Source of the DNA: Dyella sp. 2HG41-7
GTDB taxonomy: Bacteria; Pseudomonadota; Gammaproteobacteria; Xanthomonadales; Rhodanobacteraceae
Assembly (NCBI RefSeq): GCF_021390675.1
Contig: NZ_JAJEJV010000004.1
Span: 930,001-994,000, forward strand
Direction: 5' to 3'
DNA length: 64,000 nucleotides
Below are positions 1 through 64,000 of this stretch, one piece after another. Within the stretch, counting starts at the first letter, position 1; each line of letters begins with the position of its first letter. The notes below the pieces were generated by a model. That model was not told the origin of the DNA. It saw nothing but the letters and a program-made list of their open reading frames with translations, and did not search any database. The translations under genes were made by a program, and so were the position numbers.

Positions 1-1
1 T

Positions 2-478
2 ACCCTGAAGACCTTCGGTTCGTATGCCATTACGCCGGAATGGATGATCAGCGGCACGTACATCATCCAGTCGGGTGCGCCCAACATCTGCTTGAGCGGT
101 TATGGCGCCACGATCGATCCGGATCTGTACGGTGGCCCGTACCAGCACTTCTGCGGCGGCGTGCCGAGCGGCAACTCGCCCACGGGTGTGGCTTTCGGCG
201 GCATGGGTTCTCCTCCGGGAACCAGCGGTCATACGCCGTGGACTCATCAGCTCAACCTGAGCTTGACGTACATTCCGGCGTGGGCGGACAAGCACCTCAC
301 GTTCCAGGCGGAAGTGCACAATCTGTTCAACGAACAGGCTGCGTTGCTGTACTCGAACATCAACAACTCGTACGTCATCTACCAAGGTTCGACGGGTTAC
401 TACAACCCGCTGTACAAGACCGCGGTTTCGACGGAACTGCCGCGCTACGTGGATTTCAGCGTGAAGTTCGACTGGTAA
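2..478 (+). CDS. TonB-dependent receptor (Oar-like), C-terminal part, cut by the left edge
   Basis: The reading frame is open from the first complete codon of the window, so the start lies upstream. The roughly 158 visible residues are the end of an outer-membrane beta-barrel: alternating polar/aromatic strands, the segment SGHTPWTHQLNLSLTY, a VHNLFNEQ strand, and a terminal aromatic (…VKFDW) as expected for the BAM signal. The same blocks in the same order (ITPEW…, GHTPWT…LNL, FNLF…Q) end the receptor at 3590-6706, so the two are paralogues of the Oar-like/carboxypeptidase-regulatory-domain receptor class. The substrate cannot be inferred. A strong hairpin follows the stop codon. Confidence 0.88.
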   Translation, partial: TLKTFGSYAITPEWMISGTYIIQSGAPNICLSGYGATIDPDLYGGPYQHFCGGVPSGNSPTGVAFGGMGSPPGTSGHTPWTHQLNLSLTYIPAWADKHLTFQAEVHNLFNEQAALLYSNINNSYVIYQGSTGYYNPLYKTAVSTELPRYVDFSVKFDW

Positions 479-530
479 TTCCCGTTGCGGATTCACCGGC
501 GCCAAGGATGGCGCCGGCAACGGAACAAAG

Positions 531-562
531 AAGAAGGCCGCCGGGAAACCGGCGGCCTTCTT
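531..562. terminator. Hairpin between convergent genes
   Basis: A perfect 14-bp stem (AAGAAGGCCGCCGG with its complement, loop GAAA) sits between the receptor stop at 478 and the sulfotransferase stop at 567. The stem ends are A/T rich on both sides, so it can act as a bidirectional intrinsic terminator, although no long T tract follows. Confidence 0.7.
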
Positions 563-566
563 CGTT

Positions 567-2129
567 TCAGCGATCGAGACGCTGGATAAGCGGTTGCAGA
601 AAATCCCGATAGCGCGGGCTGCGCGCCGTGTCGCTGCGAATGGGTTGCCGTACTTGCGCAGCGCTGGCTGTGCTATGCACGTCGCGCTGTGTTTGATGTG
701 GCGAGAGGCAAGCTTCGTCGAAGGGCAGTTGGCAGAATGAGAGCAATTGCCGAATCAGTACTTCGGGTTCTTGCACTAATGCTTCGTAGGAAAGATCGAA
801 CACGTAGCCCGAGTAATGCTGCTGCCAGAAGTTGCTAAGATGCACGTAGTCGTTGCTGTAACTGGCCAGATCGTCCAGGTCGTAGCTGAAGAGAATGCCT
901 TCGCTAAACAACTGTCGATAGCAGGCAAAACAGGTTTCGACGGGATCGCGATGGCAGTTGATGATCTTGGCGCCCGGCAGCATGGCGCGAATAACGCCGA
1001 TCCATTGCCAGTTCTGCAATCCTTTGTCGGTGAAATAGGGGCGTTTTTTGCGCCAGTGCGCGGTGCGCGCAAGATAGTCCTTGCCCAGTCGCGCCCAATC
1101 TTCCGGTGTCGCATCTGCCGCCCAATGCGGAAATGCTTTGCCGCGCCGTTTCGATTCCCTTTCGATGACGTGTGACAAGTCGGAAATCTCATTCGCGCCT
1201 TCCACTTGCGGATGCGAGGCAAGGATGTGCTCGACGAGTGTCGATCCGGAACGAGGCATGCTTGCGATGAAAAGCACCTCGCGCCCGAGGGTTGGATCGA
1301 GCGGCGTTGGCATCGGATGGCGAAACGCTTCGACGATGTCGCCAACATGAGCGTGCTCAACAGCAGCGTTCCACTCAATCAATTGCCGCTTAAGTGCATT
1401 GGCTTCGCGCAACGCTTGAAAGGCGCCGGCGTAGTCGTGTTGATCTTCCAGCGCCCTGTAGAGGCTGAAACCCAGGAATACGCGGTCATCGGGCGCAAGC
1501 CGCGAGCTTTGCAGAATGTGCTGGATTTGTTGCGCATCCTGTTGAGTCAGCGATACGGTTTTCAGATTGGCCAGCCCGTGCCATGCAAGTGCGTGTTCCG
1601 GCTGCAGAGCGAGCACCTTGCGGTATTGGGCGACGGCGCCGGAAATGTCGCCGCGTATCGTGAAGATATCGGCGAGCGTAGTGCGCGCAGCGATGTGTCG
1701 TGCGTCAAGATCGAGTGCACGCCGCAAGGCGTCTGCTGCCGCATCCAGCTGCCAGTTCAATTTCAGCGCTTTGCCAAGGTTGAACCAGACCGCAGCTTGC
1801 ATAGGCGCCAGTTCGGTAGCGCGGCGCAGATGCGTGAAGGCTTCTTCCGTGGCGCCCGAATCGTAGAGCGCGCCGCCAAGGTTGGTGAGGATGCTTGGAT
1901 CATCCGGGCGTTGCAGCGCCGCCTTGCGCATAAATGCGGCGGCATTGACGCTGTCGCCGCGCATCTGGCAAGCGATGCCATACAGAAACTGCGCATTGGC
2001 GAAGTCGGGTGCTTCGGCCAGCACGCGTTTCAAGGGTTGTTCGGCCAAATCCGCGCGCCCTTCGGATAACGCCTTACCGGCTTCGCTCAACCACTGGCGT
2101 GCTGCGGGAGAGAGGGAGGGAGGCGACAT
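567..2129 (-). CDS. TPR-repeat sulfotransferase family protein (copy 1)
   Basis: A 520-residue protein. Residues about 10-210 are tetratricopeptide repeats (several A..W..LG.AL / A...YR..L.L.P units). Residues about 285-510 form a PAPS-dependent sulfotransferase domain: the 5'-phosphosulfate loop SMPRSGSTLVEHIL lies near 290-303 and the 3'-phosphate motif NCHRDPVETCFACY near 391-404. The PRSG(S/T)TL loop resembles eukaryotic tyrosylprotein sulfotransferases, and TPRs normally bind protein partners, so a protein or peptide acceptor is plausible but inferred. There is no signal peptide, so it is probably cytoplasmic. It lies between two Oar-like receptors and is divergent from the PiuC-type hydroxylase; copies 2 and 3 are at 6816 and 11940. 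Confidence 0.85.
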   Translation of the reverse strand: MSPPSLSPAARQWLSEAGKALSEGRADLAEQPLKRVLAEAPDFANAQFLYGIACQMRGDSVNAAAFMRKAALQRPDDPSILTNLGGALYDSGATEEAFTHLRRATELAPMQAAVWFNLGKALKLNWQLDAAADALRRALDLDARHIAARTTLADIFTIRGDISGAVAQYRKVLALQPEHALAWHGLANLKTVSLTQQDAQQIQHILQSSRLAPDDRVFLGFSLYRALEDQHDYAGAFQALREANALKRQLIEWNAAVEHAHVGDIVEAFRHPMPTPLDPTLGREVLFIASMPRSGSTLVEHILASHPQVEGANEISDLSHVIERESKRRGKAFPHWAADATPEDWARLGKDYLARTAHWRKKRPYFTDKGLQNWQWIGVIRAMLPGAKIINCHRDPVETCFACYRQLFSEGILFSYDLDDLASYSNDYVHLSNFWQQHYSGYVFDLSYEALVQEPEVLIRQLLSFCQLPFDEACLSPHQTQRDVHSTASAAQVRQPIRSDTARSPRYRDFLQPLIQRLDR

Positions 2130-2279
2130 GGGCTACCTGATATGGATGGTTTGAAGGCCGACGCCTAGTTTTGCATGTTCTTCGCGGCAAAAAACCGCAA
2201 TACGGCCTTGGCCGTTCCGCTTGGCACAGCGTGCGATTACCATGGACGGCGCCATGCAACCTTATGAAGGGTTACTGCC

Positions 2280-2954
2280 TTGATTTACTTTGCTCCCTCC
2301 GTTCTCAGTCCCGATGAGCTGGCGATCATCCAGTCGAAGCTGAAAAGCGTTCCGTTTGCAGATGGAGCCAGTACGGCCGGCTGGTCCGCGCGCGAAGTAA
2401 AGCGAAATCTGCAAGCGACCTTGGGTACGCCCGAATACGAGCAGATTGCGCGCACGGTAGGCGAAGCGTTTATGCGCAGCAATGAAATGCAGGCTGCGTT
2501 GTTGCCCGCGGCGACGACGTCGGTGTTGTTCAATCGTTACGGGCCGGGCATGGAATACGGCCCTCATGTGGACGCGCCCGTCATGGGCAGCTTTAACACG
2601 GCTGTACGCAGCGACATCGCCATTACCATTTTTCTTTCCGACCCCCGCAGTTACGACGGCGGCGAGTTGACCGTTTTCATGAGCGGCATCGGCAGCAAAT
2701 TCAAGCTTGAGGCAGGCGCGGCGATCGCATATCCCGCGAACACGCTGCACCACGTAACACCTGTCACGCGCGGCGTGCGCGATGCGGCGATCATCTGGGT
2801 GCAAAGCCAAGTGCGCGATCCCGCTCAGCGCGAATTGCTGTGGGATTTGGACAACGCCAAACGACAAATCTTCAATCGCGAGGGCAAGAGCCCGCTTTTC
2901 GATGCCGTCAGTAAATCGCACGCCAATTTGCTGCGCATGTGGGCGGAAATTTGA
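2280..2954 (+). CDS. piuC: PKHD-type Fe(II)/2-oxoglutarate hydroxylase (PiuC/YbiX family)
   Basis: A 224-residue protein of typical PiuC length. The Fe(II) facial triad is visible as H96-x-D98 in YGPHVDAPVMG and H157 in YPANTLHHVTPVTRG, with R164 as the probable 2-oxoglutarate ligand. The start is TTG: an in-frame stop lies five codons upstream, no ATG or GTG fits between, AAGGG lies 5' at usual spacing, and the N-terminus MIYFAPSVLSPDELA fits the family. PiuC proteins are usually found beside TBDRs in iron-regulated loci and their substrate is unknown. Here the gene is divergent from a TPR-sulfotransferase and precedes a receptor, so a receptor- or peptide-modifying role is possible but inferred. 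Confidence 0.9.
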   Translation: MIYFAPSVLSPDELAIIQSKLKSVPFADGASTAGWSAREVKRNLQATLGTPEYEQIARTVGEAFMRSNEMQAALLPAATTSVLFNRYGPGMEYGPHVDAPVMGSFNTAVRSDIAITIFLSDPRSYDGGELTVFMSGIGSKFKLEAGAAIAYPANTLHHVTPVTRGVRDAAIIWVQSQVRDPAQRELLWDLDNAKRQIFNREGKSPLFDAVSKSHANLLRMWAEI

Positions 2955-3589
2955 TTCGCCGTTTTGTGCGGTAAGTAAGGCGCATGCACGAAGCGCCGAT
3001 TTGCTTATCGACCTTCGTCCAAATAGCTGGCGCCAGTCGCGAGACACGCCATGCAGAAAATTCCACTCTTGCATGAGGCGTTCCTAGGCGATACCCGCAA
3101 TGGGTATGTCCCATCGCCAGCTTGCGTCGGTGCTCCCTCATGGGCGTTTGAAAGTGCGGACGCATCTCGTTTGAGTGCTGACCAAGCGATGTAGGCGCTC
3201 GCCCGGCGTTCGATATTTGTTGCGTCCGAATCGCGCAGATTTTGCGAAGTAAGGTTTGATCCTCGTAAAAAATCGTAGGTCATCATCTTGCCGGGGCCTC
3301 AGATTTGGCCCGAACGACGGTTTTTTACGACAAATCATTGACTTATGGCGTAAGTTATTACTTACAGATCGTAAGTTCTTGACTTACATTTGATGCCCCT
3401 ATTACGCTCGGTCCGACCGCAATTGCTAAGCACGAGTTAAAAAAGGCTTTACCAATCGTGCTTGCGGGGAGGGTGTCGTCAAAGCACTCAGGGTGGCCGT
3501 GCCGCTTTGCCTGGAGGGGAAAGCGCTACGTGACCGGTGCGATGACTACTTATTTGGGTGTCGTCCATAGCTCATTAGGGGAGCTGTCA
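2955..3589. other. 635-bp intergenic region upstream of a TonB receptor
   Basis: No convincing gene was found. Open frames on either strand lack a ribosome-binding site and domain-like composition. The right half becomes AT rich and holds the phased GTAAGT/ACTTAC array (3338-3405). The stretch 3458-3589 is open in the receptor frame but precedes the good ribosome-binding site and signal peptide, so it is treated as 5' leader. Confidence 0.6.
3338..3405 (+). promoter_or_regulatory. Phased array of GTAAGT/ACTTAC half-sites with TTGACT -35-like elements
   Basis: Hexamers alternate in orientation: ACTTAT at 3341, GTAAGT at 3350, ACTTAC at 3360, GTAAGT at 3371, ACTTAC at 3382. Start-to-start distances are 9, 10, 11 and 11 bp, so the sites face the same side of the helix. 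Two exact inverted pairs result (GTAAGT-TATT-ACTTAC and GTAAGT-TCTTG-ACTTAC). The first and last half-sites overlap TTGACT boxes (3338 and 3379), and TATTAC at 3400-3405 could be a -10 with a short 15-bp spacer. This looks like the operator/promoter of the receptor at 3590. Confidence 0.6.
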
Positions 3590-6500
3590 ATGCAAATAGA
3601 AAATTCAACTCACCGCGCGCGTCGTGCCCCGGTGCGCCATACCGCGCTTGCTGTAGCGCTCGGTTTGGCCTTCAGTGGTGGTGCGATGGCTCAGGCCGTG
3701 ACCGGCAGCATCTACGGTCAGGCTCCGGCCGCGTCCGGTGAAACCGTGCAGGTGTCGTCCAGCGCAACGGGCGTAACGCGCGAAGTTGCGGTTGGCGCCG
3801 ATGGCCGCTACCAAGTGGGTAACCTGCCGGTCGGTACGTATACCGTCACCTTGAAGCAGGACGGCAAGCCGGTCACGACGCATGAAAACGCGTCCGTTAC
3901 CTCGGGCGCCACCGGCGTGGATTTCGTTAGCGCGAACTCCGCCAACGCCAAGTCGCTGGGCACCGTCACGGTCTCGGCCAACGCGCTGCCGCCCATCGAC
4001 GTCACGAACACCAACTCGGGCACCGTCATCACCGCAGCCGAACTGCAAAAGCTGCCGATCACGCGCAATGCCGAGTCCATCGCCCTGTTGGCGCCGAACA
4101 CCGTTTCGGGCAGCAGCTTCTTCTCCGGCCCGGGCGGCAACGCGCTGGTGTCCTTCGGCGGTTCGTCTGTCAGTGAGAACGCGTACTACGTCAACGGCTT
4201 CAATACTGCCGAGCCCTACAAGAACCTGGGTGGCTTCCAGCTCCCCTACGGCGCGATCCAGCAGCAGGAAACGCTCACCGGCGGTTACGACGCACAGTAC
4301 GGCCGTTCCGATGGTGGCGTGATCAGCCAGATCGGTCAGCGCGGTACCAACGAGTGGCATTTCGGCGGTCAGGTTGTGTGGCAGCCGCGCTATCTCGAAA
4401 GCAATCCGGACAACAACGTCTACGGCAATCCGTACGTGCCGCCGTCGACCAGCCAGGTCAACTACGCGCTCGAAGAGCCGACCAAGCCCGGCACGCTGCG
4501 TCAGTACCGCAACGAAAACAAGCAGTGGGAAACGATCTATTCGGCCTACGTCGGCGGTCCGCTGATCAAGGACAAGCTGTTTATCTTCTTGGCACCTGAA
4601 GTCACCAAGACGCGTAGCACCTTGGTGGGCGTGGACACGAACGCGCCGTCGACCAACTACAGCGTGACCAACCAGCAGAGCTCCAAGTTCTACGGCAAGA
4701 TCGACTGGAACATTACCGACAGCAACATCCTCGAATTGACCACGCTGCGTAACAGCCAGCGCGGCCTGTACGCCGGCGACGGCGCGGGCAGTCTGTATGC
4801 GTTCGATTACGCCACGCGCAAGTTCGGTGCGTATTCCGGTCCGTCCGACGCGCACAAGGACAACGCTCAGTTCTACATCGGCCACTTCACCAGCTACATC
4901 ACCGATGCGGCCACGTTGAGCGTTCTGTTCGGCAAGGCGAACTTCCAGAACCCGATCGCCTACGGCAACACCAGCCCGCTGCCTTTCATTTCGCGTCCGT
5001 ACAACGAAGTGCTGCCGAACGGCACGCAGCCCAACCTCTCCAACAACCAGACGAACACGTCGTGGATCTCGCCGGATGCGAAAAACGCAACCCGCGGTCT
5101 GCGCGTCGACTTCGACTACAAGTTGGGTAGCCACGATCTGGCCGCCGGTATCGATAACATGTTCTATCGAGCCCACGACCAAGGTATCTCGCAGACCAAC
5201 CCGTTCAATCCGTCGCTCAACTACTACTGGCGCTACCTCCCCGGCGGCGTGGTGCAGAAGCGCGAGATCGGCTGGGCCACCAGCATGACGACGGCGCAGA
5301 AGGCGTACTACCTGCAGGACACCTGGCAGGTCTCGTCCACCGTGCTGTTGAAGGTCGGCGTGCGTAACGAGCACTACACCAACTACAACGATCTGGGCGA
5401 AGCCTTCACCAACCAGATCAACCAGTGGGAACCGCGTGTCGGCGCCACCTGGGACGTCAATGGCGACTCTTCGTTCAAGGTATACGGCAACGTTGGTCGC
5501 TACTACCTCGCGCTGCCGGATGACGTGGCGGAGCGTGCGGCGAACCGTTCGTACTACCTGACCACCAACTACAGCTACACCGGCATCGACGGCAACGGCG
5601 TTCCGACTGGCTTGACGCAGCTGCATGCGACCACCTCGCCGGACGGCGAAACCGGTTCGGCGAAAGATCCGCAGCAGGTTACCGCGCGCAATTTGAAGCC
5701 GGAGTACGTGGACGAATACATCGTCGGCTTCGACAAGCAGCTCAACGCCAAGTGGAACTACGGCGCGAAGGCGATGTGGCGCAACTTGAAGGTGGCCATC
5801 GACGACGAGTGCCAGCCCGGCTTGATCGCGGCCAAGATGGCCACGATGGGTCTGAATCCGGCCAACTACTCCAACTCGCTGTACGGTGCGAATTACTGCC
5901 GCCTGATCAACCCGGGCAAGACGAACGACATGTTGCTGGTGTCGGACGACGGCAGCGCCCGCACGATCGTGCCGATGACGCAGCACGACTGGGGCTACAT
6001 CAATGGCGCCCGCCGCAAGATCGCGTCGCTGGATCTCTACTTGGAGCATCCGTTCGACGGCAAGTGGATGGCTCGCATGGATTACACCTACACCCACGGT
6101 TGGGGTAACACCGAAGGTCAGGTGCGCTCCGACTTCGGTCAGCAGGACATCTCCAAGACGGAAGACTGGGACTCCTGGCAGCTGATGAATGGTCAGGACG
6201 GCGAGCTGATCAACACACGCAAGCATCAGTTCCGTTTCCGTGGCGCGTATGAGATCACCCCGGAATGGTTGCTGTCCGCCACCATGCTGGCTCAGTCCGG
6301 CCTGCCGCAGGAATGCTTGGGCTACTACGGTCCGGGCGGTTCGGGCGCTGCATACTACGGCCCGGGTGAAGTCGGCGATCCGAGCGGTTACAACAACTTC
6401 GGCAGCGGTAACTACCATTGGTGCCACGGCATTCGCATGCCCCCAGGCTCGATCGGCCACACGCCGTGGACGTTCCCGCTCAACCTCGGCGTGCATTACC

Positions 6501-6706
6501 GTCCGGACTTCGCGCAGCAGAAGATGACGGTCAGCCTGGACGTGTTCAATCTGTTCGACCAGCAGCGTCCGGTGCAGACCGACGCCGTCGGCGAGAACGC
6601 GTACAGCGCTTCGACCAACACGATCTACATCAACAACACCTACGGTCAGGGCATCTACTTCCAGAATCCCCGCACCGTTCGCCTGACGTTGACCTACGAT
6701 TACTAA
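3590..6706 (+). CDS. TonB-dependent receptor, Oar-like with N-terminal carboxypeptidase-regulatory-like domain
   Basis: A 1038-residue protein. The chosen ATG follows AGGGGAG and begins a clear signal peptide ending AMA|QA. Residues about 38-115 form a CarboxypepD_reg-like beta domain (GSIYGQ…GADGRYQVGNLPVGTYTVTL), followed by a plug domain (ITAAELQKLPI…, YVNGFNTAEPYKNLGGFQLPYGAIQQQETLTGGYDAQYGRSDGGVI) and a barrel ending in …LTLTYDY. It imports an unknown ligand across the outer membrane using TonB energy. It is preceded by the half-site array and followed by a strong terminator, so it is probably monocistronic. The barrel end is paralogous to the receptor cut by the left edge. Confidence 0.93.
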   Translation: MQIENSTHRARRAPVRHTALAVALGLAFSGGAMAQAVTGSIYGQAPAASGETVQVSSSATGVTREVAVGADGRYQVGNLPVGTYTVTLKQDGKPVTTHENASVTSGATGVDFVSANSANAKSLGTVTVSANALPPIDVTNTNSGTVITAAELQKLPITRNAESIALLAPNTVSGSSFFSGPGGNALVSFGGSSVSENAYYVNGFNTAEPYKNLGGFQLPYGAIQQQETLTGGYDAQYGRSDGGVISQIGQRGTNEWHFGGQVVWQPRYLESNPDNNVYGNPYVPPSTSQVNYALEEPTKPGTLRQYRNENKQWETIYSAYVGGPLIKDKLFIFLAPEVTKTRSTLVGVDTNAPSTNYSVTNQQSSKFYGKIDWNITDSNILELTTLRNSQRGLYAGDGAGSLYAFDYATRKFGAYSGPSDAHKDNAQFYIGHFTSYITDAATLSVLFGKANFQNPIAYGNTSPLPFISRPYNEVLPNGTQPNLSNNQTNTSWISPDAKNATRGLRVDFDYKLGSHDLAAGIDNMFYRAHDQGISQTNPFNPSLNYYWRYLPGGVVQKREIGWATSMTTAQKAYYLQDTWQVSSTVLLKVGVRNEHYTNYNDLGEAFTNQINQWEPRVGATWDVNGDSSFKVYGNVGRYYLALPDDVAERAANRSYYLTTNYSYTGIDGNGVPTGLTQLHATTSPDGETGSAKDPQQVTARNLKPEYVDEYIVGFDKQLNAKWNYGAKAMWRNLKVAIDDECQPGLIAAKMATMGLNPANYSNSLYGANYCRLINPGKTNDMLLVSDDGSARTIVPMTQHDWGYINGARRKIASLDLYLEHPFDGKWMARMDYTYTHGWGNTEGQVRSDFGQQDISKTEDWDSWQLMNGQDGELINTRKHQFRFRGAYEITPEWLLSATMLAQSGLPQECLGYYGPGGSGAAYYGPGEVGDPSGYNNFGSGNYHWCHGIRMPPGSIGHTPWTFPLNLGVHYRPDFAQQKMTVSLDVFNLFDQQRPVQTDAVGENAYSASTNTIYINNTYGQGIYFQNPRTVRLTLTYDY

Positions 6707-6731
6707 TCGACACGTCGACTGATCGCACTAC

Positions 6732-6765
6732 AAAGCCACCGATCGCAAGATCGGTGGCTTTTTTT
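6732..6765 (+). terminator. Rho-independent terminator of the TonB receptor
   Basis: A 13-bp perfect stem (AAAGCCACCGATC and its complement, loop GCAA) is followed directly by a run of seven T, 25 bases after the receptor stop codon. Confidence 0.93.
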
Positions 6766-6815
6766 AGGGCGATGTCGAAGCGCTGCGTCGCCGATGGCGC
6801 GCGAACGGAAAGAAT

Positions 6816-8411
6816 TTAGAGCTTCAGCGCTACGCGCAGCGGATCGAGTTGTGTGGCGTAGCTGCGCCATTGCTCGATGCCGCGCGTATGGATCGACTCG
6901 CGCACTTGCGCGCTGCTCGGCGTCGCGATGGGAGCCTCGTTCGCTTCGGGGCGCAGGCACGCTTCTTCCATCTCCAATCCGCAATGCGCGAGCACCTTGG
7001 GTAGCATCGCAGCCGGATCCTGCACCAGCGCCGCATAAGGTACGTCGAACATCGCGCCAGGAAGCGCCGTATGCCAGTGGCGTACTTGCTGCGCGTATTG
7101 GCCATAGTAGTGAGCCAGCGCGTCGAGGTCGTAGCTATAAGGCGAGATGTTGCCGAACATCGCCTTGAAATTGGAGAAGCATGTATCCATCGGCGAACGC
7201 GTCATGTGCAAGATCGGCGCATGCGGCAGCGCGCGCCGGATGAACGCGATCATCTGGATATTTCCTGGCAACTTGTCGACATAAAACGCGCGCCCACGCG
7301 CGCGCCATTGCGTTTGCTTCAGATAACGTTCGCCGAGTTCGCGATAGTCGATGTCTTCGCTGCGCGCAATCACCTTGAGCAGCCCCTGCGACAAAGCCGG
7401 CGGCACATCGGCGACCCAATGCAGCTGGCGCCAGAACTCGATCAATTCGCCGGCGGAAGCGACCTGCGAATGACTGGAAAGCATGCGGTCGAGCAATGTT
7501 GTGCCCGAGCGCGGCATGCCGACGATGAAAATCGGCGTCGGGCCGCGAAAGTCGCTCGCGCGCGGCAATTCTTTGCGCGTCACCGACGACATGCCGATCA
7601 ATGCCGACGTGACGGCTTCTTCCGAGGATGCCTCGTACGGATTGAGTTGATGCATCTGCGCATTGCAACGCGCAAGCGCATGCCAGGCTTCGTCGTGGCG
7701 TCCCAGATCGTCGAGCGTTTTGAAGCACGCATATTCGAATTCTGCGCGGATAAACGCCTGGTCCCGATCCGTTTTCGCGTCGGGCAGCTGTTGCAGTTGT
7801 TTTTCGAGCCACTGCAGACGCTGCGTTTCAGGACGTTGTTTGCGCAGATTGACCAACACCATCGCAGCGTCGCCGAACGTCGGCCAGCGCGCAATGCAGC
7901 GTTCAAGAACCGCGCATGCGTCGTCGATGCGACCGCTGAATTGCAGCAGCATGGCGTACATGTGCAATTGGGTCGGCGTATCCACGCCGCCTCGCACAGC
8001 CGCTTCCATCAGCGCCAGCGCGGTGGAGATTTCGCCCAGCGAGAAACGCAGGCTCGCTTGTGCGGCGAGCAACTCCGCCGGCGGCTCGGGCGCTTGCGCA
8101 AGCAAATCGAGACAGGCGCGCGCGACGACAATCTCGCCGCGTGCCACCAAATGCTCCGCCAACGTGAAGATCAGCGGAGCGTCATACGGCAGGTGACGGC
8201 TCGCGTGGAGCAGCGGGCGATTCGATGCGCGAAACTGCCCTTGTCGAAACAAGACGTCGGCAAGATCGATCAGGGCTTCCGTGTCGTTTGGCGACTGCGC
8301 AAGCAGCGACTGCAGCGCGGTTTCCGCATCGGCGAGACGATCGTTCTCCATGCACCGACGAATATGTTGGCGCAGCGCGCCTGGAGCTACCGGCAGAGTT
8401 TCTTGATTCAT
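6816..8411 (-). CDS. TPR-repeat sulfotransferase family protein (copy 2)
   Basis: A 531-residue protein from the ATG at 8411; the open frame runs further upstream but would overlap the Grx4-like gene, and MNQETLPVAPGALRQHI is the natural start. The first ~250 residues are degenerate TPR helices. The sulfotransferase domain has the PAPS loop IFIVGMPRSGTTLLDRML near 294-311 and the second motif HMTRSPMDTCFSNF near 402-415. It is paralogous to copies 1 and 3 but clearly diverged. It is transcribed in the same direction as the upstream Grx4-like gene, separated by a hairpin. The acceptor is unknown; a protein or peptide is inferred from TPRs and the TPST-like loop. Confidence 0.85.
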   Translation of the reverse strand: MNQETLPVAPGALRQHIRRCMENDRLADAETALQSLLAQSPNDTEALIDLADVLFRQGQFRASNRPLLHASRHLPYDAPLIFTLAEHLVARGEIVVARACLDLLAQAPEPPAELLAAQASLRFSLGEISTALALMEAAVRGGVDTPTQLHMYAMLLQFSGRIDDACAVLERCIARWPTFGDAAMVLVNLRKQRPETQRLQWLEKQLQQLPDAKTDRDQAFIRAEFEYACFKTLDDLGRHDEAWHALARCNAQMHQLNPYEASSEEAVTSALIGMSSVTRKELPRASDFRGPTPIFIVGMPRSGTTLLDRMLSSHSQVASAGELIEFWRQLHWVADVPPALSQGLLKVIARSEDIDYRELGERYLKQTQWRARGRAFYVDKLPGNIQMIAFIRRALPHAPILHMTRSPMDTCFSNFKAMFGNISPYSYDLDALAHYYGQYAQQVRHWHTALPGAMFDVPYAALVQDPAAMLPKVLAHCGLEMEEACLRPEANEAPIATPSSAQVRESIHTRGIEQWRSYATQLDPLRVALKL

Positions 8412-8456
8412 CCGCCGATGATAGCCGGGAACCGCCGAGGGCAAACCCAAACGCAA

Positions 8457-8478
8457 CGTGGGGGCCAAAGCCCCCACG
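8457..8478 (-). terminator. Hairpin after the Grx4-like gene
   Basis: A 9-bp perfect stem (CGTGGGGGC / GCCCCCACG, four-base loop) lies between the Grx4-like stop at 8509 and the sulfotransferase start at 8411. On the minus strand it is followed by a T/G-rich stretch. It is probably a terminator or attenuator. Confidence 0.55.
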
Positions 8479-8508
8479 CGCAAAACGCTTATGTCGGTGA
8501 CGTCCGGT

Positions 8509-9438
8509 TCAGTACTGCGGCACGCTCGAATCGATTTCAGCGGCCCACGCATCGATACCGCCGTCCACGCTGTACACCTGCGTGAATCCATGCGCAGCGA
8601 AACGCTCCGCAACGCCGCGGCTGGAAATGCCGTGATGGCACATAAATGCCAGCGCGGTGTCTTTCGGCAGCGCGGCGAGCGCGGCGTAGCCTTCTTCTTC
8701 CAGGATGCGCGCCTGCGGAAGCGGCGCGGCGATGCTGCGACCTTGGGCCGGGCGCGTGTCGATCAGGGTGATGGTTCCGGCGGCGAGGCGCTTTTGCAGC
8801 TCCTGCACGCTCATCGACTGAATGCCGTTGTTGCCGGCGCCGGGAAACTTGAGGCTAAGGCCTTCGCCCTGCATCGTGGAAACCCAGTCGATCACGATGC
8901 CCTTGGCGCGCTGCGCGCTGGCCGGATCGAAATGCACTTCGATGCCGTTGGCAGTGACGACGATGTCGTGATCGCCACCGGGAGCAAGCTGGAAGCCGGC
9001 GCTATGATCCGGGCCGATTTCCAAATGAAGCGCGAGGCCTTCCGCATTCGCGGTGCCGGCGCGGATGGCTTCAGCCGCTTTATCGGTGATGGTGATTTCC
9101 GGCGGCGTGCGGTCCGGCGCCGCGGCGCCGAACAACTGATGCAATTCGCCACTGCCATACATCTGACGAATAATGTCGGCGCCGCCGATCAGTTCGCCAT
9201 CGACATAAAGCTGCGGAATCGTCGGCCAATTACCGAACGCCTTGATGCCTTCGCGGATTTCCTGATCTTCCAACACGTTGACCGTGTGGTAGTCGGGCAG
9301 CAATTCGTTGAGCGTATTCGTGGCGGCGGCGGAGAAGCCGCACATCGGCTGAGCGCGCGTGCCCTTCATGAACAGCACCACGCGGTGGTCTTTGAGCAAG
9401 GTTTCGATACGGTCGCGGGTGGCGGTGTCGAGGGACAT
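8509..9438 (-). CDS. Monothiol glutaredoxin (Grx4, CGFS) fused to an A-type-like domain and a rhodanese domain
   Basis: A 309-residue three-domain protein. Residues 1-105 are a CGFS glutaredoxin with C33 in QPMCGFS and the WPTIPQLYVDGELIGG glutathione-binding face, a class that binds and delivers [2Fe-2S] clusters. Residues about 112-200 follow the HesB/IscA fold pattern (ITDKAAEAIR…, GIEVHFDPASAQRAKGIVIDWV) but carry none of the three cluster-ligand cysteines. Residues about 207-309 are a rhodanese domain with C267 in FMCHHGISSRG. It probably links Fe-S trafficking and sulfane-sulfur chemistry in the cytoplasm. A TACAAT box on the minus strand at 9474-9469, about 30 bases before the start, is a possible -10. 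Confidence 0.9.
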   Translation of the reverse strand: MSLDTATRDRIETLLKDHRVVLFMKGTRAQPMCGFSAAATNTLNELLPDYHTVNVLEDQEIREGIKAFGNWPTIPQLYVDGELIGGADIIRQMYGSGELHQLFGAAAPDRTPPEITITDKAAEAIRAGTANAEGLALHLEIGPDHSAGFQLAPGGDHDIVVTANGIEVHFDPASAQRAKGIVIDWVSTMQGEGLSLKFPGAGNNGIQSMSVQELQKRLAAGTITLIDTRPAQGRSIAAPLPQARILEEEGYAALAALPKDTALAFMCHHGISSRGVAERFAAHGFTQVYSVDGGIDAWAAEIDSSVPQY

Positions 9439-9589
9439 AAGGGCGGAAACTCCAGCAGAGAGTAGGCGATTGTACCCCCTCCATATGCTGGCGGTCCGTG
9501 CCGCTTCAAGGCTTTCACGCCAAGAAAGGAATAGCAGAACCCCGCCATGGCGCGGGCTCGCTAATTCGACCGCTCGCTTGCAACGGGGC

Positions 9590-10450
9590 TCACGCCGCCG
9601 ATTGCAGTTCGTCGAGATCCTGCTTTTGGCGACGGGCGAGCGGTGCGAGGGCCAGGGCGGCCATCGGCGAGGGACGTACGAGTTCGCGGCTCGCGTGGCC
9701 GAGCGCGGTGGGCTGTTCGCTCCAGTGAATCAATTCCATCGCCCCGGCTTCGTCTTCGATCAGCGCGGTGCAGTGTTCCACCCAATCGCCGTCGTTGAGA
9801 TACACCACGCCGTTGATCGTACGCACTTGGCCAAAATGGATATGGCCGCAGATATGACCGTCGACGCCGCGTTCGCGCGCATCCGCCGCGACACGCTCTT
9901 CATACGCGCGGATATACGCCAGTGCCTTGCCGATGTGCGATTTCACGATGATCGACAAGGGCAGATACGGCAGCGCCATGCGGCGGCGCCACGCATTGAC
10001 GCGCCGGTTGCCCCAGCAGACGAAGCGGTGCATGGCCTCGCCGATATGCAGCATCCAGCTACGGCCGATCTGCTCGGGATCGTATTCGTCGCCGTGGCTA
10101 ACGCGGTAACGACGGCCGTCCGCGCCTACGTGAATCGCATCCAGCTCGATGCGTACGCCGCAAATCGATTGGCCCACCAGGCCGCGCAGCGCGCAGTCGT
10201 GGTTGCCGGGGATATAGGTGACCTCGACCCCGCGGCGGGCCATATCCAGCACTTCCGCGATCACGGTGCCGTGATCGGGATGCCACCATCGGCGGCGGCT
10301 CAGCGATTCCAGATCGATGATGTCGCCGACGAGATAGAGCTTCTCGCACTGCAGGCTGCGCAGAAAATCCAGCAGATAAGCTGCTTTGCAGTCCGGTGTG
10401 CCCAGATGTACGTCGGATATGAAGGCGCTTCGGCAGCGAAGAATGGCCAT
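9590..10450 (-). CDS. UDP-2,3-diacylglucosamine diphosphatase-like metallophosphoesterase (LpxH-like)
   Basis: A 286-residue calcineurin-like phosphoesterase with the metal-binding motifs in order: D13-x-H15 (ISDVHLG), GDIID near 42-46, GNHD at 82-85, and GHIH near 199-202. The overall pattern, including HGDEYDP and SIIVKSHIGKA, matches LpxH2/YbbF-like enzymes that cleave UDP-2,3-diacylglucosamine in lipid A synthesis. The C-terminal ~40 residues form a basic, Ala/Leu-rich tail of unclear role. It is alone on the minus strand with 151 bases before the Grx4-like gene. A broader phosphodiesterase role cannot be excluded. Confidence 0.8.
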   Translation of the reverse strand: MAILRCRSAFISDVHLGTPDCKAAYLLDFLRSLQCEKLYLVGDIIDLESLSRRRWWHPDHGTVIAEVLDMARRGVEVTYIPGNHDCALRGLVGQSICGVRIELDAIHVGADGRRYRVSHGDEYDPEQIGRSWMLHIGEAMHRFVCWGNRRVNAWRRRMALPYLPLSIIVKSHIGKALAYIRAYEERVAADARERGVDGHICGHIHFGQVRTINGVVYLNDGDWVEHCTALIEDEAGAMELIHWSEQPTALGHASRELVRPSPMAALALAPLARRQKQDLDELQSAA

Positions 10451-10619
10451 AACGGCGCTCCCCGGTAGGTTCCCGGGAGCACAGTTTGATGTCGCAACGT
10501 CACCGAGCGATGGCGAAATGGTTGCAAACAGGTTGCCGTGGCGCCTTTTTTCGCTCGCAAAGGTGGAAAGCGCCTGTCGCTATGCGCTAAAACCACAGTA
10601 GTGCGGGGAGGAGGCGTTC

Positions 10620-11930
10620 ATGAACACATCGGCCGCCATGCAGGTCGCACAGTGGCGCGAGGCCGCCCACGCGTGCCTGCAGCGCGGCGATGTGCGTGAG
10701 GCGCAGGCGCTGTTTCAACAGGTTTTGGACCGGCGGCCGGACGACGTGGAGGCCCTGCAGCTGCTGGCCAGCTGCCATGTCGCCAACGGCGAGCTGAATC
10801 TGGCGTTGGCGCGCCTGCAGGCGGCGGCGCTTATCCATCCCGAAGACCCGAACGTTTTGCAGCAACTCGGTGCCGTGCATTTGGCGACGGCGGATGGCGC
10901 GTCAGCCGCCGCGACATTGCGCGAGACCCTGCGCATCGCGCCGGATATGTTCGTCGCGCGATTGCACTTGGGGCAAGCGCTGGAACAGCTCGGCGAGCCC
11001 CACGAAGCCTTGAAAACCTATTTCGGCGCGTTGCGCTCGGCGCAAAACCAAGGTCGCTGGCTCAACGATGAAACGACAGCGCCGGGACTTCGCGATACCG
11101 TAAAACACGCCATGCGCTTCGTCGACGCCGGACGGCTCGCTTTCTTTCATGGCGTGCTGGAGCCGTTGCAACAGCGTTACGGCGCTGACGAACTGGAGCG
11201 CGTGACGCATTGTTTGGACGTCTATCTCGGCGAGCGTTCCATCGAAATGCCCGATGCGCGCCAACGTCCGAAATTTCTCTATTTTCCGGGCATCCCCAGT
11301 CAACCTTATTACCCGCGCGAACGCTTTCCATGGCAGGAAACGCTGGAGGCCGCCACCGGCGACATCCGCGAAGAGTTGCAACGCGTACTGGCCCAGGAGT
11401 TTAGCCTGGAGACTTTTCTCGGCGCGCCGCAGCCCGGGCAGGCGCAGCAGGAAATGCTGCGATCGTCGGGCTCTGCGCCCGCCGCCTGGGATGCTTACTT
11501 TTTCTTCCGGCACGGAGAGCGCTATGAAGCGCACCTGCAAGCGTGCCCGCGCACCGCTGCGTTGCTGGATAGCGTGCCGTTGGCGCGCATTCGCAATCAT
11601 GCGCCGGAGTCCCTGTTTTCCGTGCTGAGCGCCGGCACCCATATTCTTCCGCATACGGGCGTGACCAACGTGCGCCTGGTGACGCATCTACCGCTGATTG
11701 TTCCGCCTCAATGCGCTTTGCGTGTTGGCGGCGCCACGCATATTTGGCGAGAAGGTCGATGCGTGACGTTCGACGACACCTTCGAGCACGAGGCTTGGAA
11801 TCGCAGCGAGCAGACGCGTGTGGTGCTGATTCTGGATTGCTGGAATCCTGATCTTACGGAGGCAGAGCGCGCGGCAGTGGCCGAGTTGATCGAAGCTATC
11901 GGTGACTTCAGCGCGAGTGGTGCTGATTAA
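10620..11930 (+). CDS. TPR protein with C-terminal aspartyl/asparaginyl beta-hydroxylase domain
   Basis: A 436-residue protein; the ATG follows GGGGAGGAGG. Residues about 10-140 are TPR repeats (ALFQQVLDRRPDDVEALQLLA…). Residues about 225-410 match the AspH fold, an Fe(II)/2-oxoglutarate oxygenase: FYPG-like start, H345 in HTGVTNVRL, a CALRVGG strand, and H390 in FDDTFEHEAWN, followed by RVVLILDCWNP. AspH enzymes hydroxylate Asp/Asn side chains in proteins or peptides, and the Fe is held by two histidines, as seen here. The gene is convergent with sulfotransferase copy 3 with only nine bases between stops. The target is unknown; neighbouring receptors or a peptide are candidates. Confidence 0.88.
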   Translation: MNTSAAMQVAQWREAAHACLQRGDVREAQALFQQVLDRRPDDVEALQLLASCHVANGELNLALARLQAAALIHPEDPNVLQQLGAVHLATADGASAAATLRETLRIAPDMFVARLHLGQALEQLGEPHEALKTYFGALRSAQNQGRWLNDETTAPGLRDTVKHAMRFVDAGRLAFFHGVLEPLQQRYGADELERVTHCLDVYLGERSIEMPDARQRPKFLYFPGIPSQPYYPRERFPWQETLEAATGDIREELQRVLAQEFSLETFLGAPQPGQAQQEMLRSSGSAPAAWDAYFFFRHGERYEAHLQACPRTAALLDSVPLARIRNHAPESLFSVLSAGTHILPHTGVTNVRLVTHLPLIVPPQCALRVGGATHIWREGRCVTFDDTFEHEAWNRSEQTRVVLILDCWNPDLTEAERAAVAELIEAIGDFSASGAD

Positions 11931-11939
11931 TCGACGCGT

Positions 11940-13787
11940 TCAGGTATACCCGAGACGCTCCATGACGGGACGCAGGATCGGCAAGACAGGCTCGAACATA
12001 TCGCGATAAGCAAGCCAGCGCTGCACCGCGCGAGCATGAATGCCCTGCGTGACCTGCGCATAGCTCGGCGTGCTGATGTATCCCTTATGGCGAGCATGTT
12101 CCGCAAAACGCGTCATGGGCGTCGGGTCGTCGATAGCGAGGAAGCGCCCCAATTGCTTAACGTTTTCGTCGAAATGAGCGACGACCGACTCGTAACGCCA
12201 TGTCATCACGCGCGGCGCCAACACGTCGACTTGATCGAACCAGTGTTCGAAGGCGCGTACGTAACCGCGTGCCAAGCGTTCGAGCGAGCTGCACAACACC
12301 ATAAACGCCGGTGAACGAAATGATTGCATGTAGCAACTGAGCAAGACGTCGCAAGGGTGTCGCACGCACAGAATGATCGACGCATTCGGAAACAATCGCG
12401 CGATCATCGGAAGGCACAACATGTTGAGCGGATTTTTGTCGACCAACTGTCGCGCACCCAAATCGGGCACGACCTTCCGTACCATGGCTGAATACAAGGC
12501 GCGCAACTGATCCGCGTCTGACTGCGTGAGGTCCGTCAGGGCGGAGGGGTAGGGCTGACCGATCGCCGTCATACGCTCGGTGAGCTCATAGACGAACCCG
12601 CGCTCGTCCATCGCGCGGAAGCTCGGATGTGCGTCCAGCATCTGTTCCAGCAAAGTGGTGCCGGAGCGCGGGAAGCCGACGATGAATACCGGGCTTTGTT
12701 TGGCGGATGGCGATGTCAGCGTGGCCCAGCGATGGCGTTCGGCCCGATTGGCGGTCAAATTCGCCATCGGCAACGGTTCGCTGTCTTCAGTCATCAGCTC
12801 GGGCACGATGGCGCGTGCGATCGTGAGTTGCGCCTCGTGCGCATCCTGCAGCGCCTTCCAGGCATCGCGATGATGTCCTTGCTGATGGCGTGCAGTGGCT
12901 AATCCAAACGCGGCTTGCGCAAGCACTTCGGCGTCCCTCGTCGTCACCGCGATGCGTTCGTAAAGCTCCGCGGCGTGTTGCGAATCACCGCGCCGCGCTC
13001 CGACGGCCGCATGCGCTAGCCAAGCCGCGCAGGACAGTTGCGGTTGCTGTTCATGGAGATTTTCCAATGGCAGCTGCGTCAGTTCGGCTTCGGCCTTGTC
13101 GAGCTGATTGCTGCGCTCGTACAAAGCGGCACGCAACGCCGAGATGCGCAAGCGCAGCGCATGCGAGGCACCGTTGTTCGGTAGCAAGGCCTGTTTCAGT
13201 ACGTGCATGGCGACGTCCTGATTGCCCAAGGTGGACAGCATGCTCGCCAGCGTCAGCGCCTGCTCGGCAGGCTGCGGTGGCCAATCGATGGCGTTTTCCA
13301 GCATGATTTCTTCATGCGTGTTGTCGCCGCACACATGGCAGGCATGCGCGGCTTGCAGGCGCGCTTCGATAAAGTCGGGCGCAAGCTGCACCGCTTCCAA
13401 CAGCGCATCGCGCGCTGCTAGCCAGTTTTTTTGTTGGAGATAGAGCAATCCGAGGTTGTAGTGCACGTCTGCTTGTTGTGGCGCCAGCGTCAACGCTTGC
13501 AGATAGGATTGCTCGGATATTTCCGTCTGATCTGTTTCTTGAGCGGCCAGTCCCAGATTGTTCCAGTATTCGAACGTGTGCGGTTTAAGCTGCGTCAGTC
13601 GCACAAGAAGCGGCACCGCGTCACGCACGTGGCCGGTGGCGCGCAGGGCGAGCGCGCGCAGCAGCAGGGTCGTTTCGTTGTCGCCAGACAGGCTTTCGCT
13701 TAGAGAAAGCACACGCGTCATGTCGCCTTGATGGAAGGCGGCAAGCATGGCGCTCGCGATCGTTTGTTCGTCGGGAAGGGAAGCCAT
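11940..13787 (-). CDS. TPR-repeat sulfotransferase family protein (copy 3)
   Basis: A 615-residue protein, the longest of the three. Residues about 10-330 are TPR repeats (YWNNLGLAAQETDQTEISEQSYLQALTLAP… type). The PAPS loop VFIVGFPRSGTTLLEQML lies near 367-384 and is followed by DAHPSFRAMDE; this block is strikingly similar to eukaryotic tyrosylprotein sulfotransferases, where the loop is PRSGTTLMRAMLDAHP. The 3'-phosphate motif is LCVRHPCDVLLSCY near 473-486. It lies downstream of the receptor at 13900 in the same orientation, separated by a hairpin repeat, and is convergent with the AspH-like gene. Protein tyrosine sulfation is the favoured but unproven activity. Confidence 0.86.
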   Translation of the reverse strand: MASLPDEQTIASAMLAAFHQGDMTRVLSLSESLSGDNETTLLLRALALRATGHVRDAVPLLVRLTQLKPHTFEYWNNLGLAAQETDQTEISEQSYLQALTLAPQQADVHYNLGLLYLQQKNWLAARDALLEAVQLAPDFIEARLQAAHACHVCGDNTHEEIMLENAIDWPPQPAEQALTLASMLSTLGNQDVAMHVLKQALLPNNGASHALRLRISALRAALYERSNQLDKAEAELTQLPLENLHEQQPQLSCAAWLAHAAVGARRGDSQHAAELYERIAVTTRDAEVLAQAAFGLATARHQQGHHRDAWKALQDAHEAQLTIARAIVPELMTEDSEPLPMANLTANRAERHRWATLTSPSAKQSPVFIVGFPRSGTTLLEQMLDAHPSFRAMDERGFVYELTERMTAIGQPYPSALTDLTQSDADQLRALYSAMVRKVVPDLGARQLVDKNPLNMLCLPMIARLFPNASIILCVRHPCDVLLSCYMQSFRSPAFMVLCSSLERLARGYVRAFEHWFDQVDVLAPRVMTWRYESVVAHFDENVKQLGRFLAIDDPTPMTRFAEHARHKGYISTPSYAQVTQGIHARAVQRWLAYRDMFEPVLPILRPVMERLGYT

Positions 13788-13822
13788 TAGCGCATATATT
13801 CCTCACTCATGCTCCCGAAAGA

Positions 13823-13853
13823 CACCCTCCCCTTGAGCGAAGGGGAGGGGGTG
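13823..13853. repeat. GC-rich hairpin repeat, probably also a terminator
   Basis: CACCCTCCCCTT and AAGGGGAGGGGGTG form an imperfect stem with loop GAGCG between the receptor stop (13900) and the next gene. It belongs with the other CCCTCTCC/CCCTCCCC hairpins of this window (24508, 45287, 57473). Confidence 0.6.
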
Positions 13854-13899
13854 AAACGGTTGCAAGCATGAGAGGGAATCTAACTCACTCCGGGCGACG

Positions 13900-16800
13900 T
13901 CAGAACTTCACCGTCGCTCGCGCCCAGTAATAGCGGCCCAGCACATCGTAGGTCGCCGTATCGACGTTGTAGTTCAAGCCGTTCTGATAGATCAGCGGCG
14001 GCGCCTTGTCGGTGATGTTGTCCACACCGAATTCGAAGCGCGTCTTGATCGATGGCACCGTGTAAGCGATCTGTGCCGAGTGATACAGAATCGAGGCCAT
14101 CGGTGCGCTGGCCCCGGTGATGGCGTCGGCATTGAGGTTGGTCAGATGATGGATGTAGCGCGTTTGCCATTGCGCGCTCCAGTTGCCCAGCGACCAGTTG
14201 AGTGTCAACGATCCGCGCCAGCGGGCGATATTGCCGAATTGCTGCGTATACGTGCCCGCGTAGTTGATGGTGCGTGCACCCGGCTGTCCCGGCGTGGCGT
14301 CGTTGTAGAACGAACTGGTGTAGGACGTGTTGAGGGTCAGCTTGAATTTACCGGGGTCGAAACTGCCCAGGTCGAAATGCGGAATCGCATAACTGGTGCT
14401 GAAATCCACGCCGCTGGTGCTGAGGTTGCCTAGATTCACTTCCGGCGTATTCATAAAGAAGATCGCGCCGGCCAGCGCATTGTTGCTGGGATAGCGATGG
14501 ATGAACTGGCAATACGGACTGTTGTCGTTGGCGAAGCACGCGTTGAGCACGGTTTGTGCCGCGAGCGGCGTGAGCAAGTCGCGTAGATTGATGCGCCACG
14601 CGTCGATGGTGGACGAGAAGCCGGTCAACCAACTTGGCGAGTACACCAGACCGAGGTCGTACGACATGCCGTGCTCAGGCTTCAGGTTCACGCCCGCGGG
14701 CTTGCCGCCCGAGTAAAAGCCCGTGATCTGCGGCGTCGGATTGCCCGCCCATTGCGGCGGTACGTTTTGGCAGGCCGCCGGATGCGCCGCCAACGTCGCC
14801 GAACTCAATCCCACGCACGGATCGTTGATGGTGGGGTTGGCGATGGTGATGCCGTCGTCCAATTCGTCCAGATTCGGAGCGCGGAATACTTGCGTGGCGG
14901 TGGCGCGTACCAGCAGGTCGGCAATCGGCCGCCATTCCACCGCGATTTTCTTGTTGGTAGTGGTGCCGGAGGTGTCGTAGTCGGACGCGCGTACGCCCAG
15001 ATCGAGATTCAGCGAATAAGCGCCAGGTTGTTCCGATAACAGCGGGATCAGCGTTTCGGCGTAAAGCTCTTTCACGTTGATGCTGCCGCGACCCGGCGAA
15101 CCGCACGCTTCGGCCAGCACCGCGCAGGTGGCGGTGGCGGGATCGAGAATGGCATCCGGCGTCACCGTGTAGTTCATCGAGTTCCAGCGATACAGCGCGC
15201 CGGCGGAAAGCTGCATAGCGCCGGCGGGCAGATCCCACAGTTCGCCCGAAGCATTGAATTGCAGCTGCTTCATCGTATCGGTGAGCGTATAGACCGGCGA
15301 GTCGACGCCGTTCTTCAATAGCGCCGTGACGGCCGGATCGGCCTGATCGAAAATATTGCCGCCGGAATTGATCACCGATTGCAGGTCGGCGATGTTCACT
15401 TCGTTGTAATCGACCTGCCGACGATTGGTGTAGCCGTAGTTGAGGCTCGCGTCCCACGTCCAGCTGCTTTGACCGAAGTGTCCGCGCAGACCGGTGTTTA
15501 CTTGCAGATTGTCGGTATCAAAGGTATGCAAACGCGTGCCCAGGCCCGTAAGGCGCGTATTGATCACGTAACTGGTGCCTGTGTAACCGGGCGGGGTGCC
15601 GAAGGTGACGCCAAACGGATTGATCGGATTGTTCGCTGTGACGTACCAGCCGTCGCCGGTGCCGGTCGGCGCTGGCGCATCCTGGCCGGCCGAGTTGGTG
15701 CGGTCGTAGAAGATGTTGGCGAACGCGGTGAGGTCCGGCGTGATGTTGTAATTGCCGAGCACGAAGAAGTTCGCGCGTTTCTGTTCGGTCTGGATGTAGT
15801 TGTAGGCGTTGTAGTTGAACGTGTCGTTCGGACCGCCATAACAGCGGTAGTCGCTAAGGCTACTGCCGTTGCCGTGCGCCAACGTCACGTAGGTGTTGCC
15901 TGCGCTATTCACATTACATCCGCCCGGCGAGAGTCCTGCCGGAACCAGAAAGCGTCCCGTTGGAATCGTGCCCGATCCCGCCGGTGTGATAACGCCGCTG
16001 GACAGATACAGAGCGCGTTGCGAGAAACCGCGCCGTGGGGCCAGCACCGGTGTGTACTTGTTCCAATCCAGGCCCACTACGATGTTGCCGTCGGTGCCGC
16101 TGGCGCCCGTGGTGAAGCTGAAACCGCGACGTTGCGCGTCGCCGTGGCTGGAGATGCCGTCGTTGAGGCTGAACTCCGCGCCGTTGAAATCCTTGCGCAG
16201 ATGAAAATTCACCACGCCGCCGATCGCATCCGAACCGTACGCGGTGGAGGCGCCTTCCGCGAGCACGTCCACGTTCTGGATCATGTTCTGCGGAATCATG
16301 TTGAGATCGGCGTTGGACAGCCGTTGACCGTCGACCAGCACCAACGTGCGACTTGCGCCGAGACCACGAAGCGACACGCGCGAAGCGCCGTCGCCGCCTT
16401 CCAGGGTCGGACTGGCGACGCCGCCGCCGTTGCTGTTGTTGGCCGGGTTGGTGGCGTAACCGGAAATGCTAGGCAGCTGCTGCAGCACGTTGCCGAGGGT
16501 AGGGGCGCCATTGTTGGTAATGGCGGTGCGGTCCAGCGTGATCACCGGGCTGGCCGTTTCCGTGTCGACGCGACGAATCAACGAGCCGGTCACCGTCATG
16601 CCTTCCAGTGTTTTTGCTTTGGAAGCCTGCGGTTGTTCGTTCGCGTTTTGCGCGTTGCTGCTTTGCGCGTTGTTGTTCTGGGTGGAAGTGCTTTGCTGCG
16701 GTGTCGTGTCCTGAGCGTGGACGATGAGCGCAGATGAGGCTATTCCGACTGACAAAGCCAAACGTACTGCAACGGATAAGCGATTGTAGTGTGCGTGCAT
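13900..16800 (-). CDS. TonB-dependent receptor (plug and barrel type without Oar domain)
   Basis: A 966-residue protein from the ATG at 16800, preceded by TGGGGAGT; the frame extends six codons further but that would run through the ribosome-binding site. The signal peptide ends in IVHAQD. A Gln/Asn/Ser-rich linker (about 31-62) precedes the plug, which has TLEGMTVTGSLIRR as probable TonB-box region, SLRGLGASRTLVLVDGQRL, and ASTAYGSDAIGGVVNF. The barrel ends …LGRYYWARATVKF. This plug pattern is typical of large xanthomonad/sphingomonad receptors for peptides, sugars or complex nutrients, and the ligand here is unknown. It is followed by the third sulfotransferase gene. Confidence 0.93.
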   Translation of the reverse strand: MHAHYNRLSVAVRLALSVGIASSALIVHAQDTTPQQSTSTQNNNAQSSNAQNANEQPQASKAKTLEGMTVTGSLIRRVDTETASPVITLDRTAITNNGAPTLGNVLQQLPSISGYATNPANNSNGGGVASPTLEGGDGASRVSLRGLGASRTLVLVDGQRLSNADLNMIPQNMIQNVDVLAEGASTAYGSDAIGGVVNFHLRKDFNGAEFSLNDGISSHGDAQRRGFSFTTGASGTDGNIVVGLDWNKYTPVLAPRRGFSQRALYLSSGVITPAGSGTIPTGRFLVPAGLSPGGCNVNSAGNTYVTLAHGNGSSLSDYRCYGGPNDTFNYNAYNYIQTEQKRANFFVLGNYNITPDLTAFANIFYDRTNSAGQDAPAPTGTGDGWYVTANNPINPFGVTFGTPPGYTGTSYVINTRLTGLGTRLHTFDTDNLQVNTGLRGHFGQSSWTWDASLNYGYTNRRQVDYNEVNIADLQSVINSGGNIFDQADPAVTALLKNGVDSPVYTLTDTMKQLQFNASGELWDLPAGAMQLSAGALYRWNSMNYTVTPDAILDPATATCAVLAEACGSPGRGSINVKELYAETLIPLLSEQPGAYSLNLDLGVRASDYDTSGTTTNKKIAVEWRPIADLLVRATATQVFRAPNLDELDDGITIANPTINDPCVGLSSATLAAHPAACQNVPPQWAGNPTPQITGFYSGGKPAGVNLKPEHGMSYDLGLVYSPSWLTGFSSTIDAWRINLRDLLTPLAAQTVLNACFANDNSPYCQFIHRYPSNNALAGAIFFMNTPEVNLGNLSTSGVDFSTSYAIPHFDLGSFDPGKFKLTLNTSYTSSFYNDATPGQPGARTINYAGTYTQQFGNIARWRGSLTLNWSLGNWSAQWQTRYIHHLTNLNADAITGASAPMASILYHSAQIAYTVPSIKTRFEFGVDNITDKAPPLIYQNGLNYNVDTATYDVLGRYYWARATVKF

Positions 16801-17068
16801 GATGACTCCCCAACTCAACGATTAGAAGATCACCGGTGCAACGCATCCTTGCGTGGCCGTTTCTTTTTTTCGGCCAGCTGCGTATCCATCTTTTTACTCA
16901 TACAAATACGATTTTCGCGTTACTCCGGCGCCCCCTTTGGCAACTGTTTCAGGAATCCGACGAAGAGTAAAGAACTGTCGTCGATGCAAATTACGAAACG
17001 AAGCGCGAAGCACAACCGATGCCATCGGTCATGCTTGCCGACACTGAAGGTTGTGGTGCTTCGGTCGA

Positions 17069-17674
17069 TCAGGCTTGCGCGACGGCTTCGACGATCACAG
17101 GTTCGACGGCACGGGTCCACAGCGCATACTGCGCACCTGATGGATGCAGGCCGTCGGAAGCCACCAATCCTGCGTGTTCGCGTGAAATACCTGTGATGTT
17201 CACAAACGGCGCGCCCGCGTGGCTCGCTTCTTCACGAGCGATGGCGTTGAAGTGATCCAGCTCGTGCGCAATCTGTTTGAGATCGCGTCCGCTGGCGTGG
17301 CCGAAAGGCGTGACGCCCCAGTCGGGAATCGAAACCACCACCACGCGATGCGGGCGATGACCGGACAATGCGATGGCTCGCAACAAGAGGGCTCGGAACT
17401 GCTCGCGATAGTCCTCGTCGGAGCGGCCGCGATACTGATTGTTGACGCCGATCAGTAACGTGACCAGATCATATTCGGCCGCGAGTACGGCTTGATCCAT
17501 GCCGGCGGACAGCTCGTCGGTGGTCCAACCGGTGACGGCGACGATAAGCGGATCGTCGATCGCCGCGCCGCGTCGGCGCAACGATTCGACCAATTGCATC
17601 GGCCAACGCGCCTGGGCGGGTACGTCCTCGCCGATGGTGTACGAATCGCCCAGGGCGAGGTAGCGCAAAGCCAT
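17069..17674 (-). CDS. SGNH/GDSL-type hydrolase
   Basis: A 201-residue protein with the SGNH blocks: S11 in LALGDSYTIGE, an Asn of block III in GVNNQYRG (78-79), and D174/H177 in SDGLHPSGAQY. Such enzymes cleave esters (lipase, esterase or deacetylase activity). No signal peptide is seen, so it is probably cytoplasmic. It starts three bases after the stop of the upstream aminotransferase gene, so the two form one operon. The substrate is unknown. Confidence 0.87.
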   Translation of the reverse strand: MALRYLALGDSYTIGEDVPAQARWPMQLVESLRRRGAAIDDPLIVAVTGWTTDELSAGMDQAVLAAEYDLVTLLIGVNNQYRGRSDEDYREQFRALLLRAIALSGHRPHRVVVVSIPDWGVTPFGHASGRDLKQIAHELDHFNAIAREEASHAGAPFVNITGISREHAGLVASDGLHPSGAQYALWTRAVEPVIVEAVAQA

Positions 17675-17677
17675 GAA

Positions 17678-18925
17678 TCAGCCGACCGCCGCGGTTTCGC
17701 GGGGTGTCTCTTCGGCCGCCATGCGTTCCAGCACGCGTTCCATGCGTGCGAACACTTCGCGCAATTGCGCAGGCTGCGGTAGCAGCGTCAAACGCATGTG
17801 GCGACTATTCGGCACGTTGAAGCTGGAACCGGGCACGATCAGCACCGATTCCTCGTTCAACAGGCGCAACGCAAAATCGTTGTCGTTGAAGTTGGCGATG
17901 CGATCGCTGCGCACGCGCGGGAAGGCATACAGCGCGCCGCCCGGCGTGACGACATCCAAATAGCGGCTCGATGCGACACCGTCCAGCACGGCTTGACGTG
18001 CGTCGTGCAGGCGTCCACCCGGCGCGGTGAGGGCGTTGATGGTCGGCGCATCCTGCAGCGCCGGAATCACCGCCCATTGCGCCGTGACATTGGCGCACAG
18101 GCGCAGTGCGGCGAGCAGTTGCAGCGCATCGCGGTATTCGTGCGTGCGCGTCGGGTCGCCCGAAAGGCTGAGCCAGCCCACGCGGTAACCGCAGGCGCGA
18201 TGCACTTTGCTCAAGCCGCCGAAACTGATGCACGGCGTGGCGCCTGCGACTTCGGCCAACGGCTGGAACGGCGTGCCGTCGTAAAGGATCTCGTCGTAGA
18301 TTTCATCGCAGAGCAGCAGCAGACGATGGCGCGCTGCGATCTCGACGATGCGTTCCAACAACGCGCGCGGATAGACTGCGCCGGTCGGATTGTTCGGATT
18401 GACCAGCACCAGCGCACGCGTGCGCGAGGTGATCAAGGCTTCGATTTCCTCCGGGTCCGGCATATGCCGGTTTTCGGCGAGGCAGCGGTAGTAACGCGGC
18501 ACGCCGCCGTTGAGTATGGTGGCGGCGCTCCACAACGGGTAATCCGGGCTCGGCAACAGCACCTCGTCGCCCGGTTGCAGCAACGCGCGCAGGCTCAGAT
18601 CGATCAGCTCGCTGACGCCGTTGCCGATAAAAATGCGCTCGACCTGCACATGACGCGCGCCGCGGGCGCGCTGCTGCGCGGCGATGACTTCGCGCGCTTC
18701 ATCCAGACCTTGCTCGTGACCGTAGGCTTCGCTTTCGTGCAGATGTGCGGCGATGGCTTCGCGCAGATGATCGGGCACGGTGAAACCATAACGTGCGGGA
18801 TTGCCGATATTGAGCTTGATGATCGGCAAGCCGGCCGCTTCCAATTCGCGTGCACGTCGAGTGAGCGCGCCGCGGATTTCGTAGCGCACTTCGGCCAGGT
18901 GCGCACTGGGCTTGATCGGGGCCAA
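17678..18925 (-). CDS. alaA: Pyridoxal-phosphate aminotransferase, AlaA-like
   Basis: A 415-residue fold-type I aminotransferase. The PLP lysine is K240 in GGLSKVHRACGYRVGW; D207/Y210 (CDEIYDEILYD) and the NPNNPTGAVY block contact the cofactor. The N-terminus (YEIRGALTRRARELE…KLNIGNPARYGF), IGNGVSELI and LRLCANVTAQWAV are close to the E. coli glutamate-pyruvate aminotransferase AlaA. It probably makes alanine from pyruvate with glutamate as donor. Compared with AlaA it has a slightly longer Glu/Thr-rich C-terminus. It is first gene of a two-gene operon with the SGNH hydrolase. Confidence 0.85.
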   Translation of the reverse strand: MAPIKPSAHLAEVRYEIRGALTRRARELEAAGLPIIKLNIGNPARYGFTVPDHLREAIAAHLHESEAYGHEQGLDEAREVIAAQQRARGARHVQVERIFIGNGVSELIDLSLRALLQPGDEVLLPSPDYPLWSAATILNGGVPRYYRCLAENRHMPDPEEIEALITSRTRALVLVNPNNPTGAVYPRALLERIVEIAARHRLLLLCDEIYDEILYDGTPFQPLAEVAGATPCISFGGLSKVHRACGYRVGWLSLSGDPTRTHEYRDALQLLAALRLCANVTAQWAVIPALQDAPTINALTAPGGRLHDARQAVLDGVASSRYLDVVTPGGALYAFPRVRSDRIANFNDNDFALRLLNEESVLIVPGSSFNVPNSRHMRLTLLPQPAQLREVFARMERVLERMAAEETPRETAAVG

Positions 18926-19139
18926 CGTTCGAATCCTTTGTTTTTACGGGAGAACCCGGCATACCGCCGGTTCGAATCTGATGCTAACAGCGGTCGCGGG
19001 CGGTGTGGGGGCCGGGTTAAGGCGAAAAAGGGCTAAGCGCGAGAATCCGTGAACCGGGACAGCGAGTGTTTAGCACGTGATCGGTGCGGGTTTTGCGCGC
19101 ATTTCCACGTCGTCTCATGGGGCAGGCATAATCGGGCTT

Positions 19140-20195
19140 ATGAGCGATGCACAGATCATCGAACGGCTCCGTCATATCGGATGGCGGGGCCAAGCCTTGC
19201 CCGGCGACGGTCGGCGCGTGGTGCGCGTGGTCGCGCAGCATCGCGCCGGCTACGAAGTGCACGACGGCGAACAGACCTTCGGCGCTCAGCCCAGCGGGCA
19301 CTTCCTCAAGCGTGGCCTGGATCCGGCGGAGCGGCCTGCCGTGGGCGATTTCGTGGAGATCGAGCCGGGCAAGCCGCCGCATATCGTGATGGTGCAATCG
19401 CGACGCACCGTGCTTTCGCGCGCGGCGGCCGGCGAGCGCTACGAACGTCAGGTGATCGCCACCAACATCGACTATGTGTTGGTGTTGACCGGTTTGGACG
19501 GTGATTTCAATCCGGCGCGCATCGAGCGCTATCTGTCCCTTGTCGAAGGGTCGGGTGCGCAGCCGGTGGTGATTCTTACCAAGACCGATCTCGGCGACGA
19601 TGCCGATCCGCGCCTTGTCGACCTGAAAACCCGGCTGCCCGCCGGCACGCCGATTCACGCGATCAACGGCAAGGATCCCGCCAGCGCCGGTGCGTTGGCG
19701 GGATACCTCAAAGTGGGCGACAGCGCTGTGCTGGTCGGTTCGTCGGGCGCTGGCAAATCCACGCTCACCAATACCTTGCTGGGAAGTCAGCAAATGGCGA
19801 CCGGTGCTGTACGTGGACACGACAGCCGCGGTCGGCACACCACGACCTATCGCGCCTTGCTTCAATTACCCAGCGGCGGTTGCTTGATCGATACGCCCGG
19901 CATGCGCGAACTCAAGCTGACCGGCGAAGAAAGCCTGGATCTGTTCGCCGATATCGAAGCGCTCGCGGAAAAATGCCGCTTTGCCGATTGCGGTCACGGC
20001 AGCGAGCCGGGTTGCGCCGTACAAGAAGCGTTGCATGACGGCGAGTTGACACCCGAACGCTGGCGCAACTATCTAAAGCTGCGCGACGAGCGCGAGGAGC
20101 AGGCCGCGATGCTGGAATCTCGCCTGCGTCGTCAGCGCGGTGGGCGCCCGATCACCAAACCCCACGGCCCGCGAGGCTCACGCGAAAGGGAGTAG
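19140..20195 (+). CDS. rsgA: Ribosome small-subunit-dependent GTPase A (RsgA/YjeQ)
   Basis: A 351-residue circularly permuted GTPase that helps 30S subunit maturation. G4 (TKTD, 147-150) precedes G1 (GSSGAGKST, 200-208) and G3 (DTPG, 251-254), the permuted order diagnostic of the family. An N-terminal OB-fold region and a C-terminal zinc finger (C279, C284, H286, C292) are present. The ATG at 19140 is preferred: the frame extends upstream, but MSDAQIIERLRHIGW is the natural start. No Shine-Dalgarno is evident, and CATAAT lies only seven bases ahead, so a leaderless transcript is possible. The next gene starts eight bases after the stop. Confidence 0.93.
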   Translation: MSDAQIIERLRHIGWRGQALPGDGRRVVRVVAQHRAGYEVHDGEQTFGAQPSGHFLKRGLDPAERPAVGDFVEIEPGKPPHIVMVQSRRTVLSRAAAGERYERQVIATNIDYVLVLTGLDGDFNPARIERYLSLVEGSGAQPVVILTKTDLGDDADPRLVDLKTRLPAGTPIHAINGKDPASAGALAGYLKVGDSAVLVGSSGAGKSTLTNTLLGSQQMATGAVRGHDSRGRHTTTYRALLQLPSGGCLIDTPGMRELKLTGEESLDLFADIEALAEKCRFADCGHGSEPGCAVQEALHDGELTPERWRNYLKLRDEREEQAAMLESRLRRQRGGRPITKPHGPRGSRERE

Positions 20196-20202
20196 CTGCA
20201 TC

Positions 20203-21477
20203 TTGAACACACCCGCCGACACGGTTCCGGCCGGACTGGACGCTTACGCCGCCTTGGATAAGCGCCTGCTTGCCGCGGTGCGAGGCATCAACATTCTGTC
20301 GACGGTGAGCTGGCCGGCATCGCTGGAAGATCGGATGATCGAGGAGTACGGCAAAGGCCAATACTCCTTACCGGAAGTAACCTACAAAAAGCCAGATCTT
20401 TCCGACGTTCGCAAAGAACTTGTCGCCATCGAAAGCGAAGCGAGCAATGGCGACCCTATCGGCGAATACCTACGCCGCACGGCGGAGTCGTGGCGAATCG
20501 CCGCCGAGATGCTGGAAGCGGTCGGCACAGACGGCGTCACGGCGCCTTCCATCCAGCTTTATGGCAAGCCCGGCGACGTTATTCCCGGCAGCGATCGCAG
20601 CAATCTCGATGCGGCGCATTACTTTGTCGAATTGTCCGACGAACTCGGCGCGGATCTGCAAGACGACGACATCGTCACCAACATTTCCTCCGAAGTGCTG
20701 CGCGCGGATTTGTCCAAAGTGCTGGACGAATTTTTCGGGCAAGGCGTGATTGGGGTGGAAGTGGATAACGACCTCACCGCCAAAGCCGCCGCCGGCGCGA
20801 CGCGCATTCGCTTGCGCGGCGGCACGCGCTTCAGCCAGTACGATCGGCACCAGTTGCTCAACCACGAAGCCTTTGTGCATTCGCTGACCGCGTTGAACGG
20901 GCGTGCGCAGCCGCTGCTCGCGTCGCTGGCGCGCACGTCGCCCCGCGTGACCGCCACGCAGGAAGGTTTGGCGGTGTTTGCCGAGCTGATGTCGGGCGCG
21001 ATCGATATCGCGCGGCTCAAGCGCATCAGCCTGCGTATTCTCGCGCTCGACATGGCCCTCAATGGCGCGGATTTCGTCGAGGTGTATCGCTACTTCAATC
21101 GATGCGGGCAATCCGTGGCGGACAGTTTCCATTCTGCGCAGCGCGTGTTTCGCGGCGTGCCGTTGACGGGCGGTTCCGCGTTCGCCAAGGACAATGTCTA
21201 TCTGTCCGGCCTGATGGACGTGCACACCTTCTTCCGTTGGGCGCTGAAGGAACGGCGCATGGATCTGCTGCGTTATCTCTTCGCCGGCAAAATGACTCTG
21301 GGCGATGTGATGAGTCTGGAACCCTATTTCCAATCCGGCGCCATCGTCGCGCCGCGCTGGCTGCCGCCGTGGATGCAGCACGTGCATGGCCTGGCGGGAA
21401 AACTGGCGTTTTCGCTGTTCATCAACCGCGTGCGTATGTCGAAGGTGGAAGCCGGAACGCTGTCGACAGGCGTGTGA
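20203..21477 (+). CDS. QEGLA-motif protein (DUF1704 / flavohemoglobin-expression-modulating family), putative zinc metallopeptidase
   Basis: A 424-residue protein if started at TTG 20203, which has GGGAG upstream; an ATG at 20140 would overlap rsgA by 56 bases and is less likely. The motif HEAFVH (about residues 221-226) fits the HExxxH zinc site of the family, and TQEGLAVFAELMSG (about 252) is the naming QEGLA motif. Eukaryotic relatives (MATCAP) are tubulin carboxypeptidases; the bacterial role is unknown. It follows rsgA by seven bases, so co-transcription is likely. Its stop abuts the stop of the convergent DUF2165 gene in a TGATCA palindrome. Confidence 0.86.
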   Translation: MNTPADTVPAGLDAYAALDKRLLAAVRGINILSTVSWPASLEDRMIEEYGKGQYSLPEVTYKKPDLSDVRKELVAIESEASNGDPIGEYLRRTAESWRIAAEMLEAVGTDGVTAPSIQLYGKPGDVIPGSDRSNLDAAHYFVELSDELGADLQDDDIVTNISSEVLRADLSKVLDEFFGQGVIGVEVDNDLTAKAAAGATRIRLRGGTRFSQYDRHQLLNHEAFVHSLTALNGRAQPLLASLARTSPRVTATQEGLAVFAELMSGAIDIARLKRISLRILALDMALNGADFVEVYRYFNRCGQSVADSFHSAQRVFRGVPLTGGSAFAKDNVYLSGLMDVHTFFRWALKERRMDLLRYLFAGKMTLGDVMSLEPYFQSGAIVAPRWLPPWMQHVHGLAGKLAFSLFINRVRMSKVEAGTLSTGV

Positions 21478-21972
21478 TCACGTCAGATCGGCATCCGGCT
21501 GGTTGACGAAAATCAGTACGCCGAGTATCGCCATATAGAACCGGAATGCGCCTTCCTGACCGTTCCAGATTTTCGACTGCCACATGGCGAACCATTCGCC
21601 GCCCACCACCATAAAGCCGAAGAACCATACGGCGAAGCCGAGCACACAACCGGCGGTGACGACGTTTTTCGCCGCGTTGAAGCTTGCCGCGTCTTTACGG
21701 CGAGCCCTCCACAGTGCGATGGCACCGTTGAGCCATAGCAGGCACGTCGCGCCCTCGGCGGCAATGATCAATCCGTAACTTACGTGCCACATAGTGGGGT
21801 TCGTGATGGCTCGACCCATTAGCGCGTTGCCAGGAAAGGTCGTATCCATCGATAGCACATGTTGTACGAACAGGAAGTTCGAGCCGTAATCGACGATGTT
21901 GTCGAAGGTCACGATAAACGCGAAGGCGGCCAACATCAGCGGCAGCAGGATTTTTGCGAGGCGGGTGGGCAT
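21478..21972 (-). CDS. DUF2165 family small membrane protein
   Basis: A 164-residue protein with four predicted transmembrane segments (about 7-24, 65-88, 103-125, 143-158). The pattern NIVDYGSNFLFVQHVLSMDTTFP and the tail MAILGVLIFVNQPD are characteristic of DUF2165 inner-membrane proteins of unknown function. It is monocistronic, and its 3' end directly abuts the QEGLA gene. Confidence 0.85.
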   Translation of the reverse strand: MPTRLAKILLPLMLAAFAFIVTFDNIVDYGSNFLFVQHVLSMDTTFPGNALMGRAITNPTMWHVSYGLIIAAEGATCLLWLNGAIALWRARRKDAASFNAAKNVVTAGCVLGFAVWFFGFMVVGGEWFAMWQSKIWNGQEGAFRFYMAILGVLIFVNQPDADLT

Positions 21973-22205
21973 GAGTTTCGTCGCGACGAAGATGGAGCCT
22001 CAAGTATCCGATCCGAGATTCGTAGGCGGCAACGTTTTCTGCCGCGCTGCATCAATAACCGCTGACCTCATGTAGGCGCAAATCGACGCGTTTTGTACGA
22101 CTAATTGGGCATTTTTCTTCGCCGTGCACCGGCGGGTGGGTGCTACCATTTGCGACATGCCGCCGCGCGGCTCCTTTCCCCATTCCCATTCGTTGCAATC
22201 ATCCG

Positions 22206-24494
22206 ATGGCTCATTCCGACGACTTCCGCCAAGCCGCCCTCGAATATCACCGCCTGCCGCGCCCCGGCAAGATCAAGGTCACACCAACCACACCCCTGGT
22301 GACGCAACGCGATCTTTCGCTCGCGTATTCACCCGGCGTGGCCTATGCCTGCGAAGCGATCGTCGACGATCCGCGCAATGCCGCCGAATACACCGCGCGC
22401 TCCAACCTGGTCGCGGTCATCACCAACGGTACGGCGGTGCTGGGCCTGGGCGACATCGGTCCGCTCGCCGGCAAGCCGGTGATGGAAGGTAAGGGCGTGC
22501 TGTTCCAGAAATTCGCCGGCATCGATGTGTTCGATATCGAACTCAACGAGCGCGATCCGGACAAGCTGGTGGACATCATCGCCGCGATGGAGCCCACCTT
22601 CGGCGGTATCAATCTGGAAGACATCAAGGCGCCGGAATGCTTCATCGTCGAGCGCAAGCTGCGCGAGCGGATGAAAATTCCGGTATTCCACGACGATCAG
22701 CACGGCACCGCCATCATCGTCGGCGCCGCCGTGATCAACGCGCTGAAGATCGTCGGCAAGCGCATCGAAGACGTGAAAATCGCCACCACCGGCGCCGGCG
22801 CCGCCGGCATCGCGTGCCTGGATATGCTGGTGGCGCTGGGCGCCAAGCGTGAAAACATCACGGCGTTCGATCGCGAAGGCGTGCTTTATACCGGCCGCGA
22901 TCATATGGACCCGGACAAGCAGCGTTACGCGCGCGACACCAAGGCGCGCACGCTGGCCGAAATCGTGGATGGCGCGGATGTGTTCCTGGGTCTCTCAGCT
23001 GGCGGCATTCTGAAGCCGGAGATGGTTGCGAGCATGGCCAAGCAGCCGATCATTCTGGCGCTGGCCAATCCGAATCCGGAAATCCTGCCGGAAGACGCGA
23101 AAGCCGTGCGTCCGGATTGCATCATTGCCACCGGCCGTTCGGATTATCCGAATCAGGTCAACAACGCGCTGTGCTTCCCGTACATCTTCCGCGGCGCGCT
23201 GGATGTCGGCGCCACCGGCATCAACGAAGCGATGAAGCTGGCCTGCGTGCAGGCGATCGCGGCGCTGGCGCAGATGGAATCGGGCGACCTCACCGGCGCG
23301 TACGGCGGCGAATCGCCGACCTTCGGGCCGGAATATCTGATTCCGCGTCCCTTCGATCCGCGTCTGCTGGTGATGTTGGCACCCGCCGTGGCGCAAGCTG
23401 CGATGGACTCGGGCGTCGCCACGCGACCGATGGAGGACATGGAGGCCTACATCGAAAAACTCAGCCAGTTCATCTATCGAACGGGTCTGATCATGAAGCC
23501 GGTTTACGAACGCGCGCGTGCCGACCGCAAGCGCGTGGTGTATGCCGAGGGCGAAGAAGAAACCGTACTGCGCGCGGTGCAGACGGTGATCGACGAGAAG
23601 TTGGCGTATCCGATTCTGATCGGTCGTCCCGATGTCATCGAAACGCGCATCGAGCGTTTGGGCTTGCGCATGCGCGCCGGCGTCGATTTCGAACTCACCA
23701 ACATCAACGACGATCCGCGCTTCAACGATTACTGGCAGCAATACCACGCGCTCACCGAGCGTCGCGGCGTCACGCCGGCGGCGGCCAAGAATCTGATGCG
23801 TTCGCGCCCCACGTTGATCTCCGCGATGATGGTCAAGCGCGGCGAAGCCGATGCGATGATCTGCGGCCTGGTCGGGCGTTATCACAAGAAACTCGGTTAT
23901 ATCCGCAGCGTGTTCGGTCTCGATCCCGGCGTGCAATGCACGTCCGCGATGACCGCCGTGATCAACGACAAAGGCACGTGGTTCTTCCTCGACACGCACG
24001 TGCAATGCGATCCCTCCGCCGAACAAATCGCTGAAGCGACGCTGCAGGCCAGCTATCGCCTCAAGCTATTCGGCGTGGAGCCGAAAGTGGCGCTGCTGTC
24101 GCACTCCAACTACGGCAGCCACGAAAACGCCAGCGCGGCCAAGATGCGCGAGGTGTGGAAGATTCTTCGCGCGCGCGCGCCGTTCCTGGAAATGGACGGT
24201 GAAATGCAGGGCGACACCGCGTGGGACGAAGAAATCCGTCGCCGCATGTTCCCCAACACCACGCTCAACGGACGCGCGAACTTGTTCGTGATGCCGAATC
24301 TCGACGCCGCCAACATCGCGTACAACATGGTGCGCGTGATGACCGACGGCGTGGCGGTGGGTCCGATTCTGATGGGCGTGGACAAACCCGCGCATATCCT
24401 CACGCCGACCTCCACCGTACGGCGCGTGGTCAATATGACCGCCATCGCTGTAGTGGATGCGCAAATCCGCGCCGCGCAAAGCGAGCGGAGCTAA
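22206..24494 (+). CDS. maeB: NADP-dependent malic enzyme with phosphotransacetylase-like domain (MaeB)
   Basis: A 762-residue protein, close to E. coli MaeB (759). The ATG at 22206 gives [23 protein letters not shown]; the longer frame to 22140 is rejected. Residues about 20-430 are the malic enzyme domain ([49 protein letters not shown] for NADP). Residues about 435-760 resemble phosphate acetyltransferase and are usually regulatory. It decarboxylates malate to pyruvate plus NADPH, feeding the pyruvate dehydrogenase encoded next by aceE. Confidence 0.95.
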
Positions 24495-24507
24495 CCACCG
24501 CCTTTAA

Positions 24508-24554
24508 CCCCCTCTCCCCTCCGGGGAGAGGGCTGGGTGAGGGGCCAACCTCGC
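24508..24554 (+). repeat. GC-rich hairpin repeat, single module
   Basis: CCCTCTCCCC and GGGGAGAGGG form a 10-bp stem with a TCC loop, followed by GTGAGGGGCCAACCTCGC. The last 18 bases are identical to 45317-45334 inside lpdA, so both are copies of one dispersed family. Confidence 0.75.
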
Positions 24555-24693
24555 GTCGATTATTGTTACGCCGTCGACGCCGAACCATCGCCAACATGGA
24601 ACGTCACCGTATCCATTTCTCGGTGTTCGTGGGCAGCCATATTCCCAACCGTTCTGAAGAACAAGCGCGCCTGCGCACATATAAAACCCTTCG

Positions 24694-24703
24694 CATACGT
24701 ATG
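24694..24703. promoter_or_regulatory. CATACGTATG palindrome upstream of aceE
   Basis: A perfect 10-bp palindrome (CATACGTATG, flanked GC…T) lies right behind a TATAAA box, where a repressor would block initiation. The same 10 bases form the core of the 18-bp palindrome upstream of aceF (43514-43531). A shared operator for the split pyruvate dehydrogenase genes is inferred. Confidence 0.5.
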
Positions 24704-24893
24704 TATCGTCGGACAATTGGCGAGAACGCCGCCTCGGGGCTAGAATCGAAGGGTTAGCTCGTTCTGCGGCGAATACGCCACGCGGTTCCCTCCGTGCCGG
24801 CCCCTGAGTCTCCGGATCGATGCTCCGGCTTCGTCGCTTTCCCCAGTGACGCGCACCCACCGCAAGGCGGCGCTTGGCGCCGCGGAGACCTCC

Positions 24894-27587
24894 ATGGATC
24901 AGCTCGACGATATCCTCCATCAGGACCCCGACCCCACCGAAACCCAAGAATGGGTCGAATCGCTGGATGCCGTCATTCACCGCGAAGGCACCGAACGCGC
25001 GCATTTTCTGCTGGAGCGTCTGGTCGATTCCACGCGTCGCTCGGGCGGCTACCTGCCGTTCGATCCAACCACCGAATACGTCAACACCATTCCGCCGCAT
25101 CTGGAAGCCAAGATGCCCGGCGACGCCGCGATGGAATGGCGCATTCGCTCGCTGATCCGTTGGAACGCGATGGCCATGGTCGTTCGCGCCAACCGCAAAC
25201 CCGGCGAGCTGGGCGGTCATATCGCCAGTTTCGCGTCGTCCGCCACGCTTTATGACGTGGGCTTCAATCACTTCTGGCGCGCGCCGAGTGCCGATCATCC
25301 GGGCGATCTGGTGTTCCACCAGGGTCACTCCAGCCCGGGCGTGTATGCGCGTTCGTTCCTGGAAGGCCGCATCAGCGACGAGCAGCTCGATCTCTTCCGC
25401 ATGGAAGTGGCGGGTCACGGCCGTGGTCTCTCCTCGTACCCGCATCCGTGGTTGATGCCCGATTACTGGCAGGTGCCGACCGTGTCGATGGGCCTGGGCC
25501 CGATCCAGGCGATCTACCAAGCGCAGTTCTGGAAGTACCTCGAACACCGCGGACTGATCCCGAAGACCGACCGCAAAATCTGGTGCTTCATGGGCGACGG
25601 CGAAACCGACGAGCCCGAATCGCTCGGCGCGATCTCGCTCGCCGGCCGCGAAGGTCTGGACAACCTTATCTTCGTGATCAACTGCAACCTGCAGCGCCTC
25701 GACGGTCCGGTGCGCGGCAACGGCAAGATCATCCAGGAACTGGAAGGCGTCTTCCGCGGCGCCGGCTGGAATGCGTTGAAGGTGGTGTGGGGCAGCTACT
25801 GGGATCCGCTTCTCGCGCGCGACACCAAGGGCGTGCTGCGCAAGCTGATGATGGAAACCATCGACGGCGAATACCAGGCGTGCAAGGCCTTCGGCGGCGC
25901 GTATACGCGCGAACATTTCTTCGGGAAGTATCCGGAGACGCGTGAGATGGTCGCCAACCTCAGTGACGACGACATCTGGCGCTTGAACCGTGGCGGTCAC
26001 GATCCGCACAAGGTGTATGCCGCCTATCACGCGGCGGTGAACACCAAGGGTATGCCGACCGTGATCCTCGCCAAGACGGTGAAGGGCTACGGCATGGGTG
26101 CTGCCGGCGAATCGCAGAACCCCACGCACCAGCAGAAAAAGCTGGACGACGAAGCCGTGCGTCATTTCCGCGACCGCTTCAACATTCCGGTTTCGGACGA
26201 AAAACTCAAAGACGTGCCGTACTACCACCCCGGCAAAGATTCGCCGGAAGTGCAGTACATGCAGGAACGCCGCAAGGCGCTCGGCGGTTATCTGCCGCAG
26301 CGTCGCCGCCACAGCGACATCAAGCTCAAGGCGCCGGATCTTTCCGCGTTCGAGCAGATCACCAAGGGCACCGGCGACCGCGAAATCTCCACTACCATGG
26401 CGCTGGTGCGCGGCATGAATCTGTTGCTGCGCGATAAGGCCATTGGTCCGCGCGTGGTGCCGATCGTCGCCGACGAAGCGCGCACCTTCGGTATGGAAGG
26501 CATGTTCCGTCAAATCGGCATCTACGCGCCGTTCGGTCAGAAGTATCGTCCGCAAGACGCCGATCAGCTGTTGTATTACCGCGAAGACCAGAAAGGCCAG
26601 GTGCTGCAGGAAGGCATTTCCGAAGCCGGCGGCATGGCCGCATGGATGGCCGCGGCCTCCAGCTACAGCATCAGCAACCAGCCGATGCTGCCGTTCTTCA
26701 TCTACTACTCGATGTTCGGTTTCCAACGCATCGGCGATCTGGCGTGGGCGGCGGGCGACATGCGTTCGCGCGGCTTCCTGATCGGCGGCACCTCGGGCCG
26801 CACTACCTTGAACGGCGAAGGCTTGCAGCACGAAGACGGTCATTCGCATCTGATGGCCGGTGCGATTCCGAACGTGCGCGCGTACGATCCGACGTTCTCG
26901 TATGAGGTCGCCGTGATCATGCAGGACGGCACGCGCCGCATGCTCGAAGACCAAGAGGACGTGTACTACTACCTCACGGTCATGAACGAGAACTACAGCC
27001 ATCCCGATCTGCCGCAAGGCGTCGAGGAAGGCATCGTCAAGGGCATGTACTTGTTCAAGGATGCGGGCAAGCCGAAGAAGAGCGAGCCGCGCGTGCAGTT
27101 GCTCGGTTCGGGCACGATCCTGCTCGAAGTGATCGCAGCAGCGGAATTGTTGGAGAAGGATTTCGGCGTCACCGCCGATATCTGGTCCGTGCCCAGTTTT
27201 ATCGAGCTGCGTCGCGATGGTTTCGATGCCGAGCGTTGGAATCGTCTGCATCCGGAAGCCGATCAGCGCGTGCCGTATGTCACCGGTTTGTTGCAAGGCC
27301 ATCAGGGCCCTGCGATTGCCGCCACCGACTATGTGCGCGAATACGCCGATCAGATCCGCGCATTCATGCCGGACGGCATGCGTTACACCGTACTCGGCAC
27401 CGATGGTTTCGGTCGCTCGGATACGCGCGAGCATCTGCGTGGCTTCTTCGAAGTGGATCGTTACTGGATCGCACACGCCGCGCTCGCGGCGCTGGCGAAG
27501 GACGGCAAGGTCAACGCCAAAGATGTCGCCCGCGCGATTCGCGAGTACAAGCTTGATCCGGACAAGCCGAACCCGCAGACGGTTTGA
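24894..27587 (+). CDS. aceE: Pyruvate dehydrogenase E1 component, homodimeric type (AceE)
   Basis: An 897-residue protein, matching the ~890 of homodimeric E1. The ATG after GGAGACCTCC gives MDQLDDILHQDPDPTETQEW, the typical N-terminus. The thiamin diphosphate site is visible in FMGDGETDEPESLG…NLIFVINCNLQRLDGPVRGN. The middle domain has ISEAGGMAAWMAAASSYS and DRYWIAHAALAAL near the end. It decarboxylates pyruvate and acetylates the lipoyl group of AceF. The aceF and lpdA genes are about 16 kb away rather than adjacent. A strong terminator follows. Confidence 0.97.
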   Translation: MDQLDDILHQDPDPTETQEWVESLDAVIHREGTERAHFLLERLVDSTRRSGGYLPFDPTTEYVNTIPPHLEAKMPGDAAMEWRIRSLIRWNAMAMVVRANRKPGELGGHIASFASSATLYDVGFNHFWRAPSADHPGDLVFHQGHSSPGVYARSFLEGRISDEQLDLFRMEVAGHGRGLSSYPHPWLMPDYWQVPTVSMGLGPIQAIYQAQFWKYLEHRGLIPKTDRKIWCFMGDGETDEPESLGAISLAGREGLDNLIFVINCNLQRLDGPVRGNGKIIQELEGVFRGAGWNALKVVWGSYWDPLLARDTKGVLRKLMMETIDGEYQACKAFGGAYTREHFFGKYPETREMVANLSDDDIWRLNRGGHDPHKVYAAYHAAVNTKGMPTVILAKTVKGYGMGAAGESQNPTHQQKKLDDEAVRHFRDRFNIPVSDEKLKDVPYYHPGKDSPEVQYMQERRKALGGYLPQRRRHSDIKLKAPDLSAFEQITKGTGDREISTTMALVRGMNLLLRDKAIGPRVVPIVADEARTFGMEGMFRQIGIYAPFGQKYRPQDADQLLYYREDQKGQVLQEGISEAGGMAAWMAAASSYSISNQPMLPFFIYYSMFGFQRIGDLAWAAGDMRSRGFLIGGTSGRTTLNGEGLQHEDGHSHLMAGAIPNVRAYDPTFSYEVAVIMQDGTRRMLEDQEDVYYYLTVMNENYSHPDLPQGVEEGIVKGMYLFKDAGKPKKSEPRVQLLGSGTILLEVIAAAELLEKDFGVTADIWSVPSFIELRRDGFDAERWNRLHPEADQRVPYVTGLLQGHQGPAIAATDYVREYADQIRAFMPDGMRYTVLGTDGFGRSDTREHLRGFFEVDRYWIAHAALAALAKDGKVNAKDVARAIREYKLDPDKPNPQTV

Positions 27588-27597
27588 TCTCTGCATT

Positions 27598-27633
27598 AAT
27601 CAAAAAGCCCGCCGAAAGGCGGGCTTTTTGATT
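27598..27633 (+). terminator. Rho-independent terminator of aceE
   Basis: AATCAAAAAGCCCGCC pairs perfectly with GGCGGGCTTTTTGATT around a GAAA loop, ending in a T5 run, eleven bases after the stop. The A run on the other side lets it act also for the convergent gene at 27689. Confidence 0.95.
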
Positions 27634-27688
27634 GATGGCGCCATGTCGGCGACGCCGTGGCGTCGCCGAACTTCGCATGCATCGTCAA

Positions 27689-28003
27689 TTAATCTTCGTC
27701 GCTGCGCAGCGCGCGGAACAACAAGAACAACGCGCCTACCGTGCCCGCAACGATGGCGGCCGTCGCGACCGGATGACGCGTGGCGTGTCGACGCAAACGG
27801 CGATACTGGTAGTTGGCTTCGTCGGCCAGATCCTCCGCCCGCCGCGCGATACGCTTGCTGGCATCGCCGCGACTGAAGCGGCTGACGGCGCGGCGTCCGC
27901 GAGACAGCAGATCGTCAGCCGTGTCGGCGGTACCGTTCGCGTACTCGCGCATGCGGCTGCCAAGGTGGTCGAGTCGGCGTTCGATGTCGGCTTGCCTGCT
28001 CAT
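27689..28003 (-). CDS. DUF883-like membrane-anchored protein (ElaB/YqjD type)
   Basis: A 104-residue protein; the ATG at 28003 follows AAGGAAGGA and gives MSRQADIERRLDHLGSRM. A charged helical region is followed by a single C-terminal membrane helix (HPVATAAIVAGTVGALFLLFRAL) and a short RSDED tail. This layout is that of the ElaB/YqjD family, C-tail-anchored inner-membrane proteins reported to associate with ribosomes in E. coli. Identity is by layout, so the assignment is moderate. Confidence 0.7.
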   Translation of the reverse strand: MSRQADIERRLDHLGSRMREYANGTADTADDLLSRGRRAVSRFSRGDASKRIARRAEDLADEANYQYRRLRRHATRHPVATAAIVAGTVGALFLLFRALRSDED

Positions 28004-28137
28004 GGCGCTATTCCTTCCTTCGCATTCCGGGTTATTGACCTTGCCAGCGGCCACGTGAGTGGGACGTTAACCGCGCGTTGACATTCAGCCATAGCTTTTC
28101 TCGCTTGCCTAGAGCTTCTGACGCACGCGCAGTGAAT

Positions 28138-29382
28138 TCAGGTGGACGATGATTCCATATGCAACCGCTGGCGCCGACGCAGGCTGGGAAACATGGCCAT
28201 CCACAATCCCACCACGACGAGGGTGCCGATACCGCCCACCACCGCCGAGCCGACCGCACCCAGCCACGCGGCCACCATGCCGGATTCGAATTCGCCGAGC
28301 TGGTTGGACGTGTTGATAAAAATCGCATTGACCGCGCTGACGCGCCCGCGCATGGCATCGGGCGTATCCAGCTGCACCAGCGAGCCGCGGATCACCATGC
28401 TGACCATATCGAACGCACCCAACGAGAACAGTGCGAGCAACGAAAGCCACATCACATTCGACACGGCGAACACCAAGGTCGCCACGCCGAAGCCGGCGAC
28501 CGACGCAAACATGATCTTGCCGACGTTGCGTTCCATGCTGTGACGCGCCAGCCAAAACGACATCAACAAAGCGCCGACGGCGGGCGCCGCGCGCAACAGA
28601 CCCAAACCCCAAGGACCGGTGTGCAGAATGTCCTTGGCGAAGATCGGCAACAGCGCCGTCGCGCCGCCGAGCAGCACCGCAAAAAGATCCAGCGAAATCA
28701 CGCCGAGAATATCTTTGCGCTCGCGGATGAAATGCACGCCGGCGAACAATGTTTTGAGTGTGGCCGGTTCGCGTTTCGGCGGCGCCTGTTCGTAGCGCAA
28801 CTGCGACACCATGACGGTGGAAATCAAATACAAGACGGCCGATACCGCATACACGACACCCGGGCCCGCGACGTAAAGAAAACCGCCCAAGGCCGGTCCC
28901 ATGATCATCGCCGCCTGCATCGCCGAACCGTTCACAGCCATCGCGCGCGGCAGTAACGCGGGCGGCACCAACGCCGGCACCATCGATTGCATCGATGGCG
29001 ATTCGAATGCCTTGGCCGTGCTGATCGTAAAGAGCAGCAGCAAGATGCCCACTTCGTCGATGGCGTGCAGCAGCGTCAACGTGGTGAGCAGCACGATCGC
29101 CACCCATTCGACAATCTGCCCGATCAACACGATGCGTCGCCGATCAAGCTGATCGGCAAGATGTCCCGCAGGCAACGCCAGCAACACGGATGGAAAAAAT
29201 TGCACCAGGCCGATCAGGCCCAGATCGAACGCGCGCCCCGTCATCGCGTAAATCTGCCAGCCCACGGCGACCGAGAGCATTTGGAATCCGAAGCTGGATG
29301 CGGTGCGCGCGCACCAAAAGGCGATATAGGCGCGGTGATCGAAGAGCGAGTCTTTCGAACCAGGCGAAGCAGGGGATGACAT
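28138..29382 (-). CDS. MFS transporter, EntS-like exporter family
   Basis: A 414-residue protein with the usual hydrophobic segments of an MFS carrier. FWCARTASSFGFQMLSVAVGWQIYAMTG in the first helices, the loop GHLADQLDRRRIVLIG (motif A), and MRGRVSAVNAIFINTSNQLGEFESG are typical of the MFS_3/EntS group, which exports enterobactin and other small molecules. No siderophore biosynthesis genes lie nearby, so the substrate is open. It is divergent from the LytTR regulator, with 109 bases between. Confidence 0.87.
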   Translation of the reverse strand: MSSPASPGSKDSLFDHRAYIAFWCARTASSFGFQMLSVAVGWQIYAMTGRAFDLGLIGLVQFFPSVLLALPAGHLADQLDRRRIVLIGQIVEWVAIVLLTTLTLLHAIDEVGILLLLFTISTAKAFESPSMQSMVPALVPPALLPRAMAVNGSAMQAAMIMGPALGGFLYVAGPGVVYAVSAVLYLISTVMVSQLRYEQAPPKREPATLKTLFAGVHFIRERKDILGVISLDLFAVLLGGATALLPIFAKDILHTGPWGLGLLRAAPAVGALLMSFWLARHSMERNVGKIMFASVAGFGVATLVFAVSNVMWLSLLALFSLGAFDMVSMVIRGSLVQLDTPDAMRGRVSAVNAIFINTSNQLGEFESGMVAAWLGAVGSAVVGGIGTLVVVGLWMAMFPSLRRRQRLHMESSST

Positions 29383-29491
29383 GCGGGATCCTTATCCGAA
29401 GCCGGCATTATCTCCGGTGGCGCGAAGATCGCGCAAAGCGGCGCCATGAGGAAAGACAATGCCTGCCGTCCTCTCTATGTAGAATCCCGTC

Positions 29492-30364
29492 ATGGAGATA
29501 CGCCAAGGCTTCACCTTCGAAAGCTTTCAGCGCTGGCGGCGATCGTTCGAGATCGGATTCTGGCCAGCGTTCTTCGTCGTCAACACGCTTTTCAACGGCA
29601 TGGTTTCGATGATGGATCATCGCGACCTTCCGCCCTGGCAGCCGTGGACGTGGGAGACGAGCAGCAGCGTCGTCATGTTGGCCTTGGTACCCGCCCTGGT
29701 GTGGGCATCGCGGCGCTGGCCGATTCGTTTCGGAACTTGGCAGACGAATCTGCCGAGGCACCTTGCTTACAGCGTGCTTTTCAGTCTGCTCCACGTGGTC
29801 GGCATGGTGGCGCTCCGCAAAATCGTCTATGCGATGGCCGGTCTTCATTACGAATTCGGCTCATGGTGGACGGACTTCGGCTACGAATACCTCAAAGACG
29901 TGCGCTCGTATTTTTGGATACTGGTGGCCATCGCGTTGTATCGATTCTGGGTCGTGCGTTTTCAAGGCGAAGCGCGTTTGCTTGAGGAGCCGGACGTCGG
30001 ACCGCCGGTGGAATCCATCGAACAGCCCGAACGCTTTCTGGTGCGAAAACTCGGAAAGGAATTTCTACTCGCCGCGCGCGAGATCGAATGGCTGCAAGCG
30101 TCCGGCAATTACGTGAACCTGCATGTGCGCGGTCGCGACTATCCGTTGCGCGCCACCATGGCCGGTATCGAAGCACGGCTGGATATGCAGCGTTTCGTGC
30201 GCGTGCACCGCAGCTATTTGGTCAACCTGGATTTTCTGGCCGAAATCGAACCGCTGGATACCGGCGATGCACGGCTTTTGATGCGTGATGGGGTGACGAT
30301 TCCGTGCAGCCGACGCTACCGCGCTGCGCTTCGGGATCGCTTCGGGCAGTCCGCCGCCGCATAA
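29492..30364 (+). CDS. Membrane-bound LytTR-family transcriptional regulator
   Basis: A 290-residue protein. The first ~155 residues contain four hydrophobic segments (SFEIGFWPAFFVVNTLF, SVVMLALVPALVWA, LAYSVLFSLLHVVGMVAL, YFWILVAIALYRFWVV). The C-terminal ~100 residues are a LytTR DNA-binding domain (FLLAAREIEWLQASGNYVNL, FVRVHRSYLVN, IPCSRRYRAAL). There is no receiver domain, so the membrane part is probably the sensor. It is divergent from the MFS gene, which it may regulate, and upstream of two lipoprotein genes. Confidence 0.87.
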   Translation: MEIRQGFTFESFQRWRRSFEIGFWPAFFVVNTLFNGMVSMMDHRDLPPWQPWTWETSSSVVMLALVPALVWASRRWPIRFGTWQTNLPRHLAYSVLFSLLHVVGMVALRKIVYAMAGLHYEFGSWWTDFGYEYLKDVRSYFWILVAIALYRFWVVRFQGEARLLEEPDVGPPVESIEQPERFLVRKLGKEFLLAAREIEWLQASGNYVNLHVRGRDYPLRATMAGIEARLDMQRFVRVHRSYLVNLDFLAEIEPLDTGDARLLMRDGVTIPCSRRYRAALRDRFGQSAAA

Positions 30365-30424
30365 CGGTTGCGCCCGGCATCCGCTCGTTTCAAGCTAGCG
30401 GCCTGTCATTCAAGGATGCGGCTC

Positions 30425-31159
30425 ATGATTCGTTCGCTGTTTCGCCACGCTTTCGTTGTGACCGCCGCCTACAGCTGGCTCGCGCTCGCCGCCTGTTCGC
30501 AACAGGATCAAAACACACCATCGCAAGCGGACGCCGACAAGGCGCAAGCGCAGCAAATGACCAACGAGGCGAACCAGGAATTGACGACCTATCGTCAGTT
30601 GCTGCAGATGAAGAACGACGAGATGGCCGGCCAGCTCGGCGAAACCATCGTCAAACAATTCCCCACCAGCGATGCCGCGAAAGAAGTGCAGCAGACGCTG
30701 CCCGACGTCGAAAAGCGTTGGAAAGAAACCAGCGAAAAGCGTCGCCTTACGGCGCTGTGGGCGTATCAAGTCGGCCCGATGGAAGGTGGCACGCAATCCA
30801 CGGCGAGTCTGTATTCCACGCGCCCATCTGGCGATCATGTAGTGAGACTTGTGTTGCGCCGTCATACCCAATGGGGACAGAGCGTGTTCTTGTTCGGTAA
30901 TGGGCATGGTTTCGTCTGCAAGGGCAATTGCACGATCCAGGCGAAGTTCGACGACAAGCCGCATCCGTTGCGCGCGTTCCTGCCGACCACGGGCGAGCCG
31001 GCCATGTTTATTCGCGACGACAAGGCGTTTATCGACGCCATGCAGAAAACCAAGCGCATCACCATGGATGTGGAAATGCAGGACGGCGGCAAGCAAACGT
31101 TGTTGTTCGAAGTAGGTGGTTACGATTCGTCGAAATGGACGCCGGTCGGCAAGAAATAA
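30425..31159 (+). CDS. Predicted lipoprotein of unknown function
   Basis: A 244-residue protein. The ATG at 30425 has AAGGA upstream (30412-30416). The N-terminus is a lipoprotein signal with lipobox SWLALAAC (C24). A Gln/Ala-rich helical part (about 30-95, NEANQELTTYRQLLQMKNDEMAGQLGE) precedes a beta-rich domain (VVRLVLRRHTQWGQSVFLF…GFVCKGNCTIQAKFDDKP) with two close cysteines. It is probably periplasmic and membrane anchored. I do not recognise the family. Confidence 0.8.
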   Translation: MIRSLFRHAFVVTAAYSWLALAACSQQDQNTPSQADADKAQAQQMTNEANQELTTYRQLLQMKNDEMAGQLGETIVKQFPTSDAAKEVQQTLPDVEKRWKETSEKRRLTALWAYQVGPMEGGTQSTASLYSTRPSGDHVVRLVLRRHTQWGQSVFLFGNGHGFVCKGNCTIQAKFDDKPHPLRAFLPTTGEPAMFIRDDKAFIDAMQKTKRITMDVEMQDGGKQTLLFEVGGYDSSKWTPVGKK

Positions 31160-31231
31160 ACGCTGTGGCTGTGCACTGGCCGCAACGTGGTGCGTTAACG
31201 GCGTATGGCCCGGTTAAGGAGTACAGGCGTT

Positions 31232-31705
31232 ATGTCGAAGATGCAGATCCTTGGTTTTGCGCTATTGGGTGCGCTGCTAGCGGCGTGCTCGAGCGTGCCT
31301 TACGCGCAACGTATGCAACAGCGCCAGCAGGCGTACAGTGCCGCCGCGGGCGCGCCGGTGCGCAGCTTCCGTTTGATATTCGGCGCGCAGATTTATTCGT
31401 GGGAGCCCCTCAGCGACTCTCAGCTGGTGGTGTACACCGTGCCCAACAAGGCATATCTGTTGGACTTGTGGCCTTGCAACAATCTCACCTTCACCAACGC
31501 CATCGGTCTGACCAGTTTCGCCAATACGGTGCAATCGGGTTTCGATAAAGTGCTTACCGGACGCCCGTATATTCCGTGCATCATCAAGCAAATTCGTCCG
31601 GTGGACTTGACGCAGTTTAAGTTGGAGCAAGAAAGCCAACGCCACGTCGATAGCGTTCCGCGCAGCGATTCGGGCGCACCGCCGCCGTCAGGTAACAGCG
31701 GCTAG
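31232..31705 (+). CDS. Small lipoprotein, DUF6491-like
   Basis: A 157-residue protein; the ATG follows AAGGAG at ten bases. Lipobox LLAAC (C19). The conserved part (VRSFRLIFGAQIYSWEPLSDSQLVVYTVPNKAYLLDLWPC…PYIPCIIKQIRPVDL) with two Cys resembles DUF6491, a family common in Xanthomonadales and without known function. The C-terminal tail is Ser/Pro/Gly rich. Likely in one unit with the zinc-ribbon gene, which starts six bases after its stop. Confidence 0.75.
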   Translation: MSKMQILGFALLGALLAACSSVPYAQRMQQRQQAYSAAAGAPVRSFRLIFGAQIYSWEPLSDSQLVVYTVPNKAYLLDLWPCNNLTFTNAIGLTSFANTVQSGFDKVLTGRPYIPCIIKQIRPVDLTQFKLEQESQRHVDSVPRSDSGAPPPSGNSG

Positions 31706-31711
31706 AACACG

Positions 31712-31984
31712 ATGCGCGAGCCGGAGATCTACTGCCCGAAATGCACCTGGCGTCCGCTCGCGACGAGCCGTTGGCTTTGTTCGCACAACATGGGCGGTTG
31801 CGGTACGAACTGGAATACGTTCTGGACCGGTGGCGTTTGTCCTGGCTGCGGATATCAATGGGAAATCACGGCATGCCTCGCATGCCGGCAATTCTCGCTG
31901 CACAAGGATTGGTATCACTGGCCCCGGCCTGCGGAACACGACGAGCACCAAGAACGCGAGGCGGAGGAAACCGCTTCGCGTTAA
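31712..31984 (+). CDS. Small zinc-ribbon-like protein
   Basis: A 90-residue protein with three Cys pairs (CPKC, CPGC, CLAC) plus C23/C30, suggesting two zinc-binding knuckles, followed by an acidic His/Glu-rich tail (PAEHDEHQEREAEE). It starts six bases after the lipoprotein gene, which supports translation as an operon partner. No family or role recognised. Confidence 0.65.
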   Translation: MREPEIYCPKCTWRPLATSRWLCSHNMGGCGTNWNTFWTGGVCPGCGYQWEITACLACRQFSLHKDWYHWPRPAEHDEHQEREAEETASR

Positions 31985-31993
31985 ACGTCGCTG

Positions 31994-32815
31994 TTACTGC
32001 AGAAACAATTTTTCGCTGATTTTCGCCAGCGGTTTTTCGACGACCTGCTGCAGGCGCGGCGGCAGATTGAGCGGTTTCAGTAGCATTTTCACCGTCATCT
32101 CAGCCGGAATATGTCGGCGCAACAATGCCTGCGCGGGACCGGCCACTTTCTGAAACTGGACGTTGTCGCCTTTGTGCTGCGGATAGCACTGATTGAAAAC
32201 GTGGCGTAGCGCGATATCGCTGTCTTCGTTGCGAATTTCGTTGACGCGACGAAGCACCGCGCGAAACACCTTGTAACGTCCCAGCTGCTCCTGTTCGCGG
32301 TAGCGCTGGAAATGCTGATAAAAGTGCTTGTAATGGCGCACTTCGTCACTCTTGATGTGATGCGTCAGCTGCTTGAGCACCGGCTCGTCGACGATGTCGT
32401 TCAAGGCGCGATAGAGGCTCGCGGTGCCGGTTTCCACCACGCAGCGCGCCGCCAGTTCGAGGCCGCGCGAGGGTTCGAGCTGCTCATCGGTACACAACGC
32501 GCCGTAGTCGTTCCAGAACGCCTGGAAGCCGGCGTTCCAGTCGAATTCCGGCCATACATGCTGCACGTAGGCGGCGAGGGCGCGGCCGTGCTGCATTTCC
32601 TCATGCTCCCAGTGTTCGCGCAGCCAGCCTTGCAGCTCCAGGTCGCCGTCGAAATGGGCGATCAGGTTATGGGTGTAGAGATCCGATCCGCTTTCGACGA
32701 AAGACGCGCTGCACAACAGCATGAAGAGATTCTCGTCGTGCCGTACGCGCGCCATGTCGATCTCGGCGAAATTCAGACTTTCCAGAGTCCAAGGCAGGAC
32801 GATGCTGTAATCCAC
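31994..32815 (-). CDS. Ferritin-like diiron/helical-bundle protein
   Basis: A 273-residue protein from a GTG at 32815, which has AGGA seven bases ahead; upstream residues in the frame are poor. Two metal-binding-type helices can be seen: HWEHEEMQHGRALAAY and SDEVRHYKHFYQHF, giving an E..H…E..RH pattern, plus FVESGSDLYTHNLI. This is the ferritin-like superfamily, perhaps with oxidase or hydroxylase activity. The C-terminal ~60 residues (LLRRHIPAEMTVKMLLKPLNL…) are outside the bundle. Function is unknown. Confidence 0.75.
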   Translation of the reverse strand: MDYSIVLPWTLESLNFAEIDMARVRHDENLFMLLCSASFVESGSDLYTHNLIAHFDGDLELQGWLREHWEHEEMQHGRALAAYVQHVWPEFDWNAGFQAFWNDYGALCTDEQLEPSRGLELAARCVVETGTASLYRALNDIVDEPVLKQLTHHIKSDEVRHYKHFYQHFQRYREQEQLGRYKVFRAVLRRVNEIRNEDSDIALRHVFNQCYPQHKGDNVQFQKVAGPAQALLRRHIPAEMTVKMLLKPLNLPPRLQQVVEKPLAKISEKLFLQ

Positions 32816-32925
32816 GTTGCGTTTCCTGTGCAAATAGCCACCCGGTCTATGACAGATCGGGGACAACAGGATAAACGGTGAACGACCGTCCGGATTAATA
32901 CAAGCCGACCTGGCTCTTTTTATGC

Positions 32926-33342
32926 CTACCGGACGACGGTCACCGGCACATGGGCCCCGGCCAGCACGTCCTCGGATACCGAGCCCAATAGCCAGCGGCC
33001 CAGGGCGCCGCGTACGGTATGGCCGATCACGATATGGTCGATGGGGTGCTGCCGCACCTGGGTAAGCAGGGCGTCGCCCGGGCTACCGTGGGTAATTTCC
33101 AGGTCTACCAGGGCGTCGACATCGGCGGCCAGATGGCGCAGCTCCTGCTGCAGCTCCCGGGTCCGTTCGGCGGCCGAGTCGGTCATCATCAGGGCGCAGG
33201 CGTCGGCGCCGCCTTGGGTCACCTGCAGTACCGAAACGACTCGCACCCGACCGTTGCAGGCCCTTGCGATGTCCATGGCGAAACGGAAGGCGCGCTGCGA
33301 ACTTTCGGAGCTGTCGTAACCGACGAGCGAATACTTGGGCAT
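32926..33342 (-). CDS. Universal stress protein (UspA family)
   Basis: A 138-residue single-domain Usp. The N-terminal strand is YSLVGYDSSESSQRAFRFA, and the C-terminal ATP-binding pattern G-x2-G-x9-G-(S/T) is seen in GHTVRGALGRWLLGSVSEDVL, followed by AHVPVTVVR. Usp proteins bind ATP and support stress survival. It is monocistronic on the minus strand beside the ferritin-like gene. Confidence 0.92.
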   Translation of the reverse strand: MPKYSLVGYDSSESSQRAFRFAMDIARACNGRVRVVSVLQVTQGGADACALMMTDSAAERTRELQQELRHLAADVDALVDLEITHGSPGDALLTQVRQHPIDHIVIGHTVRGALGRWLLGSVSEDVLAGAHVPVTVVR

Positions 33343-33602
33343 GTTTCCTCCATCGCCAGAGCACCCGTGCCGCGTTCCAGTGTGCGCGGCGCGTTGTTAG
33401 TTAATCATCAAGCGATAGGAAACAACAGAAGGGCAGCATGCCGTCGATACGGACGGAGGGCCTGTGGCGCGTCAACGGCGGCATCACAAAAACTTGCCGA
33501 TCCTGAACGCGCCACGGCGATCTTGGCGTTTTGTTCAGATCGCCGCGCCGACACTTTCCCCCACGGCGTGGACGAGCCATGCCGATGCGTAAGGAGACCC
33601 CT

Positions 33603-34061
33603 ATGAGTAAGCGTACGTTCGGTTTGACGGCTGCGATGGTGCTGTGCGCCGGTGCCCTGACGGGCCTGCCCGCTATGTCGGCGCACGCAGCGAAAGCGCC
33701 GGTGAAGTGCCACCTGACTTATAGTCTTTCGGGGTGGTCGGCCATTTACCAGCATGCCGAAGGGCATGGCAGTGTGACGTGCGATAACGGACAGGCTTCC
33801 GCTGTGACGATCAGCATGCACGGCGGCGGACTGACGGCCGGTAAGTTCCACGTCAGCGGTCGTGGCGATATCAGCAATGTGTACGGCATCAGCGATGTGT
33901 ACGGCAGCTACGCGCAGGCCGGCGCTTCGGCGGGTGTGGTGCGTAGCGGTACGGCTCAGGTGTTGAGCAAGGGCACCACGTCCATCGCGCTTAGCGGTAC
34001 GGGCGAAGGTATCAACCTTGGCGTAGCGATCGACGCGTTCAAAATCGAACCGGCCCGCTAA
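33603..34061 (+). CDS. Exported protein of unknown function
   Basis: A 152-residue protein; the ATG has AAGGAG six bases upstream. Cleavable signal peptide to about residue 29 (SAHA|AK). The mature part is small, Gly/Ser rich and beta-like (GSVTCDNGQASAVTISMHGGGL…, DVYGSYAQAGASAGVVRSGTAQVL). It faintly recalls small periplasmic YSC84/EipA-like proteins, but this is not secure. Monocistronic. Confidence 0.78.
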   Translation: MSKRTFGLTAAMVLCAGALTGLPAMSAHAAKAPVKCHLTYSLSGWSAIYQHAEGHGSVTCDNGQASAVTISMHGGGLTAGKFHVSGRGDISNVYGISDVYGSYAQAGASAGVVRSGTAQVLSKGTTSIALSGTGEGINLGVAIDAFKIEPAR

Positions 34062-34166
34062 GGCGCAACACGTTCCAAGCGATCGACGAAAGGCGCCTTG
34101 CGGCGCCTTTCGTTTGTGCGCGTCAGCGTATACTCCGTTCCACCTTGTGCAGTGGGAGTTTTGTCC

Positions 34167-34715
34167 ATGCGTCGCTTGTTGATCGCGCTTGCGATGATTG
34201 GCCTTTTAGGCCTTTCGGCTATTCCTGCGCTTGCCGAAGTGCATGGAGGAAATCCGCAAGTAGGCCAGCCGACGCCGGCGTTTCGCCTGCAGGATCAAAA
34301 CGGTCACTGGCGCAGTCCGGCCGATTATCACGGCCATTGGCTCGTGCTGTATTTCTATCCGAAGGATTTCACGCCCGGCTGCACCACCGAGGTCTGCACG
34401 TTCCGCGATGAGGTCGTCAAATTGCGTCAGGCCGGTGCGGACGTCGTCGGCGTGAGTCTGGATAATGTCAAATCGCATACGGAATTCGCCGCGAAATACC
34501 ACGTGCCGTTTCCGCTGCTTTCCGATGCGAATCGCCAGGTCGCTATCAGCTATGGCGTGCTGACGTCCGCGGTCGGATTCCATTTCGCCAAGCGCACCAC
34601 GTTTCTCATCGACCCGAACGGCAAGATCGCGAAGATCTATCGCGACGTCGATCCCAAGGAAAACGCAGGCCAAGTGCTGACCGATCTCGGCACGTTGAAG
34701 AAGGCTGCCGCCTGA
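34167..34715 (+). CDS. Exported peroxiredoxin, BCP/AhpC-TSA type
   Basis: A 182-residue protein with a signal peptide (MRRLLIALAM…PALA), so periplasmic. The thioredoxin-fold peroxidase has C72 (peroxidatic) and C77 (resolving) in PKDFTPGCTTEVC, the Cys-x4-Cys spacing of BCP, followed by VVGVSLDNVKSHTEFAAKY and TTFLIDPNGKIAK. It reduces peroxides using thiols. BCP proteins are usually cytoplasmic, so export is the notable point. Its stop overlaps the start of the next gene by one base. Confidence 0.9.
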   Translation: MRRLLIALAMIGLLGLSAIPALAEVHGGNPQVGQPTPAFRLQDQNGHWRSPADYHGHWLVLYFYPKDFTPGCTTEVCTFRDEVVKLRQAGADVVGVSLDNVKSHTEFAAKYHVPFPLLSDANRQVAISYGVLTSAVGFHFAKRTTFLIDPNGKIAKIYRDVDPKENAGQVLTDLGTLKKAAA

Positions 34716-35242
34716 TGCTCATTTCACGTTTCGATTCGGGTTTGCGAAAGAAACCCGGCTTCGCCTGGTGGCGCATGTTGACCTGGGTATTGCTGCTGTT
34801 TGCCGCATTCGGCGGCGTGCAATACATCCATCACGCGCAGCAAGTGTGGGGCGCGATGCAGAACGTGTCGTCTGGCGACACCGACAGCGCCAAGGCGCTG
34901 CGCGACATGCTGACTTGGGACCTCGGTTATCTCGCGGCGTCGCTGGTGGTGATCGTCGCTTGCGCCGGATGCATCATGCGGCAAGCCTGGGCGCGTTCGG
35001 TGCTGCGCGCGGTGGCCCTGGTGCTCTGCGTGTGGAGCGCTTATCGCGGCGTGCTGCTGTGGCATCAATGGAGTGCGCTCGATCAAGCGGGCGACCCGTC
35101 TCTTCTGCAATTGGCCGAATTCAAGCGAGTGCTCCTGACCACCCTGGCGCTTAGGGTCGTTGCAGTCATTGCGTTGCTATGGCTCGCCTGGCAGTTGGGC
35201 CAGCCCGCGGTACGCCTGCAATTTCGGCCACGTCCAGGCTGA
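34715..35242 (+). CDS. Membrane protein of unknown function
   Basis: A 175-residue protein with four predicted transmembrane segments (about 20-38, 68-90, 93-112, 139-160). Its start codon overlaps the peroxiredoxin stop (TGATG), indicating translational coupling. A membrane partner for the periplasmic peroxiredoxin is conceivable but speculative: there is only one cysteine pair candidate (C83, C86 region) and no known motif. Confidence 0.75.
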   Translation: MLISRFDSGLRKKPGFAWWRMLTWVLLLFAAFGGVQYIHHAQQVWGAMQNVSSGDTDSAKALRDMLTWDLGYLAASLVVIVACAGCIMRQAWARSVLRAVALVLCVWSAYRGVLLWHQWSALDQAGDPSLLQLAEFKRVLLTTLALRVVAVIALLWLAWQLGQPAVRLQFRPRPG

Positions 35243-35306
35243 TTCAGCGGCAGTTATCCCGTTGCCCTTTATCGCTGTGAGCCTTCGAGCGATGGAGAGT
35301 GGCGAC

Positions 35307-36059
35307 ATGCGTGTAAACCGTTGGCAGGCTGCGTGGGTGCTGATGCTCGCCGGAGGCTGTCTGCACGCGCAGGATCTTTCTACCGTTTGCCATGCGACCA
35401 GCAGTTACGACCTGACCGTGCAACCGAGCCGGTTGACGTTCGATCGCGCTTCGCCGGCGCCGACGCGCGTCGTGATCGGTTCCGGCAGCCTGCAGACCGA
35501 CGGGCAGGCGGTGTCGCTCAATGCGGAAGATCAAGATCGCGTCGCGCTGTTTCTGCGTGAGACCGAAGCGCTGGTGCCGCGCGTCAAAGCCGTCGTGCAG
35601 CGCGGCGTGGATATCGCGGTGCAGGCAATCCAACAGGAGTCGGCCACGCTCAATCTCGACGACGAAACGCGTGTTGAACTGCAGCGTCGCCTGCAAACCG
35701 ATGCATCGAATCTGCACCAGCGCGTCGCCGCGAGCGAAAGCACGCACGATTGGCACGGCGATGCCGCCAATCAATATGCCAATCAGTTGATCAGCGATAT
35801 TGCGCCATTGATTGCCGGGTCGCTGGGACAACAGGCCATCACTGCCGCGATGAGCGGCGATTTGCAGCAAGCGGCGGCGTTGCGCGATCAGGCTTCGAAT
35901 CTGGCGAGCGGTTTTCAGCCCCGTCTGCAACAGCGGCTGCAGGTGTTGCGACCCGACATTCAGGCGCTGTGCCCGGATATTCAGCGCCTGTCGGCCTTGC
36001 AGGAAGGGTTGCGCGCGAGCAATGGACGTCCGTTGAATCTTATTCAGGTCGGCCAATGA
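35307..36059 (+). CDS. DUF2884 (YggN-like) exported protein, copy 1
   Basis: A 250-residue protein; the ATG at 35307 has GGAGAG at about seven bases. Signal peptide to LHA|QD. The N-terminal strand SYDLTVQPSRLTFD, then LQTDGQAVSLNAEDQDRVALFLRETEALVPRVKAVVQRGVDIAVQA, matches the DUF2884/YggN pattern; the rest is helical. It is a periplasmic protein of unknown role. A paralogue with the same layout is at 40465. Confidence 0.82.
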   Translation: MRVNRWQAAWVLMLAGGCLHAQDLSTVCHATSSYDLTVQPSRLTFDRASPAPTRVVIGSGSLQTDGQAVSLNAEDQDRVALFLRETEALVPRVKAVVQRGVDIAVQAIQQESATLNLDDETRVELQRRLQTDASNLHQRVAASESTHDWHGDAANQYANQLISDIAPLIAGSLGQQAITAAMSGDLQQAAALRDQASNLASGFQPRLQQRLQVLRPDIQALCPDIQRLSALQEGLRASNGRPLNLIQVGQ

Positions 36060-36167
36060 AACCTCAGCTGAGCGAAAGGTCCTTATGACAGGTGTATTTA
36101 ACCGCCGCTAAGTCCTTGTCCTGCAACATGTCGCCCATCGTGGACCGCCCAGGCAGGAAACGACCTC

Positions 36168-36605
36168 GTGTCGCACGCAATCCAACATCTGTGTAATGGC
36201 CTGATCCGCCGCAGCATCGAGCTGCGCGCGCTGTATCGCCATGCCGCGACGCAGGTGGGCGAACCCGGGTTGCGTACGGTGCTGGAAGAAGAGGCGCAGT
36301 CCCTGAGCCAGGTCATCGCCGAATTGCAGGCGCAAATGCGCAGTCACGACAACGCGCCGGCAACGCGGCGTCGCGTGATCGGCGCGGTGCGCTATCAATT
36401 CGACACGCTGATACCGCGCAACGACGACGCCTGGATACGTTTGTTAGCGCACCATGAGCAAATCCTTTTGCGCGCGTTCGAACGCAGCCTTTCGAAGCTG
36501 GGCCCCGGCGATATGACCACGGCGCTGCGTCGCCAGCTGTCGCGCTTGCATTCCATCGACCTGGATATGAATAGCCTGTCCAAGGCGATCGGCGTCGGGC
36601 ACTAA
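36168..36605 (+). CDS. DUF2383-like four-helix protein
   Basis: A 145-residue protein from a GTG with AGGAAA upstream. Four amphipathic helices are apparent; LCNGLIRRSIELRALYRHAATQV…EEEAQSLSQVIAELQAQMRSH and VIGAVRYQFDTLI resemble DUF2383/PA2169-type ferritin-like bundles. No metal ligands are clearly conserved. Two bases separate it from the DUF924 gene, so they are one operon. Confidence 0.65.
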   Translation: MSHAIQHLCNGLIRRSIELRALYRHAATQVGEPGLRTVLEEEAQSLSQVIAELQAQMRSHDNAPATRRRVIGAVRYQFDTLIPRNDDAWIRLLAHHEQILLRAFERSLSKLGPGDMTTALRRQLSRLHSIDLDMNSLSKAIGVGH

Positions 36606-36607
36606 GC

Positions 36608-37192
36608 GTGTCCGCCCCAGCGCCTGACGCGTTGGCGGTGCTGCAGTTCTGGTTCGATCCTGCCAATAGCGAACATTGGTTCGCGGCCGATCCCGATTTC
36701 GATGCAGCGATCCGCAATCGATTCACCGGAACCCTACAACGCGCGATCGATGGCGAGCTCGGCGACTGGGCGAACAACCCGCAAGGATGGCTTGCGCTGC
36801 TGATCGTATTGGATCAGTTTCCGCGCAACCTGTATCGCCATGATCCACGTGCATGGGCCCAAGACCTTCCGGCACAGCAACTCGCCGTGTGGGGCATCGA
36901 GGAAGGTTTTGACCGTCGTTTGACGGCCGCCGAGCGCGTCTTCGCCTACATGCCACTCGAACATGCCGAAGATATAAGGCTGCAACGGCGATGCGTGCGA
37001 TTGCTCGAAGCCTTGTGCGACGACGTGCCCGCACAAGAGCGCGATCGCTACACCGATTTTCTCGATTATGCTCGGCGACACGAATCGGTGATCGCGCGCT
37101 TCGGCCGCTTTCCGCATCGCAATGCGATGCTTGGCCGAACCAATACCTCGGAAGAACAGAAGTATCTCGATCAACCCAATTCTGGATTTTAG
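36608..37192 (+). CDS. DUF924 family protein
   Basis: A 194-residue protein from a GTG two bases after the previous stop. Typical DUF924 blocks: VLQFWFDPANSEHWFAADPDFD, GWLALLIVLDQFPRNLYRHDPRAWAQD, YMPLEHAED, and RFGRFPHRNAMLGR. The fold is an alpha-alpha helical (TPR-like) one and the function is unknown. Its length is normal for the family. Confidence 0.9.
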   Translation: MSAPAPDALAVLQFWFDPANSEHWFAADPDFDAAIRNRFTGTLQRAIDGELGDWANNPQGWLALLIVLDQFPRNLYRHDPRAWAQDLPAQQLAVWGIEEGFDRRLTAAERVFAYMPLEHAEDIRLQRRCVRLLEALCDDVPAQERDRYTDFLDYARRHESVIARFGRFPHRNAMLGRTNTSEEQKYLDQPNSGF

Positions 37193-37242
37193 TTGGCGGC
37201 CAAAGCCATGGAACTTGGCCTCGTTACGACAAGGAGCATGTC

Positions 37243-37581
37243 ATGCGTCGGTTGTTGTGTTTTGCATTGTTGGTGATGACCTTCAGCGCGCACGCGCTGG
37301 AAAGTTTGCGCGTTGGCAGTCAGGTATTGTCGGTGGGCGATAGCGCCGAGCGCGTCAAGGAATTGCTGGGGAAGCCTTCCGGACACGCAAAGAGTTCCGG
37401 TTCGAGCAAAAGCGGCGCTCGCAAAGGCGCGTCGAAATCCTCCGGCAAGGGCAAAAGCAAACTGAAAGTGGCGAGCGCCGAAAACAAAGGCACGCAGTGG
37501 CAATACCGGCGCGACGGACATACCACCACCATCACCATTGTCGACGGCAAAGTCGCGCATATCGAAGACGTGGCGCGCTAA
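37243..37581 (+). CDS. Small exported DUF2845-like protein
   Basis: A 112-residue protein; ATG six bases after AAGGAG. Signal peptide to SAHA|LE. The pattern SLRVGSQVLSVGDSAERVKELLGKPSG…QWQYRRDGHTTTITIVDGKVAHIE fits DUF2845, but the middle carries an extra Ser/Lys/Gly-rich stretch (about 47-75) and the family cysteines are absent. Its stop overlaps the stop region of the convergent PanE-like gene by four bases. Confidence 0.72.
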   Translation: MRRLLCFALLVMTFSAHALESLRVGSQVLSVGDSAERVKELLGKPSGHAKSSGSSKSGARKGASKSSGKGKSKLKVASAENKGTQWQYRRDGHTTTITIVDGKVAHIEDVAR

Positions 37582-38591
37582 GGCGGGTTGCGCAGTGTTC
37601 GCAGCAACGCTTGCGGCTCCCATCGAACGTAGGATTTCTCCGCTTCCCGAATCAGCCGAACAAGATAAGCGTTGGCCGGCGCGTGCAAGCCCTTCGACTT
37701 CGCTAACGCGACGATTTCGCCGTTGATGTAATCCACCTCGGTGCGCCGCTTTGCCTGCAGATCGTCCCAGGTGGACGAGCGGGCCAAGGGATCGATGGCA
37801 AGCATGCGCGATGCGATCCGATGAAACATCGCATCCTGCAGCGACAACACGGTTGGCAGCCAACGTGCGGGCAGGGCTGTCAGCTGGGCGGGACGAATGC
37901 CTGCGGCATGCAATACGTGCAAGCCTTCTCGCTGCAGCAGCGCCAAGCATTGGCGCCAGCCGCGGTGCGCAAGTTCCTCGCGTAACGGCAATCCGCTGAG
38001 GGCGTTAAGCGGGTTGTTGAGATTGATCAGCAGCTTCGCCCACAGCACCGCTTGCATATCGTCGCGTTGTTGCAGCGGCAATTGGCTGGCGGAAAACGCT
38101 GCAAGCAACGGTGCGAGCGCCGGCGAGCGCTCCACCATCAATTCGCCGGAAGATCCCTGATGAAAATGCGCGGGTTCCGGTTGCGCGACATTGAACGGCA
38201 CCATCCCCGACAACACCTGACAAGCGGGAAGCGCCGCGCGCAATTCGGCCGCGTTGCGCACGCCATTTTGAAAGCTGATCACCAGCGCGCCAGGTGCGAG
38301 CACTTCCGTCAATTCATGCGCGACGTCCATGGTGGCAGCCGATTTCACCGTCACGAGTACGGCGTCGACATCCCGTGCGGCATCGGCTTGCGTGGCGATA
38401 TCGAGGGATGCGGACGAAAGATGCTGTCGATAACCGTGCAGATCGCTAACGGTGAGCCCACGTTCTTTCAACATCGTGGCGACACGTGGACGAGCGATAA
38501 AACGCACGTCCGCATGTGCGTGCAATCGCCCGCCCAGATACGTGCCGACCATGCCGGCGCCGTAGATGGCGATGCGCGGCCGTAACGTCAT
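37578..38591 (-). CDS. Ketopantoate reductase family protein (PanE/ApbA type)
   Basis: A 337-residue protein. N-terminal Rossmann fold IAIYGAGMVGTYLGGRL, then VDAVLVTVKS and ISFQNGVRN, and the C-terminal helical domain with WAKLLINLNNPLNALSG and TEVDYINGEIVALAKSKG, where the Lys and Asn match PanE catalytic positions. It likely reduces a 2-keto acid with NADPH; ketopantoate is not certain because many paralogues exist. The ATG overlaps the stop of the upstream FAD dehydrogenase gene (ATGA), so the two are coupled. Confidence 0.88.
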   Translation of the reverse strand: MTLRPRIAIYGAGMVGTYLGGRLHAHADVRFIARPRVATMLKERGLTVSDLHGYRQHLSSASLDIATQADAARDVDAVLVTVKSAATMDVAHELTEVLAPGALVISFQNGVRNAAELRAALPACQVLSGMVPFNVAQPEPAHFHQGSSGELMVERSPALAPLLAAFSASQLPLQQRDDMQAVLWAKLLINLNNPLNALSGLPLREELAHRGWRQCLALLQREGLHVLHAAGIRPAQLTALPARWLPTVLSLQDAMFHRIASRMLAIDPLARSSTWDDLQAKRRTEVDYINGEIVALAKSKGLHAPANAYLVRLIREAEKSYVRWEPQALLRTLRNPP

Positions 38592-40243
38592 GCGACGCCC
38601 ATGGCAACGGCGTGTCCTGCGACACGTCCTGAAAACAGGCATCCGCCGAGAAAACTCCCCTCCAGCGCGCGATAACCGTGCAGTCCACCGCCACCGAAGC
38701 CCGCGGCTTCGCCCACGGCGTACAGACCTTGTATCGGCGCGCCATCGTGACCAAGCACACGCGCCTGCAAATCGGTTTCAAGTCCACCCAACGTTTTGCG
38801 CGTAAGAACGTGCAGACGCACCGCGATAAGCGGACCGTTGGCAGGATCGAGTATGCGATGCGGTTTCGCCACACGCACCAACCGATCGCCGCGATAACGC
38901 CGTGCGTTGTGAATCGCCATCACTTGGCTGTCTTTGGCGAATGGGTTGTCGAATTGACGATCACGCGCTTCGATCTCGCGGCGCAGATGCGCGACATCCA
39001 ACAACTGGCTTCCCGCGAGTTCGTTCATGCCGACAACCAGGTCGTCCAGCTTGTCCCGCACGATGAAATCGCGGCCATGACGTTTGAATGCTTCCACCGG
39101 TGCGGGCGCTTGTTTGCCGACTGCGCGCTTCGCGACCTGTCGCCAGCTCTTTCCGGTGAGATCGGGATTCTGTTCGGAACCGGAGAGCGCGAATTCGCGT
39201 CGAATGATCTGCTGATCGAGAATGAACCAGCTGTAGTCGAAACCGGTCCGCCGCAGATGTTCGAGCGTACCCATCGTGTCGAAACCGGGCCATAACGGAA
39301 CGGGTAGACGATTGCCGCACGCATCGAACCACAGCGACGACGGGCCTGGAAGAATACGAATCGCATGCATCGGCCAGATCGGATTCCAGTTTTCGATGCC
39401 TTCGACGTAATGCCACATGCGGTCGCGGTTGATCAGCCGCGCGCCCGCCGATTCGGTAATGCCCAGCATGCGGCCATCGACATGCGCGGGCACGCCGCAC
39501 AACATATGCTGCGGCGGCGCGCCCCATCGTTCCGGCCAATTCTTTCGCACCAATTCGTGATTGCCGCCGATGCCGCCGGACGCGACGATGATCGCTTGCG
39601 CGCGGTATTCGAATTCGCCCACGACCTCGCGCGAACTCGGTTTGCCGCGTTCGATGGAGTCGTCGGCCAATCGTGCACCGTGTACGCCGACGACCGCGCC
39701 ACGTTCGACGAGCAATCCGTCGACGCGGTGACGGAATGCGAACGTCAGTAACCCTTTTGCTTGTGCTTCCTGCACGCGCCGTACGAACGGTTCGAGCACG
39801 CCCGGACCGGTGCCCCACGTCACATGAAAACGCGGCACGGAGTTGCCGTGACCGAACGCGCCGTAGCCGCCACGTTCGGCCCAACCCACCACGGGAAACC
39901 AACGCATGCCCATCGCGTGCAACCACGCGCGTTTTTCGCCCGCCGCGAAATCGACGTACGCCTGCGCCCACTGTCGCGGCCAGTGATCCTCCGGGCGATC
40001 GAACGCGGCCGTGCCGATCCAGTCCGCCAGGGCGAGTTCATGCGAGTCGCGCACACCCATGCGACGCTGCTCGGGCGAATCGACGAAGAACAGGCCGCCG
40101 AAGGACCAGAACGCTTGTCCGCCCAGGCTTTGCTCAGGCTCCTGTTCAACCACCACGACGCGTTTGCCGGCATCGGTCAGCTCTGTGGCGGCAACCAGGC
40201 CGGCGAGGCCTCCTCCCACCACGATCGCATCGCTGGATTCCAT
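38588..40243 (-). CDS. FAD-binding dehydrogenase (fumarate reductase/3-ketosteroid dehydrogenase-like)
   Basis: A 551-residue flavoprotein; ATG at 40243 with AGGGG upstream. FAD-binding motif AIVVGGGLAGLVAATELTDAGKRVVVVEQE at the N-terminus, IIVASGGIGGNHELVRK in the middle, and GLYAVGEAAGFGGGGLHGYRALEGSFLGGCLFSGR at the C-terminus. This group is annotated as FAD-binding dehydrogenases related to KstD. The substrate is unknown. It is the first gene of a coupled pair with the PanE-like reductase. Confidence 0.88.
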   Translation of the reverse strand: MESSDAIVVGGGLAGLVAATELTDAGKRVVVVEQEPEQSLGGQAFWSFGGLFFVDSPEQRRMGVRDSHELALADWIGTAAFDRPEDHWPRQWAQAYVDFAAGEKRAWLHAMGMRWFPVVGWAERGGYGAFGHGNSVPRFHVTWGTGPGVLEPFVRRVQEAQAKGLLTFAFRHRVDGLLVERGAVVGVHGARLADDSIERGKPSSREVVGEFEYRAQAIIVASGGIGGNHELVRKNWPERWGAPPQHMLCGVPAHVDGRMLGITESAGARLINRDRMWHYVEGIENWNPIWPMHAIRILPGPSSLWFDACGNRLPVPLWPGFDTMGTLEHLRRTGFDYSWFILDQQIIRREFALSGSEQNPDLTGKSWRQVAKRAVGKQAPAPVEAFKRHGRDFIVRDKLDDLVVGMNELAGSQLLDVAHLRREIEARDRQFDNPFAKDSQVMAIHNARRYRGDRLVRVAKPHRILDPANGPLIAVRLHVLTRKTLGGLETDLQARVLGHDGAPIQGLYAVGEAAGFGGGGLHGYRALEGSFLGGCLFSGRVAGHAVAMGVA

Positions 40244-40464
40244 CGATGGCCCCTGATCCGCATGCCCAGACAGCAACTTATCGCGCACCCGCATATTTGC
40301 CTATGTGCGCTGCGCCATTGGTGGATCGCGCGGTCCATGACCGATGGCAGGGAATGACGTACGGCTCATGCCATCGAACCGCTGCGGGTTAAACCTTATG
40401 CGCACTGGCGCGCATCCAAACACGCAATAGCAGTTCGGATGGTATTCCTGGGAGGGACTCGTTT

Positions 40465-41274
40465 ATGCGTCGTTATCTGCTTTCATCGTTACCCTTGCTC
40501 GCGCTCGCCTTTGCGGGTGGCGCGCAGGCGAGCGGCTTCCATGCGCATCACGATCTGGAGTGCCCTTACTCCACCGACTACGACGTGCAGGTGAAGCCGA
40601 GCGGCATTGCGTTTACGCGTCATGATGGCGATCCCGGCGACGTTTTCATGCACGACGGCGCGCTGCGCGTCGATGGCCACGACGTATCCGTTTCCCATGC
40701 CGATGCTGTGCGCTTGCGCGACTACGAACAACAGGTGCGCGATTTGGTGCCTGCCGTGGCCGCCATAGCGCGCGATGGTGTAGACATCGGTTACGCCGCG
40801 CTTACAACCGTGGTTGCGACGTTGTCTGAAGACGCCGACGAACGTACGCGCCTGATGCAGGAACTGCGCGACCGTCATGCCGATGCGCGACAACATATCG
40901 ACGACACGCTGGGTCGCGGCACGTGGCAATCCGGTGATGGCGCCGAATTCTTTGACCACAACTTGCAACATACCGTGGCCGATATGGTGGGAACGGTGAC
41001 GGGCGATGTCGTGAAAGATGCGCTGAGCGGCGATCCCCATCGACTGGCGGCATTGCAAGCACGCACCGATTCCCTGGACACCACACTCGACAAGGCGATC
41101 AACGAGCCTGCCGACAAGCTCAGTCAACGTGCGCAGGCGTTGTGTCCGCAATTAGGCCAGCTTCAACAGTTGGAACAACAATTTCAATTCCGCCTCGCCA
41201 ATGGCGAGCGCCTGCAGCTGATTTCCATCGACAAGGAACGTACCGACAAGGCGAGCCAATACGCCAAACGTTAG
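40465..41274 (+). CDS. DUF2884 (YggN-like) exported protein, copy 2
   Basis: A 269-residue protein with GGGAGGG upstream of the ATG and a signal peptide ending AQA|SG. Same layout as the protein at 35307: TDYDVQVKPSGIAFTRH, a FMHDGALRVDGHDVSVSHADAVRLRDYEQQVRDLVP block, helices, and a C-terminal QALCPQLGQLQQLEQQF segment matching QALCPDIQRLSALQEGL of copy 1. Periplasmic, function unknown. A strong terminator follows. Confidence 0.83.
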   Translation: MRRYLLSSLPLLALAFAGGAQASGFHAHHDLECPYSTDYDVQVKPSGIAFTRHDGDPGDVFMHDGALRVDGHDVSVSHADAVRLRDYEQQVRDLVPAVAAIARDGVDIGYAALTTVVATLSEDADERTRLMQELRDRHADARQHIDDTLGRGTWQSGDGAEFFDHNLQHTVADMVGTVTGDVVKDALSGDPHRLAALQARTDSLDTTLDKAINEPADKLSQRAQALCPQLGQLQQLEQQFQFRLANGERLQLISIDKERTDKASQYAKR

Positions 41275-41308
41275 CCCCCCCACCATGTTCCCCAGCATGG
41301 ACAGTCAC

Positions 41309-41338
41309 ACGCCCGGCTTCCCTTCCGGGCGTTTTTTT
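41309..41338 (+). terminator. Rho-independent terminator after DUF2884 copy 2
   Basis: ACGCCCGG / CCGGGCGT stem, eight-base loop, then a run of seven T, 35 bases after the stop codon. Confidence 0.93.
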
Positions 41339-41352
41339 CTCTCCCGTTGACG

Positions 41353-42411
41353 TTAGCGACCGAGATCTTTCAAGAACTCATTGGTGTATTGCAGCGACGT
41401 GCTGCCGCTTACGCCGTTGCATGAGTTCGACACCGACTTCTTGCCTGAACATGGTGTGTCGCGATCGAGCGACCAGTAGTGCAAGCCCGCCAAGCCGTTC
41501 GCGATCGCGTAGTTGGTAATGGTGTCGATATCGGCCACGGTCGTGATTTCACCCGACGTATTGTTTTGCCCGATCATCGGCGTGATTTCGATATGCGCAG
41601 GTGCGATGCCAAAGGTGTGTTCGAGATTCTGCACGGCTTGAACAGCCGATTGCCCCATTTCGCATGCGCCATTCACCACGACGCAGTTGGCGGTTTGCGT
41701 CTTGCCGTAGTCCATCGCCATCAGGTTGATGGTGTAGTTGGCGATGGCGGGATTGGACGCTTGCACGGCTTGCACGACTTCCTGCCCCAACGCATTGACG
41801 CCCGCGTAGCTTCCGTTCGACGCGGCCAGCGTCGCTACAGTGAAGGAAAAATGCAGGTTCGGATATTGCGTTTGCACGGCAGCTACATCGGCGATCAGCT
41901 GCTGAATTTCGGCCTGCGTCTGGCTGCTCTCGATATCGAAATCGACACCCACCATCTGCGGCGTGTAGTAGCTGGCGATAAAGCTGGCGAAGGCGCTCGG
42001 CGTAGCGCAAGTAAATACGCCTCCGGCGCCGCCAGTAGAAACGATGTAATTCAGTCCCGCGCTCGACAACGCGCCGATATTCGCCGAGATAAAGGCCGGC
42101 GCGGAAAGTCCGGCCCAACTTTCGCTGCCACATGCGCCGGTCGCAAACGACAACGTCACCGCGCCAAGCTGCGGTTCCTGCGTGGCGAAAAAGCTGCCGC
42201 TGCCGACCAAGGGAAGCGACGTTCCCGACGCCGCCGTCTGCATCGTGTCGTTGCTCCAGTTCATATCGACGGTGATGTCTTTGTAGGGGCTGAACAACAT
42301 GGAGCTCGGCGCGGTGGCGGCTTTCGCCTGGGATGGCAGGCATGCGGCCATCGCGCATATCAAGGCCGTCAGCACGGTGCGCTCAAGCATCTTCTTCTGC
42401 GTTGCGAGCAT
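41353..42411 (-). CDS. Secreted GH18-type chitinase-like protein
   Basis: A 352-residue protein with a signal peptide (…LPSQAKA|AT). The glycoside hydrolase 18 active-site block is GVDFDIE (D157, D159, E161), with E161 as the acid. Later strands ITLMAMDYG-like (YTINLMAMDYGKT) and GLAGLHYWSLDRDT fit the TIM barrel. It probably acts on chitin or related beta-1,4-GlcNAc polymers outside the cell. No carbohydrate-binding module is seen. Start by GGAGA nine bases upstream; an internal ATG (42390) is an alternative. Confidence 0.85.
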   Translation of the reverse strand: MLATQKKMLERTVLTALICAMAACLPSQAKAATAPSSMLFSPYKDITVDMNWSNDTMQTAASGTSLPLVGSGSFFATQEPQLGAVTLSFATGACGSESWAGLSAPAFISANIGALSSAGLNYIVSTGGAGGVFTCATPSAFASFIASYYTPQMVGVDFDIESSQTQAEIQQLIADVAAVQTQYPNLHFSFTVATLAASNGSYAGVNALGQEVVQAVQASNPAIANYTINLMAMDYGKTQTANCVVVNGACEMGQSAVQAVQNLEHTFGIAPAHIEITPMIGQNNTSGEITTVADIDTITNYAIANGLAGLHYWSLDRDTPCSGKKSVSNSCNGVSGSTSLQYTNEFLKDLGR

Positions 42412-42664
42412 GTCGATGTTCTCCGGTAGAAGGAATGGTTACGTGTCGCACGCACCAACAAACACCGCACTGGCGATACGTTGCCGCCAGAATCTTTCAC
42501 TCATCGAAATGTGCTGCTAACCCCTGCCCAAGCGTTGGCGGGCTTTCGCTATATGTCGCCCTGCAGCGCACTTGTCCAGCTGCGTTGCACAAGCGTGAAA
42601 GGTTTGCGCTCCATTCGCGTTTCCGCGCTGCTAGGCTTTGCCCAGTTCTGCCAGGGATTGCCTT

Positions 42665-43504
42665 ATGTTCGAGCGCCTTCTAGCCCTTTCACGCGATGAC
42701 CTGATCGCGTTCTTCCAAGTGCACGGACCGGCCTTGATTGGCGCCTTGCTGGTGCTGCTGATCGGCGGTTGGTTGGCGGCGCGTGTCTCGAATTTCCTGC
42801 AGCGCGCGATGCACCGGGCATCGATCGATCCGACCTTGAGCGGTTTCTTGCGCAATCTGCTGTACGGCGTGTTGATCGCCGTCTTGATCGTGATCGCCTT
42901 ACAGACTGCCGGCGTTCCGAGCGCGCCATTGCTGGCCGCGCTGGGTGCGGGCGGTTTGGCGATCGGTCTTGCTTTGCAGGGGTCGCTCAGCAATCTGGCG
43001 TGGGGCGTGCTGCTGATCGTGTTCCGCCCATTCAAGATCGGTGATTACATCCAGGCGGGCGGGATCGATGGCACGGTGCTCGCCATCAATTTGATGCATA
43101 CGCAGCTGGTGTTGGCGGATAACCGCGAAGCCGTCGTGCCCAATGCGAAGATCGGCGCCGAAGCCATCGTCAACTACAGCCGCCGGGGCACGCGGCGTTT
43201 CGAGCTGCGCGTAGGTATCGGTTATGGCGACGACATCGGTAAGGCCATCGCCGTCATGCAGCGTCTGGCCGCTGCCGATCCGCGTATTTTGCAAGACCCC
43301 GCGCCCACCGTCTGGACCGACAGCCTGGGCGAAAGCGCCGTGATTTTGCTGTTGCGTGCGTATAGCTCAACCAGCGATTTCTGGCCGGCGCAGACCGATT
43401 TGCTGCGCGCCGTGAAGGAAACCTTCGACGCCGAAGGCATCCACATTCCCTATCCGCAACGTGAGGTGCGCGTGGTGGGCGGGACGGTCGAGATCAAAAA
43501 GTAG
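42665..43504 (+). CDS. mscS: Small-conductance mechanosensitive channel (MscS family)
   Basis: A 279-residue protein, close to E. coli MscS (286). Three N-terminal membrane helices; the pore helix is LLAALGAGGLAIGLALQGSLSNLAWGVLLI, with the Gly/Ala packing typical of TM3. It continues with FRPFKIGDYIQAGGIDGTV, VVPNAKI and a C-terminal IHIPYPQREV. It opens on membrane tension in hypo-osmotic shock. ATG with AGGGA eight bases ahead. Confidence 0.93.
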   Translation: MFERLLALSRDDLIAFFQVHGPALIGALLVLLIGGWLAARVSNFLQRAMHRASIDPTLSGFLRNLLYGVLIAVLIVIALQTAGVPSAPLLAALGAGGLAIGLALQGSLSNLAWGVLLIVFRPFKIGDYIQAGGIDGTVLAINLMHTQLVLADNREAVVPNAKIGAEAIVNYSRRGTRRFELRVGIGYGDDIGKAIAVMQRLAAADPRILQDPAPTVWTDSLGESAVILLLRAYSSTSDFWPAQTDLLRAVKETFDAEGIHIPYPQREVRVVGGTVEIKK

Positions 43505-43513
43505 GACAAATTC

Positions 43514-43531
43514 TGCGCATACGTATGCGCA
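43514..43531. promoter_or_regulatory. 18-bp perfect palindrome upstream of aceF-lpdA
   Basis: TGCGCATACGTATGCGCA is its own reverse complement. It lies ten bases after the mscS stop and about 115 bases before the aceF start. Its core CATACGTATG recurs upstream of aceE at 24694-24703, which suggests a common regulator of pyruvate dehydrogenase synthesis. Confidence 0.55.
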
Positions 43532-43646
43532 TGGCCTTCTATTGGCGTTTTTGGCATGTCCGTGAAGCATGACGGTTGCTATGATGGAAGCCTTGCGGTC
43601 GCCTCAGCCCTCCCCATGCGGCCGCCCTCGTTCCGCAGGAGAAATC

Positions 43647-45014
43647 ATGGCCGACCTGAAAGAAGCCCGCGTTCCAGATATCGGCGGTCACGCCGATGTG
43701 CCCGTCATTGAGGTATTGGTCAAGGCCGGTGATACGGTCGAGAAGGATCAAAGCCTGATCACCCTGGAGTCGGACAAGGCCACGATGGAAGTGCCCGCGC
43801 CCTTCGCCGGCACGGTCAAGGAAGTGAAATTGAAGGTCGGCGACGAAGTCTCCGAGGGCGCTCTGATCGCCATGATCGAGGCTTCCGATGGCGCCGCCGC
43901 GCCGGCGCCGGCCAAGGCTGAAGCGCCTGCTAAAGCGCCCGCCCCGGCTCCCGCGCCAGCCCCCGCACCCGCCCCGCAGGCGAAGGAAGAACCCGCGCCG
44001 ATCGGCGGTCGCAGCGTGCTGCCGGGCAATGCGCCCGAGGGCGATGTGGCGCCGCAAGCCCGTCCGCCATTCGACGCCAAACTGGTGATGCCGGGCGACG
44101 CGCCTTACGCCACGCCGGCCATCCGCGCGTTTGCGCGCGAGCTGGGCGTGGACATCCATCAGGTGAAGGGCAGCGGCCACAACGGCCGCATTGTGCGCGA
44201 AGACATCACCGCTTACGTCAAGCATGCGCTCGCTTCCGGCGCGCGTCCCGTGCAAGGCGGTGCGGCGACGGGCGGCGGCGGTCTCAATCTGTTGCCGTGG
44301 CCAAAGGTCGACTTCGCCAAGTTCGGCGAGATCGAAGAAAAGCCGCTGTCGCGCATCCAGAAGATTTCCGGCGCGAACCTCGCGCGTAACTGGGCGATGA
44401 TCCCGCACGTCACCCAGCACGAAGACGCCGACATCACCGAGCTGGAAGCTTTCCGCAAAAAGCTCGGCGAAGAGAACAAGGATCTGAAGATCACGCCGCT
44501 GGTGTTCCAGATCAAAGCGGTGGTCGCAGCACTGAAGAAATTCCCGCAGTTCAATGCCTCGCTGGACGAAAGCGGCGAGAAGCTGATCCTTAAGAAGTAC
44601 TTCCACGTTGGCATCGCGGTGGATACGCCCGACGGCCTGGTGGTGCCGGTGATCCGCGATTGCGACAAGAAAGGTTTGTTGGATCTGGCGATCGAGCTTG
44701 GCGAGATTTCCAAAAAGGCGCGCGACAAGAAGCTCGGCCCGGCCGATATGTCCGGTGGCTGCTTCTCGATCTCCTCGCTCGGCGGCATCGGCGGCACGGC
44801 GTTCACGCCGATCGTCAACGCGCCGGAAGTGGCGATCCTCGGCGTCTCCAAGGCGCAGACCAAGCCGGTGTGGAACGGCAAGGAATTCGCACCGCGCCTG
44901 ATTCTGCCGCTGTCGCTCAGCTACGACCATCGCGTGATCGACGGCGCATTGGCCGCACGTTTCGCGTCCTTCCTCGCCACGCAGCTCGGCGACATCCGCC
45001 GCCTGTTGCTCTGA
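43647..45014 (+). CDS. aceF: Pyruvate dehydrogenase E2, dihydrolipoamide acetyltransferase (AceF)
   Basis: A 455-residue protein; ATG after GCAGGAGAAATC. One lipoyl domain (lipoyl lysine K44 in [10 protein letters not shown]), an Ala/Pro hinge (about 83-115), a peripheral-subunit-binding domain ([29 protein letters not shown]), and the catalytic domain ending with H428/D432 in [11 protein letters not shown]. coli has three lipoyl domains, while one is common in other lineages; the lpdA product supplies another here. It transfers acetyl from lipoamide to CoA. The lpdA gene follows after thirteen bases. Confidence 0.96.
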
Positions 45015-45027
45015 CGGGGAGACGATC

Positions 45028-46845
45028 ATGGCCAATACGATTGAATTGAAAGTCCCCGATATCGGCGGTCACGAAGGCGTGCCGGTGATCGAAGTGATGG
45101 TGAAAGCCGGCGACACCGTGGCGAAGGAACAAAGCCTTATCACGCTGGAGTCGGACAAGGCGACAATGGAAATTCCGGCCAGCGCGGCGGGTGTCATCAA
45201 GGAACTCAAGCTCAAGGTGGGCGATGAGGTTTCCGAAGGTGCGGTCATTGCGATTTTGGAAACCGTCGGCGAAGCCGACACCGCGTCCCCCTCTCCCTCT
45301 CGGGGAGAGGGCAGGGGTGAGGGGCCAACCTCGCCGACGCCTTCCGCAAGCCCCACCCCCTCACCTCAATCCTCTCCCCGGAAGGGAGAGGAGGCGAAGG
45401 CGCCGCAAGCGGCAGCGTCATCTGGAAGAGCCGCCGATATCGAATGCAAACTCGTCGTGCTGGGCTCCGGCCCCGGCGGTTACACGGCCGCGTTCCGCGC
45501 GGCCGATCTCGGCGTCGATACCGTGCTGGTGGAACGCTACGCAGCGCTCGGCGGCGTGTGCCTCAATGTCGGCTGCATTCCGTCCAAAGCGTTGCTGCAT
45601 GCCGCCGCGGTGATCGATGAAGCGGAAGCCATGGCCGCACACGGCGTGAGCTTCGGCAAACCAAAGATCGATATCGACAAGTTGCGCGGCTTCAAAACCA
45701 AGGTGGTCGGCCAGCTCACTGGCGGTCTCGCCGGCATGGCCAAGCAACGCAAGGTTCGCACCGTGCAAGGTGTCGGCGCCTTTGTGTCGCCGAACGAGAT
45801 GGAAGTGGAAACGGCCGACGGCAAAAAGCTGATCCGTTTCGAAAACGCCATCATCGCCGCCGGTTCGCAAGCAGTGCGTCTGCCCGCGTTCCCGTGGGAC
45901 GACGATCGCATCATGGATTCCACCGGCGCACTGGAATTGAAAGACGTTCCGGCGAAATTGCTCGTGGTCGGCGGCGGCATCATCGGTCTGGAAATGGCGA
46001 CCGTGTACGCCGCGCTCGGCAGCGAAGTGACCGTAGTCGAATTTATGGACCAGATCATTCCCGGCGCCGATGCCGACTTGATCAAGCCGCTCGCCAAACG
46101 TTTGGGCGGCAAGCTCAAGGGCGTGCACTTGAAGACCAAGGTGGTGGAAGCCAAAGCCACCAAGAAAGGCATCGAAGTCAGCTACGAAGGCGAAAGCATT
46201 CCGGCGACCACCGTGTTCGATCGCGTGCTGGTGTCCGTGGGGCGTTCGGCGAACGGCAACAAGATCGGTGCGGACAAGGCCGGCGTTGCGGTGACCGAGC
46301 GCGGCTTTATCAACGTCGACACGCAGATGCGCACCAACGTGTCGCATATCTTCGCCATCGGCGATCTGGTCGGCCAGCCGATGCTGGCGCACAAGGCCAC
46401 GCACGAAGCGAAAGTCGCCGCGGAAGTCGTCGCCGGCATGAAGAGCCATTTCGATGCGCGCGTGATTCCGTCGGTGGCATACACCGATCCGGAAATCGCC
46501 TGGGTCGGCGTCACCGAACGCGAAGCGAAAGAAAAAGGCTTGAAGATCGGCGTGGGCAAGTTCCCGTGGGTCGCCAGCGGTCGCGCCATTGGCATTGATC
46601 GCACCGAAGGCTTCACCAAGTTGCTGTTCGACGAAGAAACGCATCGCGTCGTCGGCGGCGCCATCGTGGGTCCGCATGCGGGCGATCTGATTTCGGAAAT
46701 CGCCTTGGCGATCGAAATGGGTTCGGAGGCGGCGGATATCGGTTTGACGATTCATCCGCATCCGACGCTCAGCGAATCGGTCGGCATGGCTGCCGAAGCT
46801 TACGAAGGCACCATTACCGATCTGTACATGCCGAAGAAAAAGTAA
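45028..46845 (+). CDS. lpdA: Dihydrolipoyl dehydrogenase with N-terminal lipoyl domain (LpdA, E3)
   Basis: A 605-residue protein. Residues 1-80 are a lipoyl domain nearly identical in layout to that of AceF (K44 in [10 protein letters not shown]). Residues about 87-123 are a Ser/Pro/Arg/Gly linker encoded by an inserted repeat. From 140 on it is a flavoprotein disulfide reductase: [14 protein letters not shown], the redox pair C178/C183 in [32 protein letters not shown], and HPHPTLSES near the end (catalytic His/Glu). It reoxidises dihydrolipoamide with NAD. It is in an operon with aceF, followed by a terminator. Confidence 0.96.
45287..45391. repeat. Two-module GC-rich repeat inserted in frame in lpdA
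   Basis: The left module (CCCTCTCCC, four-base loop, GGGAGAGGG, then GTGAGGGGCCAACCTCGC at 45317-45334) and the right inverted module (CCCCACCCCCTCACCTC…, stem CCTCTCCC/GGGAGAGG at 45371-45391) face each other. The left one matches the repeat at 24508-24554. The element encodes part of the linker between the lipoyl and E3 domains. Confidence 0.8.
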
Positions 46846-46871
46846 CACGCGTTGCGTTGATCGCAGCACAA

Positions 46872-46902
46872 AAAAGCCCGGAGCGATCCGGGCTTTTCTT
46901 TT
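46872..46902. terminator. Intrinsic terminator between lpdA and dinB
   Basis: AAAAGCCCGGA and TCCGGGCTTTT form a stem with a GCGA loop, followed by CTTTTT on the plus strand and preceded by an A run, so it can serve both convergent genes. Confidence 0.9.
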
Positions 46903-46931
46903 TGGGCGAACGCCGCATGACGTGCGGCATT

Positions 46932-48032
46932 TTACCGAGCCGTATCGTCTTCGATAAACAAATCGCTCTGCGACACAAAACTGTCCTGATCGACAAAGCT
47001 CGACAATCCGACGCCGACGAGGCGATAGCGGCTGTCGGCAGGACGCTCCACTCGATCGCGAAGCGCGCATGCGATATCCGCCAATGCGTTCGCCGAGTGC
47101 GGACGGATGGATGGCGTCAAACTACGCGTAAGCGTGTGAAAGTCGGACGTCTTGAGTTTCAGCACAATGGTGCGCGCAATACGTCCGCGTTGCGCTTCGC
47201 GTTCGTGCGCAGTCCAGGTTTTTTCCGCAAGCCGACGAATATGTGGTTCGAGTTCGTCGAGCGTCAAATCGTTTTCGAAGGTGTCTTCGGATGACACCTG
47301 CATCGTCAGCTGATTCGGTTGCACGGGATGATCGTCGATGCCTAGCGAGAGTTCGTGTAGGCGACGACCCCAGCGGCCGAAGCGGAACTCCAAATCGGCA
47401 AGCGTGAACGCGCGCAATTCGTTGACGGTTTGAATGCCAAGCGCCGCCAATTTCGTCTCCATCACCTTGCCCACGCCGGGCAGGCGATTCACCGGCAATG
47501 GGGCTAAAAAATCGAGAATTTGATGTGGGCGAATAACGAACAATCCGTCCGGCTTCTTCCAATCCGAAGCAATCTTGGCGAGAAACTTATTCGGCGCGAC
47601 GCCGGCCGACGCGGTGAGTTGCGTTTCTTCGCGGATCGCGGCGCGAATCGCTTCGGCGGTAGCGGTTGCGCTTGGCAAGCCGGTCTTGGTCGCGGTGACG
47701 TCGAGATACGCTTCGTCGAGCGACAACGGTTCGATCAGATCGGTATGGCGCGCAAAGATCTCACGCACGTGCCGCGACACCGCTTTGTAACGCACGAAAT
47801 CCGGCGGCACGAAAATCGCTTGAGGACAAAGTCGCTCCGCGCGCACCGCTGGCATGGCCGAACGCACGCCGAATTTGCGCGCCTCATAGCTCGCCGCACA
47901 TACCACCGAACGCGCACCGCGCCACGCTACAACGACGGGCTTGCCGCGCAGCGAAAGATCGTCGCGCTGCTCCACCGATGCGTAGAACGCATCCATGTCG
48001 ACGTGAAGAATCTTGCGTGGCGCGTCGGGCAC
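46932..48032 (-). CDS. dinB: DNA polymerase IV (DinB)
   Basis: A 366-residue Y-family polymerase. Catalytic carboxylates in ILHVDMDAFYASVE and LSLDEAYLDVT; SAGVAPNKFLAKIASDWKKPDG and LPGVGKVMETKLAALGI (helix-hairpin-helix) follow. The little-finger domain ends in a beta-clamp-binding motif QSDLF. It performs translesion synthesis in the cytoplasm. It starts with GTG (MPDAPRKILHVD); no strong Shine-Dalgarno is seen and no LexA-type box was recognised upstream. Confidence 0.94.
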   Translation of the reverse strand: MPDAPRKILHVDMDAFYASVEQRDDLSLRGKPVVVAWRGARSVVCAASYEARKFGVRSAMPAVRAERLCPQAIFVPPDFVRYKAVSRHVREIFARHTDLIEPLSLDEAYLDVTATKTGLPSATATAEAIRAAIREETQLTASAGVAPNKFLAKIASDWKKPDGLFVIRPHQILDFLAPLPVNRLPGVGKVMETKLAALGIQTVNELRAFTLADLEFRFGRWGRRLHELSLGIDDHPVQPNQLTMQVSSEDTFENDLTLDELEPHIRRLAEKTWTAHEREAQRGRIARTIVLKLKTSDFHTLTRSLTPSIRPHSANALADIACALRDRVERPADSRYRLVGVGLSSFVDQDSFVSQSDLFIEDDTAR

Positions 48033-48248
48033 AAGCGTGGCGATAGAAGGTTAACGACGAAGTTGATGAGAGAAGCCGTAGCTCGGTTGTCCTGATGCCA
48101 GTCGCGCGGCGTACCGGCGTTTCGGAAAGTTATGGACCGAACGTCCAGCGCGATCCATGCGCGATTAGTATTGATAGTCGGCTGACCTATTGCAAACACA
48201 CCTGCGCCCGCCGCGATAAGACGGGCGCAGGATGCGCTATCGACACTG

Positions 48249-49154
48249 TTACATCGCGTCTTCGCGCGCTAAACGTTGCACGCGTTCAGCGATATGCCTT
48301 GCGAAACGTTCGGCGGCGTCGGGTCGTTCGGCCAGGAACAGCGACGGTTCGATCAACTCCAATTCCATGATGAGGAATTGATCGCCGACCACCACGCCGT
48401 CGACACGGGCGTAGGCAGGTTTGCGAAAACCCAAGGCCGAGACCGCGGCAACCGTTTTGCCGGCGGCGTTCAAGATGGCATCGTCGGGTGTGGCTTGCTC
48501 CATGGTGCCGCCGTGTTTTTCTTGCACGCGGTAATCGCCCGTTGTCGGACGTTTGAGAACAGCGTGGCTATACGCGCCGTCGAAATAGAGCAGCGACCAT
48601 TCGCCGTTACTGGCGACCTCGGGTACGAACGGTTGCACGAGATAGTCGAATTCTTTCGGCAACTGCGTCAGCGCATGTTGAAATTCCGCTGTGCCCGTTT
48701 CCCCTCGCACGGTATGCCAAGCACCGCCGCTTACGGTGGGTTTGATCACCACATGACGATCCGATAAGGAGAGCGATGCTTCCTGCAAGTCGCGTCCATG
48801 CACCACGCGCGTTGGAATTATCGGGATACCGATCCGTTCGAGATCGAGTAGATAACGCTTGTCGCCGTTCCAGCGCAGCGTTTGCGTGTCGTTGATGGTG
48901 GTGACGCCTTGTCGTTCTAGCGTTTGCAGCCAAGCGAGATATGCGTCGTAGTGCTCGAAGTAGTCCCAGATGGTGCGTATCAACACGGCGTCGAACGCGG
49001 TCCAATCGACAGCAGGATCGTTCCACACGCATACCGTGGGTTGAATATCCAGCAATTCCAACATCGCAACGAACACGACATCGTCCACATGGACGTTGGG
49101 AAACTCGTGGGACGAGGCGATGGCAAGACGAATTTCGGAAACGGGCGCAGACAT
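48249..49154 (-). CDS. ATP-grasp domain protein (RimK/glutathione-synthetase-like)
   Basis: A 301-residue protein; the ATG at 49154 has GGAGGTG six bases ahead. ATP-grasp features: NGDKRYLLDLERIGIPIIPTRVV, HVVIKPTVSGGAWHTVRG (ATP lysine), YLVQPFVPEVASNGEWSLLYFDG, and the metal-ligand end ARVDGVVVGDQFLIMELELIEPSLFL. Such enzymes ligate a carboxylate to an amine or thiol via acyl phosphate. The substrate is unknown. It is divergent from the permease gene at 49420. Confidence 0.85.
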   Translation of the reverse strand: MSAPVSEIRLAIASSHEFPNVHVDDVVFVAMLELLDIQPTVCVWNDPAVDWTAFDAVLIRTIWDYFEHYDAYLAWLQTLERQGVTTINDTQTLRWNGDKRYLLDLERIGIPIIPTRVVHGRDLQEASLSLSDRHVVIKPTVSGGAWHTVRGETGTAEFQHALTQLPKEFDYLVQPFVPEVASNGEWSLLYFDGAYSHAVLKRPTTGDYRVQEKHGGTMEQATPDDAILNAAGKTVAAVSALGFRKPAYARVDGVVVGDQFLIMELELIEPSLFLAERPDAAERFARHIAERVQRLAREDAM

Positions 49155-49419
49155 ACAAACACCTCCAAATGATTGGGGTGGGCGCCCTTGCATCTTGGGG
49201 TGGTCGGCGGACCGAGCGTGGCGGACCGATGTCCGTCGCAGCACCCCTCGGGGCCGATGCGCCGTCGTAGTAGGTCACGGCGCGTGACCACTCAAGTATC
49301 GGAGCTCCGATTTCGACGTGTCAATGTGACGGTGGTCATTGCGTGGCGATGCGAACCCGCGGGAGATAGGGCAAAGGTCACCGGACATTCGGTGCCGACT
49401 CGGGTTAATGTCGACACTT

Positions 49420-50763
49420 ATGACTAACGACACCTCGTCCTCTCCTTCCTATCTGCGCAGCCTCGGCGTTTGGAGCGGCGCGGCCATCGTGGTCGGCGGC
49501 GTGATCGGCAGCGGCATATTCCGCACGCCCGCCACCGTGGCCGAACGCACGTCATCCGGCCTGCCATTGCTGGCGCTGTGGGCGCTGGGCGGATTGCTCA
49601 CATTGGCCGGCGTGCTGTGTTACGGCGAGCTCGGCGCACGACGTCCGCAAGCGGGCGGCATCTATCTTTACCTGCGCGATGCCTTCGGATCGCTGCCGGC
49701 GTTTCTGTTCGGCTGGACGATGGCGCTGATCAATTATCCGGGCAGCGTGGCGGCGGTGGCAGTGACGTTTGCCGATTACGCCTGCCGGGCCGTGAGTTTG
49801 CCGGTCTGGTGGGTCAAGCCGGTGGCGGCGGGCGCGATCGTCTTTATCGTCGGCATCAACTTATTCGGCATTCGCGCCGGATCGTGGCTGGTAAACGTGT
49901 TTACGCTGCTGAAGCTTGCAGCAATCGCGTTGTTGCTGGTGGTGGGGCTGGCGCTGGCGCACGGCCATCTGGGCGGCATACTCGCTATCGATACGACGCA
50001 TCAGGTGTCCGGCGGCGCATGGATCGGCGCGTTGTTGCCGGTGCTGTTTACGTACGGCGGTTTCCACTATCTCAACGATATGGCCGGCGAAGTGCGCGAC
50101 CCGCAGCGCACCTTGCCGCGCGCGCTCACGTTGGGCCTGGTTGGCGTCGCGGTGTGCTACGTGTTGGTCAATGTGGCCTACCTCGTGGGCCTTGGGCACG
50201 CGGGGCTTGCGGCAAGCAAGGCGCCGGCCGCCGATTTGATGAGCAACATCTTCGGACCGCATGGCGCGACGATCATGGCGATTGGCATTGCATGCTCCAC
50301 CTTTGGTTACTGCAGCATCGCCATCGCCGGTGGCGCGCGCGTGCTGCAAACCATGGGTTCCGATGGCATGTTCTTTCGGTCCGTGGGACAAATTCATCCG
50401 CGCTGGCGTTCGCCGCAGGTGGCGCTTGCGGTACTGGGCGTGTGGGCGATCGTGCTGATTCTTACCGGCACGTTCGATCAATTGGTCAACTACACGACGG
50501 TCGGCGAATGGTTGGGGCATGCGTTCGGCATCGCCACGTTGTTCTGGTATCGGCGCAAATTCGGTGCGGAAAGTTCGCCGTTTCGCGTGCCGCTTTATCC
50601 GGTTTTGCCGTTTGTGTTCGTGTGCACGGTGCTGGGCGTCATCGCGGCCACGGTGATCAATACACCTGGCGACGCGGGAATGAGTTTGCTGATCATCGCT
50701 TGCGGCATTCCCGTCTACGCCGCGTGGCGCGGATGGAGCCGCCTGCGCGCAAGAGGATCATGA
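49420..50763 (+). CDS. Amino acid permease (APC superfamily)
   Basis: A 447-residue protein with about twelve hydrophobic segments. The first helix has the unwound Gly motif GGVIGSGIF, followed by GGLLTLAGVLCYGELGARRPQAGGIYLYLRDAFG, typical of the LAT/APC group. It likely exchanges or imports amino acids through the inner membrane. The start is uncertain: ATG 49420 or 49408, neither with a good ribosome-binding site. The glycoside hydrolase gene follows after 63 bases. Confidence 0.87.
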   Translation: MTNDTSSSPSYLRSLGVWSGAAIVVGGVIGSGIFRTPATVAERTSSGLPLLALWALGGLLTLAGVLCYGELGARRPQAGGIYLYLRDAFGSLPAFLFGWTMALINYPGSVAAVAVTFADYACRAVSLPVWWVKPVAAGAIVFIVGINLFGIRAGSWLVNVFTLLKLAAIALLLVVGLALAHGHLGGILAIDTTHQVSGGAWIGALLPVLFTYGGFHYLNDMAGEVRDPQRTLPRALTLGLVGVAVCYVLVNVAYLVGLGHAGLAASKAPAADLMSNIFGPHGATIMAIGIACSTFGYCSIAIAGGARVLQTMGSDGMFFRSVGQIHPRWRSPQVALAVLGVWAIVLILTGTFDQLVNYTTVGEWLGHAFGIATLFWYRRKFGAESSPFRVPLYPVLPFVFVCTVLGVIAATVINTPGDAGMSLLIIACGIPVYAAWRGWSRLRARGS

Positions 50764-50826
50764 TCTGCACATCGAAGTGATGGATCGCTCTGCATACTGA
50801 AGCGATCCATTGACCGCGAGGGACTG

Positions 50827-52962
50827 ATGAAACGCACCGCGCTTTGCATGGGGATGATTCTGGGGTTGTCGTCATTCGACGGCACGGCAGGCGAGGTCGC
50901 CAATCTCGCATCGGCTTCCACGGGCGTGCAGATTCAAACGCAGCATGTGCAGCGCGTCGGGCAGATGGAGCACGATGCGCGCGGCACGCAGCTGGGGCGC
51001 TATGCGTTTCAGCCGTCGCCGCAACCGCAGCTTGCGGTGACGCCAAGTACCGGCGCATGGAATTTTTCGGGGCAGGGCGCGCTACAAATTCAGGTGCAGA
51101 ACGCGATGCCGTGGGCCATCACGCTTGATGTCGATCTTGAGGACAATCATGGTGGACATCTGCATGCGGTGCTAGGTTTGCCAGCGGGCCCGGAACAAAC
51201 CGCGATCATTCCTTTGCATGCGACATCGTCGCGTGCGCAAGGCATGCAGGTGGGACCGCCGATGCCATTCGACGATCACGGCCGTCCCGTCTTTGTGGCG
51301 ATCACCGTCGAAGGTTCTATCGACCTTGCGCAGGTGCGCGCGATCCGCTTCAGCATGCCGGCGCCGCAAGCGGCGCAGCAGGTTTTGCTCGGCAAGATGG
51401 ACACGGTCGCCGACGATAACGCGATGCAGGATGCGTATCGGGGCATTGTCGATCAGTGGGGCCAATTCACGCGCGGCAAGTGGCCGGAAAAGATCGATAG
51501 CGATGCCGCCTTGCGCAACGCGCATCGGCAAGAAAGCCAACATCTGGAGACGCAACTGGGTGCGCGACGCGGCTTGGATACGTACGGCGGTCGCGAGAGC
51601 CTTGCATTGACGCGCACCGGCTGGTTCCACACGCAAAAAGCAAACGGTCGGTGGCAGCTCGTCACGCCCGACGGACACGCTTTCTTTTCGCTTGGTGTCG
51701 ACACGGTCACGGCAGACGACACGCGCACCTATGTGGAAGGGCGCGAATTTATGTTCGTGGATCTTCCGCCGGATCGCGCGCCGTGGAGCGCGTTCTACGG
51801 CTCCAGCGACAGCCGCGATCCTCAGCGCCTCGCGAGCTCGGGTATCGGCGGCAATCACGGACGTTGGTTCGATTTCTACGCCGCCAATCTCTATCGCATC
51901 GATGGGGATGGAAGGCGCGCTGCGTGGCGCACGCGCACGATGGATCGCCTGCAGGCCTGGGGATTCAATACGCTGGGAAACTGGAGCGATGACGCGTTCG
52001 GCAAGATGCATCGCTTGGCGTACACGAAGTCCATGCCTATCGACGGCGACTTCGGCAATGTTTCCAGCGGATACGATTATTGGGGGCGCATGCCCGATCC
52101 CTTCGACCCGCGCTTTGCCCAAGCGGTGGAAAAGGCGGTGACAAACGCGACGGCTGCATTGCGTGACGATCCGTGGTTGCTTGGGTATTTCGCCGATAAC
52201 GAACTGGCCTGGGCCGGCCAGGGGCCGCAAGGCCGGTGGGGTTTGGCGATGGGCACGTTGCGCGGCGAAGCGCGCAGCGATGCGAAGCAGGCGTTTATCG
52301 CCGCGCTGAAAAAGAAATACGGTACAGCCTCCAAATTGGCGGCGGCATGGGGCATCGCGCTCGCCGATTGGTCCGCGCTGGACGCCGCGAATTTTCCGGC
52401 GCCCGAACCGAATGAGGCGCATCCGGCGATCGCCGAGGATTACAGCGCATGGCTGCGCCGCTACGCCGATCAATACTTCAGCCTCGTCGCGGCGGCGCTG
52501 CATCGTCACGATCCACATCATCTGTTTCTCGGCGGTCGCTTTGCGGTGAATACTCCTGAAGCCGTCGCGGCGTGCGCGCAGTATTGCGATGTCATCAGCT
52601 TCAACACGTATACGGATGTGCCGCAGCACGGCGTCGATATGGACGCGCTGCATAAACTCGACAAGCCTGTGCTGATCACCGAGTTCCATTTTGGCTCGAA
52701 CGATCGCGGCCCATTCGGTAAGGGCGTCGTGTCGGTGTGGAACGAGCAGCAACGCGGTGAAGCGTATGCGCGATTCGTGCACGCCGCCGCGAGCGATCGG
52801 TCGATTGTCGGCACGCATTGGTTCGAATATGTCGATCAGCCCGTGACGGGGCGTGTGCTCGACGGCGAGAACAGCCATATCGGTTTGGTTGGGATTACCG
52901 ATATTCCGTTCGGCACCTTTGTCGATGCCGTGCGCAGCACGAACGCCGAAGTGAGCCATTAA
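50827..52962 (+). CDS. Secreted clan GH-A glycoside hydrolase, GH50/agarase-like
   Basis: A 711-residue protein with signal peptide (…DGTAG|EV) and AGGGA before the ATG. Residues about 65-200 form a beta-sandwich-like region. From about 260 on is a TIM-barrel glycosidase: the acid/base E459 in GYFADNELAW and the nucleophile E619 in LITEFHFGS, the arrangement of clan GH-A enzymes such as GH42 and GH50 beta-agarases. WFHTQKANGRWQLVTPDGHAFFSLGVD is also typical of agarase-type proteins. The exact polysaccharide is unknown. It is probably exported to periplasm or outside. Confidence 0.8.
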   Translation: MKRTALCMGMILGLSSFDGTAGEVANLASASTGVQIQTQHVQRVGQMEHDARGTQLGRYAFQPSPQPQLAVTPSTGAWNFSGQGALQIQVQNAMPWAITLDVDLEDNHGGHLHAVLGLPAGPEQTAIIPLHATSSRAQGMQVGPPMPFDDHGRPVFVAITVEGSIDLAQVRAIRFSMPAPQAAQQVLLGKMDTVADDNAMQDAYRGIVDQWGQFTRGKWPEKIDSDAALRNAHRQESQHLETQLGARRGLDTYGGRESLALTRTGWFHTQKANGRWQLVTPDGHAFFSLGVDTVTADDTRTYVEGREFMFVDLPPDRAPWSAFYGSSDSRDPQRLASSGIGGNHGRWFDFYAANLYRIDGDGRRAAWRTRTMDRLQAWGFNTLGNWSDDAFGKMHRLAYTKSMPIDGDFGNVSSGYDYWGRMPDPFDPRFAQAVEKAVTNATAALRDDPWLLGYFADNELAWAGQGPQGRWGLAMGTLRGEARSDAKQAFIAALKKKYGTASKLAAAWGIALADWSALDAANFPAPEPNEAHPAIAEDYSAWLRRYADQYFSLVAAALHRHDPHHLFLGGRFAVNTPEAVAACAQYCDVISFNTYTDVPQHGVDMDALHKLDKPVLITEFHFGSNDRGPFGKGVVSVWNEQQRGEAYARFVHAAASDRSIVGTHWFEYVDQPVTGRVLDGENSHIGLVGITDIPFGTFVDAVRSTNAEVSH

Positions 52963-52992
52963 AAAAGCCCCTCTTCCAGAGGAAGAGGGGCT
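52961..52992 (-). terminator. Intrinsic terminator of ahcY
   Basis: AGCCCCTCTTCC / GGAAGAGGGGCT stem with a three-base loop; on the minus strand it is followed by a run of six T. It lies 27 bases after the ahcY stop and overlaps the stop codon of the convergent hydrolase gene. Confidence 0.92.
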
Positions 52993-53018
52993 CGTAGGAT
53001 CGACGCTGCGACCCGCGA

Positions 53019-54452
<1,434 letters not shown>

Positions 54453-54502
54453 GGAGGATGTCTCCGAGTCTCATGGGGAAACCCGGCCCGGAAGGCCAGG
54501 CC

Positions 54503-54597
54503 GACGCGAGGTTCGCGTCATGAGCGCCGTTTCAGTCGAAGCATCCACCGAGCCTGGCCGTAGACATTCCCTACGGTCGCAGCGCCCCTCGGCGAAG
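54503..54597 (-). promoter_or_regulatory. SAH riboswitch upstream of ahcY
   Basis: On the minus strand the aptamer reads GCCGAGGGGCGCTGCGACC (from about 54592), a variable hairpin (CCGTAG…CTACGG), GCCAGGCTCGG, then AACGGCGCTCATGA ending near 54519. These are the conserved blocks of the S-adenosylhomocysteine riboswitch, with GCCGAG pairing CTCGG and GGGCGC/GGCGCTC forming the pseudoknot-type contacts. A 7-bp hairpin (54503-54519) follows and may be part of the expression platform. It turns ahcY on when SAH accumulates. Confidence 0.92.
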
Positions 54598-54603
54598 ACG
54601 CCC

Positions 54604-54609
54604 ATTTTA
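54604..54609 (-). promoter_or_regulatory. Probable -10 element of ahcY
   Basis: TAAAAT on the minus strand lies about seven bases before the 5' end of the SAH aptamer, exactly where the transcript should begin. The -35 is not obvious. Confidence 0.55.
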
Positions 54610-54624
54610 TCCATAGATGGTTAC

Positions 54625-54658
54625 TTATGACGACTTGGAACGCTGCATTGCGTCATAA
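54625..54658. promoter_or_regulatory. TTATGACG…CGTCATAA dyad between ahcY and ppc
   Basis: Two perfect 8-bp arms (54625-54632 and 54651-54658), 18 bases apart, lie in the divergent promoter region. The arm-to-arm centre distance is 26 bp, about 2.5 helical turns, as for an operator bound by a regulator dimer of dimers. No known regulator is recognised. Confidence 0.4.
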
Positions 54659-54695
54659 ATTGGTTAGGCTAGGGGACTGATCCCCTGGAGGCCCC

Positions 54696-57419
54696 ATGGA
54701 AGCTAGTCGCGACCCGGAATTTCTGCCCCACGATGGCCCGCTGCGCGAAGACGTGCATCGTCTCGGCGCGATGGTGGGGCGCATGCTGGCCGAGCAGGGT
54801 GGCGAAGGCTTCTTTCAGCGGGTCGAGCAGGTGCGCACCGCCTCTATCCGTCGCCGTCGCGAGGGGCGGGCCGTGGACGATCTGGCCGAATCGCTGGCCG
54901 ATCTGGATGCCGAGGCCGCCGAAGCGCTGGCGCGCGCGTTCGCCGCGTACTTCCAGGCCGTGAACACGGCCGAGCGGGTGCATCGCATCCGCCGTCGCCG
55001 CGACTACCAGCGCGAAGGCGCCGCCACGCAACCCGAATCGCTGCTCGATGTGTTGCAGCGCTTGAAGGCGCAGGGCGTCGGCCCCGACGAATTGCTGCAG
55101 TGGTTGTACAAGCTGAAAGTCGAGCCCGTTTTTACCGCGCATCCCACCGAAGCGATACGACGTTCGTTGCTCGAAAAAGAACAAGCGATCGTGCGCGCGC
55201 TGGTCGACAACTTCGATCCCACCCGCACGCCGCAGGAACGCAAGGAAGACGACGACCGCATTTATATGGCGCTCTCCGCCGGTTGGCAGACGGCCGAAGC
55301 ATCGCCGATTCGCCCGAGCGTGCAGGATGAACATCATCACGTCGGCTTCTATCTCGCCAATCCGATTTATCGCATTGTTCCCGCGTTCTACGAAGTGCTC
55401 GCCGATGCGCTGCAAAACGTGTACGGCGTCGCCGTGCCGTTGCCGCGGCTGCTGAGTTTCGCCACGTGGGTGGGCGGCGATATGGACGGCAATCCGAATG
55501 TGGGCGCGGACACCATCGCCAACAGCTTGGCGACGCAACGCGCGCATGTGTTGGAACATTACATCGCCGATGTGGACGGACTCGCGCGTCAACTCAGTCA
55601 AACCGACGATCGCGTGGATTTCGATGAAGCGCTGTTGAAGCGTCTTGCCGATTATCGCGAACAGTTTCCGCGCGCCGCTGCCACGATTCGCCCGCGTCAT
55701 GCGGATATGCCGTATCGCTGCTTTCTCACCCTGATTCGTGCGCGCCTCGAAGCGACATTGGAGGAAGGGCACGTCGAAGGTTATCGCTCCGCCGACGAAC
55801 TGCTGGACGACTTGCTGCTGATCGTGCACGGCCTGATCGATCATCGCGGTTTGAACGCAGGCGCGTACGCCGTGCGCCGTCTAATCTGGCGCGCACGTAC
55901 ATTTGGATTCCATATGGCGCGCCTGGATGTGCGCCAGGATTCGCGCGTGCACGACGATGCGTTGGCGGCGTTGCTTCGCGATGAAAGCTGGACGCAACGC
56001 ACGCCCACCGAACGCGTCGCCGCGTTGCGGCCTTACGCCAGCGGCGAAAAATCCCTGGACGTTGTCGACGACGCGCAAGCCGAGTCGCTGCGCGCCGTCT
56101 TCGCGACCTTGCACACGTCGCGCGGACACTACGGCGAAGACGCGATCGGTCTGTACATCATCAGCATGGCGCGCACCGCCGCTGACGTGTTGGCGGTGCT
56201 GGCGTTGGCGCGCTATGGCGGTTTGGTCAAGCCGACGCAAACGGGCGAGGGCATTGCCGTGCCGCTCGATATCGCGCCGCTGTTCGAAACCGTCGACGAT
56301 CTAAAAAACGCACCGAATACCTTGCGCGCGTTGCTGGACGATCCCGTTTACCGCGCGCATTTGCGCGAGCGCGACGAATGTCAGTGGGTGATGCTGGGTT
56401 ATTCGGACAGCGGCAAAGACGGCGGCACGTTAGCGTCGCGTTGGGGTCTTCAGCGCGCGCAGGTGGAATTGCTGGAGGTGGCGCAAGAGGCGGGCATTCG
56501 CCTGGCGTTTTTCCACGGCCGCGGCGGCTCCGCTAGTCGCGGCGGCGCGCGCATTACACCGGCGCTGATGTCGTCGCCGCGAGGTTCGGTCAACGGCATT
56601 CTGCGCGTGACGGAACAAGGCGAAGTCATCCATCGCAAATACGGCGTGCGCGCGCTGGCGTTGCGCAATATCGAACAGACCGTGGGCGCGGTGCTGCGTG
56701 CGAGTGTGCGTCCGCGCGACGACGAGCCGCGCGAAGGCGAATGGCGCGAGATCATGACCGCCATGGCGGCCGAAAGCCGTCGTGCGTATCGCGCGTTTGT
56801 GGATCGCGAAGGATTCGTCGACTATTTCCGCGCGGCGACGCCAATCGATGTGATCGAACAGATGGCGCTCGGTTCGCGTCCTTCGCGCCGCCGCAGCATG
56901 CGCGGCGTGGAAGATCTGCGCGCCATTCCGTGGGTGTTTGCGTGGACGCAATGCCGTTCCATCATTACGGGTTGGTACGGTCTGGGCACCGCGCTTGAAG
57001 ATGCCGCCACGAAGCATGGCGAGTCCGCCTTGGTAGATATGGCGCGTGACTGGCCGTTCTTCGCTAACGCGCTCGACGACGTCGAGATGGTGCTCGCCAA
57101 ATGCGATCTCGATATCGCCGAAGCGTTCTCGAAATTGGCCGGTCCGCTGCATGAAACGTTCTTCGGCATGATTCGTGAGGAATTCGAACGCACGCGCCGT
57201 TGGGTTCTGCGGTTAAAGCAGAGCGACGATTTGTTGCGCGGCGATCCGCGCTTGTCCCTGTCGATTCGGCTACGCAATCCCTACGTCGATCCGATGAGTT
57301 TGCTGCAGGTCAACTTGCTGCAGCGCTGGCGCGCGGCGGATCGCAATGACGAGCATTTGTTGCGCGCACTAGTCGCCTGCGTGAACGGCGTGGCGCAGGG
57401 TTTGCAGAATACGGGTTGA
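54696..57419 (+). CDS. ppc: Phosphoenolpyruvate carboxylase
   Basis: A 907-residue protein; the ATG follows GGAGG. Catalytic histidine H149 in FTAHPTEAIRR, the lysine/glycine motif MLGYSDSGKDGGTLASRW, and the essential loop FFHGRGGSASRGG are intact. The C-terminus VNLLQRWR…ACVNGVAQGLQNTG is the conserved end (…NTG). It fixes bicarbonate onto PEP to give oxaloacetate, complementing malic enzyme at 22206. It is divergent from ahcY. Confidence 0.97.
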   Translation: MEASRDPEFLPHDGPLREDVHRLGAMVGRMLAEQGGEGFFQRVEQVRTASIRRRREGRAVDDLAESLADLDAEAAEALARAFAAYFQAVNTAERVHRIRRRRDYQREGAATQPESLLDVLQRLKAQGVGPDELLQWLYKLKVEPVFTAHPTEAIRRSLLEKEQAIVRALVDNFDPTRTPQERKEDDDRIYMALSAGWQTAEASPIRPSVQDEHHHVGFYLANPIYRIVPAFYEVLADALQNVYGVAVPLPRLLSFATWVGGDMDGNPNVGADTIANSLATQRAHVLEHYIADVDGLARQLSQTDDRVDFDEALLKRLADYREQFPRAAATIRPRHADMPYRCFLTLIRARLEATLEEGHVEGYRSADELLDDLLLIVHGLIDHRGLNAGAYAVRRLIWRARTFGFHMARLDVRQDSRVHDDALAALLRDESWTQRTPTERVAALRPYASGEKSLDVVDDAQAESLRAVFATLHTSRGHYGEDAIGLYIISMARTAADVLAVLALARYGGLVKPTQTGEGIAVPLDIAPLFETVDDLKNAPNTLRALLDDPVYRAHLRERDECQWVMLGYSDSGKDGGTLASRWGLQRAQVELLEVAQEAGIRLAFFHGRGGSASRGGARITPALMSSPRGSVNGILRVTEQGEVIHRKYGVRALALRNIEQTVGAVLRASVRPRDDEPREGEWREIMTAMAAESRRAYRAFVDREGFVDYFRAATPIDVIEQMALGSRPSRRRSMRGVEDLRAIPWVFAWTQCRSIITGWYGLGTALEDAATKHGESALVDMARDWPFFANALDDVEMVLAKCDLDIAEAFSKLAGPLHETFFGMIREEFERTRRWVLRLKQSDDLLRGDPRLSLSIRLRNPYVDPMSLLQVNLLQRWRAADRNDEHLLRALVACVNGVAQGLQNTG

Positions 57420-57472
57420 GCGTGCACGTGCTTTGGGATGACGAAGAATTCCCTGCGCATCGCGAATGGACT

Positions 57473-57590
57473 CCCTCCCCTACAAAGTAGGGGAGGGTTG
57501 GGGTGGGGTAATGCAACCTCGCGATGAACTACAACTGTGCGGCGAGCGCATACAACTCCGCCCTAGCCCTCCCCAGTAAGCACGGGAGGG
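57473..57590. repeat. Pair of GC-rich hairpins (MITE/REP-like) between ppc and uup
   Basis: CCCTCCCCTAC-AAA-GTAGGGGAGGG (57473-57497, perfect 11-bp stem) is followed by TTGGGGTGGGGT. A second hairpin with CCCTCCCC / GGGAGGGG arms lies at 57566-57590. The two together fill the gap between the convergent genes and look like the two ends of one mobile hairpin element; they may also terminate both genes. Confidence 0.6.
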
Positions 57591-57610
57591 GATCTGCATC
57601 GCGCGATGTT

Positions 57611-59494
57611 TCAGCCTTCGAGCTCCGACCATCGCGCGTACGCGATTTCCAACTCGGCCTGCACTTTTGCCAGTGCGTCGTTTGCGCGTTGAATCGCGGC
57701 GCTGTCCTGCTGATAGAACGACGGATCGTTCATCGCCTCGGCGCGTGCAGCGATATCTGCTTCGAGTTGCTCGATGCGCGCGGGAAGTTGCTCCAATTCG
57801 CGCGCGTCTTTGTAACTAAGCTTCCGTTTCGTTTTTTCGGCATCGGCCGCCGCAATTGTTGGTGCAGTCGGGTTGCTGGATTTTGTTGCTGGCGTAGAGG
57901 CTTCCGCAGACGCACGTTCGCCAGGCTTCTGCCGCAACCAATCGCTATAGCCACCCACGTATTCCCCGACCGTACCTTCGCCTTCCAGCACCAGCGTGCT
58001 GGATACGACGTTGTCGAGAAATTCGCGATCGTGCGAGACCAGCAGCAGCGTGCCTTTGTAGTCGGTGAGCAACTCTTCCAGCAACTCCAGCGTTTCGACG
58101 TCCAGATCGTTAGTCGGTTCGTCCATCACCAGCAGATTGGACGGCTGCGCAAACAGTTTCGCCAGCAGTAATCGATTGCGTTCGCCGCCGGAAAGTCGCG
58201 TGATCGGCGCTCGCGCTCGCTCGGGCGAAAACAGAAAATCCTGCAAGTACCCGATGATATGTTTGCGTTGACCGTTGAGCTCGATGTACTCGCGACCTTC
58301 GGCCACGTTGTCCAGCGCGTTCAAGGCGTCGTTGAGTTGCGAGCGGTGCTGGTCGAAGTAGGCGATCTCAAGCCCGGTTCCCAGCGTGATGTCGCCGCGT
58401 TGCGGTTTCAGTTCGCCGAGCAGAATTTTCAGCAGCGTACTCTTGCCGGCGCCATTCGGGCCGATGATGCCGACGCGGTCGCCGCGCATGATGGTGGTGC
58501 TGAGATCGCCGATCAGTACGCGGTTGTCGTAGGACTGATGCACGCGGTCGAGTTCGATGACCTTCTTGCCGGACGCTTGCGCATTGGCGAGGGCCATCTT
58601 CGCAGTACCGCCCAATTCGCGACGCTCGGCGCGTTCGCGGCGCAAGGCTTTCAACGCGCGTACGCGGCCTTCGTTGCGTGTGCGGCGCGCCTTGATGCCT
58701 TGGCGAATCCACACTTCTTCCTGCGCCAGTTTTTTGTCGAACAGCGCATTGGCTTGCGCTTCCGCGTGCAAACGTTCTTCGCGACGGCGCAGATAATTGT
58801 CGTAATCGCCGGGCCAACTGGTGAGTTGGCCGCGATCGATTTCCACGATGCGCGTGGCGAGCGCGCGCAGAAAGCTGCGATCGTGCGTGACGAATACGAT
58901 GCTGCCGACGAATTGTTTGAGAAAGCCTTCGAGCCAACCGATCGCTTCGATATCCAGATGGTTGGTCGGCTCGTCGAGCAGCAAGACATCAGGTTTGCGC
59001 ACCAATGCTTGCGCAAGCAATACGCGACGTTTCATGCCGCCCGAAAGTGCCGCAAAATCCGTATCGGCAGGCAGTTCCAACTTTGTCAGCACGTCGGAAA
59101 CGCGACGATCCAAATCCCAGCCGTGTTGCGCTTCGATCTGATTTTGCACGTCGCCCAATGCATCGAGATCGCCTTCTGCAAGCAGATGGTGATAACGCGC
59201 GAGCAGATGACCGAGATCGCCAAGACCTTCGGCGACGACATCGAACACGCTGCCTGCGGTGGCTTGTGGAACTTCTTGGGCCATGCGCGCGACGACAACG
59301 CCGCTTTGCACACGCACTTCGCCATCGTCGGGTTTGAGTTCGCCCGCGATGAGTTTCATCAAGGTGGATTTGCCTTCGCCGTTGCGACCGACGATGCATA
59401 CGCGCTCGTTCGCCTCGATGGAGAGGTCGACATGTTCGAGCAGAAGAGGGCCGCCGACGCTGAAGTCGACACGCTGAAGTTGGATCAGAGACAT
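57611..59494 (-). CDS. uup: ABC-F family ATPase (Uup type)
   Basis: A 627-residue protein with two nucleotide-binding domains in one chain and no membrane segments. Walker A motifs GRNGEGKST and GPNGAGKST, signatures LSGGMKRR and LSGGERNR, and Walker B LLLDEPTNHLD and LVMDEPTNDLD are intact. The C-terminal coiled-coil domain (KTKRKLSYKDARELEQLPARIEQLEADIAARAEAM) is typical of Uup. ABC-F proteins act on ribosomes; Uup also affects transposon precise excision in E. coli. Confidence 0.93.
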   Translation of the reverse strand: MSLIQLQRVDFSVGGPLLLEHVDLSIEANERVCIVGRNGEGKSTLMKLIAGELKPDDGEVRVQSGVVVARMAQEVPQATAGSVFDVVAEGLGDLGHLLARYHHLLAEGDLDALGDVQNQIEAQHGWDLDRRVSDVLTKLELPADTDFAALSGGMKRRVLLAQALVRKPDVLLLDEPTNHLDIEAIGWLEGFLKQFVGSIVFVTHDRSFLRALATRIVEIDRGQLTSWPGDYDNYLRRREERLHAEAQANALFDKKLAQEEVWIRQGIKARRTRNEGRVRALKALRRERAERRELGGTAKMALANAQASGKKVIELDRVHQSYDNRVLIGDLSTTIMRGDRVGIIGPNGAGKSTLLKILLGELKPQRGDITLGTGLEIAYFDQHRSQLNDALNALDNVAEGREYIELNGQRKHIIGYLQDFLFSPERARAPITRLSGGERNRLLLAKLFAQPSNLLVMDEPTNDLDVETLELLEELLTDYKGTLLLVSHDREFLDNVVSSTLVLEGEGTVGEYVGGYSDWLRQKPGERASAEASTPATKSSNPTAPTIAAADAEKTKRKLSYKDARELEQLPARIEQLEADIAARAEAMNDPSFYQQDSAAIQRANDALAKVQAELEIAYARWSELEG

Positions 59495-59757
59495 CCGCCC
59501 ATTTTAGCCGGTCGACGGGGTCCACCGAGGGGGTGTCATGAAAGGTTCCGCTAAAGAATTTACGGCCAAATGTCGCTAAAGAGTCAGAAGGTCGTCACCG
59601 GCGCATAACGAAAATTTACGCTTCCGGCGGCGGTAAAATTTAGAAAAACATGTACTTAGCATGGCCGATTAAAGCTTTTCCTCTGGAATTCGCAGTCGCC
59701 ATGCATTAAGGTTGCGCAACGCGGGCGAGACCGCGGTTCCTGGGAGTGAAAGAGGCC

Positions 59758-60855
59758 GTGGCAGTCATCCAATCCAGTCAGCCAATGCGGTTGCTGAGCC
59801 GGCTTTGGGGCCTGTTCGCGGCGTTGCTTTTGCTCGGCGCCAGCGCGTTCGTTTCCGTGGCGCATGCAGGCTATGCGGCCATCGTCGTCGACCCCGCCAC
59901 GGGCGAAGTGCTCAGCGCGGTGAACGCCGACCAGCAGAACTACCCGGCGTCGCTCACCAAAATGATGACGCTGTACCTCACCTTCCAGGCGATGCAGAAC
60001 GGCAAGCTGAAAGTCGACCAAGAGCTTCCCGTTTCCACCTGGGCCGCTTCGCGCGCGCCGACCAAGCTCGGTCTGCGTGCCGGCGAAACCGTGTCGGTGA
60101 ACGACTGCATTCTCGGTATGGTGACCAAGTCGGCCAACGATGCGGCGACTACCGTGGCCGAAAGCCTTGGCGGCAACGAAAGCCACTTCGCCGACATGAT
60201 GAACGCCCAGGCCGCGCTGCTCGGCATGAGCTCCACTCACTTCGCCAACGCCAATGGCCTGCCGGACCCCAACAACCTCAGTTCCGCGCGCGACATGGTC
60301 AAGCTGGCCGTGGCGCTGTATCACGACTTTCCGCAGTACACCCATTACTTCGCCACGAAGGACTTTGTCTTCCGTGGTCGGCTGATTCGTGGCCACAACA
60401 ATCTGATGGACCGTTATCCCGGCATGGACGGGCTGAAGACGGGCTTCACCGACGCGTCGGGCTTCAATCTGGCCTCGACCGCCGTGCGCGACGGCCGTCG
60501 CCTGTTCGCCGTGGTGTTGGGCGGCCGCACCGCATCGGCTCGCGATAACCTGATGGCGCGCTTGCTGGACGATGGCTTCGACAATCAGCCGACGCCCGAT
60601 ACCCTGGTGGCGCGCGCTGGCGTACCGAGCACGACCCGCCGCGTTCTGGCCGCACTGTCGCCGATCGAAACGGCGGAGGCGGACGAAACCGCGCCGGCGC
60701 ATCGCCGCAGCAGCTGTCCCGCGCATCGCAGCAAGAGCTGCCCGCGCGTCGCCAAGGCGGCGCATACGACCAAGCACTCGAGCACGCGTCGCCTTGCGCA
60801 TCGCAAGAGCAGCAAGAAGGTCGTGCTGGCGTCCGCATCCAACAGTCACGATTGA
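59758..60855 (+). CDS. D-alanyl-D-alanine carboxypeptidase (PBP5/6-like, peptidase S11)
   Basis: A 365-residue protein if started at GTG 59758 (GTG 59746 is the alternative; GGGAG lies between). Signal peptide to VAHA|GY. Penicillin-binding motifs S65-x-x-K68 (SLTK), S125-A-N127, and K227-T-G. It trims the terminal D-Ala of peptidoglycan stem peptides in the periplasm. Instead of the usual PBP5 C-terminal domain and amphipathic anchor, it ends in a basic His/Arg/Lys/Ser-rich tail of about 65 residues. The 263-base upstream gap holds AT-rich repeats (CGCTAAAGA at 59549 and 59575). Confidence 0.9.
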   Translation: MAVIQSSQPMRLLSRLWGLFAALLLLGASAFVSVAHAGYAAIVVDPATGEVLSAVNADQQNYPASLTKMMTLYLTFQAMQNGKLKVDQELPVSTWAASRAPTKLGLRAGETVSVNDCILGMVTKSANDAATTVAESLGGNESHFADMMNAQAALLGMSSTHFANANGLPDPNNLSSARDMVKLAVALYHDFPQYTHYFATKDFVFRGRLIRGHNNLMDRYPGMDGLKTGFTDASGFNLASTAVRDGRRLFAVVLGGRTASARDNLMARLLDDGFDNQPTPDTLVARAGVPSTTRRVLAALSPIETAEADETAPAHRRSSCPAHRSKSCPRVAKAAHTTKHSSTRRLAHRKSSKKVVLASASNSHD

Positions 60856-60961
60856 CGGATCGACCGGCGACGGCAGATACCTGAGCCCAGTTCGATAGAC
60901 CACGCCATTTGGTAGCAAATGCCCCAAGCCATGGATCGGCGTCTCGGTTAAGTTTTGAGGC

Positions 60962-61510
60962 ATGTGGCGTACACCATCCTCGCTCAAATGGCTGATTAAC
61001 AAGCGCTCCCGGTTCTCGGGAGCGCTTGTTAAGTTGGAAAAAACCCGCGATGAATTGGTATCAAAAATTCAAGAGCTGGAAAACAAGGCCAGCGCAATCC
61101 GCAGCAAATTAGCCGCGTTGGATGAAACGATTCGCTTGCACGAAATCGTTATTGAACCAACAGATATTCGCCCGGTGAAACCGCAGAGCAATACCTATCT
61201 CGTTCCTTTTGGGCAACTAGGGCGATCAATCCTGAAGGTGCTCCGCGAGCATGATGGGTGGATGACCACGAATGAAATCATTCGCCGGATATCTCACCTC
61301 AGTGAGCACTTTCAAGTGTGGGATGCGGAATATGTCCGACGATCTGTGCGCTGCCGGTTACGCCAGCTTGCCACCAAAGGCATCCTTGAGCGCAAGGTAG
61401 ATGCATCCGATCGAGGGCGTCATGATGGCGTGACGCAAACGCTTTGGCGGCTTTCAACCGTGGCAGCAAATCCATGGTGTTACCAAACCGATTCGGATTT
61501 ATCGACCTAG
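60962..61510 (+). CDS. Unrecognised protein with coiled coil and winged-helix-like part
   Basis: A 182-residue frame in AT-richer DNA than its left neighbours. Residues about 24-65 are a coiled coil (LEKTRDELVSKIQELENKASAIRSKLAALDETIRLHE). Residues about 84-165 look like a winged helix (LGRSILKVLREHDGWMTTNEIIRRISHL…VRRSVRCRLRQLATKGILERKV). The true start is uncertain: a 16-bp perfect inverted repeat (60996-61032) lies inside the first codons, and TTG 61034 directly after it could be the start. It is probably part of an accessory island. No function assigned. Confidence 0.6.
   Translation: MWRTPSSLKWLINKRSRFSGALVKLEKTRDELVSKIQELENKASAIRSKLAALDETIRLHEIVIEPTDIRPVKPQSNTYLVPFGQLGRSILKVLREHDGWMTTNEIIRRISHLSEHFQVWDAEYVRRSVRCRLRQLATKGILERKVDASDRGRHDGVTQTLWRLSTVAANPWCYQTDSDLST
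60996..61032. repeat. 16-bp perfect inverted repeat at the island edge
   Basis: TTAACAAGCGCTCCCG and its exact complement are separated by GTTCT. It lies 140 bases after the carboxypeptidase gene, at the point where core-like genes give way to accessory ones. It may be a terminator without T tract, or a mobile-element or regulatory structure. Confidence 0.65.
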
Positions 61511-61585
61511 CGTCTTGTCCTCGTTCTGCGGTACGGTTTGTACACGACTGTTTACCAACCAATACGACGACCGTCTCAAGCAGCC

Positions 61586-61840
61586 CTAACGCTCGACTAA
61601 ACCCGCAGCTTCATTCCCCTTTTCAGAGAGGGAAAATATGAGTCCGTCACTCTGAATCAAAAGACCTAACTCGCAAAGCACGAGCAATTGTTCAATGAGA
61701 GTTAGAAGGTCTTTCGGCTGGTACTCCGAAGCGATCTGGCCGAACGGTACGACTTCGACAATAGAGTGATGACAAAGCCGTTTTACCGTAGCGAGGATGC
61801 TCTTTTGGAACTCGCTCAGACTCATCGGCGGCGTGCCCAT
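61586..61840 (-). CDS. Small unrecognised winged-helix-like protein
   Basis: An 84-residue frame; the ATG at 61840 has GGGAGGGG seven bases upstream, which supports real translation. The sequence (SEFQKSILATVKRLCHHSIVEVVPFGQIASEY…LLTLIEQLLVLCELGLLIQSDGLIFSLSEKG) has the alternating helix and final beta-wing look of a small DNA-binding or regulatory domain. It lies in the accessory stretch next to the IS. No family recognised. Confidence 0.6.
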   Translation of the reverse strand: MGTPPMSLSEFQKSILATVKRLCHHSIVEVVPFGQIASEYQPKDLLTLIEQLLVLCELGLLIQSDGLIFSLSEKGNEAAGLVER

Positions 61841-62033
61841 TTCTACCCCTCCCACAGCCTCGCCGCCCATCGTAGCTCACTTATCGCTCATGTATAAAAG
61901 GTCCAATAAATGAGTGCGATTCTCGCTCGGGCTTTGCGATGAAAGCAGACGATTTGCAGTGGGATCACCGAAAGAGCTTTTCTATCGCCAAGCCGTTCCT
62001 GGCATGCCCTTTTTTTGCGTGCCGCGCCAAGTT

Positions 62034-63146
62034 TTATGTTGGCGACGCTACAAGTCGCCTCCAAAAATAGTCCAGGCCAAGCTCATGCGTGCGATGTCGG
62101 CCTTGCCAATAGCCACGCCACCATACCGATTTGCGAGACGTCATCAGCTCCTTCAATAGCAACTGGTAGCGCTCTTTCTGGGCACATCGACGGTGGTTCT
62201 CGCGCCACACGAATTCGCAGGCGTAATCTTGCAAATACTTGGGACGATAACCATGGTAAACACCGTATTCGGCGCGCCGGAATCGGCTAAATAGCGTTTC
62301 ACACATGTTGTCCGATACCCCTTCGGGCGTGCTGAATTCGTGGGCGTGGGAAACGGCGTAGTGATCGACAAAGGCATTCAATGTGCTGTACGCGCTGCTT
62401 TCATCGCTCATCACGATGGAGCCCGGCTGGACGAAACGTTTGACAAGGCGCACGACCTCGGCCTCGTTTTCCGCTGCGCACACAAAAGCCATGGCTCGTT
62501 TGGAACCCAGTCCATGTCCGGCAGACTCGCACAGGGAAATGACGACACGCTTGTTGGCACGCTTGCGCCAATTCTGTTGAGTCATGCCGGCTTCAATCCA
62601 AGGTTTGCTTGGATCCTTGGCAGGTTTCTTGCCAAATCGCACCTTGAGGGCATCCTTCGGCATTTTTGTCCGCCGATTGGGCTTGCGTGGCTTGCCACCA
62701 AAATACCCGCCATCAATGTGAACGATCCCGTGCAAAGGATTGAGATCCATGGCGTGTATCATCCACTCGCGGATTTTTCCGAAGAACACCTGAGTGGTCT
62801 TGGGTGTATGCCCCGTGATTCGACTTGCCTCCAGCGCAGCCTTGCCCTTCGCGCCGTTCTCGAACACGGCGATGAGTCGGACCATTTCAATGAACGTCAA
62901 CTTGTGCCCGTGAAGCGGGGTCCCGCTTGTGACGCTGAATTCGTGCGTACAGTCCGCGCACCGCCAACGCCGTCTTTTGACGCGCCTATGGTGCTCGCGA
63001 AAGGATGCACATTCAGGGCATCCCTGTTTGTCGGGACTTCCCCAACGAGCGAAAGCCAGTAACTTTTCGGCTTCGTCATTGGTGAGATTTGAAATCGTGC
63101 GTGCGAAATTACGTGATTCCTTGGCGTGCAAAAAATGCTGTGCCAT
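62034..63146 (-). CDS. IS1595-family transposase
   Basis: A 370-residue protein. N-terminal zinc ribbon with two CxxC pairs (CPECASFREH…WRCADCTHEF), then the DDE-type domain: GIVHIDGGYFGGK, IVMSDESSAYSTL, and SDNMCETLFSRFRRAEYGVYHGYRPKYLQDYACEFVWRENHR, which is the ISXO2-like catalytic region. The ATG at 63146 gives MAQHFLHAKESRNF, the usual start of the family; the frame runs further upstream. No interruption is seen, so it may be active. Confidence 0.9.
   Translation of the reverse strand: MAQHFLHAKESRNFARTISNLTNDEAEKLLAFARWGSPDKQGCPECASFREHHRRVKRRRWRCADCTHEFSVTSGTPLHGHKLTFIEMVRLIAVFENGAKGKAALEASRITGHTPKTTQVFFGKIREWMIHAMDLNPLHGIVHIDGGYFGGKPRKPNRRTKMPKDALKVRFGKKPAKDPSKPWIEAGMTQQNWRKRANKRVVISLCESAGHGLGSKRAMAFVCAAENEAEVVRLVKRFVQPGSIVMSDESSAYSTLNAFVDHYAVSHAHEFSTPEGVSDNMCETLFSRFRRAEYGVYHGYRPKYLQDYACEFVWRENHRRCAQKERYQLLLKELMTSRKSVWWRGYWQGRHRTHELGLDYFWRRLVASPT
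62034..63146 (-). mobile_element. IS1595-group insertion sequence, minimal extent
   Basis: Only the transposase span is certain. Terminal inverted repeats and the target duplication could not be identified by eye within about 150 bases on either side, so the true ends are outside these coordinates. Confidence 0.6.
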
Positions 63147-63290
63147 GCGTCGAACCCGGTTTGAGTCAAGACGAGGCCTGCCGAACAACCGGCCAGGCCG
63201 CCGGACTGGGCGAACCAGTCCACCGGGCGCGCACGCTTCCGCCGCGCCTTGGTGAGGCGCGTTGCAAAAGCGGACGCGGTATCGCACACT

Positions 63291-63362
63291 AGGGGTGCAG
63301 GCCTTAGAACTTGCACCTCTACGAAAGCCCAGATAACCCCTGCCAGGGTTCTGGGCTTTCGT
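63291..63362. terminator. Tandem hairpins beside the IS and a putative regulator gene
   Basis: AGGGGTGCA/TGCACCTCT (63291-63320, one mismatch) is followed by ACGAAAGCCCAG/CTGGGCTTTCGT (63321-63362) with a nested AACCC/GGGTT. The second lies 38 bases after the stop of the minus-strand gene at 63400 and may terminate it. Confidence 0.5.
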
Positions 63363-63399
63363 GCGTTACGGGCCCGGATAATGGGAAGAACGGGCTACG

Positions 63400-63699
63400 T
63401 CATATGTCCTCCTCGCGCGCGCATTTCGACGACGGTTCATCGTTTGGCCCGGCACGGTCCGCCACGGCCGACGCCAGAGCGCTCCCTTCCGTCTTGACGA
63501 GATAGGCAGCCAATTCATCGGCGCGGGCCATCAGGCCTCGCGACTGACCCGGTATGGGGTACAAGCGCAGACCGATGCGTCCTGCCTGGTGGGCGCGCTG
63601 AAAGGCGCGCGCATTGTCGAACCCCAATGCTCGCCATAGATCGGCGCCGCGCACGGTCGCTATGGGTTGGATGGAGGCTGGGGACCGGTGGGAAGCCAT
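63400..63699 (-). CDS. Small putative DNA-binding protein (AlpA/HTH-like), accessory region
   Basis: A 99-residue frame from the ATG at 63699; the frame continues upstream but its composition becomes poor. The core TVRGADLWRALGFDNARAFQRAHQAGRIGLRLYPIPGQSRGLMARADELAAYLVKTEG resembles small MerR/AlpA-type helix-turn-helix proteins of prophages and integrative elements. The tail is acidic and disordered. It is divergent from the gene leaving the right edge. Assignment is by motif only. Confidence 0.6.
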   Translation of the reverse strand: MASHRSPASIQPIATVRGADLWRALGFDNARAFQRAHQAGRIGLRLYPIPGQSRGLMARADELAAYLVKTEGSALASAVADRAGPNDEPSSKCAREEDI

Positions 63700-63811
63700 C
63701 GCACTGCCTATCGAGGTGGGCCGTGTCGGACGGCGGGCAAGACGTGCCCAGCATTTAAGGCTGACTTGTTGGCATTTACTATTCCAGCGAATTGCATGAA
63801 TACTCCACTCC

Positions 63812-64000
63812 ATGTCCACGTCTCCTCGCAACCATCCTGGTCAGCCACCCAAAGACATCGCCCAGAGGTTGAGAAACTGGGTTTGGTACTGGTTGGTGAA
63901 GCAGATCACCGGCAAGTCCGACGAGCGATTGGATGAGGACTATCTGCCGCACGGCACGGCCGAGGGTGCGCGACTGCGGTTCTTTCAACGGGTGCGCAGT
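63812..64000 (+). CDS. N-terminal part of an unrecognised gene leaving the right edge
   Basis: An open frame of 63 codons from ATG 63812 to the window end without a stop. The visible product (IAQRLRNWVWYWLVKQITG, DERLDEDYLPHGTAEGARLRFFQRV) has protein-like composition and amphipathic helices. No ribosome-binding site is obvious. It is divergent from the small regulator-like gene and is likely part of the same accessory element. Confidence 0.55.
   Translation, partial: MSTSPRNHPGQPPKDIAQRLRNWVWYWLVKQITGKSDERLDEDYLPHGTAEGARLRFFQRVRS

What the first reader, a model, noticed from the sequence alone, without database searches (positions are those of the whole stretch)
567..16800. Receptor, sulfotransferase and hydroxylase cluster: a possible sulfated/hydroxylated peptide or receptor-modification system
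Seen: within 17 kb there are three TonB-dependent receptors, three diverged TPR proteins with intact PAPS motifs (copy 3 has the PRSGTTL…DAHP block of tyrosylprotein sulfotransferases), a PiuC-type Fe/2OG hydroxylase, and a TPR protein with an AspH-type hydroxylase domain. Known: bacterial RaxST sulfates a peptide tyrosine; AspH and PKHD enzymes hydroxylate proteins or small molecules. Inference: the enzymes modify a receptor loop, a secreted peptide or an imported ligand, with TPRs recognising the target. No PAPS-synthesis genes lie in the window.
Basis: partly seen in the sequence, partly recalled or inferred. Interest (0 to 1): 0.75.

Follow-up and report, generated by a model that had tools for sequence, protein, structure and literature searches.

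The report
Outer-membrane receptors with dedicated sulfotransferases
In Dyella and related bacteria, certain outer-membrane uptake receptors sit beside their own protein-modifying sulfotransferase, and often a hydroxylase, suggesting that some bacteria chemically modify a polypeptide that works with these receptors; the target is unknown.

Summary
The genes described are present (window inferred to be Dyella). The linkage is real but narrower than proposed.

Each of the three TPR-sulfotransferases (STs) lies beside a TonB-dependent receptor (TBDR). All 18 ST3 orthologs among 58 other family genomes have a TBDR adjacent, in several unrelated contexts, and the same genomes hold the TBDR3 ortholog. 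Fetched ST1 and ST2 orthologs lie within 500 bp of a TBDR in 8 of 9 and 9 of 10 cases; random loci, 1 of 40. An AspH hydroxylase gene often joins: outside the family, 7 of 9 such genes have a TBDR and an ST within about 10 kb. PiuC shows no such link. STs outside the family are mostly not TBDR-linked (8 of 40 within 6 kb).

The ST3 catalytic domain is a tyrosylprotein-sulfotransferase homolog with motifs invariant in 27 sequences. Best reading: cytosolic, receptor-dedicated sulfation and hydroxylation of a polypeptide. The acceptor is unknown: no convincing pairing-specific receptor tyrosine, no conserved small ORF.

The parts
2..478 (+). TBDR1, C-terminal end only (Oar-like receptor; whole gene at G000:C4:927281-930475, cut by the window start); tail-to-tail with ST1
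567..2129 (-). ST1: TPR + Sulfotransfer_3 protein, 520 aa
3458..6706 (+). TBDR2: Oar-like receptor (plug, OMP_b-brl_4), tail-to-tail with ST2; the true start is probably downstream of 3458
6816..8486 (-). ST2: TPR + Sulfotransfer_3 protein (frame open to 8612; start not settled)
10620..11930 (+). TPR-AspH: TPR + aspartyl/asparaginyl beta-hydroxylase domain, tail-to-tail with ST3
11940..13787 (-). ST3: TPR + tyrosylprotein-sulfotransferase-like protein, 615 aa, 112 bp downstream of TBDR3
13900..16818 (-). TBDR3: classical plug + barrel receptor, directly upstream of ST3
2280..2954 (+). PiuC/YbiX-type Fe/2OG hydroxylase: a neighbour of ST1 in this genus only, judged not part of the conserved module

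Best explanation
These are receptor-dedicated, cytosolic protein-modification enzymes. Certain TonB-dependent receptors each have a TPR-sulfotransferase of their own. The TPR superhelix holds a polypeptide, and the TPST-like domain transfers sulfate from PAPS to it, most likely to a tyrosine. In the TBDR3/ST3 type, a TPR-AspH enzyme often adds Asp/Asn beta-hydroxylation. I think the most likely single acceptor is the receptor's own precursor while it is unfolded in the cytosol before export (about 0.35). A peptide or other ligand handled by that receptor follows (about 0.45, split between imported and self-made; see rivals). SHOWN: gene content, domain homology, conserved catalytic motifs, receptor-enzyme adjacency kept across changes of context, co-occurrence of AspH, no obvious signal peptide on ST1, ST3 and AspH. 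INFERRED: sulfation and hydroxylation activity, tyrosine as acceptor, TPR target binding, identity of the acceptor, cytosolic location, effect on uptake.
For: ST3 and TBDR3: 18 of 18 ST3 orthologs lie within 500 bp of a TBDR, in several unrelated flanking contexts. The ST3 (47% or more) and TBDR3 (57% or more) ortholog sets fall in exactly the same 19 genomes, own included, of 59 searched; both cut-offs were set afterwards, at the gaps in the two lists. Including more distant copies, 42 of 51 listed ST3-family places have a TBDR3-family receptor directly upstream on the same strand within 1 kb. Of the best 80 of 151 named loci, which overlap the family genomes, 73 have a TBDR ending less than 500 bp upstream on the same strand, 71 of the 74 with at least 2.9 kb held upstream. 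ST1 8 of 9 and ST2 9 of 10 fetched orthologs are within 500 bp of a TBDR; random 18-kb loci 1 of 40. Adjacency survives a change of orientation: tail-to-tail in most, co-directional in L039, L045, L050, L180, L181. AspH: a frame matching my ST profile lies within 5 kb in 17 of 20 fetched AspH loci and a TBDR within 6 kb in 12 of 20. Outside the family, 7 of 9 AspH genes with a frame of 420 aa or more have both a TBDR and an ST within about 10 kb. The ST3 catalytic domain matches TPST1/2 (E 7e-15; fold), with PRSGTT, DE394-395, K451, R476...S484 and S575 invariant in 27 sequences. AspH matches human AspH (E 3e-31). Receptors occur without the ST, but STs of these types rarely without a receptor, as expected of an accessory enzyme. 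APS kinases are present. A TBDT that strictly needs a cytosolic enzyme is known: CciT-CciO (PMC11870441; abstract and sections 12 and 21 read).
Against: No convincing residue separates ST-paired from ST-less receptors. TBDR2 clade, 12 against 7: five columns (R, G, S, Y, M), the one Tyr weak. TBDR3 clade, 29 against 11: three columns (G, T, F), no Tyr. TBDR2-type receptors exist without an ST, including a 69%-identical paralog in the same genome, so the ST is not essential for that receptor type. TPR-STs outside the family are mostly not near a TBDR: 8 of 40 within 6 kb against 4 of 40 random, Fisher p 0.35. ST1 and ST2 orthologs without a TBDR in the stretch exist (L040, L048). In G054 (L049) the tail-to-tail partners are swapped, so which ST serves which receptor is not fixed. 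Three of 20 AspH loci show no ST and 8 of 20 no TBDR. In CciT-CciO the receptor is targeted normally without the enzyme, which favours a ligand over the receptor as substrate. ST1 and ST2 match TPSTs only weakly. No expression or chemistry data.
Confidence: 0.55

Rival explanations
1. The enzymes act on the imported ligand or a product of it: the receptor brings in a peptide or siderophore-like compound which the cytosolic ST and hydroxylase modify for use, release or detoxification.
For: Receptor and enzyme co-occur like CciT-CciO and PiuA-PiuC, where transformation of the transported substrate has been suggested (PMC11870441 section 21). The TBDR3 model is nearest catecholate and Cir-type receptors. 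A 2OG-Fe(II) oxygenase lies among the STs in L051 and L053, and an M1-type peptidase gene lies near ST3 in 8 loci.
Against: TPST-like and AspH-like domains fused to TPRs point to a polypeptide acceptor. No inner-membrane transporter was noticed among the gene clusters that recur with the pairs, but most of those clusters were not scanned against a family library.
Confidence: 0.27
2. The enzymes tailor a self-made peptide (a ribosomal peptide encoded elsewhere) that is exported and taken back by the receptor, like sulfated methanobactin, or exported for another role, like RaxX.
For: Methanobactin operons combine a sulfotransferase with a TonB-dependent transporter (PMC3621798, passages). A table in PMC10040529 (passages) lists sulfotransferases, an aspartyl beta-hydroxylase, a lasso B2 protein and a PqqD protein under neighbouring cluster numbers. 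RaxST sulfates RaxX (PMC6637879, passages).
Against: No small ORF (18-140 aa) was conserved across different contexts within 1 kb of the pairs. No exporter or peptide maturase was noticed in the maps, though most recurring clusters were not scanned.
Confidence: 0.18
3. The linkage only reflects a gene-gathering hotspot, without functional connection.
For: In this window and several relatives the genes share one spot between the Grx4/metallophosphoesterase genes and other conserved flanks.
Against: The pairs stay together in several unrelated flanking contexts, and TBDR, ST and AspH genes meet again in distant families. Identical presence pattern of ST3 and TBDR3.
Confidence: 0.05

Closest known systems
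CciT-CciO (Caulobacter), PiuA-PiuC, Fiu-YbiX
   Same: a TonB-dependent receptor co-conserved with a dedicated cytosolic modifying enzyme (PMC11870441)
   Different: that enzyme is a PiuC/YbiX-type dioxygenase; here it is a TPR-sulfotransferase, often with a TPR-AspH. The window PiuC has no conserved ST link, while the genome's other PiuC lies 1.7 kb from a plug domain
Tyrosylprotein sulfotransferases TPST1/2 and bacterial RaxST
   Same: ST3 has a TPST-homologous catalytic domain with PAPS motifs and catalytic residues conserved; no direct comparison with RaxST was run
   Different: large N-terminal TPR region; no signal peptide seen; linked to a TBDR rather than to a secreted peptide and type I exporter
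Human AspH (aspartyl/asparaginyl beta-hydroxylase)
   Same: TPR plus hydroxylase domain, both metal-ligand histidines aligned (residue roles recalled)
   Different: bacterial, no membrane anchor seen, linked to TBDR and ST genes; no EGF-like domain substrate identified
Methanobactin operons with MbnS and a TonB-dependent transporter
   Same: sulfotransferase and TonB-dependent transporter together (PMC3621798, passages)
   Different: MbnS is PF00685-type in a ribosomal-peptide operon with MbnA, MbnB and MbnC; no conserved small ORF was found here

Membership tests
Tyrosylprotein sulfotransferase (ST3) | homology over the whole TPST catalytic domain | tested here: met
   residues 15-264 of the 265-aa piece against TPST1 31-288, E 7e-15; fold match
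Tyrosylprotein sulfotransferase (ST3) | PAPS-binding motifs and catalytic Glu, Lys, Ser | tested here: met
   PRSGTT 373-378, D394-E395, K451, R476...S484, S575 invariant in 27 sequences; roles of these residues in TPST2 are recalled
Tyrosylprotein sulfotransferase (ST3) | sulfates a protein tyrosine | not testable with these tools
   no chemistry available
Tyrosylprotein sulfotransferase (ST1, ST2) | homology over the whole TPST catalytic domain | tested here: inconclusive
   only weak TPST matches (E 7e-6 and 1e-4), shared with other sulfotransferases; for ST1 CurM scores best (E 9e-7)
AspH hydroxylase | TPR plus Asp_Arg_Hydrox domain with both metal-binding His | tested here: met
   H345 in PHTG and H390 in FEHE align with human AspH
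AspH hydroxylase | substrate with the EGF-like consensus Cys-x-[D/N]-x4-[F/Y]-x-Cys (recalled) | tested here: inconclusive
   TBDR3 has a conserved Cys loop (C...SPYC) of equal length but different spacing; it does not track the AspH gene
CciT-CciO type receptor-enzyme pair | receptor gene and cytosolic enzyme gene co-conserved | tested here: met
   for gene pairing; cytosolic location rests on a hydropathy scan only
CciT-CciO type receptor-enzyme pair | enzyme is a PiuC-type dioxygenase | tested here: not met
   the conserved partner is a sulfotransferase; PiuC is next to ST1 only in the genus
Ribosomal-peptide tailoring cluster (methanobactin, RaxX) | precursor peptide gene nearby | tested here: not met
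   no small ORF of 18-140 aa conserved across contexts within 1 kb of the pairs; a precursor encoded elsewhere was not searched

The most novel reading that the evidence does not exclude
A widespread gammaproteobacterial system in which dedicated cytosolic TPR enzymes sulfate tyrosines (and beta-hydroxylate Asp/Asn) of particular TonB-dependent receptors before export, making sulfated outer-membrane receptors with altered ligand, colicin or phage binding.
Probability: 0.28. Interest if true: 0.88.

Novelty: new variant of a known kind. Interest (0 to 1): 0.62.

Why it matters
Bacterial protein sulfation is known to me from very few cases (RaxX; recalled). The TPR-sulfotransferases have, to my knowledge, only a family name (two plasmid homologs are annotated 'tetratricopeptide repeat-containing sulfotransferase family protein'). 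Pairing them with defined receptors gives a place to look for the acceptor and a simple test. It would also extend the CciT-CciO idea, a receptor that needs a cytosolic enzyme, to a second enzyme class.

Tried and rejected
PiuC as part of the system: rejected; orthologs at 62% or more in 12 other genomes, beside ST1 only in G038 and G051. In six of the other ten it is on the same contig as a listed ST, 19-49 kb away.

TPR-STs in general being receptor-linked: rejected outside the family (8 of 40 within 6 kb; 3 of 40 within 500 bp; Fisher p 0.35 at 6 kb).

Pairing-specific receptor tyrosines: none convincing. Conserved precursor peptide near the pairs: none. AspH consensus loop in TBDR3: present in similar form only, does not track AspH.

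A first TBDR profile built from TBDR2 and TBDR3 missed a known receptor of this genome in the random set. It was replaced by a plug profile from 20 own-genome plugs, a barrel profile and the first profile together; adjacency counts quoted use the later set (later scripts: plug plus first profile). The ST profile was rebuilt from its own better hits, so scores of divergent members are partly by construction; rechecks the AspH loci hit by hit.

Sampling limits: ST1 counts cover 9 of 20 places at 50% identity or more (a tenth, in L059, also lies beside a TBDR). ST2 counts cover 10 of 13 full-length places at 50% or more. ST3 covers all 18. AspH counts cover 20 loci chosen, not the 7 in L016-L020, L022, L023, nor L011 and the window. 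One search used 51 ST places and 72 receptor places typed; receptor rows below about 39% identity were left out. The 80 named loci are the best of 151 and include genomes already in the family set. Outside the family 40 ST loci were fetched, one per genome, from a list cut by the tool; some lie on contigs of only 5-12 kb, so neighbours may be missed. In one search, three partial AspH matches (G272, G254, G063) and four domain-only ones were not examined. The two misses among nine (L273, L277) are both from G318, on a 10-kb stretch and a 6-kb contig.

Literature: nine full-text searches showed me no paper on TPR-sulfotransferase/TBDR pairs. The library holds open-licence papers only, so this does not prove absence. 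Papers seen: PMC11870441 abstract and sections 12 and 21; PMC3621798, PMC10932419, PMC10040529, PMC6637879 passages only; all others as search listings.

Full report
OBSERVATION. The third receptor, TBDR1, is only represented by its last 158 residues at 2-478; the whole gene lies upstream. Two APS kinases lie elsewhere in the genome. The organism is a Dyella: the same-genus genome G051 has a contig of 751,286 bases, the same length as the named Dyella acidisoli contig with the same locus (inference).

OWN GENOME. Ten Sulfotransfer_3 genes exist. Five are TPR fusions (Pfam for four; full-length homology to ST1 for the fifth) and all five have a plug domain within 3.6 kb. The other five show no TPR and none has a plug within 5 kb; 8% of random positions on the main contig do.

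FAMILY-WIDE TEST. Five proteins were searched in the same 59 genomes and two receptors likewise. ST3 orthologs (47% identity or more) occur in 18 other genomes and all 18 are within 500 bp of a TBDR. TBDR3 orthologs (57% or more) occur in exactly the same 18. Both cut-offs were read off the lists after the fact; they lie at visible gaps (next ST3 relative 44%, next TBDR3 relative 48%). The flanking genes differ between lineages (Grx/metallophosphoesterase locus in Dyella; a DinB/pyruvate-dehydrogenase-type context; a context around clusters c13-c17; another around c43-c45; gene names are my reading of the sequences), so the pair has moved as a unit or been kept through rearrangement. Over the 51 ST3-family places listed (35% identity or more), 42 have a TBDR3-family receptor directly upstream on the same strand within 1 kb. 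Of the nine others, four have one 1.9-2.4 kb away, one 7.9 kb and one 172 kb away, and three have none listed on their contig. Of 80 named loci (the best of 151) from Dyella, Rhodanobacter, Frateuria, Rudaea, Pseudoxanthomonas, Xanthomonas bonasiae and others, 73 have the receptor less than 500 bp upstream. Of the seven others, four have only 99-1,213 bp held upstream and three have a receptor 1.0-3.0 kb upstream. These loci overlap the family set, so they are not independent of it.

ST1 AND ST2. Fetched orthologs are within 500 bp of a TBDR in 8 of 9 and 9 of 10 cases; exceptions L040 and L048. The arrangement is mostly tail-to-tail but co-directional in L039, L045, L050, L180 and L181, so adjacency does not depend on one operon layout. 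In L049 the tail-to-tail partners are swapped. For the 37 ortholog loci together, 35 are within 500 bp against 1 of 40 random loci (Fisher p 2e-18, treating related genomes as independent, which overstates it).

AspH. In 20 AspH loci chosen, a frame matching my ST profile lies within 5 kb in 17 and a TBDR within 6 kb in 12. In the ten less similar loci (L061-L070) the neighbour is mostly a divergent TPR protein of about 700 aa: my rebuilt profile scores it 113-155 bits over the whole domain, while Pfam gives a match below cut-off in L063 and none in L064. In seven ST3 loci (L016-L020, L022, L023) AspH lies directly upstream of the receptor. In L011 and the window it lies tail-to-tail behind ST3, and in 28 of 80 named loci it is present, in several placements. 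Outside the family, 9 AspH genes with frames of 420 aa or more were found in 274 searched genomes of the class, own included. Seven have both a TBDR and one or more STs within about 10 kb (L074, L101, L104, L109, L274, L275, L276); in all seven the receptor is nearer to TBDR3 than to TBDR2. Of five of these AspH proteins scanned with Pfam, four showed TPR hits at E 1e-5 and one (L109) did not; L104 and L274 were not scanned. ST loci without AspH outside the family rarely have a TBDR (4 of 36; Fisher p 2e-4 against 7 of 9; four of the seven come from the same 40 fetched loci). Random loci: 0 of 40 with AspH.

LIMITS OF THE LINKAGE. TPR-STs outside the family are mostly not receptor-linked (8 of 40 within 6 kb, 4 of 40 for random loci). 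Receptors of both types exist without an ST: 19 of 19 TBDR3 orthologs have one, but only 23 of 53 more distant listed relatives have an ST3-family gene within 1 kb, and TBDR2 relatives at 61-66% identity lack any ST in L173, L174 and L175. On the TBDR2 tree these ST-less receptors fall among paired ones, so the ST has probably been lost or gained more than once. PiuC does not share the pattern: beside ST1 only in the genus, elsewhere absent, on other contigs or 19 kb and more from a listed ST.

ENZYMES. The ST3 C-terminal domain aligns end to end with human TPST1/2 and the motif residues are invariant in 27 sequences, the others 39-75% identical to ST3. The AlphaFold model (mean pLDDT 92) matches TPR superhelices first and, among sulfotransferases, TPSTs in complex with PAP and peptide (TM-score about 0.6-0.7 on the TPST length). 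ST1 and ST2 are more distant. The AspH domain aligns with human AspH with both histidines. A simple hydropathy scan shows no signal-peptide-like stretch in ST1, ST3 and AspH, in contrast to TBDR3; ST2 is less clear because its start is not settled. I place the enzymes in the cytosol, where PAPS is (inference).

MECHANISM. A cytosolic enzyme with a TPR groove and a protein-sulfotransferase domain, kept beside one receptor, suggests a polypeptide acceptor linked to that receptor. I rank the receptor precursor first (about 0.35), then an imported ligand (0.27), then a self-made peptide (0.18). Results against the receptor are told plainly: no convincing residue separates paired from unpaired receptors. 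Results against a local peptide: no conserved small ORF. The TBDR3 model (mean pLDDT 78) resembles catecholate and Cir-type receptors, which does not settle the ligand.

KNOWN RELATIVES. CciT-CciO shows that a receptor can strictly need a cytosolic partner enzyme (PMC11870441; abstract, sections 12 and 21). Methanobactin operons combine a sulfotransferase and a TonB-dependent transporter (PMC3621798, passages). A table in PMC10040529 (passages) lists sulfotransferases, an aspartyl beta-hydroxylase and lasso-peptide genes under neighbouring cluster numbers in Pontixanthobacter and Allopontixanthobacter, a hint that this enzyme combination may also tailor peptides. My nine literature searches found no description of TPR-sulfotransferase/TBDR pairs; the library is partial.

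VERDICT. It is a new variant of the receptor-plus-cytosolic-enzyme kind, with an unknown acceptor.

Noticed in passing
L179:8040-9899: In G022 the ST2 beside the TBDR2 ortholog is matched only in two pieces, one with a stop, so it looks broken while the receptor frame is open.
   Followed up: no
L051:8480-9082 and the matching gene in L053: A further 2OG-Fe(II) oxygenase (PF13640, L051 scanned) sits between the STs of these receptor/ST/AspH clusters.
   Followed up: partly
L063:5950-8046, L064:4425-6530, also L061, L066, L067, L070: TPR proteins of about 700 aa near AspH that match my ST profile (113-155 bits) but Pfam only below cut-off (L063) or not at all (L064). They look like a divergent ST type.
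   Followed up: partly
L016-L023 (cluster c18; L018:4851-6602): An M1-type peptidase gene lies near the TBDR3-ST3 pair in 8 loci.
   Followed up: no
G000:C4:3825854 and 3829348: An APS-kinase gene lies about 3 kb from a non-TPR sulfotransferase in the same genome.
   Followed up: no
window 62034-63287: A frame that looks like an IS1595/ISXO2-type transposase (recalled from the sequence; no family search run).
   Followed up: no
L138:8439-11643: One of 40 random loci contained two ST-like frames and no TBDR (G180, outside the family).
   Followed up: no
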